NCBI GenBank assembly: GCA_030737835.1 | Contig: CM060856.1 | Location: forward strand, 19,589,941 to 19,653,940 | Direction of reading: 5' to 3' | Origin: Acorus gramineus | Lineage: Eukaryota; Streptophyta; Magnoliopsida; Acorales; Acoraceae | DNA: 64,000 bases | In this document: in pieces, positions 1 through 64,000 of the stretch | Position numbering within the stretch: position 1 is the stretch's first letter | How the letters are laid out: each line of letters begins with the position of its first letter | The notes under the pieces: model-generated | What the model was told of the DNA's origin: nothing | Seen by the model: the letters and a program-made list of their open reading frames with translations, nothing else | Database searches by the model: none | Translations under genes and position numbers: made by a program

Positions 1-994
1 ACCCACTGATGGATAAAAGATGGAAAATCATATATATTTTTTTAAAAGTTAGTTAAATATATTTTAGTCTATATAAATTAAAAAATCATCACATATCCTT
101 AGGTTATTAACAAAATATCTTTTCAGTCTTTATCGTCACTCCAACTAACCAGGTACATGATTAACCATAACTATATATTAAAAGTTATCAAAAAAGTCTC
201 ACCCTTTATTTTTTAAAAATTGATATAATTACCTAAAAACTTATGAAAATTAGGAAATATTCCAATAAAATAATTAAACTCCCTCAGATCCCTATCTTAT
301 TAGACAATATTTGTTTTAATCTTTACTATAATTGAAACTAACCAGATATGTGATTGACTCCAACTATTCATAATAAATTACTATAATATCATTTTAAAAT
401 TTACTTGATAAATTATTGTAATACATTAACTAGATTTATGGTTAATTTTAAAGAGATTTATTAATTTTACACGAACCTTTTTTTATTTTCATAAAATTTT
501 AGGGAGTTATATCAATTTTTTCTCTTTTTAATTTTCAGGAAATTGAAGGGCATTTTATTATCAAAAGGACTAGATTGGTTTTTTCATATTTTGTAGAGAT
601 TTATTTTAACGTATTTATTGATCAGAGATTAAATCGGTTAACCATATATACTTTCTGCGGATATGTGACGATTCTTTAATGTTGTAGAGACTAAAACCAA
701 TATTGTTAATTTTTCAGGAGTTATATCCATTTTTCCCATGAAAGATGAAAAAGCAAAGTTAAATGCACCGCACCCTACATAAAGTCACATTTACATCCCT
801 AGTATGTTTTGATTTTTTAAAAATATATACTTAATATAATAAAATATATATTTTAAAAAATGTTTATCAATTTATTAAAGAAGTAAAAGTTTACATGTTT
901 CATGATGTATTTTTGTGTTTTTGTAAGAATACATGTTTCATGATGTATACATGAGTTTACATGTATGAAATAAGCGGCCACCTAGAGCTAGCCT
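1..994. other. AT-rich intergenic DNA
   Basis: No coding region, RNA gene or transposon end could be supported here. The stretch is AT-rich with poly-A/T runs. A short near-duplicate around 885-965 (a phrase resembling 'acatgtttcatgatgtat' occurs twice within about 40 bases) is the only local structure seen. Confidence 0.6.
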
Positions 995-2024
995 TAGGGT
1001 TGTCAACGGGTTGGGTCCAGATCCGGACCTGACCCGACCTGGACTCAATTACACGTGTAATATACCTGATCCGATTTGGACCAGACCCGATGGACCCGAA
1101 CATATAAATGGGTTGGGTCCGGGTCCACCCCGCCCCGACCCGTTGGACCCGAGACCCAATTTTTTTATTAATATATGCTCATATTACTAGACTATTAGTA
1201 TTAGTTGACCTATAATTTTGTTTCTTATTTATCAAGTTAAAAATTTGTTCAACCATCTTCAAGATGAGAGGGGTGCTGGCCAACTTATTTAAAGCTCGAT
1301 TCGCGACTGAATAATACACTTAATTAATACTCTCTCATCACCAAGTGTTTGGCATTTTATATATGCCCATGTTATTAAATATTATCTCTTCATCACATGT
1401 ATTTAGCCTTTATTCACGTGTTTTTCTCGATGGAGTCCCTAGACTTTGCATTATTGGCATTTTATGATTCATTTATTTGTGTTCAAATGTTTTTTTTTTA
1501 TATTTAAACTCCTGTGTAAAAATGATTTCTTACAACAACTATCTTGCATGGCAACCGTTAGCAAACCAGAGTAACATGGAAAGGAACCAATAGAGAAAAG
1601 GATGGGTAAATCCACATAAAAATGCAGCAAATGACAACAACATGTTCCACGAAGAAGAAAAAAAAAAATCAATCCATAGGGAACCAACCAACAACAGACA
1701 AAGGAAATACCAAACAAACAAAGTCATCAATCCTCAAATTTACACAGCCCCCACGGGCCCCACTTACTGACTCACACACTCATGCACCAAAAAAAAATGA
1801 TTGATACGTAAACATACAATATTGAAAAGTGATGTCAATCGATCATGATTTGATTCATAATTAACCAACATGAACTGGATATTCAAAAATAAGGTGGTAG
1901 GTCCTCCGGTGGGGTCCACTGGTCCGGGTTCGAGTTTACATTTTTAAAGACCTGCTGGGTCTTGCTACGGATCGGGTCCGGATCCACCTTGACCCGTCCC
2001 GGATCCGACCCATTGACAGGCCTA
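995..2024. mobile_element. hAT-like non-autonomous DNA transposon
   Basis: The left end reads TAGGGTTGTCAACGGGT and the reverse complement of the right end reads TAGGCCTGTCAATGGGT, a 14 of 17 match. The flanks are gctagcct (987-994) and gctagtct (2025-2032), an 8 bp target duplication with one difference. TIRs starting TAGG with an 8 bp duplication are typical of hAT elements. Both subterminal regions (about 1000-1150 and 1895-2020) are rich in gggtccggatcc-like words on opposite strands. There is no transposase reading frame, so the element depends on an outside transposase. The superfamily assignment is inferred from the ends only. Confidence 0.75.
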
Positions 2025-3507
2025 GCTAGTCTTTATCCAAATAGGGCTCTTAAATCTCAAAAAAATAATTTATGATTATAATTCAAAATTTTATTTTAAT
2101 CATATTTTACCATTTGTTTCCTTAATTGTTTTAGAAAAATATTTTGTTCACTATAAACATAATCCTAATTTACATCATAGAAAATTAATTTTATCATTTT
2201 GTATTCTTTTTATTGTTTTCTTTTAAACTATTTTTGTCTCATTTTTATTTTTTTATATTTTATTTATTTATATTTGATTCTTTAAAAAAGATTAATTCCA
2301 CAATTTAAGGATTTTTTGTTGCTTTTATATATTGTGTTTTCATGTTTTTTAAAAATCAATTTTAAAATTTATGCAAGAAAATTTATGATGACATTATCTA
2401 AAAAAAACATTCTAGGTCAATTTCATGAGTTTGCCTAGGGGTCATCTGCAGGCCAACCCAGGCAATAGCATGTTATAGCGTGTAATATCTCAATACATAT
2501 GGGAGGTTGTCAAAGACTTCATTCGTGACTGGATTAGATTCATTGCAGGAGCCAAACACAATGAATTTCGTAGGGGATCATTGTTTCATCGATGAGTGAG
2601 TTTTGGGCTTGTTTTGTTTTTGGGAGAAATAGAACTCTCTTCTCATTTGGGCGTTTTGTTTTCTTTTTTAGTTTATCCTCTTTTCATCTTCTCCTTTGCT
2701 TACTTCCCCCTTATGATATTGTAACATCAAAATCTATTAATAAAATCGGATTAATAATAATCTATTTTTTTTTCATCAAAAAATATATTTCAATATAAAA
2801 AAAAATGATATGTCCAGTCCGATGTGTGGTAGCCCTCAAACATTTTGATTTTTTTAAGCATATATTCATTTCATGAAATACATATTATTTTTAAAAATAA
2901 AATATATATAGCTAAACCAATGAAGTCTGCTACTATATTTTTACATTATACACTCTACTAGAGATCCATGTAGACTGTAGATAGGATTGCAAAATAAATT
3001 CAGTGCATAAACGTCACTCAATAGATAGGATTTAACCGTCCACACCACAATAAATAAATAAGGACTCTGTTACACTCAGTATTTTTTATAGTCCAAAATA
3101 CTTTATATAAATAGTTAGAAATTCAGTGAAACATTTACATCATTAGACGATATATATACCTTGTTAAATTTTTTCGTATATTTATTAAAAATAGGTTGAT
3201 TCATTTTTAAATAAAGCAGACATGCATTTTTAGATGATTTTTATTATTTTTTAAAAAACAAAAAAAAAATATGGTCAGAGTTTTAAAATGTAGAAATCAC
3301 TGGGTTTAACATTTCCAAATGAGAATCATAGGCGCGTGGGGCATTTGTCCACCTCTTGATCCCGATCTACGTCCTTTTCTTTAACGATATGAACTTCAAA
3401 CAGCATTGGCTCGGGCACGCGGTTGACTAAACCCAGCAAAACCCATTTTTCAAGAGAGAGAAACACAACAGTGTTGTTATCCCTATCCGCGGCAGAGACG
3501 GAAACAG
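2025..3507. other. Intergenic region before the kinase gene, with a possible LINE tail
   Basis: Mostly AT-rich. Positions 2500-2810 look different: a short readable stretch ends in a stop near 2594, followed by a T-rich tail with 'attaataaaatcgg' and a terminal A run near 2797-2806. That layout resembles the 3' end of a 5'-truncated plant L1 LINE, but no endonuclease or reverse transcriptase is present and no target duplication was found, so this is only a suggestion. The last 100 bases before 3508 are the probable kinase promoter and 5' UTR; no clear TATA box was seen. Confidence 0.35.
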
Positions 3508-6500
3508 ATGGTACTCTATGGGATGGTGGTCCCGTTGCCCAAACCCTCCTTCACCAGATCCGAGCAGACCATCATCTCCTTCGATCCCTCCATCGACCGG
3601 ATGTCCGACGCCGCCTCTCGCCGCCGGAGGGGCGACTACGTCTTCGTCGTCAATCCAAAGGGTATCACTTCCTTTCGGATTCATTCTTTCTTGATCTTTT
3701 GATTTGTTCGAATCACATGAATGAAGTGCTTTTGAAATCCTTTTGTGTGATTGGGTAGGCGCGAATGGACGGACCGGGAAGGAGTGGAAGAAGCTGTTGC
3801 CTTACCTTGGATCCCGTCTCGGCGGGGATTGCAATGTGAGAACGCACGAATGCTTTTGGTTTCTTGATCTTGAGATGTGATGCCTTTCTGTTTGTTGTGG
3901 GTAACTGTTTTTCAATTGAGATTGGTCATATAAGATTTTGGTTCATGTAATTTTTTAGGACTTGCGAAGTTCCTTCATTTTCTTTTCTTCTGTCTATGTA
4001 GTACTTACACGTGTTGTTGTTGTTGGAATTTTGTTTAATTTATGGTGATCTTTTTTCATTTAATAATAAGAAGAAGATGGCTTGTTAGATGGTGGGATTT
4101 GAGTTATGGAAATGAATCATTGATTCTAATTTTGGATCTTCTTCGAGTAATCTCAAGATCAAATATCATTTCAAATATTGAATACTCTGATAGCAAACTT
4201 TCATTTAGAGTTTTTTTTTTTTTCCTATTGTGAGCAAATATCGTGTTGACGGGGTTGGGCAGAGGGGGTGACATAATTACATAAATGATTAATATGAAGG
4301 TTTTGAGAAAGGATATGATTGAAGTTAGTAAACTAATTATTGAGTCTCACTAAAATTTGTCCAATAAATCTTGGTGGCACATTTCAGCTGTCTGTATTTA
4401 ATGAAATGAAAAAAGTTATCATTGGGATTGAACTTAGATACTAATTTATGTCATGGTTGTATATGCAAAGCCATCCACCAATTTGCAGGTAGAAGAATAT
4501 GTTTTTCTTCTCTTTTCAATTCATTAGTAGTGATGTTTGAACCCAAGAGTCACAGGTTCAAAACCAGGTAGAAGAATATGTTGAGTTGAGTTGAGTTGAT
4601 TGAGATGCTAAAACCTGATGGATGATGGGTGTATTATCTTCATAATGTATCTATTATTGAATTCTGAGGAGCAAACTGCAAAGAAACTTGCATGTCTTCT
4701 GTGTGCATGTGTTCTCGGCTGCAAATATTATTCTTTGTGTTTCTTGTTTTAAACTTCTATGTTCTTGTTCTTAAGCTTTTGTTTGTTCTTCTTCGTTTCT
4801 GTCCAGATATGTGAATTAATTACTTCAGGTCCTTCTCATGCTGTTGACATAACGAGGGAGGTGAGCAATTTTATTCAAAGCATGCTATAGTGTTATAAAT
4901 ATATTATTACATACAATGTTGAGGATTATTTAGTTAGTCATCAATTTGTATGTTGGTGGTCAATGTAGGCTATAAGGGAGGGGGTAGATGCTGTGATAGC
5001 TGTTGGAGGTGATGGTACTCTTCATGAGGTATGCTCTGTTCTTATTAACCTAAAATCTAATTTGGCGTCACTTGTTTCCAATATACATCCCCATCCATAG
5101 AGCTCTTGGAATTAAGCTTGTCTGTGTTAACCAATTTCCTTCTTATATTTTTTTTTTTTTTTAATTCTTTACCTCTTAGTTTTGAACAATTGAATGGATA
5201 TAATATAAAATGAAGAATATCTTCCTAGGATAATGAAGAGTTTACCCTATATCATTTTAACATAGTGGCCAGCTGTTTCATAAAAAAAACAGTGTGGCCA
5301 ACTGGCCATTTTATTGCCAACAACAGTTCTCTTCTCTTGAACTCTTGTTGGTTGAGGATCATCTTATAACACCAACCACATGAAGTGCTGATCATCTTAT
5401 AATGCCATCCAACTTGGATTTGCAGAGTGCCATCTTACATCTCTCCTTTAGATTTGAAATTGAAGTTAGATCTGAATTCTGAAGGAAAAGTAGTAGTTTT
5501 TCAAAAAGTCTAGAAGTCTTAGGGGCCGTTTGGTTCAGCGGAAAGTTGATTTTAAGTCCTGATTTATAAGTGCAGATTGTATAAGTTCTGATAAGTTTTA
5601 ATCAGTTCAGAAGAAAAACTGTTTGGTTCAGCGGAAATTATAAACACTTATTACAAATAAGTGTGTTTGGCTCAGTACTAAAGAGTAGAGCTTATGATAA
5701 GGGTGTTTTGGTCCATTTAATAAGTGCTGAATGTAATTTGATGTTTGGTTGAAAACTTTATTATTTGCTTATTTTTTCTATTTATTAAAAAAAGATACTT
5801 TGATATATGTCTATTTAATAAATTATTAGATACTACACTTTGATTACTTGTTAGAACCTGCATCTGGTCCCACTAAACCATCAGCACAGCACTGCATCTA
5901 GTAGATAGCTGTTACAAGATTATTTTTTGAGAAGCTTGATTTTAAAAAATTTCTTACACCAACAAAATGCCTATATCATAACCTCTTAACCAACTACGGG
6001 TATCTTTAGTTTCCTTTAATGATTCAAATAACCATAGAATGATAGGCTGCATTTTTTTCTCCATGTGGCATTGAAGTTTTACATGTAGTTTTTTCAAGCC
6101 TAGGTCAAGCCCTTCTACCTGGGTCACTAGGAGCACCTAGTCTACCCCTGTCCCTAGGCCATGACTTCTCCCAAACTCTTCCATTTGGTACACGAGCTTA
6201 AAGAATCCAAAAACTCAACTAAACATCTAATTCTTTGGCTATCAGAGCATTTAATAATCCTATTATAGCATACAATATACATAAATACTAAAGATTAGGT
6301 TTGAATCATTAAAACCCTATGAGAAATGCAAGAAATGAAGCACTGCATTTACATGTCCATCCCCAAAACCATGGAAACAAATGCATGTGCCTTTCGAATA
6401 GAACAACTGTAAAGACTGCAGGTGAATAACTCTTAACAAATCCCATACTTCCAAGGCATCTAATACATCACACTGTGAAGACTACTCAAACAAATATCAA

Positions 6501-9500
6501 ACATATATTTCCATGTTCTCTTTTTATTATATGTAATTCTCCTGTTGTATACCCTGTAAACCAACTCCTAAAAAGAACTGCCTTCTCTAGAAAGACCACA
6601 AATGTTAACTAATAAACATTGCCAATGATACAGTGTCAAAGAACAGAATCAAAATTGTAAACATGTGTGAGTATGTATATTCTGGTTAAGAGAACATAAG
6701 TAGGGCACAGATCAGATCAGATCAATTTCAACCCATTCAGAGAACTTGTGGTATAATTGATTGGATTCATTCAAGCTACTCAATGTGTTAGAAACTATCT
6801 AGGGCTCTACTTACCCAGTTACCCCATGACAAGGCCTTGTACAAATGATTTATTAAATACAACACCATCATCATCAGAGGCTGTAGTTTGGTTACAATTA
6901 TTAACAATTTTTACAATCATCTCCACCAAATCTGCACTCCTCCCTAAGTCCATTCAGAACAGATCCCTCTCCACAGAAAAAACAACATCACAAGATCAAC
7001 AAATTCAGACATAGATTAAGCTAATCAATTAAAATTGTCAGAATTTTAGGGAGATGCTCCAACACGCACAATCAATCAACACAAAACGAAAACCAATTAG
7101 AGATCTATGTCCAAATCACTAGATAATATTTATAGTGAACACTTAAGGCATATAGAAACTCTTGTTTTTCTCTTTATAATAATCAAATTACATGAGAAAA
7201 GACTCCATGTATGTTAAAAGAAAAGCCATGAATGCAAGCATTTTATAAATGCAATAAACCAATATATAGCATAGATGTCCCTTGTTCTTAAATAGTTCTG
7301 TCAAGTTTTGTATCCTTCATTCCCTTCACACACAGGCACAAAAACAGTTTATGAAAAAAATCATAACAAGCCCATTCAACTACATTATCTATTCAGTCTT
7401 CTTCATCTGTAATATCTATAACATTATCATGATTTGAGATGACACAAAGACACAAATGCAAACTTTGCTTCTCATAAACTTAATGTTCTGGAAACTAAAA
7501 TATACATGAGCATCTCTAGATTATGTGATTATGTGAAAGAATAGATAATGTTAACTTTTAGATCTAGGTATCACAGGAGAATCGACAAGACTCACTAGGA
7601 ATCAGAGTTAAGGCATAGATGAGGGCCTTCTGTGGCTGATGGGGGGTGGTGGACCTCGAAAAATCTTCAGATCTACGGTGTGGAGTGATGATGGAGAGAC
7701 CAGCCTTTTCCGGTCGTATTGGAGGTCGATGAAGCTGTAAACGATGGTCGCTGCTCGATTTTTCTATCGGAGATCCGTGGCCTCCGCCTCTGTAAGCCAG
7801 CGAGAGCGCGATTGGTGAAGGAATCTCGAAATGGAGTAGCTAGGGTTTTGAAAGGGTGAAAGAATTGTTGAATGAGGAGACAGAGAGAGAGTGAAGAGGT
7901 GGGTTATATACCTTGTGTAATAACGGGAAGAAGGCAGGGGCTCCATGGTCTTTTCGTAGGGGTTGGATAAGGGCGGAATGCGTTCGGCGGATAATAAGTA
8001 GGGTTCAATTCACTTATTTTTTGGGGTGAAAAAACACTAAAAACTGATTTTATAAGAGCTTATAAGTGCATCTAACCAAACAGACTAGTAGCCAATAAGA
8101 ACTGAAAATCCAGATTAAGTAAAATAAGTACTGAAAAGAAGTCGAACCAAACGGCCCCTTAATCTTAAGTCCTCATCAATGGTTGGCATTCCAATCCTTT
8201 CCAGGCCTTAGAAATTTTATCTTACACCCCTATCTCCCTCCCTCTCTCTCATATATGTTAATGTGACTATACGGCTGAAATGCCTGATATCATAAAAAAA
8301 AAATTTCTTCTAATTGACCATCTTTCAGGATTTAAATGCTCAAGTTTGATTTTCCATTTTTTGTAACTGTAACAATATAAATACGTGATGAAGGATGATT
8401 TTTTTTTTTAATTAACAGGTTGTAAATGGCTTCTTTTGGGAAGGAAAACCTGTTCTTGCTCATGACCAAGGAGCCAAACATTCAACTGCACTTGGTGTAA
8501 GTGACATCAGTTCTTTTTAATGCATCATATGACATATTATTCATGTATAACCACTTTGTCTATGCACATATGTCAAGAAGTGATTTTCATTTATTTTTCC
8601 TCTTACAGATCATTCCTCTAGGTACTGGATCTGATTTTGCTAGAACATTTTGCTGGTTAGTTGCTGTGCTAGTCTACTTTAAATCATTCTATGGGATTGG
8701 AGTGATACTCTAATAGATAGAAATCCTCCTGTATCATTTGTTTTGTTAGGAAAAATGATCCTCATGAAGCAATTGAACGCATTGCCACAGGTTTGCTCAA
8801 CTTGTTTAACATCTTTTGATATATGGTTATAAAATCAAGGGCTCATATGTATGTAGCAGATCCATTCTTGTTGTTCAGTTGTTTCTATCACCTCAAACAA
8901 GAACTATTACAGGTCTAAAAACTCAAATAGATGTTGGCACTATTAGCGGAGAAATGGGAGATCTTCACTGTTTTCTCAATGTTGCTGATATCCATTTGTA
9001 ATATTCTGTTCTTTAAGAGCTCCTCTAATCATACACATCATACCTTTTTTGGGCATCTCACTTTTGTGTTTGTGAAAACTTGCAGGAGTGCAAAGGCAGG
9101 TTATTATGCTGGTAGATACAAGCGATTTGGAAATTTGTGCTATGTTTTTGGTGCATTGAGAGCCTTTATGGGACATCGTAATCAGGATCTTAAGATCAAG
9201 GTCAGTGCTGGCTTCTAGTGGTAGCAGTTTTATGGTGCAGGCAAACTATCCATAGCAGTTTCATTGAACACAGTTCCTTATGATTGCGCCATCCCATTTA
9301 AACACCAGTTGGGATATTGCAACATGCAGGTTGATGGTGGAGAATGGGAAGTATATTCAGACGTGACAGCCCTTTGCATTGGAAATGCCAAATACTTTGG
9401 TGGTGGCATGAAAATCACTCCCACAGCTGACCCTTGCAGCAGAAACCTTGAGGTTGACTGGTTTTAAGCTGCTAACTTGTCTGCCCCTTCTTCAATGATT

Positions 9501-11110
9501 ATTTACTTGTTTATGCACAATATGCTGAATCATCTATGAAATAGTCTGTACTTTGAATTTGTGTTCCAGGTTGTGATTCTCCAGAACTTTAAGTGGTATG
9601 ATTTTGTTTTGAAACTACACAAATTGTACAGAGGAACACATCTATCAGAGGAAAATGTACACTTGAGAAGGTGAGTTTCTCTGTGTTTTAATAATTTGAT
9701 CAGGTTGTGTTCTGAATCTAATGAATGATATAACATTGTTTTGGAGTCATTTGTTCTTTACTGTTTTGACTTTCACTGATTGTTTAAGTTGAGAATCTTG
9801 AGATATGTATTTCTCCCTGTCTTTGTTGAAAGATTTCTGCTAGAATTAACTAAATGTATTCCCACCACAAGTATGTACAAAGCTTTTATAGTGTATATGT
9901 ATAGTTTTGTCCTTGCATATGCACTTTACAAATTGTGTATTTGCCTAGTGAATATACACTAACAAAAATATGTATATATACAGTTTATGTACATAATTTT
10001 TGTGTGTATATGTTTGTATTTATTTGTGGCTGGATTTCCATTGTTGGATCTATCATTTTTCATTGATACCTAGTGTTCATGCGTATGTTGCTATACTAAT
10101 TACCTAGTTTACACCTAAAATCTGAAATGCGTCCACATTCTCAGTCTGCAATTGATTGTATTTATGTGCTTGCTAGAAAACCTCTCATGATAAAACCTTT
10201 CTGTTATTCATCTTATATACTAGGTGTAACCTCTTATAAACTCAAATGCTGTACCACACATTCATTAACGACTATAGTGATACTTATTTTCTGAAGGGAA
10301 TGGATGTTCTTTGGGCAGAGAACCTTTGTTTGTGTATATTATCTTCATATTTGTTCGAAGCTAATTCTAGCATACATAAGAAACTAAAGAGGCTTCATGT
10401 AAAAACGAGCGTTCCTGATAATATATGAAAACAATTCCAAGAAGAAAAACCCAAACAATGTAGCAATTTCTTCTCTCCTCCTAATGATTGAATTTTCTTT
10501 TAAAATTTATCAGTACACACCCAATCTGTCGTTCATCTGCAATAATAGTCTTTTCATGAAATTTGAAAGTGGGGAGAGAATTTTCAATTGTTTAGTGTAT
10601 ATATTGGATTGGATAACAACTAAGGAATACAATGATCCAATTGGATTATTTCTCAAAAAAAAGAAAATGTTCATATTGGATGACCACAACACAAATAGGT
10701 TTTAGAGTAGCTGGCTTGTGGGCATTTCTGCTTATGCAGAGGAACAAGACTTTCATGTTAGTGATATGTGCTTTTCTTTTAAAACAGATCACCACTTCAT
10801 GATGGATGAGACTTCCATTGTTTTTATGTGTGTTCCTTTCCTTTTTACTAAACTTTCTTCCATGTTAAAGTTAATGATGGCATTGAAGCTTTTAGTCAAG
10901 AACATGACATGATGTGGTAACTTAGTATGAAATTTCTTGTCCATTTATTCATTGATTTTGCACGTTCTCACCACTTGCAGTGTGCACACAATTGAGGTGG
11001 AAGAATTGGTGAGTCAGGGAGGAATCTATGTGCAATCTGATGGTGAACATCTTGGATTTCTCCCAAGAAAATTTTCTGTTTTACCAGCAGCCATTGAGAT
11101 GTTTATTTAA
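3508..11110 (+). CDS. LCBK2: Sphingoid long-chain base kinase, LCBK2-like (12 exons)
   Basis: It phosphorylates sphingoid long-chain bases or a related lipid, by membership of the diacylglycerol/sphingosine kinase catalytic family. Exons: 3508-3661, 3759-3835, 4807-4860, 4969-5028, 8419-8496, 8609-8655, 8750-8790, 8913-8997, 9086-9200, 9330-9452, 9570-9670, 10981-11110. All introns are GT-AG and the joined frame is open for 1065 bases, giving 354 residues and a TAA. Visible motifs are VFVVNPKG (about 45-52), the nucleotide-binding GGDGT (108-112) and [11 protein letters not shown] (144-154). The C-terminal end has [16 protein letters not shown]-type sequence as in plant LCBK2. The start at 3508 opens an Arg-rich N-terminus, compatible with an organelle signal though I could not test it. 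Intron 4 (5029-8418) is swollen by a DNA transposon. No break was seen in the coding exons, so the gene looks functional. The LCBK2 identity rests on remembered family similarity. Confidence 0.9.
5522..8158. mobile_element. PIF/Harbinger-type DNA element in kinase intron 4
   Basis: The left end is GGGGCCGTTTGGTTC and the right end is its inverse, with TTA on both sides (5519-5521 and 8159-8161). A 3 bp TTA duplication with GGGCCGTTTGG-type ends is characteristic of PIF/Harbinger elements. The subterminal regions are also inverted: 'ataagt' and 'ctgattt'-like words recur on both sides. The element is 2637 bp and has no transposase frame. A GC-richer block near 7620-7960 looks like a gene leader on the - strand and could be a remnant of the autonomous element's promoter or a captured segment. 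It makes up most of the 3.4 kb intron 4. Confidence 0.85.
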
Positions 11111-11215
11111 ACTTCCATTTTTTTAAAAAATAAGGGTCAATTAATATTGTTTCCCTTACACGGAGAAACATGACAAAATCGATAAAAAATGTGATTTTCT
11201 TCTATAGTTTTTGTC

Positions 11216-11563
11216 TAGGTAAGTGGTATGATAAATGAGTGAGTTTGGACAATTTTTAAAGCTCGGTTAGATTCGAAAGCTGGATCGAGTTTTATGTTGT
11301 GTTCAAATTTAACTCGTTTGTGTTATAAAAAACTTAGTTGAAGCTTTGTAAAATCAGAACATTAAATCAATATAAAATTATGTTCGTTTAAACTCATGAT
11401 TTTAGTTCATTTAGGTTAAAATTTTATTTTTAATCTCTAAAATCCTTAAAATGAAAAAGAACATTATGTTCATTTAGGTTTGTGTGCTCGGCTCGGCTCG
11501 GTTTGTTTATAAACGAGTCGAGTTATGTTAAAGTTTGACTCGTTCTACTCGTTTACCACCTTC
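11216..11563. mobile_element. Possible degraded hAT-like relic
   Basis: The left side has TAGGTAAGTGGTATGATAAA. The right side, read inversely, has a similar TACTTGAAGGTGGTAAACGA. Both sides also carry clustered ctcgg/gactcg words. No target duplication could be fixed, so the borders and class are uncertain. Confidence 0.3.
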
Positions 11564-11890
11564 AAGTAATCATCTATGGTTTGTCTCTGGTTAGTGATAA
11601 TGTTAGTGAAGGCGGCTATTATTCAATCCTTCTCTATTATGGTTTGCTAAAGCAATGCGAGATGAAAACAGGTGCACTTGCATTTGGAGCAGTAGTGCAG
11701 AATTTATTGCAATGTCACATATTTCATGTATACAATATTTTAATTCCTTTGTACAATTGCATTTGGAATGCTAGAATAATTTCCGAAAATATTGGTAAAG
11801 AAAATATAACATGAAGCATATTCAATAAATCAAGTCACTCAGCAATGATGATGAAAATAAATTTATGCTCAAATCTCAAACTCTATTATA

Positions 11891-12305
11891 GTATGTACTT
11901 TATTTTAATAAAAAAAAAATATATTTTTATTAATTAAGTATATATTAAAAAATTCAAAAATAACTGCAGGTATGACTACAAATGTGAGTAAATCATTTTT
12001 TCCCTAGAAAACCTAGATTTTGAACGTGGCTTGGGCACTAAAGAAATTCTGAAAATCAGCTATTACACGTGACTAGTAAGGATTATATATATAAAATCCT
12101 TTAATGCTGTTTATACTCCATTATCTTTGAGTGTATAAATTATTATATCATATATATATAGTATGTACTTTATTAATAAAATATATATATTTTATTAATC
12201 AAGTAAATATTAAAAAATTTAAAAATAACTGCAGGTAGGAGTGCAAGTGTGAGCGATTTTTTTCTTTTCCCTAAAAACCTAGATTTAGAGCGAGGCTTTG
12301 TCACT
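11891..12305. repeat. Tandem duplication of a ~150 bp AT-rich block
   Basis: Block 11891 to about 12037 and block 12161-12305 share order and wording: gtatgtactttatt, then a poly-A/T stretch, then 'aaataactgcaggta', then 'cctagattt' and a final tcact/gcact. They are about 270 bp apart start to start, with many substitutions and small indels, so the duplication is old. Confidence 0.75.
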
Positions 12306-12642
12306 GGAAAGGGGACCGGAGTGCTAGGCAGGTAGAATTTATAGTCGTTTGGTAAGTGTCCAAACCAAAAATATATATTCTACATATATCTTCCATTAAA
12401 CATTACATGGCATGTTTGTCAGTTTTCTGATTGGAAAACTCCATGAATATTAATAATATAAGATACTTACCAGCAACAAAAGTTTGAATCCGACTCCACC
12501 ACAGCTATTGTTTGGCTGAAGGGCAAGGGAACTTCCATGGACTGCGTTTTTTACTCAGTGATCCATACTACACGGTCTATCCATTCTTCACTATTGGAAA
12601 GTCTCCCACATCCATCGTGAAGGGAACAATGCTGTGGATGCG

Positions 12643-13126
12643 TAGGGCTACAACTCGGACGGGTTAGGTTCGGGAGTCGACCCCAACTCAAATTCTAAAC
12701 TAGTCAACCCTAACCCGATCCAATCCGATTTTCAACCTGAATTAGACCAACTCGAACCCAATCCGTAATTAAATAAACCAACCCGAATTGGACCAACCCG
12801 ACCCAACCCAAATTTCTAACATGATGTACAAATTAAATAAATCAACCCTTCCCAACTTGTAAGATTAGCTAGGTTTACCTAAAATTTGAACTACTCAGAT
12901 TGAAAGCTAGATAATAAACGACAACGATTTTTTTTTAACTATTAGTTTACGGGTTCGGGTTGGGTCAGGTTGTGAGTGAGGCCAACCTGAATCCAACCTG
13001 ATTTGTGAGGCAATCTGAATTGGTCTAACCCGAATCCGAATCCGATTTGGTCAACCCAACCCATGTAAAAAATAGGTTCAACCGGTCAGGTTCGGGTTCA
13101 ACCCGACCCAACCTATAGGTGCTCTA
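12643..13126. mobile_element. Short TIR element with GGGTTCGGGTT-type subterminal repeats
   Basis: The outer ends read TAGGGCTAC on the left and TAGAGCACC on the inverse of the right. Inside are dense cccgaaccc/gggttcggg words in opposite orientation on the two sides. This layout resembles the hAT-like element at 995-2024. The flanking 8-mers (tggatgcg and gcttctca) do not match, so either the borders are slightly off or the duplication has decayed. Confidence 0.5.
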
Positions 13127-13482
13127 GCTTCTCACCGATCCACTGTAGGTGAAAGCATCATCAGATACCATGAGATATGGTACACGCTTGAGAATTGTTT
13201 GAGCTCTGACAAAGATGGCAGGGTACGCAGATCGTAATCTTTTCTATGTTTTGATAAAACCTCTTCTTCTTGTTAATTTATGTATTTCTGAACTCCTACC
13301 CTGTGGGGATCAAATCTTTTTTTTATGAATAATGTAATGTATATCTGTATATTTTATTTAGTTACAGTAATACAAAGTTTATTGATTACCCATAATAATA
13401 ATAAAAAAAAAACAAATAAACAAACAAACAAATACAACACAACACGCATGAAATCATAAAAACCAGTCCATAAACATCCCCT
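13127..13482. other. 3' flank of the P450 gene
   Basis: No gene seen. It should contain the P450 3' UTR (read on the - strand); an A-rich run lies at about 13404-13440. Confidence 0.5.
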
Positions 13483-15144
13483 TCACTTCCTAACCAAGAT
13501 CATAGCCTTCAAAGGCTTCTTCATGACCGCAGTGAACTCAACCTTCTCAGACAGATCAACCCCTTCACCCTCCAAAACCTTCCACTCAAACACCCTCACC
13601 AGATTCGCCACAAAGTACTCCAAATGAAGCATCGCAATCCCCAACCCGGGGCAGACTCTCCTCCCCACCCCGAATGGCATCATCTTGAAGTCCCCACCCC
13701 CGGTTATATCCACCCCTTCTGCTTCACCACCTTTCATGAACCTCTCCGGCCTGAACTCCATCGGCTCTTCCCACACCTTCTCATCCCACCCCATCTCCGC
13801 AACCGCGAATCTCACGGTCGCGTTGCGGGGGATAACGTAACCCCCGACGGAGACCTCCTCTGACACCGCGTGCGGGAGCCCGAATTGCAGCGGAGGGTGT
13901 CTGCGCAGCCCCTCCAACACGACAGCCTTCACGTAACGCATCCTTGGTAGGTCCTCCTCGTTGACGCGCTCTCTTTCTCTCACAACGCTCGCGATCTCCT
14001 CGAACAGCTTCGCCTGCACGTGCGGGTGTTTCACCACATTTGCCATGACCCACTGAAGGGTCGCGGATGTCGTGTCCGTCCCTCCCTGGAGGAACTCCGC
14101 ACACAGACTCACCTGTAGTGTCATGTTCGATACAACATGTGTACATTCATAAATCACACAAAAAATACGAAAAATACTAGAAAATTAGATTATTTTTAAA
14201 ATAATTTAAACATTAATATGTATTAATATATAAATTTTATAGGGAAGATATATAATAGAAATACTTTAATGAATATTCAGAAGAGCACATATTATTTTGT
14301 TACTATGTCTCACCATCTCATCCTCGTCGAGTCTCCTCACCACCCCATTTTCTTGAATCTCTATCTTGAACAGAGAATCAACGTAGCCGAAGGAGGAGTT
14401 GTGTTTGTGGTTCTTCCTTTCTCTTATCAACGGCAAAAGAAGGTCTTGTTGGGCTCTCGAGATGTTCAAGAACTCGCGCCACCTCTTCTTGAAGAGAAGC
14501 CTGGGCCAGAGACCCCGCGCGTTGAGCCTCACGGTGCACGCGATCATGTCGCGCTGCGCGGCCTCGACGGCTCTGACGGTTGCCTTGTCGGGATTCTCGC
14601 CGAAGCACATCATCATCAACAGACGGAACATCGCGTGGCGAAAGGTATGGTCGACGGTGACTGCGTTGTTCGTCTCCGACTGCGACTTGAGGTCGTCGAG
14701 AAGGACGTCGAGGACCCACTTCCGGGCGTGGGCGTACGATTTGATTTTTGATGGGCTGAGGATCTCCGACGTGAGGTTGCGGCGGAGGAGTCGCCAGAGA
14801 GGGCCGTGGGAGGCGGAGTTGATGGTGAGGTGGTGGTGGTGGTTGGCGGAGGTCGGTTTGGGGCGGTCTGCGAAGGCGGCGGCATGGTGGATCAGGGCTT
14901 TGTGGGTTAGGGCGTGGTCGGAGATGAGGATGACGGTGCGGGAGGAGGAGAAAGCTCCGCCGCCTCCGTGGAGGGTGGTGATCGGGCGGTTCCGAACAAA
15001 GGATGGGTTGAGTAGTGCTGTTAAGATGGGTGGGTTTGGTGGGAGGCGCTTTGGTTTGTGTGGTTTGTTTTGGTTCGAGAAAGTAAAGAAGCAAAGCAAG
15101 ATTGTGATGGAGAGGGGGATGATGAGAAGCCATGCATTTTCCAT
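13483..15144 (-). CDS. CYP89A: Cytochrome P450, CYP89A-like (2 exons)
   Basis: A haem-thiolate monooxygenase of the plant A-type P450s, probably in the ER membrane; the substrate cannot be read from sequence. Exon 1 is 15144-14314 (277 codons), the GT-AG intron is 14313-14113 (201 bp), and exon 2 is 14112-13483, giving 486 residues. The N-terminus is a membrane anchor (about 5-22) followed by a proline-rich hinge RLPPNPP. Key motifs are I-helix GGTDTT (287-292), ExxR as EGLR (344-347), PERF (399-402) and the haem loop [10 protein letters not shown] with Cys431. The best remembered match is CYP89A: ADRP, the [13 protein letters not shown] stretch and [12 protein letters not shown]-like C-terminus. 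The segment after the hinge is about 15 residues shorter than usual for CYP89A, and CYP89A genes are often intronless, so the intron is a small oddity. No stop or frameshift was seen. Confidence 0.9.
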
Positions 15145-15218
15145 TTTGTGCTCTTTATTATTGTTGCTTGGAGGGTCTGCAGGGCATCTTTGTGAACAAT
15201 TTTCTGACCATGGGCATG

Positions 15219-15226
15219 TATATATA
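15219..15226 (-). promoter_or_regulatory. Candidate TATA box of the P450 gene
   Basis: TATATATA lies about 75 bp upstream of the P450 ATG, a usual distance allowing a short 5' UTR. Just 3 bp further upstream the sequence turns into the TIR element at 15229-16150, so the core promoter touches the insertion. Confidence 0.5.
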
Positions 15227-15228
15227 CC

Positions 15229-16150
15229 GGGTAATTTACACTTTTAGCCCCCCTAAAACTAATATTAACAAAAATAGCCCCGCCTATCGAATATTTGTAA
15301 ATATTAGCTCCGTTAACCCGGTCAGCGCTACCACATCAACACTAGCCTTTTTAAATTTTTTGTACAAGAGTTTGTCTCCGGTACAAATTTTCAGCCCCTT
15401 TGTGAAAACACTAGAGACGTATTATAAAACTACAATTTTTAGAGACGGATTTCTTTACCATCTAAAAAATAAATTATTCAACCTAGTAAATATATTTTCA
15501 ATTTGATAACAAAAAAATCATGCAATACATACAGGTATGTATAACACTATAACATTCATGCACCCATACAAAGAATATTTCCTAAAGAGCCTTTAAATTT
15601 TTTAAAAAGTTTTCATATGACAACAATCATATTTTTAAAATATTTTTAAAAGTTTTAAGAATTTATATTGACAATAAGAAATTGTCAATGAACAAAAAAA
15701 AATTCATAACATTCAACATAACAAACATCATAACATTCAACATGTCAATGAACAAAAAAAAAAAAAATTCAACAATATAATCAAAACAATTGATAAATAA
15801 ATAAATTCAAAAAATTGTTTAGGGTTTTGATATTTACCTTTGGATTAAAAATGGTTGAAAGATGATTGAAATGTAAATGAACTGTATGAGAGATGATTTT
15901 CAGGTGGGGTGGGTGAAAATGGTTGTTTGAGAGAGAAAAAAGAGCACTGAAAATTTGTATTGGAAACGAATTATCTAGTGTTTTCACAGGGGAACTGGTA
16001 TCTGTCTCCAGTACAAAAATTAAAAAAAAATACTAGTGTTGACTTTGACAGTGTTGACCAGGTCAACGAAGCTAGTTTTTGCAAATATTCGATTGATGGG
16101 GTTATTTATGTCAATATTTATTTTAAAGGGGCTAAAAGTACAAATTACCC
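15229..16150. mobile_element. Non-autonomous element with ~190 bp terminal inverted repeats
   Basis: The outer ends are GGGTAATTTACACTTTTAGC on the left and the inverse of GGGTAATTTGTACTTTTAGC on the right. The inverted match continues imperfectly through tcgaatatttg, a gtcaac block and gtgaaaacactaga, about 190 bp per side. No transposase is present. Long TIRs suggest a Mutator-like (MULE) element, but no clean 9 bp target duplication was found, so the class is inferred. It sits between the P450 TATA box and all upstream P450 sequence. Confidence 0.8.
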
Positions 16151-16158
16151 ATACATGT

Positions 16159-16409
16159 GTGTCTGTGTGGAGTGTGGGGTTACAATAGTAACAACAACTT
16201 TCTATAAATATCCATGTGAAACATGCAACGCAAACGCTCTTGCGTGTCTGTGTGGAGTGTGGGGTTACAATAGTAACAACAACTTTCTATAAATATCCAT
16301 GTGAAAAATGCAACGCAAACGCTCTTGCGTGTCTGTGTGGAGTGTGGGGTTACAATAGTAACAACAACTTTCTATAAATATCCATGTGAAACATGCAACG
16401 CAAACGCTC
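16159..16409. repeat. Three tandem copies of an 85 bp unit
   Basis: Units start at 16159, 16244 and 16329 (gtgtctgtgtggagtgtggg) and are almost identical. Each contains a TATA-like tctataaatatcc and a caacaac stretch. The near identity suggests a recent amplification. It lies upstream of the P450 gene beyond the TIR element, so it may be a multiplied promoter piece, in either direction. Confidence 0.9.
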
Positions 16410-16677
16410 CACGTTTTCATTGCTTTGGATCAAACACTGCCAAATTCAAGGCCGACCGAAGAAGCAAAACCGACACTCCATGTTTGGCTTTTGTAGTGCA
16501 AAAGAACGTCATCGTGTCGATATTAATTAAGAGCATCAACCCTTCAAGACAAGCTTTTCTCCAACTAGTTTTTCGATCAAGCTTTTCTCCAACACGCGGT
16601 ATATGTACAAAAATGTATCTGATGTGTTGATGGAGAAGAATCAGATCGGTGAGACATAGTGTATACATACATATTAA
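16410..16677. other. Intergenic spacer
   Basis: No gene was seen. A short stretch at 16529-16560 ('gagcatcaacccttcaagac') resembles the TIR of the next element and could be a solo end. Confidence 0.4.
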
Positions 16678-17158
16678 AGCATCTTCAAAAGCCTCCCCAC
16701 AAAAGCCAATCCCTAACATAGAGAGCTGAAAATTAAAAAAAAAAAGGTCCAAAAGACTCCTTAAACGGATTCATACAATGTTTTTCTTCTCTACATGGAG
16801 CCTTGTAGGAAAAACTACAATATAAAAGGACCACATTGCCCCTTTCAACAAAATTTTTTTTTTTCCAGCCAACTCTCTTTCTGCCCATTTTTTTTCCAAC
16901 CAAAGAGAAACTCTCTCCCCCAAATGGATCTCATCTTCTTCAACAAACCCTAGAAAAAATAAAAAATAAAAATCTTTAATTTCATCTCTTCAACTTTTGA
17001 TTCTATCCGAACTCCTCCGTCTGTTCGCCGTCCATCCGCCGATCTCTCTCTCTCTACTTCTCTCTCTCCTTGGGTTTGATATGTGAATGCCTTCAACAAT
17101 CATCTTCTCTCTCTTTTGAAAGCATACATGCATCAACAACTCATACTTTCTGTGTCTC

Positions 17159-17189
17159 ACACACACACACATACACACACACACACACC
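17159..17189. repeat. CA microsatellite
   Basis: An (AC)n run of about 30 bp interrupted once by 'at'. Confidence 0.9.
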
Positions 17190-17578
17190 CCGGGCCTTGA
17201 ATGGGTTTGATTTAAACCTCTTTAAATTTCTTTTAGTTTTTAAGGGTTTTATTTTTTTGGGTTTCGAATTTTTGTAGGAATATTTAAATGTGTTTGCTCA
17301 AGAACTCTTTTTTGTGGGTTGGGGCCGGGTTTTGAGGTTGGTTATGTTGGAAACTTGGAATTGGTTCAAATTTTTTTATTTTTTGTGTTTCATATTTGTC
17401 TTTTATTGTTATGCTTAATTCTTTGATTTTTAGAGTAACAAAAAAATTATAAAATGTGTTTTTAGATCTTGTAATTTATAGATATGAATAGGGATAAATG
17501 AGTCATTTGGAATGAATGTATGTTAAAATGAGGATGCTTTTAGAGTAATAAAAAAAAGGACTCCCTACATGTCATAGG

Positions 17579-17970
17579 TGTTGCAGAAAACCTCCCCAAA
17601 TAGATCTAGATTTGAAAGTTTGAGAGAGTAGACGAACAAATCAAACAAGTAATCACACAGAAGACAAGGAATTTATGTGGTTCGATAAATTGCCTACATC
17701 CACGGGCGGCGGTGATGATTTTATTGAGAAGAATTGTCTATATGCCTCAAAATATTTTGTTTTCCTCAATAACATATATAGAAGAAACAAACAACCCAAA
17801 GAGGAAACAAACAAATTTAGAAATAAACAGATTTAGTGATCTCAAGAATCTTAGAGACAGATTTCGCAATATCCAGAATCTTAGAAATATATTTTACAAT
17901 CTCTAAATATATTTCGCAATCTCTAAATATATTTCCACCATGACGTCAACTTCGGGCCATAGAGACTACA
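17579..17970 (-). repeat. Copia 3' LTR
   Basis: A complete 392 bp LTR, TG...CA on the - strand. Near its U3 end it holds short tandem repeats of aatctctaaatatatttc. The 26666-26873 copy has about one more repeat. Confidence 0.85.
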
Positions 17971-18061
17971 GATCTCCACCTGGCACTATGTTCCGAAGTC
18001 ATACTCAGCTTCCTCTTTCACATCATCTCCTCATCACCGCATCACCGCCACCACCGCCTGC

Positions 18062-18349
18062 TTATCCGTGTAGAACATTGATCAAGTTCAAGCAATGCTC
18101 GAACTTGACCCCTGGAACCGCCTTAGTCATCATATCAGCTGGATTGTCCTTTGTACTAACCTTTTTCAAAGAAATAACTGCATCTTCGATAACTCCACGT
18201 ACGAAGTGATACCGTATATCAATGTGCTTGGTGCGGGCATGGTGTACCGGGTTTTTCGCTAAATGAATAGCACTTTGACTGTCACAGTAGACGTCAACAA
18301 TCTCCTGAGAGATACCCAAATCACCAACTAGGCCTCCTAATTGTCGGTA
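18062..18349 (-). pseudogene. Ty1/copia RNase H, C-terminal fragment
   Basis: The readable - strand frame ends in a stop at 18062. It carries the copia RNase H marks [26 protein letters not shown] and [10 protein letters not shown]. The N-terminal side is cut at 18350 by the LTR of the Tat/Ogre-type element. No intact partner domains are left. Confidence 0.88.
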
Positions 18350-19507
18350 TGTAAAAACTTGGGGGTTCTGCGAACTCGGTCTTGGTCCGTCTCGCGACTG
18401 ATCAGGTCACCGCTCGTAGACTCATTTCTGAGCCACCTGACTACTTCTCAGAAAAGGCAGGGTTTGTTCGTGATCGCCATCTGCTTTCTCAAAAAGCAGG
18501 AAAAGTTGGTGTTGCTGTTGATCGCCTCATGGAGAAATTGTATGGTTTCTCCTCTCTGAGCTACGAGGCTGCCGCACACAAAGGTGAAAAACAGAGATCC
18601 TCTGCTTCGGGAACTTGACTAAAGGAGTTTTTGGAAATCAGAGTGTAGGTGAGGGCTAGTAGTGGAAATTAGCCGCCTAGTAAGGGGCGGCTATTTAGAA
18701 GTAGCCGCCTGGGACATGGCTCTATTTGGGCAGAGCTTGGGTAGGAAATGGGTTAGGGTTTGACAGGGCTTAAGCTAGGTTTAACCTGGGTTTTGGAGAG
18801 GGTTTGGGAGAGTGGATTTGGGATGGGATTGGGTGGAATTGACTCTCTTTTTCTCTCTCTCAAGGGTTTTCAAGTGGTGGGTGTGGGAATATGGGAGGCT
18901 TGGGAAGGAAATTTTAATTGGGAATTGGTTGATGATTATGAAGAAGTGCTTGGAAACCCCCTATTTATAGTAAAAAAGGGGTAGGGGAGTGTCCACTGGA
19001 CAATAGATCAAAATGGATAATAATGTGCTTGATTTGACCTTCCATTAGATCTTTTGTTCTCTAATAGTGTCCATGTGAGGAGTGGCTAGTTGGAACTAGC
19101 CACCCAATGAGGGGCGGATACTTTCAAGATGCCGCCCCCATGATGACCTGTCAAACATCCCATCTCTGACAAGCAGTGACTTGGGTCGGTTACTAGGGCT
19201 GAACCAGCCAAGATAGGATAGCTAAAAGGAACAAGCCGCCGCAATCATGTTGCTTTATGTCCCATCCCAAGGAGGCGGTTTGGGGTCGGTTAGGGGGCGG
19301 CTAGTTGAAACTAGCCGCCCAATATGGGGCGGCTACTCTCAAGTAGCCGCCCCTATCCTGGTCTCAGATTTCTCTAAGGGTTGGACTATGGTTTCCAGTT
19401 TTTAGTTTCTAAGGAAGTTTTCTACTAGATGTCCAAATGTGGTCATTTCTAAATGTTACTTCAAGTAATTTTCATCTTTTTGGATGGTCAAAATTAGGGT
19501 ATCTACA
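18350..19507 (-). repeat. Tat/Ogre-type 3' LTR, copy 1
   Basis: It starts (at 19507 on the - strand) TGTAGATACCCTAATTTTGA and ends in CA at 18350. It is the inverse of 27960-29102 and 62156-63180. A TATA box (actataaatag) lies at 18961-18971 on the - strand. It contains several GGGCGGCTA-type hairpins. Confidence 0.85.
19082..19353. repeat. Cluster of GGGCGGCTA hairpins in copy 1 LTR
   Basis: Perfect inverted repeats lie at 19082-19103 (10 bp arms around GG), 19295-19320 (12 bp arms GGGCGGCTAGTT around GA) and 19326-19353 (12 bp arms GGGGCGGCTACT around CTCA). A weaker one is at 19110-19138. Related units occur at 18683-18710, 20074-20165 and 24585-24735. Confidence 0.9.
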
Positions 19508-20357
19508 ATTATCCCTCATTGAACGGGGTCTTTGTGTGAAACAGAAAGACTTCTCGATCGATGATAAGGAAAGAGACCCTTATTTTGGCTGGCCCGACCT
19601 TCAAGAAGTTTAAGGCATATGACCAATACTATTCAGGGAGTTGATTTAGACTGTCAGAGGCTAGGTCTTGACTAGAATTTTCAACCGAAAGGATGATCCA
19701 GGTGGAAGGTGGAAAAAAGTAAAGTAGCGAGTGATCCAACCCTCGGACGAGGTTCTTAGCCATCGTGCACGGAGCAGCCCAGCGTCGGTTTCCTTGTGCC
19801 TACCGTACTCGTGCTTGGGTAACTCAGCAAATCAAGGGGATATCACAGATAGAAAGCAAGTAAAGGTATTTGAGTGGGTGAATCAGATCATCCAAAGGAT
19901 AGAATTTTCTAGAAAAGAACCAGAACTGAAGAAATTCGAACTGGATGGTATTGTAAATGTGGTAAAACTTCAAGAAAGTTGTGTTTGATCAAGTAGGTTT
20001 TTTGAAATAAACCAATACATGGCTGTTTGGTTTTAGAAAACTTGAAAAATAAGTGTGCTTGAGAAGTTGGTAGGGGGCGGCTAGTTTATTTTAGCCGGCA
20101 GGGAGGGGCGGCTAGTTTATTTTAGCCGGCGGATGGGGGACGGCTAGACGCGAGTAGCCGCCGGCCGACTGGGTCCCTTATAACCGAAAAGCGACCCTCT
20201 CTCGTCCCACTTTTTTCAAACGGTTCCTCTTCCCTCTCTTTCTCCTTCTTCTCCATTTGAAACCGAAAAACCTTGGTTTTCTTTACTTTGATTGGCCCTA
20301 GATCATTCCTTTCTTCCTGATTTCGAAACCCTAGTTTTCCTTTGCGAAATCGGAGTA
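19508..20357. other. Spacer between copy 1 LTR and antisense PMD gene
   Basis: This holds the element's polypurine region beside the LTR and, on the + strand, the promoter and leader of the antisense gene. Degenerate hairpin units of the GGGCGGCTAG family occur at 20074-20165, immediately before the TATA-like site. The CT-rich stretch 20215-20260 looks like a plant leader. Confidence 0.6.
20178..20183 (+). promoter_or_regulatory. TATA-like site before antisense PMD gene (copy 1)
   Basis: TTATAA in the context gtcccttataaccgaaaa, about 175 bp before the ATG. The same context is found before the gene in copy 2 (61474-61479), while the surrounding DNA has diverged. Confidence 0.45.
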
Positions 20358-23300
20358 GATGACGAAGGGGAAGAGGACGGCCTCGATGATGAAGCGCCTC
20401 AGGTCTTCCTGAGAGCAGAGGGGGGCTGTCTCGGGGTCTAGCTCATCGGAGAGCAATGATTCGAAGAGGGCGGTCGTGCGAGAAATGGCCCAAACTTTGG
20501 AGACGCCCTTGGTGGGTGCCGGTGGAGGTGCGGATGCATCCTCGGGTGCTGCCATAGAGGTTGGGAGTAGTTTGATTGGTTATACACGCAAGAGGAGGCG
20601 TGGGGATCAACTGGTGGTGGCCGAAGAGGTGGTTTTGGAGGCCAGAGGGTTTGCCATAGGTGTAGGTGTCCTTGGATGCCATCGTAGGGATGTTAGAAAG
20701 AGAGGCCAAGGAGGCCAGGGCTGTGGAGGAGGAAAGGAGGTCCCTAGGGGACTATGAGGCTTTGGCCTCCGGTGCGGTGGGCGCGGAGGAAGGCGAGGGT
20801 GTAGGGACTAAGGCCGCGGAGGCCGAGCTTGAGGCTGCTGGGGCCGCAGAGGCCGAGGTTGGTGTGGAGGAGGTTGCAGAGGCCTTGGTTGAGGAGGAGG
20901 GGGACGACGAGGAGGGAGATGATGACGGGATGGACGATCTCGACGAAGCTGAGGCGGAGGTTCCCGGGGCTACACGAGCCATGGTATGCCTTAATTCCCT
21001 TAGCCTTGCTTTTTTTTATATATATATATGTCTTTGTAGTATGTACAATGCATGAATTGTGTAAGAGATGTATATGTGTTTTTAATAGGCATGTTTGTTT
21101 TGTGTATATAGAAAAAATAATCACGGTGGGATTCCATAAGTATGTATTATATTTTTGAGTGTAGAATGATGGGTTTAGAAAGGATTGGTTTTGCATGCGT
21201 GTTTTGTTTGTGGGAGTTTTTTTGTGATGGGCATGCTTTTTGATTTTTAGCATGAGGAGTTATGGTGGGGTTTATGTGTATATCATGAGTCTAAGAAGTA
21301 ATCATGATAGGTCCATATATGGTGCATATTTTTAAGAGGGGGACAATCTTTCATATGCTTTGATCATGGTGATTATGTTATAAAAGGGTTATGTGAGCAT
21401 GATAGATGATGGCATGAAAGGGCATGTAAGCATGATAAGGAGGACCACGGTGGGACAAGGGGTGTATCCATGCTTTGAATATTTCATGTTTGTATATGTG
21501 TATTTATTTCTCTAAGCATGGTCCTGATCTTGGAATTTTAAAAATAGAGATTCTCACCTCTGATTAACGCTTTCTCTTGTTTCTCTCAGTGACTGAATCG
21601 TGTGAGGGCTCTGTGGCACGGGACGAAGAGGTGGTATTCCGTCTTGGGTCGAGCGGAGAGGGACTTGGTGGACAGAGCAGGCTTCTGCTCCTTTTTTATC
21701 GAGTCCTTCCATGTCCACCGCCCATATCTAGAGGCGTTGGCGGAGCGGTGGGATCCGGAGAGCTGTGCCTTCATTCTCCCCACGGGTGCAGTGATGCCGA
21801 CGTTGGAGGATGTCCAGTGGATCACTGGTCTTCTGGCTTCAGGGGAGGCGGTGATCGCGGCTACCCGTGCCGACTACAGGGCTCTTTTTCAAGAGCTGAT
21901 TGGAGAGTGGGAGTTCGTGGAGTAGGAGAGGACGCTGAACCGGATTCCCCTAGGCCGGTTGTCGAGGAAGTATGGCCTTGGTTCCTTCACGCAGCGCCAG
22001 AAGGGTGTGGCTGAGACCAACTATGAGAGGAGGAGGTTGATGGTCGAGGCGAGAGAGGCAGCCGCGTGCCCACAGAGGGCACGGAGGGAGTTGAGAGAGT
22101 TCTTCCTCTACTTCTTCGGTCGGTTCCTCTTCTCGATAGCTTCGGACAAGGTCTCCTCTCACTTTCTGCTGCTGATGAGGGACCTGGAGACCATGGGACG
22201 CTTTGCTTGGGGAGCTGCGATGCTCGCCCACCTCTTCACAAAGCTCTCGAAGAAGGTGAAGAGGGTCGGGGGTAAGAACCTCGGAGGATTTGCGGCCTTC
22301 CTTCGGGTATAAGTTAGTGAAAAGGAAATATTTTTCTTTTGATTTGTTTCACTTGATTCTAATAATTTTTCTCCTATAGGTCTTCGGATATGAGCATTTT
22401 GCCATCAATCATCCCACTCCGGTGCCTTTTGACCGTGCTCTCCCTTGGGCCATGAGGTGGGCGCCTCCAGGGTCTTCTCGTTTGCGTTGCCTAGCGCAAT
22501 TCCGAAACGCTTTCCATGCTTTGAAGGAAGAAGAGGTATAATTTCTTGATTTGTTCACTCTTATAATATCTCCTTTGGTTTAAGCTTTCTTCTTATGTCT
22601 GTTATATTTTGTAGATGACTTGGAGGCCCTACACGGAGGAGGAGGTCCCGGCAGAGCGGTCGCGAGATGCCTGGCTGATCTTTTTTAATGAGGTCGTCTT
22701 CCATCCGATTAACCAGGTCGTCCGCCAGCTTGGGTACCACCAGTGGGTGCCCGATCCTCTACCGAAGTGTCCTCCGATCCCGGTGGCAGGAATTCCTCGA
22801 GATACAAACCTCCCACGGAATTACGCCGTGTATGTGAGGGGATGGGAGAGTAGGAGGACCCTGGTGGAGCGTCGTCCCAAGGTGACCAGCAGTGAGAAGT
22901 ACATGGCCTGGTATAGTCAGGAATACGTCAGCATCCTCAGGACTATGAAGGAGGAGATCCCGGACGCCTATGTAAGAAAATTCCTTTTTTTCTCTCTTTG
23001 CTTCTGCTCTTTGTGTTCTAAATGATGCTTTCTTTTGTAGGTTGAGTTAAATGAGTTGGAGAAGAAGCTCAAGGCTGCCAACGAGTATCTTCAGGCAAGG
23101 TCTGGGCAGGTAGAGGGGTTGCGGTCTTAGAGACGGTGCCTGCAAGACCAGGTTCAGGTCCTTGAGGATCAGGTCGATGCTCTGTCGAGAGCGAGAGCCG
23201 ACGGCGCTTCTTCCTCTTCCGCTCCTCCTCCATCCATGGCCTCTGATCGAGAGCTCGAATTGATGAATGAACTAGGCGTTGTTTGGAGTGAGCTCCTAGC

Positions 23301-24135
23301 CACTCGGATGGAGATCGATCAGGCGAGGGGGAGGGCTACGAGGGCTGAGGACAAGGTGGACCAGTTGAGGTCCGAGAGATCATCGAGGGAGGAGGCGTTG
23401 GACCAGCTGCGGTCTAGGATGGCGTTGAGAGAGGAGGAGACATCTATTTTACGCCATGAGCGAGACTCCCTCCAGGCCAGAGTTTCAGAGTTGGAGGCAT
23501 CGGTTGGCGTACCCGGTGGCTTAATGGGGGATTTGATCTGTTCCCTTCAGGCAGTCGGGGATAGAGATCGAGAGGGGTTCCTATTGAGTGAGGAGAGACT
23601 CCGGGTTGCAGAGATGAGGGCACGGGAGCTTGAGGAGAGGATTAGGACGATCGAGGATTGATCGAGAGGGGTGGAGGGTCGTCTTCGTCAGAGGTTGGAG
23701 AGGAGAGACCGAGATATGTAGCAAGTCCACCTCTGGGAGGCCACCATGAGGGGGAAGTTGGTTGGCAGAGGGTCCATGACGGAGGCGGATCTTGACCTCC
23801 TTCCTCTTGAGCCTGACCACTTGGTCTGTACCTCCCTAGCCACCAGAGCTACCTTTAGTCGAGCTTCTTGCCCATCAGCGACTCGGAGTCGTGGGATATA
23901 CACGAGGGCGGCTTCTTCAGTGAGGGAGACTCCCGTGGTCCAGGACGCTCTAGAGGTCTAGTCTTCTCACCAGCCACCACCGCCTTCTCAGCCAAGTCAG
24001 GATGTGCCTCCGACTCAGCCTCCCACGGATGATGATACACCAAGGTATAGTTGTAGTGTCTTGGGTTTTTGATAGAAGAATAGCATATATGCAAAGAATT
24101 TATGGTTTTTTTTCTTTTCTTTTGGCTCAGGTGAT
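20358..24135 (+). pseudogene. PMD-domain gene, antisense in Tat/Ogre-type copy 1
   Basis: Six exons with GT-AG borders: 20358-20983, 21590-22306, 22380-22535, 22615-22971, 23041-24044 and a last piece 24132-24135 with TGA. Exon 1 is acidic (Glu/Ala-rich) with a basic KRRR cluster. Exons 2-4 hold the plant mobile domain; visible marks are AERWDPESCAF, LPTGA and TLEDVQWITGL. Exon 5 is a long Glu/Arg/Leu coiled coil. It is broken by stops at about 20409, 21590, 21923, 23128, 23659, 23719 and 23959 and by a frameshift in exon 1 near 20640-20700. Several stops are TGA where copy 2 has CGA. Related PMD proteins (MAIL1/MAIN) act in plant genome maintenance and silencing; the role in a retroelement is unknown. 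The gene is on the strand opposite to pol. Confidence 0.85.
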
Positions 24136-26277
24136 TATTCTGATGATGCATGACCCAGGACATTTGGAGTTGGAGCTTTTGGGTGGACCTATCTCTTCTT
24201 TTCTTTTTTTTCATGAAGACTTTCTTTTGTGTAATTTTTATTTTTTAAGGACAATTTATGTTTATGTTCTTTATGGGATAATTTTCTGGCTTTTCATGCA
24301 TGGTTTTGTGTGATAAACATGGATGTTTAGTGTTTGAAAGGTTTTTTAATTTAGGTGGATGTGTATGTGTGTGAATGGATTTTGGTTTTGTAAGTTTGAT
24401 TCATGGATGAACATATGATTTTGAAATATAGTTGTTTTTGAAGCATACTTATACAGGTTTTATGAATGTATATGTGTATGAAATGCGTGTATGTAGGTTT
24501 TTGGAAAGAAAAACTCTTAATAGGTCTCAAAGGTTTGAAGAGATGATTGTCAATGGGACTTATAGTGTAAAGTGGGCAGCAGGTGAGGGGCGGCTAGTTG
24601 TTTTTAGCTGCCTAGTGAGGGGCGGCTAGTTGTGTTTAGCCACCGCAGGACTAGTAGAATTTACCTGTAGGGCGATGGCTAGTTGATTTCAGCCGTCTGG
24701 TGTCAGGCGGTTAGATACATTTAGCCGCCCCTTGCCTGGGTCATTTGTCTGATTCTGCTGTCTTGCTGCAACCGCTGAAAATCCTGTGGGTAGTGGGTCA
24801 TTCTTTAAGACCTGTAAAAACATTCTTTTTATGGACCAAGTGTTAAATCTGTCTGGATTGTGCCCCTGCACTGACTTTCGAGCCCCTCTTGCTTGAATTG
24901 TCAAGGGCTACAACCCATCTAAGGTAATTTAAAAGTAAAGCAAGGAAAAAGGTGCGAGAAGCCATGCCCGGCATACAAAGGAGGGAGCTTAAGTGACTCT
25001 AAGTGTGTGAATATGTGAGAATGGAAAAAAATCTCAGGTGTGTATGAGAGTGGGGCAATTTTCCTTTTCAAGTGTGTGTGGAAGGGTATGAAATGAAAGT
25101 AATAGGGGCAATTTTATTTTCGTGTGGGAGTCAATTTGTGGCATTTTGAGAAAATTGAATGCCTAAATGTTTTGGAAAAGAAAAATACAATCTTATGCAT
25201 AAGTGTGAGTGACATAAGGGAGCATTTTAATTCTTCAAAGGATCTTTCATGTGGGAGGGCAATGTTTTCAATTTCCTAAAGTAAAAGATACCATCAAGTC
25301 CTTGAAGAGGGGCCCTTGTGGTCACTTATGTCCAAACCAGGATTGTATTTGAAAGGTATTGACTTCAGGTGTCAATTTCTCAAGTTCATGGTTCTCAAAT
25401 GCTTGATCACATTATTCTAAACATGCTGGGAAATCCATGAATGCACCAGGAATTAAGTCAAATAAGCTTCTTTTAGACAGGCAAGTTTTTAAGTGAACTC
25501 ATGTGAGTGTGTGCTGTTGTAAACACAGGAAAAGGTCTTTGTTTGAAATTTCGCCTAGACATAGTTCAATTTCAACTGCACTGCAAATAAAAAATAAGAG
25601 TTGGGATGAATGGGATAAGAGTAATATCGCCCTTGGGGCATTATTTAGAATTGTCCCGGCCTCACATATGTCTTACTTTCTAGGTCCCTCCAGCTTTCTT
25701 CTTTTTACCACTTCTTTATTTGGGTAGAGAGTACAATCCATTTGCTTGGATGTGTACTAGTATAGCCTTTTGTTCAGCATATACTGTGCGTAAAGGCATT
25801 TGCGCCTGCTAAAATAGAGAGTTTAACCCGTTTGTCTGGGTGTTGTTTTGATTTTTGGTCTCTCATTGCCTTTTCTTCTTTCTTTTTGTGAGGGGGGGGG
25901 GGGCTTTCCTTTTTTTCACCTCTGTTCTTTTCTGCTTCCCCTCTAGAAGTGTTTATATAGTGCCAGAGCCAGTTTTGGGACATATGCCAGGTCCAGGACA
26001 ATCCCTCATTTTGTCTTTGGGGTTGATACGAATAAGAACGAGAATAAAGGGGAGATGCCTTGGGTTTAAAAAATTGTCCTAGTCTACAGGGTAGGCAATT
26101 TTTCCTTTTGTCAGATAAACCGATTCCTAAGTCATACTGGTGTGATGGAGGTGGCATGAGTGGTGAATATATGAGCTCAAGTAAAATACAAGTTATCTTT
26201 GAGAGTCTTATAATTCTATAATCAGGTGCTAAACACTGGAAATCGCAGGAAGGAAGAATAATATTTCTCAAACATTA
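24136..26277. other. Conserved non-coding segment between PMD gene and integrase (copy 1)
   Basis: It matches 54956-57201 in inverse orientation over most of its length but has no coherent reading frame. It lies where the sense (pol) and antisense (PMD) transcripts would converge. Hairpin units occur at 24585-24735. A ten-base G run lies near 25894. Confidence 0.65.
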
Positions 26278-26569
26278 AGAGTTTTATGCATGTAAAATCT
26301 TCAGATAATGTTCATTCACGAATCTGAGACTTCGACTCCTTTGGCATCCATCAAGCGGTAGGCATTCCTGAAGTAGGCATGGGTGATCACATAGGGTCCC
26401 TCCCATGTGGGTTGCAGCTTGCCTTTTGGATTGGGCTGTCTTGATGGCATGATTTGCTTAAGTACTAGCTCCCCAATTTTAAATTTTCTCTCTATTACTT
26501 TCTTTTCAAATGCCCTTGCCACCCTCCTCTAGTAGGCCTGGGCATGGTCTGCGGCCCTTAACCTCTTTT
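26278..26569 (-). pseudogene. Integrase C-terminal fragment of copy 1
   Basis: The - strand sequence carries RAFEKKVIERKFKIGE, then GKLQPTWEGPYVI and AYRLMDAKGVEV, the C-terminal part of gypsy integrase seen also at 54716-54955. A stop replaces a tryptophan near 26314 (TGA where copy 2 has TGG). The N-terminal side is lost at 26570. Confidence 0.85.
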
Positions 26570-26933
26570 CATTTTTTTTTTTAAGAAATCATTTAAACAA
26601 ATATGTATATGAGTTTGAAATGAAAGCTGATTAGCATATTTTTTTTGGATTTTTTAGGAAAGCATGGAAACAAACAGCCTAAAGAGGAAGCAAACAAATT
26701 TAGAAATAAACAGATTTAGTGATCTTAAGAATCTTAGAGACAGATTTTACAATCTCCAAAATCTTAAAAATATATTTTGCAATCTCTGAATATATTTCAT
26801 AATTTCTAAATATATTTCTCAATCTCTACATATATTTCCACCATGACTTCAACTTTGGGCCATAGAAACTACAATAGGGAGCCTTTTTTTACCTACAATA
26901 TAAGAAAATATTGGGGAGGCTTTTGAGGGTGCT

Positions 26934-27959
26934 CTTAGATTAGGAAAAATTGGCAAAAGTTATGCGTTTAATTCATTCAAATATATTTTTTTTTGTCAAT
27001 ATATATATATATATATATTTATGTCTCATTAGTGACTGTAATTGGTTTAATGGTGTTCTCTATACGTGTTTTTTCTTCCACTATTTAGGTATACCCCTTT
27101 ATATACGTTTTGACTACACTATTTCTAGTGGGTGGCTTCGTACATGCATTCATTAATTAACTTGTATATGCATTAACACAAATGATGATATAAAATATCA
27201 TATGAATATGATTTTTTTATTGTTGCACTAGTGTTTTTTATTGATTTACTGGACTGCAAAGTCCCTAATAAAAAGTATGATATTATTAACTGTAAGAGAG
27301 TATGGAGTAAGCTGACTCATTTGCATTATGAATTTTAATAAATTTAATAACATATTTTCGTTATAAAGATATAAATGATGCCCACTTTGTTTTTAATTAA
27401 AAAAATTCGGGTTACAAATAAGACAATCCAACTTCATTTCCCTGTACCTAAATTGACATGACATTTTCAGTTACTGATCAACCATCATGCATATTAATTA
27501 TGTCAATGGTATCCTCTAAATCTTCAATTTTCTCTGCTGGTCAACTTAAATTTTATAGCCTCCTTTGACAGAATATTCTTAATATAGCATAGTTACACAC
27601 AGTTCTTATACGTGTAATCTAATTTCACTAACAATGTATTTTTCGTTTGATGAAAAATATGAATTTTAATTTGTTTTTTTTTATGAAAATGAATTTTAAG
27701 TATGTATTATATTTTTTGTAAAAATATATATGTTTCATTATGAAAAATACAATTTTAAAGCATGTGACGACTCACGCAAAACTATACTCAGCATTGTTTC
27801 TAACTTTATCTTTCTTAATTATATAGGGTAATCAAAATAAGTGTTTGTATAGTCATATGAGCTGGCTTTAGTGGGTTTTGGTCCACAGTTTACTAAAAAT
27901 AAGTGTTGTTACACTCAGCCCATTTAACCCCATATATCTCATTAGTCACTGCAGTTACT
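26934..27959. other. AT-rich intergenic DNA
   Basis: No gene was recognised. It holds a TA microsatellite (about 26998-27018). It forms the host sequence into which copy 2 of the Tat/Ogre-type element inserted. Confidence 0.55.
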
Positions 27960-29102
27960 TGTAGATATCACACTTTTGACCGTCCAAAGAAATGAAAATA
28001 CTTTAAGTAATATTTAGAAATGACCACATTTGGAATCTAAGAGAAAAAAATTTTTAGTAAAGAAACCGGAAGGAGAAACTCTAGCCCCCAACACTTAGAA
28101 AATTTTCAAGGGGTAGGAACAGAGCGGCTACTTCAAAGTAGCCATCCCCTAACCGCTTCCCATAGATGGGACATAAAGCAGCATTTAATGTTGATGATTG
28201 CGGCAGTTTCTTCTATCATGTTGCCCCTTCTCTGACGGCTTACACCTAGTAACCGCCTCAAGCCACCGCTTGTCGGAAATTGGACGTTTGGCAGGTCATC
28301 ATGGGGGCAGCATCTTGAAAGTAGCCGCCCCTCACTGGGCGGCTAGTGTAACTAGCCGCCCCTCACCTAGACAATTGTCAGAAACAAAGATCTAATGGTA
28401 GGTCAAATCAACCACCCAATTATCCAATTTAATTTATTGTCTAGTGGACACTCCCCTACCCTATTTTTTACTATAAATAAGGGGCACCCAAACTCTTCTT
28501 CTACTCATCAACCATCATCAATTATCCACATTTTCACACAACAAGCTCAATCAAGCATTCCTTTATCCCCACACCCACTATTTGAAACCCTTGAGAGAGA
28601 GAGAGAGAGTTCTATTTTGAGAGAAGGAAACTCATTTCCTACATAAATCTACTCTCCAAAAACCCTCTCTGAAACCCTAGTTAAACCTAGTTTAATTTCA
28701 GCCAAAGCCCAAAACCAAAATCTACCTAGGCTCTGCCCAAATAGAGCCAAATCCCAGGCGCTAATCACAACTAGCCATCCCCTTTTAGGTGGCTAATTTG
28801 CACTAGCCGTCCCTCATCCACCCCATGTCTTTTAAACCTCCCATTTTTCAAGTCCCAGAAGCAGAAAAGGATTCCCCGTTGGCATCTCTGTGTACGGTTG
28901 GCCATGTCTCATAGCGGAGAATCCACAATCCCCCCACGAAGGCAATCAACAGTAACACCATCTTTTTCTGCTTTTTGAGAAAGTAGGTGGCGATCACAAC
29001 AACCCTTGAATCCTCCTAAGGAGTTGTCGGGCATCTCAGCAAGGGACCACACCCCATCCCCCTTTTGAGAGACAATCCGATCATGCCTGCAAGGTGCATT
29101 CA
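27960..29102 (+). repeat. Tat/Ogre-type 5' LTR, copy 2
   Basis: It starts TGTAGATATCACACTTTTGA and ends GCATTCA. It has a TATA box (ctataaataa, 28471-28480) and hairpin units at 28121-28150 and 28337-28361 (perfect 11 bp arms GGGCGGCTAGT around GTA), and weaker ones near 28755-28815. A unit of about 30 bp present in the 3' LTR (62340-62375) is missing here. Confidence 0.85.
28471..28480 (+). promoter_or_regulatory. TATA box in Tat/Ogre-type LTR
   Basis: The core ctataaata is conserved in all three LTR copies (here, at 62700-62708 and, inverse, at 18962-18970), followed by a leader with gagagagag. Confidence 0.65.
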
Positions 29103-29374
29103 TACCAGAATTGTTATATATGTGTCACTTTTAGCCTGCTGGTAACCGTTAGAGCGTTCTGGCAGTTTTTCGTTTTTTTTCGATTTTTCGATCGGAACCG
29201 CTAATTTTTGGACTGTTAGCTATCGTCCTGAGCTAGAGGACTCCGATTGAAAATCTAACTGCATATTTGGTGTCCTGGTGCCATTTTAAGCCTCTCACGA
29301 AAATTTTGTCGAATTCCGGCAACGTTTCCAAAATTTCGCAGTTCCGTGGCGTATCCGGGTTTTTAAGTCGCACG

Positions 29375-29383
29375 CTATATAAG
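29375..29383 (+). promoter_or_regulatory. TATA box in 5' LTR of the long-LTR gypsy element
   Basis: CTATATAAG, followed by a CT-rich leader. The same site is at 35197-35205 in the 3' LTR. Confidence 0.7.
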
Positions 29384-29969
29384 AGTGGGATCTAATTTTC
29401 TGAGTTACTGTTCATCATCCCTACCAAATCCCTCTCTCTCCTCCCTCTCTCTTTTTCTTCCATTAGAGGCCCTTAGACCCCTCAAACCTAAAAACCTAAA
29501 GCACGAGAAGTGTAGATCGGGTCCCGATCTACACTCCGGTGTTTTCAAATCCCTTTTCCGACGAGTCTAGCCACTCCGACCTCCTCTCTTTCTCCTCTGT
29601 TTTGGCCCGGTTCGAAGGCCGTGGTAGATCGGGGCGTAAGAGGGCCTTTGGGAAGGGTTTCGGTGCACGGAGAGCGTCCGGACTTCCCTTCCTCCCCTTG
29701 GTAAGCCCTATTTCCCCTCTTTTCTTGTCTAGATGGATGTTAGGAGGTGGATTTTGGGGTTGGGTGGAGGTCGGCGGCTGTGGGTGGCCGTCGGAGGGCT
29801 GTGGAGGTGGTCGGAGGTCGGTGGAGGGTGGTTTGGGTGCTCGGGCAGCAGGGGGTTCTGTCTCGGGCAGCAGGCAGCACCGGCAGCAGCACAGCAGCGC
29901 AGCAGGCTGGGCGCGCGCGGGCGTGCGCGCGTGCGTGCGCGCGGGCGTGCGCGCGGGCATGCAGGGCGC

Positions 29970-30063
29970 GTGCTGGTCGTGCTGGGCGGCTGGTGCTGGG
30001 CGGGCTGGTGCGCGAGGTGCTGGTCGTGTTGGGCGGCTGGTGCTGGGCGGGCTGGTGCGCGAG
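29970..30063 (+). repeat. Two 47 bp tandem repeats in 5' LTR
   Basis: The unit begins gtgctggtcgtgctgggcgg and ends gcgcgag. The other LTR has four such units (35794-35989), one with an 8 bp insertion. Confidence 0.92.
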
Positions 30064-30413
30064 GAGCTGATCGCGCGGGTGCTAGGCGTGCGAGCAGGGG
30101 TGGTGCGTGCGCGAGGTGGTGGCCGAGTGCAGGGTGCGCGCGGAGGGCGCGGCGAGGCCGTGGGGGTGCGCGCGAGGCGAGGCACTGCGCGCGGGGGTGC
30201 GCGGGGTGCTCGCGGGCCGGCGCGAGGCGTGCGGGGTGCGTGGGCTGAGGCGCGGCGGTGCGCCCGGGCGGTCGGGTGGCCGTGCGGGTGGGTGCCGGCC
30301 GTGCGGGTGGTTGCCGGGGGTGTTGGGAGTTTAGTTGTGGGTTTATGTATGTTCTTGTGTATTTTGTGGTATTTATGGATTTTAACTCACCATATTGAAT
30401 GTCTGTCTTGCAG

Positions 30414-30449
30414 ATCTAGACGGACGGTCGCGCGACGACCCAGATACTG
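30414..30449 (+). other. Candidate mini-exon inside the 5' LTR
   Basis: 36 bp between CAG|ATCT and ACTG|GTGAGTGG. The same arrangement is seen at 36412-36447 in the other LTR, and with 39 and 37 bp in the solo LTRs (42631-42669, and 46009-46045 on the - strand). Splicing is inferred from the borders only. Confidence 0.4.
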
Positions 30450-32122
30450 GTGAGTGGGGCAATCCAACCCAGTAGAGAGGCGTTATACGCACTTGGGCGT
30501 ATACCGACCTCTCCTGGGGCACCGTGGATGAATATTAACCTGCAGTAATATGTAATCCATGCTTGTATGATTTAAAATGTAGAATGCATGCTACCCTAGG
30601 CTTTTATGTTAGGGACTTGCACCCTTAGGATAGGTGTAAGAGCCATGCACCATGCCTCCTGTTTCATGCTAGGAAACCTCGGCCTATGCATGCGTCCTAC
30701 TAGTTTATTTATTAAATTAAATGCTAGTATATGTAAATTGCATGCTTTAGATAATATTATCGGGAGGAGCCTTGCGAGGTCAACATTGAGACCCGTGTTA
30801 GGGTACTCCGTGTTCCTTGTTTGGTTGTCGGGATGTCCTGTATCGGGACCTCATGCTGCCCTCCCAAGGTTTCTAGTCCCAATAATATTATATGTAATGT
30901 TGTATGATTGGTATGATTATTAGCATGTTAGTGAGTATTATAGGGGAGGGGCCTTGCGAGGACAGCGGTGAGACCCGGGTTAGGGTACTCCGTGTTCCTT
31001 GTTTGGTTGTCGGGGTATCCTATATCGGGAACTCACGCCGCCCTCCCGAGTTTCTTTCCCCCAATGATATTCCAACCTTGCTTTTGATTGTACATGTTCC
31101 CCGCATCTTGGTTATGCGCCCTGGAGGAACTCTGAAGAGTTCATGACATTTGAGTTGTAGAGATGTGTAGTCGGCGGATCCGAGTGGATCATATGCGTAT
31201 GGATGGGCTGTTCTGTCCCCCTCGTTGGATCCGGTAGAGGCTGCCCCCAGCGTTAGAAAGGCCGCCCTTCGGAGGACCCACATCAGTAGGCGCCTCCCGA
31301 TATTTGTGACGGACTGTGCTGAAGTTGTGGGTGGAGACCAAGTGGCCTACGGAGTGGAGGAGAGACTACCGGTGGACTAAGGGTGACCAACAGCCTAGTC
31401 AGTCCCAAAATCCTATGTCACCCGTGGTAGGGTGAGGGTGAGGGTGAAGTGGGTTGGCGATGAGCGACCCGCTGGTTTTGTTTATGGATGATTGTAAGTC
31501 CCGATATCCTGAGTCCCTTGTTGAGGGGTAAGGTGAGGGTATGTTCTGGGTTATTGAAATTGTGGATTAGAACGGATTAATGTTTATGTTGTTCCTGCCC
31601 TTCTGAGGCGGGACAAATAGCTGGATTAATATGTTGTGGTCAATATTGTCTGTGATGCATGGGTTGTGCCGTTCACTGAGCGTGTGGCTCACCCCTCGCA
31701 TATGTTTTTCCCAGTTGCCACTGAGCCTGAGCTGGAGCCGGAGCAGCAGTTGGAGCTTTCCGAGGGATTCCTTCAGTAGCGGAGCAGCGCCACGTTCCGC
31801 GAGTGCCAGAGGTTATCAGCATCCCTTCTTGACTGTATGTATTTGATTTCCGTGCTTGGCACGTGTTTGTATATGTTCAGTTGTATTTGTGTATATTGGC
31901 TCTCACAGGACAGATGATTGAGTATCGAGTCTGTAGAATGTTTATTTACAGATTCAGTCTTTTGCTTCCGCATTTGGTGTATATATCATGTCAGCCCTTT
32001 GTTGTCTGTGTGTCATTCTGGTTGTTTGTGTATGATATATTGTTGACCTCCTGTGTAGATTCTGATATTATATATACACTTGCCGCGTCCCGGGGTTGGC
32101 CGCCCTGGGGCGTGACAAAAGT

Positions 32123-32134
32123 TGGTATCAGAGC
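32123..32134 (+). promoter_or_regulatory. Primer binding site (initiator tRNA-Met type)
   Basis: TGGTATCAGAGC lies 5 bases after the end of the 5' LTR, the usual primer site of plant gypsy and copia elements. Confidence 0.9.
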
Positions 32135-32236
32135 CTGGTCCTGTCAGAGCCAATTGTCTTCCTTTCGTAGAGATGAGTCCTAGGATTTCTATATGAGTAT
32201 TCTGATCCTAGTGTCTGGTTTTCTTAGGGTGCTGAT

Positions 32237-33601
32237 ATGCCTCCTCGCAGAGGACGGCGCGGACGAGGTCCCTCTCGGTCTTTGGAGGTTTCCGGACCTA
32301 CCAGAGACGAGGATGCTACTGGAGAGCCCTTGACGCAGGAGCCTCCTGCTTGGGAGCGTGCTTTCGCTCGGTTGGCAGATTTGGTGGAGACACAGACGAG
32401 AGCGTTGGCAGAGCAGGCTAGAGAGATTCGGGAGCTGAGGGCGACCCGCGAGGCAGTTCCGCAGGTCCCCTTGGCGGCAGATCCGCCTGTGGTACCTGAT
32501 GTACCCCCAGTTCCTGTGGCAGTTCCGGCAGTAGGAGTTGAGGATCCCCTGCAGAGGGAGGAGGAGCTAGAGGCGGCAGCGCGAGTGCAGCAGAGCGGCC
32601 TCAACGCCTTTCTGAAGCTCCATCCTCCCGAGTTTCATGGGCAGTCGGCAGATCCTCTTGCACCAGAGCGTTGGTTGAGGGAGGTGGATACCATTTTCGC
32701 GGCCATGCTTTGCACCGATCGCCAGCGAGTCGCCCTGGCCACCTTTATGCTGAAGGGTGACGCCGCCGACTGGTGGGCTACCCGAGTGGTGGACATCCCA
32801 GAGGGAGTGGAGCAGCTTTCTTGGGCAGGATTCCGGAGGTATTTCTTGGAGGAGTACTTCCCGTTCTCGGCGCGGCAGCTAGTGGAGCGGGAGTTTGAGC
32901 AGCTGACTCAGGGCACTATGTCCGTCGCTGACTACTCTACGCGCTTCACGAGCCTTTCCAGGTTCGCTCCAGCCTTGGTGATGGATGAGGGGACGCGGTG
33001 CCGCCGTTTCGAGTTGGGTCTCAGCAGCGCTATCAGGGTGCACGTCACCGCCCATGCATTCTCGAGGTTCTCGGACTTGGTGTCTCGGGCGAAGACAGTC
33101 GAGCGAGATCTCGGGATCATGGTGACGGTTCCGACCCCTTCTGCAGATCAGGGCCCTTCCGGGAGTCGGGACCAGGGGCAGCGCAAGAGGAAGAGGCCCC
33201 GTTTCGATCAGCCAGCGGCTTCCTCTCCTCCAGCAGATGCGGTGCCAGTATGGGATCCGGCACCCATTGCAGCAGTGCCCATCCAGTCCGTGCGGCCGGA
33301 GAAGCGGCGCTGTTTCCATTGTCAGCGCATCGGGCATATCAGATACAATTGCCCTGATGCTGGCCTGCCCCGAGTGATGCCTCCGCAGCCGCAGTTCTTG
33401 CAGCAGCAGCAGCAGCCTCAGCGTCAGCAGCAGCCAGTGCAGCCGGCGAGGCGTGCTCCTGTTCCTCAGCCGCGGTTGGTCCAAGGCAGAGTTGCAGCGC
33501 TTACGGCCGAGGAGGTGCAGCCTTCGGGTATCATGGTTCGAGGTATTATCCTGTGTTCCCAGCTCTCTAGTAATAGGATATATGTGTGGGTGTGTGTTTG
33601 A
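32237..33601 (+). CDS. Gag polyprotein of the long-LTR gypsy element
   Basis: An open frame of 454 residues starting at the first ATG after the primer site. Residues 1-30 are basic. Residues about 35-70 could form a coiled coil. The retrotransposon gag domain spans about 118-300 with the marks FLKLHPPEFHG, RWLREVD, LKGDAADWW and FLEEYFP. A CCHC zinc knuckle uses Cys359, Cys362, His367 and Cys372. A Gln-rich tail follows. Gag would form the virus-like particle and bind RNA. The frame leaves gag homology near residue 436, where the protease should begin, and ends 18 residues later, so the usual fusion to pol is lost. Gag itself looks intact and could be translated. Confidence 0.92.
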   Translation: MPPRRGRRGRGPSRSLEVSGPTRDEDATGEPLTQEPPAWERAFARLADLVETQTRALAEQAREIRELRATREAVPQVPLAADPPVVPDVPPVPVAVPAVGVEDPLQREEELEAAARVQQSGLNAFLKLHPPEFHGQSADPLAPERWLREVDTIFAAMLCTDRQRVALATFMLKGDAADWWATRVVDIPEGVEQLSWAGFRRYFLEEYFPFSARQLVEREFEQLTQGTMSVADYSTRFTSLSRFAPALVMDEGTRCRRFELGLSSAIRVHVTAHAFSRFSDLVSRAKTVERDLGIMVTVPTPSADQGPSGSRDQGQRKRKRPRFDQPAASSPPADAVPVWDPAPIAAVPIQSVRPEKRRCFHCQRIGHIRYNCPDAGLPRVMPPQPQFLQQQQQPQRQQQPVQPARRAPVPQPRLVQGRVAALTAEEVQPSGIMVRGIILCSQLSSNRIYVWVCV

Positions 33602-34352
33602 TGGTTATTATGCAAGTGTGTGGGGTATCTGGATGAGTGAGTATTAAGAGCGGTTGTTTGAGTTAAGGAAGCCGGGTTTTAGCTGTCCTGGCAGTGAGTC
33701 CCATCAGTAGGTACCGCCGATGCAGTCGGAGGGGTACTGAATTTGGGAGTATGCTAGGTAGGGGCTACCCGGTAAGAGGTTATTGAATGGTGTCGCGAGC
33801 GTGGAATCGCTCTCCCCTTCGTCGGATCCGCGTAGTACAGCCCCGGCGTTAGACAGGCTCCCGGTCAGAGGACCAGGCGAGCTACGGAGCGGGGAGAGGC
33901 TACCGGTGGACCAGGGGTAGAGAGCAGTCTAAGTCTCTCCCAAAGTCCCAAAATGTCTCCTTTCGGGAGTGAGGGTGTGGATGAGGCGAAGGCGGGTCGC
34001 TCGTGACCCAAGTTTTGTTGGACCGTTCCCAATGATGTTGGGTCCGGTCTTGTTGTTGATGTTGAAGGACATCATTGAGCTATCATCTAGATGTAGGTGA
34101 TCTGGAGGGGTTAGATGTGTTATTTTAAAATGATGTCTTCTTCTAGTGTTCCTTTCTGGATTAAGGGGCCTTGTGAGGTCGGCGTTGAAACCCGGGCTAG
34201 GGTACTTCGTGTTCCTTGTTTGGTTGTCGGGGTATCCTATATCGGGATTTCATGGTGCCCTCCCGAGGTTTCTTTTCCCAGGCAAGGGATGCCATGGAAG
34301 CATCAGATGGATGGGAGATCAAGTGTGAGTTTTGGTTGGAGGTTGAGGCCTT
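33602..34352 (+). other. LTR-like sequence in place of pol
   Basis: About 33,600-34,090 resembles the solo LTR family around 43,440-44,045 (for example 'gtcgcgagcgtggaatcg', 'ggaccgttccca' and 'tctagatgtagatgat'-type words). 34161-34279 is a third copy of the ~115 bp module found twice in each LTR of this element. Protease and most of RT are absent. Confidence 0.7.
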
Positions 34353-34742
34353 TTGGGCTGGGTGATTTCTGGTGAAGGCATATCTGTGGACCCGGGCAAG
34401 ACGCTCGTCGCGTCAAATTGGCGCCGACCGTCGAACCCCGCAGGGATTCGGAGCTTCCCGAGTTTAGCAGGTTATTGTAGGAAGCTTGACGAGGGACTCT
34501 CGAAGATAGCTGTTCCTCTTAACCGCCTTACTTGGAAAGATGTCCGGTTCGAGTGGTCCCCTTCTTGCGAGGAGAGCTTCCTGGAGTTTTATCGGAGGCT
34601 CACCTCAGCGCCAATTCTTACCTCTCCGTCTTGGAGTGGTGGGTTCGCAGTGGGTAAGGGTGTGTCCGCGATCCTGCTCACGTCATCCCGTTCGAGCCGC
34701 TCGTCTCTGAGCCGGACAGTCATTCGTGGAGCAGTCGATTGA
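34353..34742 (+). pseudogene. RT/RNase H fragment of the gypsy element
   Basis: The readable part begins GEGISVDPGK and contains RSFPSLAGYCRKL, KIAVPLNRLT and EESFLEFYRRLTSAPIL, the thumb and start of RNase H of chromovirus-type pol. Its catalytic core is not present. It continues in shifted frames into chromodomain-proximal remains up to the polypurine tract. Confidence 0.82.
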
Positions 34743-34918
34743 GATCATGGACCGCCGCGTGAGGAGGCTCTGCACCAAGACCGTCCAGTTGGTCGAGGTG
34801 CGATGGCAGCACCGTTCCGGTGTTGAGGACACTTAGGAGCTCAAGGATGCCAGGTGTGACGCGTATTCACATCTTTTCCCCTCCTAGATGTTTTTGCATA
34901 TTTTGAGGACAAAATTTC

Positions 34919-34933
34919 CTAAGGGGGGAAGAA
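34919..34933 (+). promoter_or_regulatory. Polypurine tract
   Basis: ctaaggggggaagaa directly before the 3' LTR, the primer for plus-strand synthesis. Confidence 0.85.
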
Positions 34934-37900
34934 TGTTATATATGTGTCACTTTTAGCCTGCTGGTAACCGTTAGAGCGTTCTGGCAGTTTTTCGTTTTTT
35001 TTCGGTTTTTCGATCGGTACCGCTAATTTTTGGACTGTTAGCTATCGTCCTGAGCTAGAGGACTCCGATTGAAAATCTAACTGCATATTTGGTGTCCTGG
35101 TGCCATTTTAAGCCTCTCACGAAAATTTCGTCGAATTCCGGTAACGTTTCTGAAATTTCGCAGTTCCGGGGCGTATCCGGGTTTTTAAGTCGCACACTAT
35201 ATAAGAGTGGGATCTAATTTTCCGAGTTACTGTTCATCGTCCCTACCAAATCCCTCTCTCTCCTCCCTCTCTCTTTTTCTTCCATTAGAGGCCCTTAGAC
35301 CCCTCAAACCTAAAAACCTAAAGCACGAGAAGTGTAGATCGGGTCCCGATCTACACTCCGGTGTTTTCAAATCCCTTTTCCGACGAGTCTAGCCACTCCG
35401 ACCTCCTCTCTTTCTCCTCTGTTTTGGCCCGGTTCGAAGGCCGTGGTAGATCGGGGCGTAAGAGGGCCTTTGGGAAGGGTTTCGGTGCACGGAGAGCGTC
35501 CGGACTTCCCTTCCTCCCCTTGGTAAGCCCTATTTCCCCTCTTTTCTTGTCTAGATGGATGTTAGGAGGTGGATTTTGGGGTTGGGTGGAGGTCGGCGGC
35601 TGTGGGTGGCCGTCGGAGGGCTGTGGAGGTGGTCGGAGGTCGGTGGGTGGTGGTAGAGGTGGTCTCGGGCAGAAGGGGGTTCTGCCTCGGGCAGCAGGCA
35701 GCATCGGCAGCAGCACAGCAGCGCAGCAGGCTGGACGCGCGCGGGCGTGCGCGCGTGCGTGCGCGCGGGCGTGCGCGCGGGCGTGCAGGGCGCGTGCTGG
35801 TCGTGCTGGGCGGCTGGTGCTGGGCGGGCTGGTGCGCGAGGTGCTGGTCGTGCTGTCGTGCTGGGCGGCTGGTGCTGGGCGGGCTGGTGCGCGAGGTGCT
35901 GGTCGTGCTGGGCGGCTGGTGCTGGGCGGGCTGGTGCGCGAGGTGCTGGTCGTGCTAGGCGGCTGGTGCTGGGCGGGCTGGTGCGCGAGGAGCTGGTCGC
36001 GCGGGTGCTAGGCGTGCGAGCAGGGGTGGTGCGTGCGCGAGGTGGTGGCCGAGTGCAGGGTGCGCGCGGAGGGCGCGGCGAGGCCGTGGTGGTGCGCGCG
36101 GGGCGCGGTGAGGCGGCGGTGGTGCGCGCGAGGCGCGGCGAGGTGGCGGAGGTGCGCGCGGGGTGCGCGCGAGGCGAGGCACTGCGCGCGGGGGCGCGCA
36201 GGGTGCTCGCGGGCCGGCGCGAGGCGTGCGGGGTGCGTGGGCTGAGGCGCGGCGGTGCGCCCGGGCGGTCGGGTGGCCGTGCGGGTGGGTTGCCGGCCGT
36301 GTGGGTGGTTGTCGGGGGTGTTGGGAGTTTAGTTGTGGGTTTATGTATGTTCTTGTGTATTTTGTGGTATTTATGGATTTTAACTCACCATATTGAATGT
36401 CTGTCTTGCAGATCTAGACGGACGGTCGCGCGACGACCCAGATACTGGTGAGTGGGGCAATCCAACCCAGTAGAGAGGCGTTATACGCACTTGGGCGTAT
36501 ATCGACCTCTCCTGGGGCACCATGGATGAATATTAACCTGCAGTAATATGTAATCCATGCTTGCATGATTTAAAATGTAGAATGCATGCCACCCTAGGCT
36601 TTTATGTTAGGGACTTGCACCCTTAGGATAGGTGTAAGAGCCATGCACCATGCCCCCTGTTTCATGATAGGAAACCTCGGCCTATGCATGCGTCCTACTA
36701 GTTTATTTATTAAATTAAATGCTAGTATATGTAAATTGCATGCTTTAGATAATATTATCGGGAGGAGCCTTGCGAGGTCAACATTGAGACCCGTGTTAGG
36801 GTACTCCGTGTTCCTTGTTTGGTTGTCGGGATGTCCTGTATCGGGACCTCATGCTGCCCTCCCAAGGTTTCTAGTCCCAATAATATTATATGTAATGTTG
36901 TATGATTGGTATGATTATTAGCATGTTAGTGAGTATTATAGGGGAGGGGCCTTGCGAGGACAGCGGTGAGACCCGGGTTAGGGTACTCCGTGTTCCTTGT
37001 TTGGTTGTCGGGGTATCCTATATCGGGAACTCACGCCGCCCTCCCGAGTTTCTTTCCCCCAATGATATTCCAACCTTGCTTTTATTGTACATGTTCCCCG
37101 CATCTTGGTTATGCGCCCTGGAGGAACTCTGAAGAGTTCATGACATTTGAGTTGTAGAGATGTGTAGTCGGCGGATCCGAGTGGATCATATGCGTATGGA
37201 TGGGCTGTTCTGTCCCCCTCGTTGGATCCGGTAGAGGCTGCCCCCAGCGTTAGAAAGGCCGCCCTTCGGAGGACCCACATCAGTAGGCGCCTCCCGATAT
37301 TTGTGACGGACTGTGCTGAAGTTGTGGGTGGAGACCAAGTGGCCTACGGAGTGGAGGAGAGACTACCGGTGGACTAAGGGTGACCAACAGCCTAGTCAGT
37401 CCCAAAATCCTATGTCACCCGTTGAGGGTGAGGGTGAGGGTGTAGTGGGTTGGCGATGAGCGACCCGCTGGTTTTGTTTATGGATGATTGTAAGTCCCAA
37501 TATCCTGAGTCCCTTGTTGAGGGGTAAGGGTGAGGGTATGATCTGGGTTATGGAAATTGTGGATTAGAACGGATTAATGTTTATGTTGTTCCTGCCCTAT
37601 GGTGGCGGGACAAATAGCTGGATTAATATGTTGTGGTCAATATTGTCTGTGATGCATGGGTTGTGCCGTTCACTGAGCGTGTGGCTCACCCCTCGCATAT
37701 GTTTTTCCCCAGTTGCCACTGAGCCTGAGCTGGAGCCGGAGCAGCAGTTGGAGCTTTCCATGGGATTTCCTTCAGTAGCGGAGCAGCGCCACGTTCCGCG
37801 AGTGCCAGAGGTTATCAGCATCCCTTCTTGACTGTATGTATTTGATTTCGGTGCTTGACACGTGTTTGTATATGTTCAGTTGTATTGGTGTATATTGGCT

Positions 37901-38116
37901 CTCACAGGACAGATGATTGAGTATCGAGTCTGTAGTATGATTATTTACAGATTCAGTCTTTTGCTTCCGCATTTGGTGTATATATCATGTCAGCCCTTTG
38001 TTGTCTGTGTGTCATTCTGGTTGTTTGTGTATGATATATTGTTGACCTCCTGTGTAGATTCTGATATTATATATACACTTGCCGCGTCCCGGGGTTGGCC
38101 GCCCTGGGGCGTGACA
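34934..38116 (+). repeat. 3' LTR of the long-LTR gypsy element
   Basis: 3183 bp, 177 bp longer than the 5' LTR because of additional GC-rich tandem repeats. TATA box at 35197-35205, candidate mini-exon at 36412-36447, duplicated module at 36766-36880 and 36949-37056. Confidence 0.93.
35794..35989 (+). repeat. Four 47 bp tandem repeats in 3' LTR
   Basis: Same unit as 29970-30063 but four copies; the second carries 8 additional bases (a tgctgtcg-type slip). Confidence 0.92.
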
Positions 38117-38683
38117 AGAATCCCCGAAAAACCCCCACACACGCCAAAACCCGGGAGCAGAAAAGCGACTGGAAACTAATACTGACAACTAGGTGATCAC
38201 GGTGGGACATCCCTCATGAAAAACGACAAAAGGTAATCCTTTTTTTGCCTACTCCAAAAACCTTGACAAAAGTTCCACACCCCCCCCCCCTTTCGAAAAC
38301 CAAAATTTTCCACCCTCCAAAAATCAGACTTTCCACTACTTTGCATCACATCACTCTTTATTGCTTTAAGTCACACACAGCTATGCACCCTTCACTGCTT
38401 TTATCACACCCTTTACTACTTTCAGTTGCACATAGCTGCGCATCCTTTACTACTTTCATCATACTCTTTACTGCTTTAAGTCGCACACAAATATGCACCC
38501 TTTACCGCTTTCATTACACTCTTTACTGCTTTAAGCTGCACACAACAGCACATCCTTTTATTGCTTTAATCACACTCTTTACTGCTATAATGTCGCACAC
38601 AGCTGAGCACCCTTTACTACTTTATCACACCCTTTACTGCTTTAAACTTGCATTCATTCACAACCCCGAGCTGTTCCACGCCA
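38117..38683 (+). other. Leader of Tat/Ogre-type copy 2 with minisatellite
   Basis: The sequence between primer region and gag start. 38350-38645 consists of about five to six degenerate units of ~56 bp, each with 'ctctttactgctttaag' and 'gcacacagctatgcaccc'-like parts. No coding role is seen. Confidence 0.7.
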
Positions 38684-39624
38684 TGGAAAGCTACACCCAA
38701 GAAGACACAGTAGAGGAGGAAGTCATGTCACGCCCTAGGGCGGCAGTCCCTAAGACGTGGCAATATATACAATATAAGTTATCGATACCTGAGGTCAACA
38801 AAAGACTCCAACAACAACATACAAGGTGGCAAGGCAAAGATAAAAGATAGCTAACTGAAAAGCAAAAGCTTAAAAATATCAATAAATCTGTAAACCAAAA
38901 CATTATTACAGACTCGAATATACAATCATCGTCCTGTGAGGGCCAAGTCTAGTCCAATCAAATACATCCTGTGCAACACGCACGATTAACAAATACATGA
39001 CTCTAGGAAGAAACAGTATGCGAGGGGTGAGATACGAGCTCAGTGAGTGGCAAGAAGCAAAGCACCAATACAACAATTGAATGACAGGACAATTTCCTTT
39101 CAAGGAAAACATGGGTGAAAACCCAACAGATAACAAGGTCACGCGGCGGCGCGACCAACCTCACCCTCGTTCCCGAGGCAAACTCAAAGGACACTCAGGG
39201 AGAAACAAGCTATTAACCATAACACATGGTGTTACTGGATAATAGTTTACAACGAGTCTAACAAATACGAGATAGAGAGACACTACGATACCTCAAGCGT
39301 TAGACTTAACATAGTACAACAAGTCCTTCCGCTATGAGCTAGAGATACACTACGATATCTCAAGCGTTAGGCGTAACATACCCAGAGTATACTCGATGGG
39401 TATAAGAGTCACATGACCACATGACTCCTATCTCATCCTTCACCCTAGCCCTCGGAGGGGTGACCCTTGGGACTTTTGGGATAAAACCTTTTGCTCTACA
39501 CCCTTCGTCATCCGGTAGCCCTCTCCCGGGTAGCCTCTACCTGGTATACTCCCATGATCAGTACATCTGCCAAACGCATCGGTAGTACCTACAGGTGGGA
39601 GCCCTCTGTCAGGACAGCTTCAAC

Positions 39625-41072
39625 GCCAAGCAGCTTTGATTGATTATTAAAGTTGTTATTAATTGCGGCAAGTGCACAGATCATTACAGAAGTATAGATC
39701 TAGCAAATACGGGTCGATCCCACAGAGAATTGTTCAAATTAAATTATTAATTGATTTAACTAATCGAATTAGACAGAAAGATTGATGAAGGTTTATTTTT
39801 TTTATTTTTTAAAAAAATGAATATTAATATAAAAAGATAACTAGGGTTTTAGAATCCACCATGCAATACCAATTTAGGGGTTATATTCAAATGTGAAACT
39901 CCACCATATAACTCAATCAATATTGACGTTAGTCAAATACCAATCGGAAATTAAATATTTAAAATCATATTAATTATTTCATAAAATGATCTATCTCCCT
40001 TCCCTTTATAAAATCTACCAACTCAATATTCAACTTGTTAAGAAGAGCATAAAATATCAGAGAACCTAATCAAAGCATATTTTATCAAATCAAATACAAG
40101 AGATTTTTGAAGAAGGTAATAAGAAATTCACATGAAAGGTTTCAAAAGAGAATTGAAGAGATTGATATTCAATAAAGCAAACAATATGGAGAATTCAGAT
40201 CTAAATATATAAAACTAAACTAGCATTGCATGGTTTCATCTTCAACCCTAATTGAAGATTTAGCTACTAGAAAACATGATCAAACTAAAAAATAAAAAAA
40301 TAAAAGACATCATATTATTGAAAAATTCTTGAAAATAAAAATACTAAAGTAATATTAAAATTCAGATCTAAATATATACAAACATCCTAAGAGAAGAAAA
40401 TAAAAACAAAAACAAAGCAAAACTCTTGAATCTTTCTTCTCCTTTGGTTGTCCTTTTCCTCCTTCTTTTCATTCCTTTTTTCTTGGCTTCATATGTGTTC
40501 CTTTTATAGCCTCCAACCTTGAATCTTGACCATTGATTTGCAATGAATTGGATGGTTAAGATTGACCATCAACCTTCCTCATATGAATATTTGACAATTT
40601 TAGCAGGTAAAATCTTTCATTCCCGTCATTAATTTTCTGCAGAATCTTCGGATGAATTTTTGACCCCTAATAAGGTGGAATTGCAAAATATTCATGAAAC
40701 ATTGATTTGTAGATCTTGAAAATATCTTTTCAACGCCATATTTTGGGCCAAAATACTATACTTGAGGCAAAAGTTATGGTCAAAATAATGGGATGGTTTT
40801 AACATTGATTTGAAGAATATTTGATTGGATTTTGATTTTTGATTCTCTCTTCACCAAATCTTTATCTAGCATAATTTTGGATCTTCAAGAATCCTCTTGA
40901 TTCTCCTTCATATCTTTAAATGCTTTATAGAATATTTTGCATTGATAATCATCATTTATCTCAATTACCTGCAATAACAAATAAATTCTGAATATTAGTC
41001 ATTATTACACATAAAATTAGGAAATAGAAAACTAAATTAAGGGGATTAAATGTGCAAATAATATGCTTATCA
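39625..41072. mobile_element. 1.45 kb AT-rich insertion with 9 bp target duplication
   Basis: AGCTTCAAC stands on both sides (39616-39624 and 41073-41081). A 9 bp duplication suggests a Mutator-like element, yet no clear TIRs are visible, as in non-TIR MULEs. There is no transposase frame. It contains a sequence 'gcggcaagtgcacagatc' near its left end. Confidence 0.7.
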
Positions 41073-41174
41073 AGCTTCAACACGGATCCGATGAAGTAGA
41101 TAACAACTCCACTCTCATAATATCATCCAGTAGCCCTCTCCCGCGTAGCCTCTACCTGTCGGCCTTCCACGATC

Positions 41175-44100
41175 TGTTGTGCCTGTGTCATTTGGAGCGC
41201 TCTGTTTGAAAATTTGGGTACATAATTTTTTCCTCGAAGTTATGTATTTCCAATTTGGTATTTGGATTTGATTTTGTTAAAATCCAAGATGAAGAGGTTT
41301 AAATATGAGTTTACTATGAGATATCCAATTTTGAGTTAGCTTCTGTTCAGAAGTGGAATTAGGTCAACTGGACTTTCGTAGTAAAAGTTATGGGTATTTT
41401 TCCAAGTATACCCCGGGGATAGAAATTCTGGCAGCAGCCCTGTTCTATGTTTAGCTCTAATTTCGGATTAGCTAGAGGGATTATTTGATCTTGGCATAAA
41501 CATGAAAGTTGTAGATAATCCTCTTGGCTTTCCAACGGACTTGGAATTGTGCAATTCGGAGCTATATCGAGGAAGTTATGGCTGTTCCAGTGAAGCATGC
41601 GCAGAATTTCTAGTCAAAGGGCGACTAGGTCTTTTCATCCCCTCTTAAGATATTTGTTGCATAAATATCTCTCTCTCTCTCTCTCCCTCCCATAACCCCC
41701 ACGTCAACCTTCAGCTTCTTGTCTCTGTTCTCTCATTCAAGCCCCCATGTGTTTGTTAAATTTCCCCTGTGAGAAGTGAAGGAGAAGGTGAAGAAGCTTT
41801 GGCTAGGTTTTGTGTGGTGTTGTTGATCCTCCCCTCTCAAGCTCTCATATCTTGTTCCCCCCCCCCCCTGATTTTCGCAGCCAAGGAGGAGGCTGAGGAG
41901 GGCTGAGGGTGGTGGTGTTGGTGGTGGCGGTTGAGGTGGTCGCGGGTGCGTCGAGGGCCCCCGAACCTCCCCCTTTCGTTCCCCCTCCAAGGTGAGCTCC
42001 TCCCCTTCTTTTCTTGGTTTTCATGGCTTAAGGGGATGTTAGGGAGGTCATGCATGCTAGGTAGATGGGTTAGGGTGTGTGTGAGGGGTTGGGGAGGGTT
42101 AAAATGAGGTTGGGATGGGCTGGGCACGCGCTGGGCGCAGTCTGCGCGCGTGCGCGCGCAGGCGGGCGCTGGCAGGCGCTGGCGGGCGCGCAGATGCGCG
42201 CGGGCGCGCGAGTGTGCGGGTGCGCGCAGAGTAGGCGCGCTGGTGCTGGTGCGAGCAGGGGTGCGCACGGGAGTGCGCGCGGAGCAGTGCGCCTGGGCAT
42301 GCGCCTGGGCGCGGGGCTGGGGACCAGTGCGCGCGCGCGTGCGCGTGCGTGTGGCAGCGCGTCTGGGCACGCAGGCAGGAGCGCGGCAGTGCGCCGAGGG
42401 TGCTGGCGTGCGTGCATGCGTGCGCATGTGTGCGTGCGCGTGCGGGGGGCCATGCGTGTGGCTGCCCGAGGGTTCGGGTAGGTGTCGGGGCACTCGGACT
42501 CGCGTGCGTACGTGCGTGCTCGCATGCGTGCGAGCCCGTATGCATGCTTGTCCGAGTATTGGGTATTTCTAATGTATTTCTATGTGTAAATTGTGTTGTT
42601 TCTCACCAGTTGGATGCCCCTACCTTGCAGATCTCGTCGGATGGGATGCGCGAGGTCCCGGGTCGTAAGGTGAGTGGTTTGATGCCAATCCCCCCCCCCC
42701 CTCTCTAGGGATGCGCTCGACCCGCATAGACGCGCGTCGCGCATCGATGGGGCCCCCTAGCTATAACATGTAAATAATATGCATGCACGATAAATATGAT
42801 ATATCCATGCCACCTTAGACTTTGTATGCTAGGGATATGCACCCTTATATCATGTATAGCGGCCTATGCATGTTTAGTCACCATGTTCCTTGATAGGAAA
42901 GCCCCGAACTATGCATGTTCCCATTTAGTTTAATTTATTTAAATCAAGATGGGATTATGTGATTATATTGTTGTAAGCATGCCTTAGAGAATATTATAAC
43001 CTTGTGGTTATAATATATGTTTCCCCGCATCTTAGTTATGCGCCCTGGAGGAATTCTTGAGAATTCATGACATTAGTAGTGTTAGAAATCGTTGTCGACG
43101 GATCCAACAGGATCGTACGCGCGTGAGTAGGCTGTCTTCTCCTTTTGGTTGGATCCGATGTAGGAACTCCCCGGCGATAGCTGACCTGACAGAGGGCTCC
43201 CGTCCGTAGGTACCTCCGATGTGTCGGACAGTACTGGTAGTTGGAGTGGACTAGGTCGAGGCTACGAGGGTGGGAGAGGCTACCCGGTGGGGCCAAGGGT
43301 GGAAAGCGGTCTAGTCTGTCCCAAAAGACCCATGTCACCTCGGAAAGGGTGAGGGTGAGGGTGGGGTGGGTCGGCGATGTTACGACCCACTAGCTTGTGT
43401 AGTTACTCCCGTTTAGGGACTATGACTACTTTGAGGTTAATATGAGTGTGTTGGTTGTTGTTATGCATGTGTGTGATATCTCGATAAGCGAGTATCGAGA
43501 GTGGTTGTTTTCCTTTGGGTTTCGCTTTGCGAACATGGGATCGTTCTCCCCTTCGTTGGATCCGATGTAGGAACTCCCCGGCATTGGCTATACCTGTCAG
43601 AGGACTAGGCGGAGGCCACGAGGGTGGGAGAGGCTACCGGGTGGACCAGGGGTGGAGAGCGGTGTGTTGAGGAGATTGGGTTGTAGAGGCTACCCGGGAG
43701 AGGGTTAATGAATGATGTCGCGAGCGTGGAATCGTTCTCCCCTTCGTTGGATCCGATGTAGGAACTCCCCAGCGTTGGCTATACCTGTCAGAGGACTAGG
43801 CGGAGGCCACGAGGGTGGGAGAGGCTACCGGTGGACCAGGGGTGTAGAGCAGTCTAAGTCTCTTCCCAAAGTCCCAAGATGTCTCCTTTCAAGAGTGAGG
43901 GTAAGGATGAGGTGAAGATAATCACGTCGCTTCGTGACCCATTCGTTGTTCGACCGTTCCCATAGTTGTTGGGTCCGGTCTCGTGATCGATGTTGAAGGA
44001 CATCGATGGGCGATTATCTAGATGTAGATGATCCAGTAGTATTGGGTAGACCAGTAAATCCGGGTCTCTTCGACCGACGGTATGGTCTCTAGACCAGTAA

Positions 44101-44719
44101 ACCCGGGTCTCTTCGACCGACGGTATGGTCTCTCCCCATAAGTCCCAAAAGACTCCCTCCGGGAGTGAGGGTGGGGGTGAGGTTGGTCGCGCCGCCGCGT
44201 GACCCTGTTATCCATTGGGTTTCTACCCATGTTTTTCCTTGAAAAAGGGAATTGATTATGTATTGAACTGTAGAATGGTGATTGGTTTCCAGCCACTCAC
44301 TGAGCTTGTAGCTCACCCCTCGCATACTGTTTCTTTTCAGGGGCAGTGTTGGGCGTGGAGCTAGAGCTTTCCTGTGGCGTGGTCTTATGGGCGTGGAGCG
44401 TTCTGCCGGCGGGTGGCGAGTGCGAGGCTGTCAGCATTCCTAGAGTCATTTTATGCTTTGTAAACCGTGCATGTGGCACAGGTTGTATTTTCTTTGGTCT
44501 AGACTTGGCTTTCACAGGACATTGATTGTATATTCGGGTCTGTAATAATGTTTTTGATTTACAGACATTGTTATATATTATGCTTCCGCTTTTCAGTCAG
44601 TTATCATTATCTTGCTTTGCCGCCTTGTGTATTGTTGTTGGTGTCCTTATTGACCTCAGGTATTGATAGCTGATATTATTATTATTTTGCCACGTCTCGG
44701 GGACGCTTGGGGCGTGACA
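41175..44719 (+). mobile_element. Solo LTR on the + strand inside the - strand solo LTR
   Basis: TGTTGTGCCTGTGTCATTTG to GTGACA, 3545 bp, flanked by CGATC on both sides (41170-41174 and 44720-44724). It belongs to the same family as the host LTR. It has a GC-rich zone of alternating gcgcgtgc words (42120-42540), a candidate splice donor at 41992, a mini-exon at 42631-42669 and an acceptor at 44340. No internal retrotransposon sequence is present. Confidence 0.9.
42127..42540 (+). repeat. GC-rich alternating purine/pyrimidine zone in solo LTR
   Basis: Long runs of gcgcgc, gtgcgtgc and cgcgcgtgcgc. Open frames in several phases here are compositional by-products and are not called genes. Confidence 0.8.
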
Positions 44720-47700
44720 CGATCGGTACATCCGCTAGATGTGTACCACGATATGCATCGGTAGCACCTACAAGAGGTGGCACCATATAGGACAGCTGAC
44801 TCCGGTAGCTTCGACGCACAACGATGTCGGGAGGAAGCACCCAACGTTCGCAAAGAGAACCCTATGGGAAAGTCAACTACTCTCGATAATCACATACTGA
44901 TGATATCGAATACTCTTGAACTCCCACACGGATGCATCGCTTGGACGCGAGGAGTTACCTTTGCTCTTGCCTAGAAATAAGCCAAAGGCACATAACCCAA
45001 CAAGCGGTTCATGCACGCGCCTAGCACAGGTAGGCCTAGCTTAATGCCATAACCACCGGTTTAACAAAACCGATACAACAATGAATTCTCCTGAATTCCA
45101 TTTGAGTGCATCACACGGATGCAAGGGTGGTTACATCGCTTGCGCTCTAACTAATAAGGTACAACCCGATTAAGGGTCATACCCACACCTAGGACAAGTG
45201 GGCACAATTAGTCTAACATGCGCATAATTATAATAGGAGAATTTCTATCGCAAGTAGGCTACATGATCCACATGCACAATAACAAATGATTAACTATAGG
45301 GGTTCTCCCTAACATGAATATATGGCATAAACAACACATCATGATACACGCATACAAGGTATGGCCTAATTAAACATGCATACAAGGTCATTAATCATAC
45401 AAGCATACAAAGCATACCCTAACATGCGTTGGATATCACCAACTTAAAAGGGAAGGGTCAAGTGCGATCTCACGCATTAACAGGCGCATGCTAATAATCT
45501 CAAGCAAACTTGAGTCAAGTAGGAACCGCATCTACTTACTCAGTTCGCGCAAAGAGGGAGGGCGAGTGAGGGAGAAAGCCTCATCATCTCAGGAAACTGG
45601 TCATAGCCTTGCCCCAACAATATGGGCGCAACAACTATACCACGCCCTCATGTCTTAGGATAAGGGGATATTAGACATGTACCCAATATTAACCCAGGCT
45701 TAATCATGCTTGATATTCTAATATAGGATAGTATTACAAACAAAGACTACCTAAGTCATGCCATATTCTATATATCCATATAAACACACATACTCATACA
45801 AGAAGGGCGTAGGCAAACATAATCATTCATACATGAATACAATACATAGGCAAGTACATGGTAGAATAGGGTGTTCTACGCAATATACGAGCTATACAGA
45901 CCTAGCATGTAATATCTAACAAAATACGGGTGCCAAGATGCCCCATAGAAGCGCGATGCACGACTACGTGCATCAAGCGCTTCCGAAGGGTTGTATCGAA
46001 CCACTCACCGCAACCCGGGACCTCGCGCATCCCATCCGACGAGATCTGCAAGACACAACCAATGATCCACAATTAAAATATGGAACCTCCTATAACACAT
46101 ATAAGCCTACTTCATGAAGGCCCTAACCCCTGATACTTCCATAATATCACCCAAGACACATGCAAACAACTCCTTGACACTCAACCAAGCAAAACTGCCA
46201 AACCTGCTGCAACCAGCCCTACTAATTGGTCTCCACAGCACCCAATACACTTTCAAAAATTATGAAATAAATCATGCACATTCTCTGATATGCTGGGATC
46301 ATAATCCATGAAGACATTAGAACCTACTTTGGTCTCTACAAGCCCGAAACAAATTATTTTCAGAAGCAGGTCAATTCCTACGTGAATCTGGACAAGCCAT
46401 GCAAAACTTGTTCTAACTTACACCACTGATATCATAATGACCCCAAATTTCATATATAACAACTAGACACATATATGATCATATCATATGAAGACATAAT
46501 CCTAAAAATGTGCCTCTAAATACTAGATTCACTGAGATCTTTAAAATGCAGAGTGCTGCCTTACAAAAACAGGGGGAGGGAAATGGGGAGATGCGGGGTT
46601 CTCGACACACCCACGACCACCTCAACCACCACCACCACTACCACCACCTCATCAGCATCTCCTCAAGCCCTTCATGGCAGAAAACAGGGGTGCAAAAGGG
46701 CATGAGAAGGGGATAGAGAGAAGAGAAACAACAACAACAACAACAACACTTTCTCACCCTTTCTCACTCTTTCTTGTGCTTCTTCATCCTTTCCTCCATT
46801 AACATCACACACACACAAAAAAATCAGAGAGGGAGAGGGAGATGAGAGTGAGAGATTTCCACAAAAAAGGGGGCTTTAAATGGAAATAAAGTGAGTTGGT
46901 GGGGGGGGGGGACAATACCAAATCGTCCCTGACCAGAAATTCTGAACGGGCTTCACTTGAACAGCCATAACTTCCACGATATAGCTCCGAATTGCACAAT
47001 TCAAGATCCTTTGGAAAGCCAAGAAGATTATCTACAACTTTCATGTTTATGCCAAGATCAAATAATCCCTCTAGCTATTCCGAAATGAGAGCTAAACATT
47101 GAACAGGGCTGCTGCCAGAATTTTCTCATCCCCGGGGTATACTTGGAAAAATACCCATAACTTTTACTACATGAATCCAGTTGATCTAATTCTACTTTTG
47201 TATGAAAGCTAACTCAAAACTGAGCATCTCATGATAAAATCATATTTAAACCTCTTCATCTTGGATTTTAACAAAATTAAATCCAAATACCAAATCGAAA
47301 ATGCATAACTTCTAGGAGAAAAATTATGTAGCCAAATTTTCAATCAGAGCACTCCAACTCCTGTAGGTGGCTAAAACCCAAAATTTTAGCGACTCCGATC
47401 AAAGAAAATAAGGCTCCAAATGACACAGGCATAACATTTTCGGATGGAGAGAGAGGGGGGGTGCAAAGGGGGTTTTCACACTCCCAAATAGTGATTAGGG
47501 GTCATTTTAAGGGGGGCAAAGGAGTGGTAAGGTTAGGGTTAGGCTCACCCTCTCACACCCACTTTTTTCACCTTTATTGGGAAGTGCGAAGCGAAATGCC
47601 ACATCACTCGAAATATCTCATCCACTGAAACGTAGATACGACCAAACCCGAATGCAATTCGGAACTGCATAATTTCTGAAACGTTATCAGAATTCGTTGA

Positions 47701-50014
47701 AATTTTTATAGGTAGTACAAAACGGTACCAGGACCCATATTATGTAGTTAGATTTTCAATCAGAGCACTCCAACTCCCACAGGTAGCTAAAAACCAAAAT
47801 TTTAGCGACTCCGATCGAAAAAAAATAAGGCTTCAATTGACATAGGCACAACAAGTCAACCAGAGAAACCAGACCGGGCGGCTGCTTGGCCTCCTAGAGG
47901 AGAGGATGGCCACCCTAGGATACCAGTCGGTGGAGGACATATTCAATGACTTAGCCGACTTTCGCCAAGCCAAGACCTTGAAACAGGAAACCGCTGTCAG
48001 GACCCCCAAGGCTTACCTCACCCCTAATACCCCACCAACACCCAGTTTCTCTGTCAATCCGAGTCCATTTTCTGCCCCCTCATTTTCATTTAGTCCGCCT
48101 TCACCCGCGAATCCAATATTCCCGACACCTTCTGCCCCAGACCCCTACCAGGCCACGTGTAGCCCAGGACCACTGAACTACCCACCCCAGGCAAAAACGT
48201 TGGATGAAACCATCTGGAGAATCATCTACGAGATTAGCCCTTCTGCCCAAACACATGTCCCTAAACAATTTACGCCAAATCCCGTCGGTCAGTCTTTTGG
48301 AGGGATTCAAAGTTCTAAAATTTCGTTGGTATAATAGCCGTGGATACCCGGATGTTCATCTGACCGCATTCTACTTAGATTCTCGGCCCTTCCTAGACAA
48401 TCAGCCCCTTCCAGTTTTCCTATTCCAGAAGTCCCTAGAAGGAGAGGCACTGCAGTGGTTCTCCACACTCCCCATAGACCACCTCTTTAATTTCTCGGCT
48501 GTAAGCGAGAAGTTTTTAGGTCGCTACGGTTACCAACGAGTTAGAACCCCCTCCATCTCAGACCTCACAGTCGAAAGGATGAGACCCCGAGAGGAGTTCG
48601 AGCAATACATATCCCGGTGGCGCACCCTGGTCCACAAGACCGATCTGCAGTTAACAAAATGTCATGAGATTGACATAATGTTACAAAACCTCAATTCGGA
48701 GCTCCATACGAGTCTTTCGTATGGAGGCTCCATGACCTACCAGCTCTTGATATACCGCCACAACAGGATAACTCGTTGTGCAGTCCCACCCACGTCCCCA
48801 CCTATCAACCATAGGGTTGGACAATTGCCGCGAAAGGCTCAAACCCCCACGGTAGAGGGGATCACACTGCAAGTTTCGGCACTCTACCCGAACGGAGTGT
48901 GAGTCCCTGATCAAGGACCAGCTCTGAGACAGTATACACCCGGTTTGTCCGAATATGTGAAGCTTTGGCAAGCTACTTATAATTTCACTCCTCGACCAGT
49001 ACCCGCCCCTGTGCCGACACGACAAAACCACATAATCCAAAATCCCCCAGTCTAAAACCATAACCAAAACCAAGGCCAGACCAGAACTACCCCTGCCTAC
49101 TCAGCTCCCCCAAGGGCACAAAATTTAACTCCCACCAGCCCACACCAAGCCCTTACAACGAGGTCTCCCCTCCGTCATCCTATTGCCCGAGATGGTTAAG
49201 AAAGAGAGACTGCTATCCACCACTCCCGAAAACCCTAGCAAACATCTTAAAAACCTTTATAAGAACCAATAGTATCTCTTTACCTACGGCCAGACCATCA
49301 CCACCCAGTGCCAACAATGCCCGCTACTGCCCGTTCCATCAACATCATGGTCACACCATCAAACAATGTTTTCCATTCAGAGACATTGTTTATGACCTCG
49401 ATGAAGAAAGATGCCTGGATTGGGCAACCATTAGGGGGCTCAGGAGTAGCTCACCCTCAAAACCACAAGGAACACAGTTAGGCCCATTATCCAAACAAGG
49501 CCAGGCCCCAATGCGCCTAAACCCTACAACAAATACCAGAGCACAAGGCCCAAAACCTACCATACAGGCCTTGATAGAAGAACCAGAAAGCCTAATCTTC
49601 GGAAGCATCTACGTGGTAGGGGCTACAAACCACGAAGAACTACGTAGGATCATTCCAGGTGGTTTAATTCTTCTAGCACCTTCCCCTATGCACCCAAACC
49701 CTATAAGGCCCCTCCCCTCTCATATGGGGCTAGCACCAAAGCTTGGCCCCATCCTACCCATAAACCGAAACCTAAACCCACCAAAGAACCAGTTTTCTCA
49801 AACCACAGTTGACACTCTAAACCATCACACAACTCGAGCCGGAAGAATCTTTAACGATGTTCTTACCTATAGACGTCCCATGCCTGAAATGGAAACCGAA
49901 GAGGCCAATATTGGAGATAGAATCGACATCCTCGACTAACTCTGAAGAATCCCTGCAAAAATTTCCATCTTGGAGCTAATTGAAACCTCATAACATCACC
50001 AGCAGGAACTAAGG

Positions 50015-51121
50015 ATGGTTTTGGAGAGAGTCCAAGTTGACCCTCAAATCTCCACCCTAAATATGCCCGTGGCCTTAGCCTCTGCAAGTTTGGGACCCAT
50101 GATAACGTTTAGGCCCAAAGAAGAAATCCGTGACAAAATAATTAACACCTCAACCTTATGCATCACGGTTGACATCAAAGGGCATTCAGTAGATAAAATA
50201 CTAATCGATATTGGTGCAGGGGTCAACTTCATGTCACTACGCACTTTCGAACAGATTGGTGGGCATATCACCACACTCCTAGAAACGGATACTCGGATAT
50301 TCACCTATGACAAAACAACCCACCCAATTCTTGGTTTCAACGATTTCCAATTAAAAATAGGTTCCTTAGAAACAATCGTTGAAGCATACGTTTTAGAAAT
50401 GGACTCTGACTATAACATGATCTTAGGGCGAAAATGGCTAGCCTCAATCAAAGGGGTCTCTTCTCCGCTCCACCAGTGCTTAAAATTTTCCTCAAGAAAT
50501 CAGATAATCAAGATACGAGGAGACGCGATCAAAGAGCCCAAACCAGGGCTCACTAATGATGAGGCTATTGCCATAAAAACCATAAACTCAAAACCAAAAG
50601 AACCCACCATCCACATTTTAGACTTCCCACCCAATTGGATAGACCTTCAAGGGACACCTACCAACACAACAAGGACAAGTCACCCTAGACATAGGAACCG
50701 AGGTTGGCACATGATGGAATTCATGGGCCATATCCCGGGAAAAGCACTAGGACTAAGAAGAGATGGGATCTTAGAACCCATTAAACTACCAGTCTGGCCA
50801 GATAAGAAGGGTGTTGGCTCATTCACCCAACACCGCCATAAAAACTTAAAAACAAAATATAACTGGGAGTTATTTGAACACTTTGTAAAAGGAGCAAATG
50901 TGAAACAAACAGAAGAAAGCATACACACTCCTAGCCATCCATCAACCCCTGTCCAAGAAAGGGAGCTAGACTATCTCTCAGGCTCGCTGGACTGGTTATT
51001 CTCACACTCAAATAATTCCCCAAAATCACACACACCATCAATCAATAGAACTCCAAATAACAAAACACTCCCTCCTCGCAGTGCGCAAGCATGGCAACAA
51101 AGGAGCACCAACTGTTGGTGA
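50015..51121 (+). pseudogene. Protease region of Tat/Ogre-type copy 2
   Basis: An open stretch of 368 residues. A retropepsin fold is suggested by ITVDIKGHSVDKILIDIGAG, MSLRTFEQIG and the downstream MILGRKWLA. The active-site triplet reads D-I-G rather than D-T/S-G, so activity is doubtful. The C-terminal part contains a glycine-patch-like region (WHMMEFMGHIPGKALGLRRDG) before pol. This frame is not continuous with RT. Confidence 0.8.
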
Positions 51122-51606
51122 AAATTGGGGTGAAGTACCTACGGTAACCCAGTAAGTTGTAAATATTATTTGTCTTTTCAAAAAAAAAAATTAGGATGGA
51201 ACCTAAAACCCTAGGGTCTTTGTTTGACAAAGGCGACTTCACCTTGGCATGGCACCCCTTTAGCACAGACTCTAATCTCCTGAACAATCTACGAGGTCTA
51301 GCCAGCCAAACCAAACATTCCACCCCCAATACTCCCCTTGGAACGGCCAAACCCTCTAGAAGTCAAATACCTGATCACATCATTAACCATATAAAAGGAC
51401 ATAGTGACACCATCTTTGGCTTAGAAAAGTTTGAGTCCATAGTAATTATCGAAGAACCAGACCTGGATAACATAGAGAACTTAGATGACGGTCTACGAGT
51501 CTTCAAGATTTGCGATGAAGACAATGAGCAAGAAGAAGACATCTCTAAAGAATTTGAGCAAAGCCTACAGAAATTCGATGAGAGGACAGAATAAGCAAAC
51601 GAGAAA
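51122..51606 (+). pseudogene. Acidic linker between protease and RT
   Basis: 51196-51594 is readable and Glu/Asp-rich at its end (EDNEQEEDISKEFEQ). It probably belongs to the same polyprotein. A frameshift or stop at 51119-51190 separates it from protease; an A run at 51180-51190 lies here. Confidence 0.55.
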
Positions 51607-53142
51607 ATGGAAGAACTGAATCTTGGGACTAATGCTAGTCCTAAAGTAGTTTTAATCAGTACAGAGTTGAAACCAGAAGAAAAGGAAGGTCTGGTTAAAA
51701 TATTGCGCGAGTATATTGACGTTTTCGCTTGGTCTTATGAAGACATGCCCGGGCTCGATACTTCATTGGTCGAGCATAGATTAATTTTAGAGCCTAATGC
51801 AAAGTCAGTAGAACAAAAACTAAGACGCCTCCATCCAGAGGCGGCCTTGAAAATCGAAGATGAGGTGGACAAACTCTACCAGGCTAAATTTATTCGGGTA
51901 GTCTTATACTTAAAATGGGTAGCTAATATTGTTCCAGTATCCAAGAAAGACGGCAAAATCCTAGTATGCATCGACTTCAGAGACCTTAACCGGGCATGTC
52001 CAAAGGATGACTTTCCGCTACCACACATCGACCTCCTCGTCAATAATACAGCTGGATATGAAATGCTCTCCTTTATGGACTATTTTTCTGGGTACAATCA
52101 AATTCGGCTAGCAGAAGAAGGCCAAGAGAAGACCTCTTTCATCACACCGTGGGGAACTTACTGTTATGTAGTGATGCCTTTCAGGCTTAAAAAGGCTGGT
52201 GCAACATATCAGAAGGCAATGACCTCTGTATTTCATGATATGATGCATAAGTTAGTAGAGGTGTATGTGGATGATATCCTAGTTAAATCTAAAACTCGGA
52301 TAGGACATGAAAAAGTACTTCGACTAGTTCTGCATCTATGTAGGGAATTTACATTTAAAATGAACCCGAAGAAATGCCGCTTTGGTGTCTCTTCAGGGAA
52401 ACCCTTAGGATTCATCTTAAGTAAAAGGGGAATTGAGATTGACCCAACTAAAGCCAGAGCCATTACCCAAATGCCCCTACCCAAAAACTTGAAGGAGTTA
52501 AGAGGACTCATCGGTCGTCTGCAATTCATTAGGCGCTTTATCTCACAGCAGGCCGAACAGTGTCACCCTTTTTACAAACGATTAAAAGAAGGGGTTAAGT
52601 TTACCTGGGCTAGTAAATGCCAACAAGCCTTCGATAATCTAAAGAAATACCTACTTAATCCCCCAGTTCTCTCAGCTCCAGTACCCGGACGACCCTTACT
52701 TCTTTACGTAGCAGCAACTGAGGAAGCCATTGGCGTCGTACTCGCACAACACGATGATATGGGAAGGAAAGAAAAGGCTGTTTACTATCTAAGTAAGACA
52801 CTAATTGAATACGAACGGGCTTATCCCCCCACATAGAAAACCTGCCTGGCGTTGCTATGGACTTCCCAAAAATTACGTCATTATTTCCTCGCTCACAAAG
52901 TCAAGTACTTTACAAAATTGGACCCACTAAGGTTGCTATTCGAGAAAGTTGTGCTGACCGGCCGCTTGGCCCAATGGCAAGTCTAGTTAAATGAATTTGA
53001 CATCACCTTTGTCACTCAGAAGTCTATCAAAGGCCAAGCCATTGCTGATCATCTCGCTCAACTCCCCCTCCCCGATTATGAACTAGTAAAGACCGACTTC
53101 CCTGACGAAGAAATATTCGCGTTCATTGAAGAAAAAGATAGG
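51607..53142 (+). pseudogene. Reverse transcriptase and RNase H of Tat/Ogre-type copy 2
   Basis: The open part 51607-52836 (409 residues) is a near-complete gypsy RT. It shows NIVPVSKKDGKI, DFRDLNRACPKDDFPLPHID, FMDYFSGYNQI, TPWGTYCYVVMPF and the catalytic YVDD at 52264-52275. Then comes KELRGLIGRLQFI. RNase H follows (LLYVAATEEAIGVVLAQ, YYLSKTL) with stops at 52834 and 52987, and ends in the linker that follows IADHLAQLPLP. The residues known to hold metal (the two Asp of YVDD, and a third Asp in FMDYF) are all present. It copies element RNA into DNA; as broken here it cannot yield a complete pol. Confidence 0.92.
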
Positions 53143-53819
53143 AAGACATAGACGTTGTACTTCGACGGAGCAGTCAATCAACAAGGGAGAGGGATAGGAA
53201 TAGCGTTAATTTCCCCCGAAGACGTCATCATCCCATTAGCATTTCAACTCACATTCAACGCCACCAACAACATTGCCGAATAGGAAGCTCTGATAGCATG
53301 TCTAAAGGCAACTTTTGCTTTAGGGGTTAAATATCTGGATATTATTGGTGACTCACTTTTAGTAATTCGCCAGACCTTGAGAAAATGCCAGACTAGAGAC
53401 CCAAAATTAAAGCCATATAGAGAACTGGCCATTGTCCTATTAAAACAATTTCGCAAAGTCACCCACATCTTTATACCCCGAACAGGCAATATTCTCGCAG
53501 ACTCCCTAGCCTCTTTAGCCTCATCACTTACACTTCCCATATCCAAGAAATTTGAAACAGTCACTATCCAAAGACTAGAAGAACCGGCCACCGAATTTCG
53601 ATATTGTAAAACCCAAGACCTCCTAAACCAACAAGATCAAAAAGAAGGAATCACCAATACCAAGGAAATCCTAGCCCTTGATCTAGAAGAAATGGACGAT
53701 GGGAATCCATGGTATTTCGATATAAAAAACTATCTCGAAGACGGTTCATTTCTGGGATATGCTACCAACAACGATCAAAGGATAGTCAAAAGAATAGCAG
53801 CCAAATACTGTCTCCGATG
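53143..53819 (+). pseudogene. Archaeal-type RNase H (aRNH) of Tat/Ogre-type copy 2
   Basis: A second RNase H, distinct from that next to RT. It starts TLYFDGAVNQQGRGIGIAL (catalytic Asp in YFDGA), then EALIACLKATFALGVKYL, IIGDSLLVIRQ (catalytic Asp in GDS) and ADSLASLAS. Two TAG stops (53149 and 53281) break the domain; the first stands where a tryptophan is usual. A second RNase H is known in Tat-lineage elements, which supports the assignment. Confidence 0.85.
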
Positions 53820-54955
53820 AGGATACTCTTTCGATCACCTTTAACAAAGAAGTACTCAGATGCTTGGACGACGAAGAAGCATACACTATGGTGGAGGAAG
53901 CTCACTTCGGGGTATGCAAAGGTCACGTCAATGCGCAAATGTTGGTGAAAAAAGTACTGAGGATGGGCTACTATTGGCCCACAGTCGAGGGAGACTACAA
54001 CAAATACGTTCGACGTTGTATTAAGTGTCAAACACATGCCAACAAAATACACACACCGGCATCTTCTTTACACCCTATGACATCCCCATGGCCATTTTAC
54101 ATGTGGACACTAGATGTAGTCAGATTGTTCCAAGACACGGTAGAAAACACTACCCAAAAAGCCTTCATTCTCACTGCCACCGAATACTTCACCAAATGGG
54201 CTGAAGCCGAGTCATATGTGGTAATTAAAATCTCCACCCTTGCCCGCTTCGTTTGCACCCATATCCTAGCATGGTTCGGTACTCCCAAAATGATCATAAT
54301 AGACAACGGCCCACAATTCATTTCCAAAGAGTTCTGAAACATCACATAAAACTCCACCATTCCACACCGTATTACCCTCAAGGAAATGTACAAGCAGAGA
54401 CCACCAACAAAACCTTACTTAGATCATCAAAAAGAAAGTAGAAACACACAAAGCTACTCACTGACTGACAAGTTAGTTGATGCCCTCTGGATTTACCGAA
54501 CCTCTATCCGCACACCCACAGGCCAGACCCCATACTCACTCACATTCGGGGTGGAAGTAGTAGTACCCTACGAAATTCTTATCCCATCCTTAAGGGTTGT
54601 TCTGGATGAAGACCTACAGATCGAAGAAGGAAGAGAAGCGCTTCTACTACGCCTTTAACTATTAGATGAGAAAAGGTTAAGAGCTGTAGAACATGCCCAT
54701 GCCTACCAAAGGAGGGTGGAAAGGGCATTTGAAAAGAAAGTAATTGAGAGAAAATTTAAAATTGGAGAGATGGTACTCAAGCAAATCATGTCATCAAAGC
54801 AGTCCCATCCAAAAGGCAAGCTACAACCCACATGGGAGGGACCCTATGTGATCACTCATGCCTACTCCGGAAATGCCTACCGCTTGGTGGATACCAAAGG
54901 AGTCGAAATCTCAGGTTCATGGAATGCACTTTATCTAAAGAAATTCCATGCATAA
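53820..54955 (+). pseudogene. Integrase of Tat/Ogre-type copy 2
   Basis: The zinc-binding N-terminal part has AHFGVCKGH and RRCIKCQ. In the catalytic core, Asp lies in FYMWTLDVV and IIIDNGPQFISKEF, and Glu in QAETTNK (54397-54410, in a shifted frame), so D,D,E is recognisable. The C-terminal part has YRTSIRTPTGQTPYSL and, at 54716-54955, RAFEKKVIERKF, GKLQPTWEGPYVI and a final KKFHA with TAA. Frameshifts near 54337 and 54400-54430 and a stop at 54656 break it. Confidence 0.88.
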
Positions 54956-57201
54956 AACTCTCAATACTTGAGAAATCTTATTCTTTCTTCATGTGAATTC
55001 CAGCATTTAGTGCTTGATGATAGGATTATAAGACTCTTAAAGATGACTAGTAATTTATTTGAACACATATTCACCAATCATGCCACCTCCATCACACCAG
55101 TATGACTTAGGGATTGGTTTACTTGATAAAAGGAAAAATTACCTACCCTGTAGATTGGGACAATTTTAAAACCTCAAAGCATCTCCCCTTTATTCTCGCT
55201 CTTATTCATATCAACCCCAAAGTCAATGAGAAATTACCCTGGACCTGGCATATGTCCCAAAACTGGCTCTGGCATCGTACAAACACTTCTAAAAGGGAAG
55301 TAGAAAATAACAGGGGTGAAAAACAGAAAACCCCCATGAAAAAAAAGGCAATGAGAGGCCAAAATAGTAAAATAACACCCAAACAAACGGGTTATACTCT
55401 CTATCAACGGCGCAATCGCCTACAAACAGTATATGCTTAACAAAAGACTATATTATCCACCTAAAACACGAATACACGCCCAGTGGGGTGTACTCTCCAC
55501 CCAAATAAAGAAGTGGTAAAAAGAAGAAAGCCAGATGGACCTAGAAATTAGGATATATGCCAGACTAGATTAATTCTAAAAATTCCCCAAGGAAGATATT
55601 ACCCTCACCCCTTGACCTCCTCTTTTATTTTTTCTGCAATGAGGATAGAATTGAACTATGTCTACTTGGAAGGCGAAATTTCAACCAAAGGTAGACCTCT
55701 CCCTATGTTTACAATAGCACACACCCTCACAAGAGTTCATTTAAAGTCTTGCTTATCTACACAGAAGCTTATTTGACTCAATTTTTGGTACATTCATGGA
55801 TTTCCCAGCATGTTTAGAATAATATGATCAAGCATTTGAGAGCCATGAACTTGAGAAATTGCCACCTTAAGCCAAAACCTTTCAAATGTAATCCTGGGTT
55901 GGACATAGGTGACCACAAGGGCCCCTCTTCAGGGACTTGATGGTATCTTTTACTTCAAAAGAAGATTGGAAACATTGCCCTCTCACTTGGAAAGTTGATT
56001 GAAGAATTAAAATGCTCCCTTATGCCACTCACACTTATGCATAAGCTTGTATTTTTCTTTTCCAAACACTTAGGCATTCAATTTTCTTAAAATATCACAA
56101 TTAGCTCCCCATACCAAAAGAAAATTGCCCCTATTACTCTTTTTTCATACCCTTCCACACATACTTGAGAAGGAAAATTGCCCCACTCTCACACACACCT
56201 AAAAAGTTTTTCCCACTCTCACATACTCTCACACTTAGAGTCACCTAGACTCCCTCCTTTTTTGCCGAGCACGGTTTCTCACACCTCTTCTCCTCGCTTT
56301 ACTTTCAATCACCTTAGTTGGGTTGTAGCCCTTGACAATTCGAGCAAGAGGGGCTCGAAAGTCAGTGCAGGGGCACAATCTGAACAAATTTGACACTTGG
56401 TTCATGGAAAGAATGTTTTTGCAGGTTTTAAAGGTTGATCAGGCACTCATGGGACTTTCAACAGTAGCAGCAAGCCAGTGGAATCAAAAGTCTGCCCTAG
56501 GCAAGGGGTGGCTAACCTACACTAACCTCCTAGACCCTGGTGGCTCATCTAGACTAGCAAGCTAGATTTAAAGAGCAAAACAAGCCAGTCCCAGGGCGGC
56601 TACCTCAAACATGCCGCCTTAGCCCTGACGGCTAAATTCCACAAGTCGGTGCCCTACAGGTGATTTTTACCTATCCAGGGGCCGCTAAAAAGAACTAGCC
56701 GCATGCCCCTGGGCGGCTAGCCTAGAGTAGCCGCCCCTCGCCTGCTACCCCAGATTGCACTGTCAATTCAGTTTAATCAACTCTTCAAACCTTCGAAAAC
56801 ATATTAGGAATATTTCTTTCCAAAACCTGTGCACACACATCCCATACACATACACACTCTCAAAACCTGTATAAAAACAAATCAAAACTAGCCAAAAACC
56901 AAAATCATATGCCAACCCACACATTCATACACCAAGCCTTTGCATATTCATTCATCTACTCACATGCTAAATCCATATACACACCCACCAATTAACAAAG
57001 CTTCAAATCAATAAAACAACTAAAAATATCCATGTCCACCTATATAAACCATCCATAAACTGAAGGAAGGTATAAATCGTTCATAAACAAAAAAACAAAC
57101 CTAAATCAAAATAAAAGAGAGTCTTTCAAAAGAAACCAACAAAAGAAAGACAAGGGTCTGCCAAGGAAGCTTTAATATGAAACTCTGCATCGTCGAAATA
57201 A
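54956..57201. other. Conserved non-coding segment between integrase and PMD gene (copy 2)
   Basis: It corresponds to 24136-26277 inverse. No coherent frame. Hairpin units include 56711-56736 (GGGCGGCTA arms around GCCTAGAG) and degenerate ones at 56590-56700. Sense and antisense transcripts would end here. Confidence 0.65.
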
Positions 57202-60200
57202 TCACCTAAGCCAAAAGAAGAAGAAAAAAAAAAGCATGAATTTCTTGCATACACATCATTCTGCTACCCAAAACCAAGACACAAGATTACCTTGGAGTAT
57301 TGCCATCATCTGTGGGAGGCTGGGTCGAAGGAGAAACATCCTGGCCTGGCTGAGAAGGTGGTGTTGGCTGAGGAGAAGACTGAACTTCTGGAACATCCGG
57401 AGCAGTAGGAGTCTCTCAAACCGAAGACACAGCCCTCGTATACCTCCCACGACTCTGAGTCACCGAAGGGCGAGAAGCTCTACTAAAAGTAGCCCTAGTT
57501 GCTAGAGAGGTAGAAATGGAGTACTCTTGCTCGATAGGAAGGAGGTCAAGATCTACCGCGGTCATGGCCCCTCCACCAACCAACTTTCCTCTCATAGTGG
57601 CCTCCCAGAGGTGGACTGGCTGGATATCTCGGTCCCTCCTCTCCAACCTCTGACGGACACAACTCTCTACTCCTCTAGATCGATCCTCCATCGCTCTTAA
57701 CCTCTCCTCAAGCTCCCGTGACCTCACCTCTATGGCCCGGAGCCTTTCCTCACCCATTCAGAGCGCTTCTCGGTCTCTATCTCCAACCGCCTGAAGGGAG
57801 CGGATCAGATCTCCCATTAAACAGCCAGGAACACCCGCCGAAGTCTCTAACTCTGAAACCCTCACCTGGAGGGAATCTTGCTCACGGCGTAAAGTGTCGA
57901 ACTCCTCCTCCCTAGACAATCTCTCAGACCTCAACTGATCCATCTCCTCGTCGGCCTTGATGGCCCTCTCTCTAGCATGGTCGAGCTATATCTGTGTGGC
58001 CAGGAGCTCACTCTGAACCATGCCCAATTCACTCATCAACTCGAGCTCTCGCTCAGAAACAATGGTCGGAGGAGGAGTAGAAGAAGAAGATGAGGCACCA
58101 TTAGCTCTCGCTCTCGACAGAGCATCCACCTAAACCCCGAGAACCCGCACCCGATCCTGCAACTGGCGCCTCTGAGAGCGCAAGCACTCTACCTGATCAA
58201 TCCTTGCCTAGAGATGCTTGTTAGCAACCTTGGGCTTCTTCTTCAACTCATTCAGCTCAACCTACACAAAGAAGACTTCTCTTAAATACATAAAGAGAAG
58301 AAGAGAGAGAGAAAAGAAAGAAAAAGAGAGAGAGAGAGAGAGAGAGAAAGGCTTTTTCTTACATAGGCATCTAGAATCTCCTCCTCCATAGTCCTGAGGA
58401 TGCTCACATACTCTTGGCAGTACTAGGCCATGTATTCCTTGTTGCTTGTCACCTCAGAGCGGCGTTCAACTAAAGTCCCTCTTTGGTCCCATCCCCTTAC
58501 ATATACTGCGTAGTTCCTCATGAGGTTCGTACCCTGAGGAATGCCAGCTACTGGGATCGGAGGACGCTTCATTAGAGAGTCGGGCACCCACTGATGGTGT
58601 CCAAGCTAGCGGACGACCCGACTGATCGAGTGAAAGACGACCTCGTTGAAGAAGATCAACCAGACATCCCTAGACAGCTCCTCAAGGACCGCCTCCTCCA
58701 TATAAGGACTCCAAGTCATCTACAAAATAGGATATCAAAGAGATAAGAAGAGAGCTTAGTCTGAAATTTGATAAAAGCAGAAGATCCAGAAATTATACCT
58801 CTTCTTCCTTCAAAATACGGAAGGCCTCTCAGAATTGCGCAAGACGACGCAGACGAGAAGACCCCGGAGGTGCCCACCTCATGGCACAAGGCAGAGTACG
58901 GTCGAAAGGCACCAGAGTCGGGCGGTCGATGGCAAAGTGCTCATACCCGAAGATCTGCAGGAAGAATACTATCAGAATTAAGTGAAACAAATCCAAAGAA
59001 AGATGTTCGTTTTCACCAACTTATACCTGGAGAAAAGCAGCGAAACCGCCAAGATTCTTGCCCCCGACCCTCTTCACCTTTTTCGACAACTCAACAAAGA
59101 GGTGAGCAAGCATGACCGCACCCTAGGTGAAACGGCCCATGGTCCCCAGGTCCCTCATCAACAGAAGGAAGTGTGATGAGACCTTGTCTGAGGCGGTCGA
59201 GAAGAGCACCCGCCCAAAGAAATAGAGGGAGAATGCTCGTAGCTCCCTCTGTGCACTCTATGGGCACGCAGCTATCTCTCTCGTCTCAATCATCTGGCGC
59301 CTCTACTCATAGCTAGTCGTGGCTTCACCCTTCTAGCGCCGCGTGAACGAACTGAGGCCGTATCACCTTGACAACTGATCAAGTGGGATCCGGTTCAGAG
59401 TCCTCTCTCGCTCAATGAACTCCCACTCTCATATCAACTCTCGGAATAGCGCCCTGAAGTCAAGACTGGTCACCGCAATCACCACCTCTCCCACAACTGG
59501 AAGACCGGTCATTCTCTAGACATCCTCCAAGGTCGGCATCACCGCACCGTTAGGAAGGATGAAGGTGCAGCTCTCTAGATCTCATCTCTCCACCAACGCC
59601 TCAAGATAAGGACGGTGGACATAGAATAACTCGATCAAAATGAAAGAGTGGAAGCCCGCTCAGTCCACCAGGTCCGTCTCCTCCTGCCTTAAGGCGTTAT
59701 ACCACCTCTTTGTCCCGTGCCACAAAGCGCGCACGCGATTCATTCGCTAAAAAGAACAGAGAAAGAGGTCAGTTCAACAAAGACAATCAAGAGGTAAGAA
59801 TCCTTTAAAATTCATTTAAAACCATGCTTAGTTGAAACATAAAAAATTAAACATCAAAGCATAAAAATAATAATAACAATAATAATAATAAATAAAAATA
59901 AATTCACCTCTTTTTACCCTAAACCAAAATAACTATCTTATCCCACCGTGGTCTACCTCTTTAAACAAACACTTAAACTAATCATAAAATCCCGTCGTAA
60001 GGAAATGCATGTAGAATTGTCCTTCTGCTAACTCATAAGCTATGCTCATATGTATGCAATCTCGCCATGATAACACATGCAGAAATCCTCTCAAACTTGT
60101 ATTAAATCCCGCCGTAATAACATATGCACTCATTCAAAATCCCATCATGATAATTCTAAAGTTATCATACTTGCATGCTTATTGAACTCACTCAAGACAC

Positions 60201-61275
60201 TTTCTTTTTTTATCATGTATACATATTCATTTCCTTTCCTATAAAGCATGCTTATAACTCCCACCATGATTAAATACATATAAAAGCATGCAAACCCCAC
60301 CATAACAAAATAAATAATAGAAATAATAACTATGCTAGTTCAAAACCCACCAAGTTTTATATTATGCTTATTTATCATACAACTTATAGAAACAAAAATA
60401 TATTACTTTTATTATCCTACTCACGAAAGTTATTTCCACACTTATCTCCTTATAAAAATTCCCACCGTGATTATCTATTCCACCATTACTATGTGTAAAC
60501 CAAACAATCTACTTTTACTCATGCCATAAAAATTCAAGCATACACATAAAAAGACATGTGAAATATAAAAATACATATTTAAGAAGTAGAAGAATACCAT
60601 GGCTCGTGTGGCTCCAGGGGCCTCCGCCTTTGCCTTGGCCTCATCAAGATCGTCCATCCCGTCGCCTTCTTCTTCCCCCTCGTCCTCAACTTTAGCCTCT
60701 GTAGCCCTAACATCCTCAACTTTGGCCTCTGTGGCCTCGACCTCAACCTCGGCCTCCGCGGACCTGACATCAGCACCCATGGCCTCTTCGGCCCCAACTC
60801 TAACACCCTCACCTTCCTCCGTGCCCACCGCACCGGAGGCCAACACCTCATAGTCACCCATAACACTTCTCTCCTCCTCCTCATCCCTAGCCTCTGTGGC
60901 CTCCCTATCCAACATCCCCACAGTGACATCTAAGGATGGCCTCAACTCCTCACTAACCTCCTCCACCCCTACTTCTCCACCCTCACCTTCGGCCGACCCT
61001 CCGACCTCCAAACCCGCACCATCGGCCACCACCGGTTGATCCTCACGCCTCCTTTTACGCGTATACCCAATCATATCTCTCAGAATAGCCCCCAAAGATG
61101 CACCTCCAACCTCACTCGCACCCATCGGTGTCTCCACCGTTTGGGTCGTTTCTTCCACAACCCCCCTCTCCATCCCATCACTCTCTGATGAGCCCGACCC
61201 CGAGACAACCCCCCTCTGCCCTCGGGAAGACTGGAGATGCTTCATCATCGAAGTTGTCTTCTTTCCCTTCTTCAT
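57202..61275 (-). pseudogene. PMD-domain gene, antisense in Tat/Ogre-type copy 2
   Basis: Six exons on the - strand: 61275-60598, 59746-59027, 58954-58799, 58719-58363, 58261-57291 and 57205-57202. They sum to 2886 bases, a multiple of three (961 residues plus stop). Exon 1 is open, acidic, with YTRKRRR. It also stays open upstream to 61308. Exon 2 carries the plant mobile domain but has many stops, mostly TGA or TAG where copy 1 has arginine, tryptophan or glutamine codons. Exon 5 is a coiled coil with a final Arg/Ser region. Exons 3 and 4 have the same lengths as in copy 1 (156 and 357 bp). It lies head-on to pol and starts near the 3' LTR. The product, if made in an active relative, might act on chromatin or silencing, as the cellular PMD family does; this is inference. 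Confidence 0.85.
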
Positions 61276-62155
61276 CTCTCCCGATTTCACAAAAAAAGGA
61301 GAACCCAAAAGGTTTTAGGGTTTTGAAATCAAGAAGAAAGAGATGATCTAGGGCGAAATCAAGGAATCAAAAGTGAAGAAAATAAAGGTTTTTGTCTTTA
61401 AAATGGAGAAGAAGAAGAAGAGAGGGAAGAGAAACCGTTTTAAAAACGTGCGGAGAGAGAGGGTCCTTTTCGGTTATAAGGGACCCAGTCGACCGGTGGC
61501 TACTTGCGAGTAACCGCCCCATACCTGACGGCTAAGTTCAACATGCCGCCCCATCTCTGCCGGATAAACACCACTAACCGCCCCCTGCCAGACTACCAAA
61601 CACACTTATTTCAAAAGTTTTCTTAACCAAACAGCCATGTCTTGGTTTATTTCCAAATCCTACTTGATCAAATTCGACTCTCTTGAAGTTTTGACATATT
61701 TCCAATACCATTCAGTTTAAATTTCCTCAGTTCTGGTTCTTTTCCGGAATCTTTATCTCTCGAATGATCCATTCACCAACTCAAACTACACTTTTCTTTT
61801 TTTTTTATGTCAGTGATATCCCCCTGTTTGCTGAGCTGCTATGCACGGGCACGGTAGGCACAGGGAAACCGACTCCGGGCTGCTCTGTGCACGATGGATA
61901 GAAACCCCCTCCAAGGGTTGGATCCCTCACTTCTTTTCTTTTACTCCCCCCCCCCCCTCCAATTTGGATCAGTCCTTTGATAAACCTTTCTGGTCAAAAC
62001 CTAGTCTCCGATGATCTAAATCAAATCCCTAGATGATATCGGTCATATGTCCTAAACTTCTTGAAAGTTGGGCCGGACAAAATAGGGGTCTCTTTCCTTA
62101 TCATCGATCGAAGTCTTTCTGCTTCGCACAAAGACTCCGTCCGATGAGGGACAAT
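61276..62155. other. Spacer between antisense PMD gene and 3' LTR (copy 2)
   Basis: It holds the antisense leader and promoter and, near 62148, the short purine tract of the sense element. Degenerate hairpin units lie at 61492-61585. A C run lies near 61948. Confidence 0.6.
61474..61479 (-). promoter_or_regulatory. TATA-like site before antisense PMD gene (copy 2)
   Basis: TTATAA in the same context as copy 1 (gtcccttataaccgaaaa), about 200 bp before the ATG. Confidence 0.45.
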
Positions 62156-63180
62156 TCTAGATACCCCAATTTTAACCACCCAAAGAAATGAAAATACTTC
62201 AAGTAATATTTAGAAATTATCACATTTGAAATCTAAGAGAAAACACTTTTAGAAAAGAAACCGGAAGGAGAAACCCTGGCCCCCAACACTTAGAAAATTT
62301 TCAAGGGGCAGGAACAGGGCGGCTACTTCAAAGTAGCCACCCCTCCTTGGGCGGCTATTTTGCACTAGCCGCCCCCCAACCGCTTCCTGGAGATGGGACA
62401 TAAAGCAGCATTTAATGCTGATGATTGCGACGGTTTCTTCTATTTTGATGTTCCTTCTCTAACGGCTTACACCTAGTAACCACCTCAAGCCACTGCTTGT
62501 CAGAGATTGAACGTTTGGCAGATCATCATGAGGGCGGCATCTTGAAAGTAGCCACCCCTAACTGGGTGGCTACTTACAACTAGCCGCTCCTCACAAGAAA
62601 AAATTGTCAGAAACAACGATCTAATGGGAGGTCAAATCAATCACCCTATTATCCAATTTGATCTATTGTCTAGTAGACACTCCCCTGCCCCATTTTTTAC
62701 TATAAATAGGGGGCACCCAAACTCTTCTTCTACTCATCAACCATCATCAATTATCCACATTTTCACACAACAAACTCAATCAAACATTACTTTATCCCCA
62801 CACCCACTATTTGAAACCCTTGAGAGAGAGAAAGAGTTCTATTTCGAGAGAAGGAAACCCATTTCCTACATAAATCCACTCTCCAAAAACCCTCTCTGAA
62901 ACCCTAGTTAAACCTAGTTTAACGTCAGCCAAAGCTCAAAACCAAAACCTATCCAGGCTCTGCCCAAATAGAGCCAGATCCTAGGTGGCTAATCACAACT
63001 AGCCGTCCCCTTTTAGGCAGCTAATTTGCACTAGCCGTCCCTCATCCACCCCCTGTCTTTTAAACCTCCCTTTGTCAAGTCTCGGAAGTAGAAAATGATT
63101 CCCCATTTTCACCTCTATGTACGGCTAGCCATGTCTCAGAGCAGAGAATCCACAAACCCCCCACGAAGGCAATCAACGGT
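62156..63180 (+). repeat. Tat/Ogre-type 3' LTR, copy 2, cut by CACTA
   Basis: It begins TCTAGATACCCCAATTTTAA (TC instead of TG) after gatgagggacaat. It parallels the 5' LTR to ggcaatcaacggt and is then interrupted at 63181; the remaining ~150 bp should lie beyond the window. TATA at 62700-62708. Hairpin 62349-62374 (9 bp arms GGGCGGCTA) is absent from the 5' LTR. Confidence 0.87.
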
Positions 63181-64000
63181 CACTACAAGAAAACTAGCCT
63201 ATAACTGCGGTTTTCAACAGTCACTAAAACCATCAAACCGCTGCTATAACATTTACCAACGGTTTGAAACCCGTCTTTGTAAATACTGTCGTTTTAAGTT
63301 TTAGCGACGGTCTGTGAACTTATAGATGCAGTTCATGTAGTGGCGGATTTAGAAACTGTCACTAATAGTTCCCCAAGCTTTTTGTTTTAATTTTGATTCT
63401 TGAGGGAGGATTAACGACATTTTTGAAAACATAGCCAAATGCACACTTATAAATGCCCCTAAATTTCTGCTTTTATTATTTTTGTCAGTTACGTCGTGCA
63501 TTAACTAAAAGGTGTACAAAATATTTTTTAAAATATGTTTATGTTGCATTTATTTAAAAAAATAAAACACAATTTAAATTTATAATTCTAAATAGTGTTG
63601 GGGTGCAAGAAAATTGAACTTTAGATATAAAATATAAAAGTCTAAAACTAAAAAACATCTGAATTTACAAAAAAAATGAAATTACAAAACAAAAGTAAAG
63701 ATCACTATGTAAAACAAAAAAAATTATATATTCTGAAAAAATTGATTATTGTTCTTCCATCTCTTGCATCTTTTACTGCATCTTCTCCTCCTTTTGATCC
63801 TACAGCTTTTTTTTGCATTTGTTACATACATCTGTTGTGTATTCCACTGCTCCATGCAATCGATCCTCTCATATAACTGATATAGTATCCAAGCTTAAGG
63901 TTTTGATCCTTATCCAGGTGTATTCTGAAAAACTACAAAAAAAAAATGATTCTATTTCAAAGATCATATTTTTCACGTAATCATAAAAATAAACTTCAAC
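63181..64000. mobile_element. CACTA (En/Spm) transposon end
   Basis: The sequence begins CACTACAAGAAAAC, the classical CACTA terminal motif. Subterminal repeats of the type gcggtttt, acggttt and gcgacgg follow up to about 63,360. The 3 bases before it (ggt) would be the target duplication. The rest (63,360-64,000) is AT-rich with no transposase frame; the other end is outside the window. Confidence 0.85.

What the first reader, a model, noticed from the sequence alone, without database searches (positions are those of the whole stretch)
20358..61275. Same six-exon PMD gene carried antisense in two copies of one Tat/Ogre-type retrotransposon
Both copies have, between integrase and 3' LTR and opposite to pol, a gene with acidic N-terminus, plant mobile domain and coiled coil (copy 1 20358-24135 on +, copy 2 61275-57202 on -). 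A spliced gene kept antisense avoids having its introns removed when the sense RNA is copied. Extra antisense frames, including PMD-like ones, have been reported in plant Ty3/gypsy elements, so the class is not wholly new, but this architecture with its own TATA-like site and a ~300-residue coiled coil deserves attention. An element-made PMD protein could interfere with, or imitate, host silencing factors.
Basis: partly seen in the sequence, partly recalled or inferred. Interest (0 to 1): 0.9.

Follow-up and report, generated by a model that had tools for sequence, protein, structure and literature searches.

The report
Retrotransposon antisense gene resembling anti-silencing protein
A large family of jumping genes in this plant carries, backwards, a spliced gene kept under selection whose protein is predicted to share the fold of a known DNA-binding anti-silencing protein, and the elements also carry arrays of short repeated DNA words that it may recognise.

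Summary
Two Tat-type Ty3/gypsy copies carry, antisense to pol, a spliced PMD gene with the same exon borders. Both window copies are broken, and copy 1 keeps only the end of integrase. The 398.6 Mb genome gave 195 exon-level matches. In the 30 best loci exon 2 is stop-free in 15 and most splice sites persist. Exon-2 dN/dS falls from 0.31 in close pairs to 0.10 in distant ones. It is a maintained gene, not debris.

The parts
20359..24134 (+). copy 1 antisense PMD gene: exons 20359-20983, 21590-22306, 22380-22535, 22615-22971, 23041-24044, 24131-24134
   Evidence: broken by stops and an exon-1 frame change
57202..61275 (-). copy 2 antisense PMD gene: exons 61275-60598, 59746-59027, 58954-58799, 58719-58363, 58261-57291, 57205-57202
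   Evidence: 17 stops in exons 2-5
20076..20162 (.). UP array, copy 1: six phased GGCGGCTA/TAGCCGCC half-sites upstream of the antisense TATA-like site
61495..61582 (.). UP array, copy 2: six half-sites with up to two mismatches
20178..20185 (+). antisense TATA-like TTATAACC, copy 1
   Evidence: TTATAA within 100-230 bp of the start in 8 of 12 loci with at least 230 bp upstream
61472..61479 (-). antisense TATA-like TTATAACC, copy 2
24589..24729 (.). DN array, copy 1: half-sites downstream of the gene
56507..56735 (.). DN array, copy 2
18350..19508 (-). copy 1 3' LTR (outer end approximate), array clusters 18670-18709, 19081-19136, 19296-19351; LTR TATA at 18962 (-)
62156..63180 (+). copy 2 3' LTR, cut at a CACTA-type end; arrays 62318-62373, 62533-62588, 62984-63039; LTR TATA at 62700 (+)
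27960..29106 (+). copy 2 5' LTR, split by a nested LTR element (target duplication AGAAT 29107-29111 / 38118-38122)
   Evidence: LTR pair K2P 0.107 over 993 columns
48204..48902 (+). copy 2 gag ORF
   Evidence: PF03732 E 1.2e-6
50015..51121 (+). copy 2 protease ORF with a G-patch domain
51607..52836 (+). copy 2 RT-RNase H ORF
   Evidence: RVT_1 E 1.2e-24
52837..53865 (+). copy 2 RNase H end and additional RNase H (RVT_3); frame holds stops
   Evidence: E 5.4e-15
53864..54950 (+). copy 2 integrase (H2C2, rve) and weak Tf2-like SH3 C-terminus (end approximate)
26150..26572 (-). copy 1 remnant of the integrase C-terminus (inner end approximate)

Best explanation
The gene is an accessory gene of a Tat (Ogre-like) LTR retrotransposon. 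Being antisense, its introns stay in the genomic RNA. It has its own promoter and encodes a protein with an acidic N-terminus, a basic cluster (TRKRRR), a PMD of VANC-like DNA-binding fold and a long helical tail that may pair. The protein is proposed to bind phased arrays of GGCGGCTA half-sites in the element's own LTR promoter and on both sides of its own gene, and there to counter silencing or activate transcription, as VANC does for VANDAL transposons. Shown: the spliced gene structure by sequence, purifying selection, antisense place in further copies, the predicted fold match, the arrays and their conservation, and a sister family with a diverged PMD and different arrays. Inferred: promoter use, nuclear location, DNA binding, that these arrays are the target, and the anti-silencing or activating effect.
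Against: No RNA, binding or methylation data. The fold match rests on one model of a relative, not of the window's broken copies, and Foldseek E is only 0.09. Sequence searches of the PDB did not find VANC21. DUF1985 matches 0 of 2 window copies at E<=10, P0018 only at E 0.12, and another domain, DUF7745, matches more PMD relatives (26 of 63). TAGCCGCC contains the plant GCC-box (recalled), so host factors could bind the arrays. The fixed spacing may be partly inherited, and the aligner may favour matching cores. Inner bases of the pairs do not co-vary. Not every copy shows every array: of L031-L034 only L032 has phased sites at LTR, UP and DN places, and 3 of 12 loci with 230 bp upstream (L004, L010, L017) lack two phased half-sites in the held stretch. 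In a blind test family 2 shows no strong exact inverted pair (top count 3, null 1-2); its repeats were not seen directly upstream of its gene; its LTR is presumed from the start sequence only; L047 shows no LTR array in the held stretch and no overall GTCGA excess. Only two families were compared.
Confidence: 0.55

Rival explanations
1. The element's PMD protein is a mimic or decoy of the host MAIN/MAIL1-PP7L silencing complex. It acts by protein contact and needs no target arrays.
For: MAIN and MAIL1 carry PMDs and act in silencing with PP7L; anti-silencing use of TE-encoded PMDs has been proposed (passages of PMC5418596, PMC7156037, PMC8616336).
Against: The element PMD is well separated from MAIL/PP7-named PMDs (100/100). 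This reading does not explain the conserved phased arrays in LTRs and gene flanks or the different arrays of the sister family.
Confidence: 0.15
2. The arrays are GCC-boxes bound by host AP2/ERF factors that drive both the LTR and the antisense promoter. The PMD protein does something else.
For: AGCCGCC occurs 24 times in 24.7 kb of element parts against 1.3 expected, and 10 times elsewhere in the window; sites lie just upstream of the antisense TATA-like site and in the LTR. The GCC-box identity is recalled, not from a call.
Against: ERF factors bind single GCC-boxes (recalled), which would not require opposite half-sites at a fixed 16-bp offset. The sister family with a diverged PMD has different arrays.
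Confidence: 0.2
3. The arrays are only structural tandem or hairpin repeats of the kind common in Tat 3' regions, with no bound protein.
For: Tandem repeats between pol and the 3' LTR are frequent in Retand elements (abstract and passages of PMC11963269).
Against: Half-site cores are conserved while spacers are not (147/168 against 138/215); inner bases of the would-be hairpins do not co-vary; arrays also sit in LTRs.
Confidence: 0.1

Closest known systems
Gypsy-encoded PMD proteins (PMD-A1/A2, Ikeda 2017; PMD in 57% of Ogre elements, Neumann 2019)
   Same: Plant mobile domain encoded by a Tat-type Ty3/gypsy element and distinct from genic PMDs.
   Different: Here the gene is seen to be split into at least five exons, under purifying selection across many copies, with a VANC-like predicted fold and associated arrays. 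The words intron and antisense do not occur in the main text of Ikeda 2017; its supplements were not seen.
VANC21 and VANC anti-silencing proteins of VANDAL (MULE) transposons
   Different: Carried by an LTR retrotransposon, antisense; different motif (GGCGGCTA against YAGTATTAY); alternating rather than same-orientation array; DUF1985 not detected in the window copies; binding and demethylation untested.
Antisense TRP28 genes of Retand elements and the Grande antisense gene (Vicient 2025 and its reference 13)
   Same: Antisense gene between pol and 3' LTR; nuclear protein reported for Grande, from its own promoter (passage and reference title).
   Different: Retand genes encode TRP28 (PF04195), not PMD; the word intron does not occur in the paper's main text.

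Membership tests
Tat clade of Ty3/gypsy (Ogre or Retand) | additional RNase H between RNase H and integrase | tested here: met
   RVT_3 E 5.4e-15 between the RT_RNaseH end and the integrase ORF
Ogre lineage | RT/INT phylogeny | not tested
   no labelled reference RT set was at hand
Ogre lineage | tRNA-Arg primer binding site | tested here: inconclusive
   4 loose matches, as many as chance allows and none at an LTR end; the 5' LTR is interrupted by a nested element; the pattern was recalled
Ogre lineage | PMD-type extra ORF (57% of Ogre elements, PMC6317226) | tested here: met
Gypsy-encoded PMD-A | PF10536 plant mobile domain above the curated cut-off | tested here: met
   142 and 113 bits against 34.9
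Gypsy-encoded PMD-A | falls apart from genic PMD-C (MAIN/MAIL) | tested here: met
   100/100, unrooted; references chosen by their names
Gypsy-encoded PMD-A | groups with the published PMD-A1 or A2 sequences | not tested
   those sequences are in supplements that could not be read
VANC family | DUF1985 domain | tested here: not met
   0 of 2 window copies match at E<=10; 9 of 63 relatives at E<=0.01; the three rows seen were below Pfam's cut-off
VANC family | fold of the VANC21 DNA-binding domain | tested here: met
   on the model of relative P0018
VANC family | encoded by a VANDAL (MULE) DNA transposon | tested here: not met
   LTR retrotransposon
VANC family | binds element motifs and removes DNA methylation | not testable with these tools
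   needs binding and methylation data

The most novel reading that the evidence does not exclude
The plant mobile domain, whose function is described as unknown, is a VANC-type sequence-specific DNA-binding domain. Tat LTR retrotransposons therefore carry a complete self-recognition anti-silencing system, made of an antisense spliced trans-factor plus co-evolving cis arrays in LTR and gene flanks. Host silencing factors MAIN and MAIL1 would then be domesticated or related versions of a transposon anti-silencing DNA-binding protein.
Probability: 0.45. Interest if true: 0.93.

Novelty: new variant of a known kind. Interest (0 to 1): 0.8.

Why it matters
The function of the PMD is described as unknown although host PMD proteins MAIN and MAIL1 are needed for silencing. 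A fold shared with VANC21 turns an open question into a direct test: does a PMD bind DNA, and which motif? It would extend sequence-specific anti-silencing from MULE DNA transposons to LTR retrotransposons, and suggest that host silencing proteins and transposon anti-silencing proteins share a DNA-binding fold.

Tried and rejected
Rejected: (1) Passenger debris: excluded by dN/dS and splice-site persistence. (2) Processed (intron-free) copies as proof of splicing: L001 and L003 looked intron-free in the first table but only lack intron 3. (3) Hairpin structure in the arrays: inner bases do not co-vary. (4) Classical Ogre primer site: not found. (5) Relatives in IMG/VR: none confirmed. (6) Direct sequence link from PMD to VANC21: not found. 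(7) First structure model, of P0001: too poor for the PMD (pTM 0.33), though it shows helices of 74-82 residues in the tail. (8) A blind inverted-pair scan supports motif 1 strongly (22, null maximum 2) but not motif 2 (3, null maximum 2); family 2 is therefore described as tandem repeats rich in GTCGA/TCGAC (37 of 47 sites in L045 and 33 of 46 in L046 lie in the two arrays; L047 has 23 sites in all, within the simulated range). (9) The second protein search returned only 4 proteins. The viral-structure search gave no match with E<=0.001, and the bacterial promoter scan is not informative for a plant.

In one search, 16 rows share the same match span and a 241-codon open frame (counted by eye); 2 of them (L045, L046) and one further row (L047) were read, and the rest are assigned to family 2 by match pattern only. 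In one search one Colocasia row was dropped for length. The trees use 31 and 13 (14 before the drop) of the 137 database proteins held. Family-2 copy number and the genome count of its motif could not be obtained.
Full report
1. What is there. The window comes from an Acorus-like plant: the nearest protein to the gene is from Acorus calamus, 71% identical over 80% of the query; the species itself is not named by any search. Two copies of one retrotransposon family lie in opposite directions. Copy 2 (plus strand) starts with a 5' LTR at 27960 and ends with a 3' LTR at 62156 to about 63180. The LTR pair differs by K2P 0.107. Its 5' LTR is split by another LTR element with target duplication AGAAT. 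Inside copy 2 are gag, protease with a G-patch, RT-RNase H, an additional RNase H and integrase. The additional RNase H between RNase H and integrase marks the Ogre and Retand groups of the Tat clade (Neumann 2019, PMC6317226, passages and section 13). Copy 1 (minus strand) is truncated. It keeps the 3' LTR, the antisense gene and the integrase C-terminus only.

2. The gene. In both copies a spliced gene lies opposite to pol between integrase and 3' LTR. Exon borders correspond and all five introns are GT-AG. Exons 2-4 carry the plant mobile domain (E 3.2e-41 and 1.7e-32). Exon 1 is acidic in its second part (42 D/E, 12 K/R of 126 in copy 2) and holds a basic cluster TRKRRR in both copies. Exon 5 has weak coiled-coil family matches, all below their cut-offs, and the model of relative P0001 shows helices of 74-82 residues there. 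The sixth exon only completes the last codon and the stop. Both copies are broken: 6 and 17 stops in exons 2-5, 15 of 23 facing a sense codon one transition away in the other copy. Pairwise dN/dS is 0.17 (0.13-0.21), and third codon positions differ most.

3. Other copies. The genome search with A. calamus relative P0018 gave 195 exon-level matches, with 109 of 1614 candidates scored. The 30 best loci were read. Exon 2 is stop-free in 15 of 30. Exact GT-AG borders were found in 5 of 7 (intron 1), 24 of 29 (intron 2), 21 of 23 (intron 3) and 20 of 24 (intron 4) loci where both edges could be placed. Over 496 exon-2 pairs including the window copies, dN/dS falls from 0.31 (6 pairs with dS under 0.2) to 0.10 (140 pairs with dS over 0.9). 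This is the pattern of a gene selected between transpositions and decaying after insertion. In longer stretches of four copies (L031-L034) the gene runs opposite to the LTR in 4 of 4, and opposite to integrase in the 2 of 4 where integrase was found. Predicted A. calamus gene models P0018, P0001 and P0019 read across introns 1-3, 2-4 and 3-4 (read by eye); they are predictions, not RNA evidence.

4. Relatives. A tree of 33 PMDs puts the window copies and P0018 with 14 Araceae PMDs, apart from 12 MAIL/PP7-named PMDs and 4 unlabelled ones (100/100; the tool warns of long branches). A second tree of 26 rows agrees. Colocasia has dozens of such proteins, and several share the acidic start, the GASSS linker and the tail. 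Ikeda 2017 (PMC5418596, passages) describes PMD-A1 and PMD-A2 as exclusively gypsy-encoded. Neumann 2019 finds PMD in 57% of Ogre elements. So the kind of gene is known.

6. The arrays. The element holds the 8-base word GGCGGCTA and its reverse complement in alternating order at a 16-base offset. With up to two mismatches 46 such pairs occur in the window and all 46 lie in the element parts (two of them, in exon 1, lie outside the clusters). With one mismatch allowed 29 occur, against 0 in each of 20 shuffles. They form clusters in the LTR (three), just upstream of the antisense TATA-like TTATAACC, and downstream of the gene. Between the two copies half-sites are 147/168 identical, spacers 138/215 and the rest 1141/1580; with copy 2 as reference 125/144, 118/184 and 1183/1635. 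Upstream of the gene in other copies, 5 of 5 loci with 300 bp available have six flagged half-sites, and 9 of 12 with 230 bp have at least two. Of four longer stretches L032 has sites at LTR, upstream and downstream places, and the other three at some of them. Genome-wide there are 1606 exact pairs with an 8-base spacer, none for the reversed control, and 15 for all spacers of 9-20 (control 1). How many of the 1606 lie in this element family was not counted.

7. A second family. L045-L047 carry a PMD gene in the same antisense place with exons 2-5 recognisable and the exon-2 match free of stops in 3 of 3. Exon 2 is 56-57% identical to copy 1. Integrase is 77-79% identical to copy 2 over its main part. 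These loci have no motif-1 pair. Instead they have 28-base repeats in the presumed LTR (L045, L046) and 27-base repeats downstream of the gene, rich in GTCGA/TCGAC in L045 and L046. The LTR is presumed because its start reads TGTAGATACCCC as in family 1; no LTR pair was read. Loose motif-2 pairs number 16, 11 and 5 here against 0-2 in family 1; motif-1 pairs number 0 here against 3-9 in family 1. Motif 2 was drawn from these loci, so its presence is not an independent test; the absence of motif 1 is. A blind scan for exact inverted pairs finds motif 1 clearly (22 against a null maximum of 2) but gives only 3 for family 2. The safe statement is that the two families have different arrays. This resembles the motif turnover of VANC targets but rests on two families.

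8. Reading. The most economical reading is that the PMD protein is the element's own DNA-binding factor and the arrays are its sites in both promoters, with an anti-silencing or activating effect. Selection on the gene, conservation of half-sites and the fold agree. DNA binding, target identity and effect are not shown. Host ERF binding to the arrays (TAGCCGCC contains the GCC-box, recalled) is the main rival.

Noticed in passing
window 50015-51121 (+): A G-patch domain (E 1.9e-6) follows the protease in the copy 2 protease ORF, recalling betaretroviral protease-G-patch fusions (recalled).
   Followed up: no
window 29112-38117: A nested LTR element with LTRs about 92% identical and a gag ORF sits in the 5' LTR of copy 2, target duplication AGAAT.
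   Followed up: partly
window 63181 onward: CACTACAAGAAAA, a CACTA-type transposon end (recalled), abuts and truncates the 3' LTR of copy 2.
   Followed up: no
introns 1: window 20984-21589 (+), 59747-60597 (-): A second motif TCACGGTGGGA recurs in intron 1 in gene orientation: 3 (copy 1, shuffle maximum 4) and 9 (copy 2, shuffle maximum 3) with up to 3 mismatches, shuffle mean about 0.5; one exact copy also at 38197.
   Followed up: partly
window 17784-17970 and 26667-26873: Copy 1 is flanked on both sides by an 83% repeat that looks like pieces of a copia element (by eye).
   Followed up: no
window 13483-15144 (-): Cytochrome P450 gene pieces (PF00067, E 2.7e-58 and 1.3e-15).
   Followed up: no
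window 16156-16409: Three nearly identical tandem copies of about 85 bases, each with CTATAAATA.
   Followed up: no
proteins P0002 and P0016 (Acorus calamus): Annotated gene models fuse pieces of this gene to topoisomerase-like and choline monooxygenase sequences, probably annotation through insertions.
   Followed up: no
L001 and L003: Two copies share a variant that lacks intron 3 while keeping introns 2 and 4.
   Followed up: partly
L045-L047 and further rows: A homogeneous second PMD-bearing family (about 94-97% identical among three read loci over the long stretches), probably recently active.
   Followed up: partly
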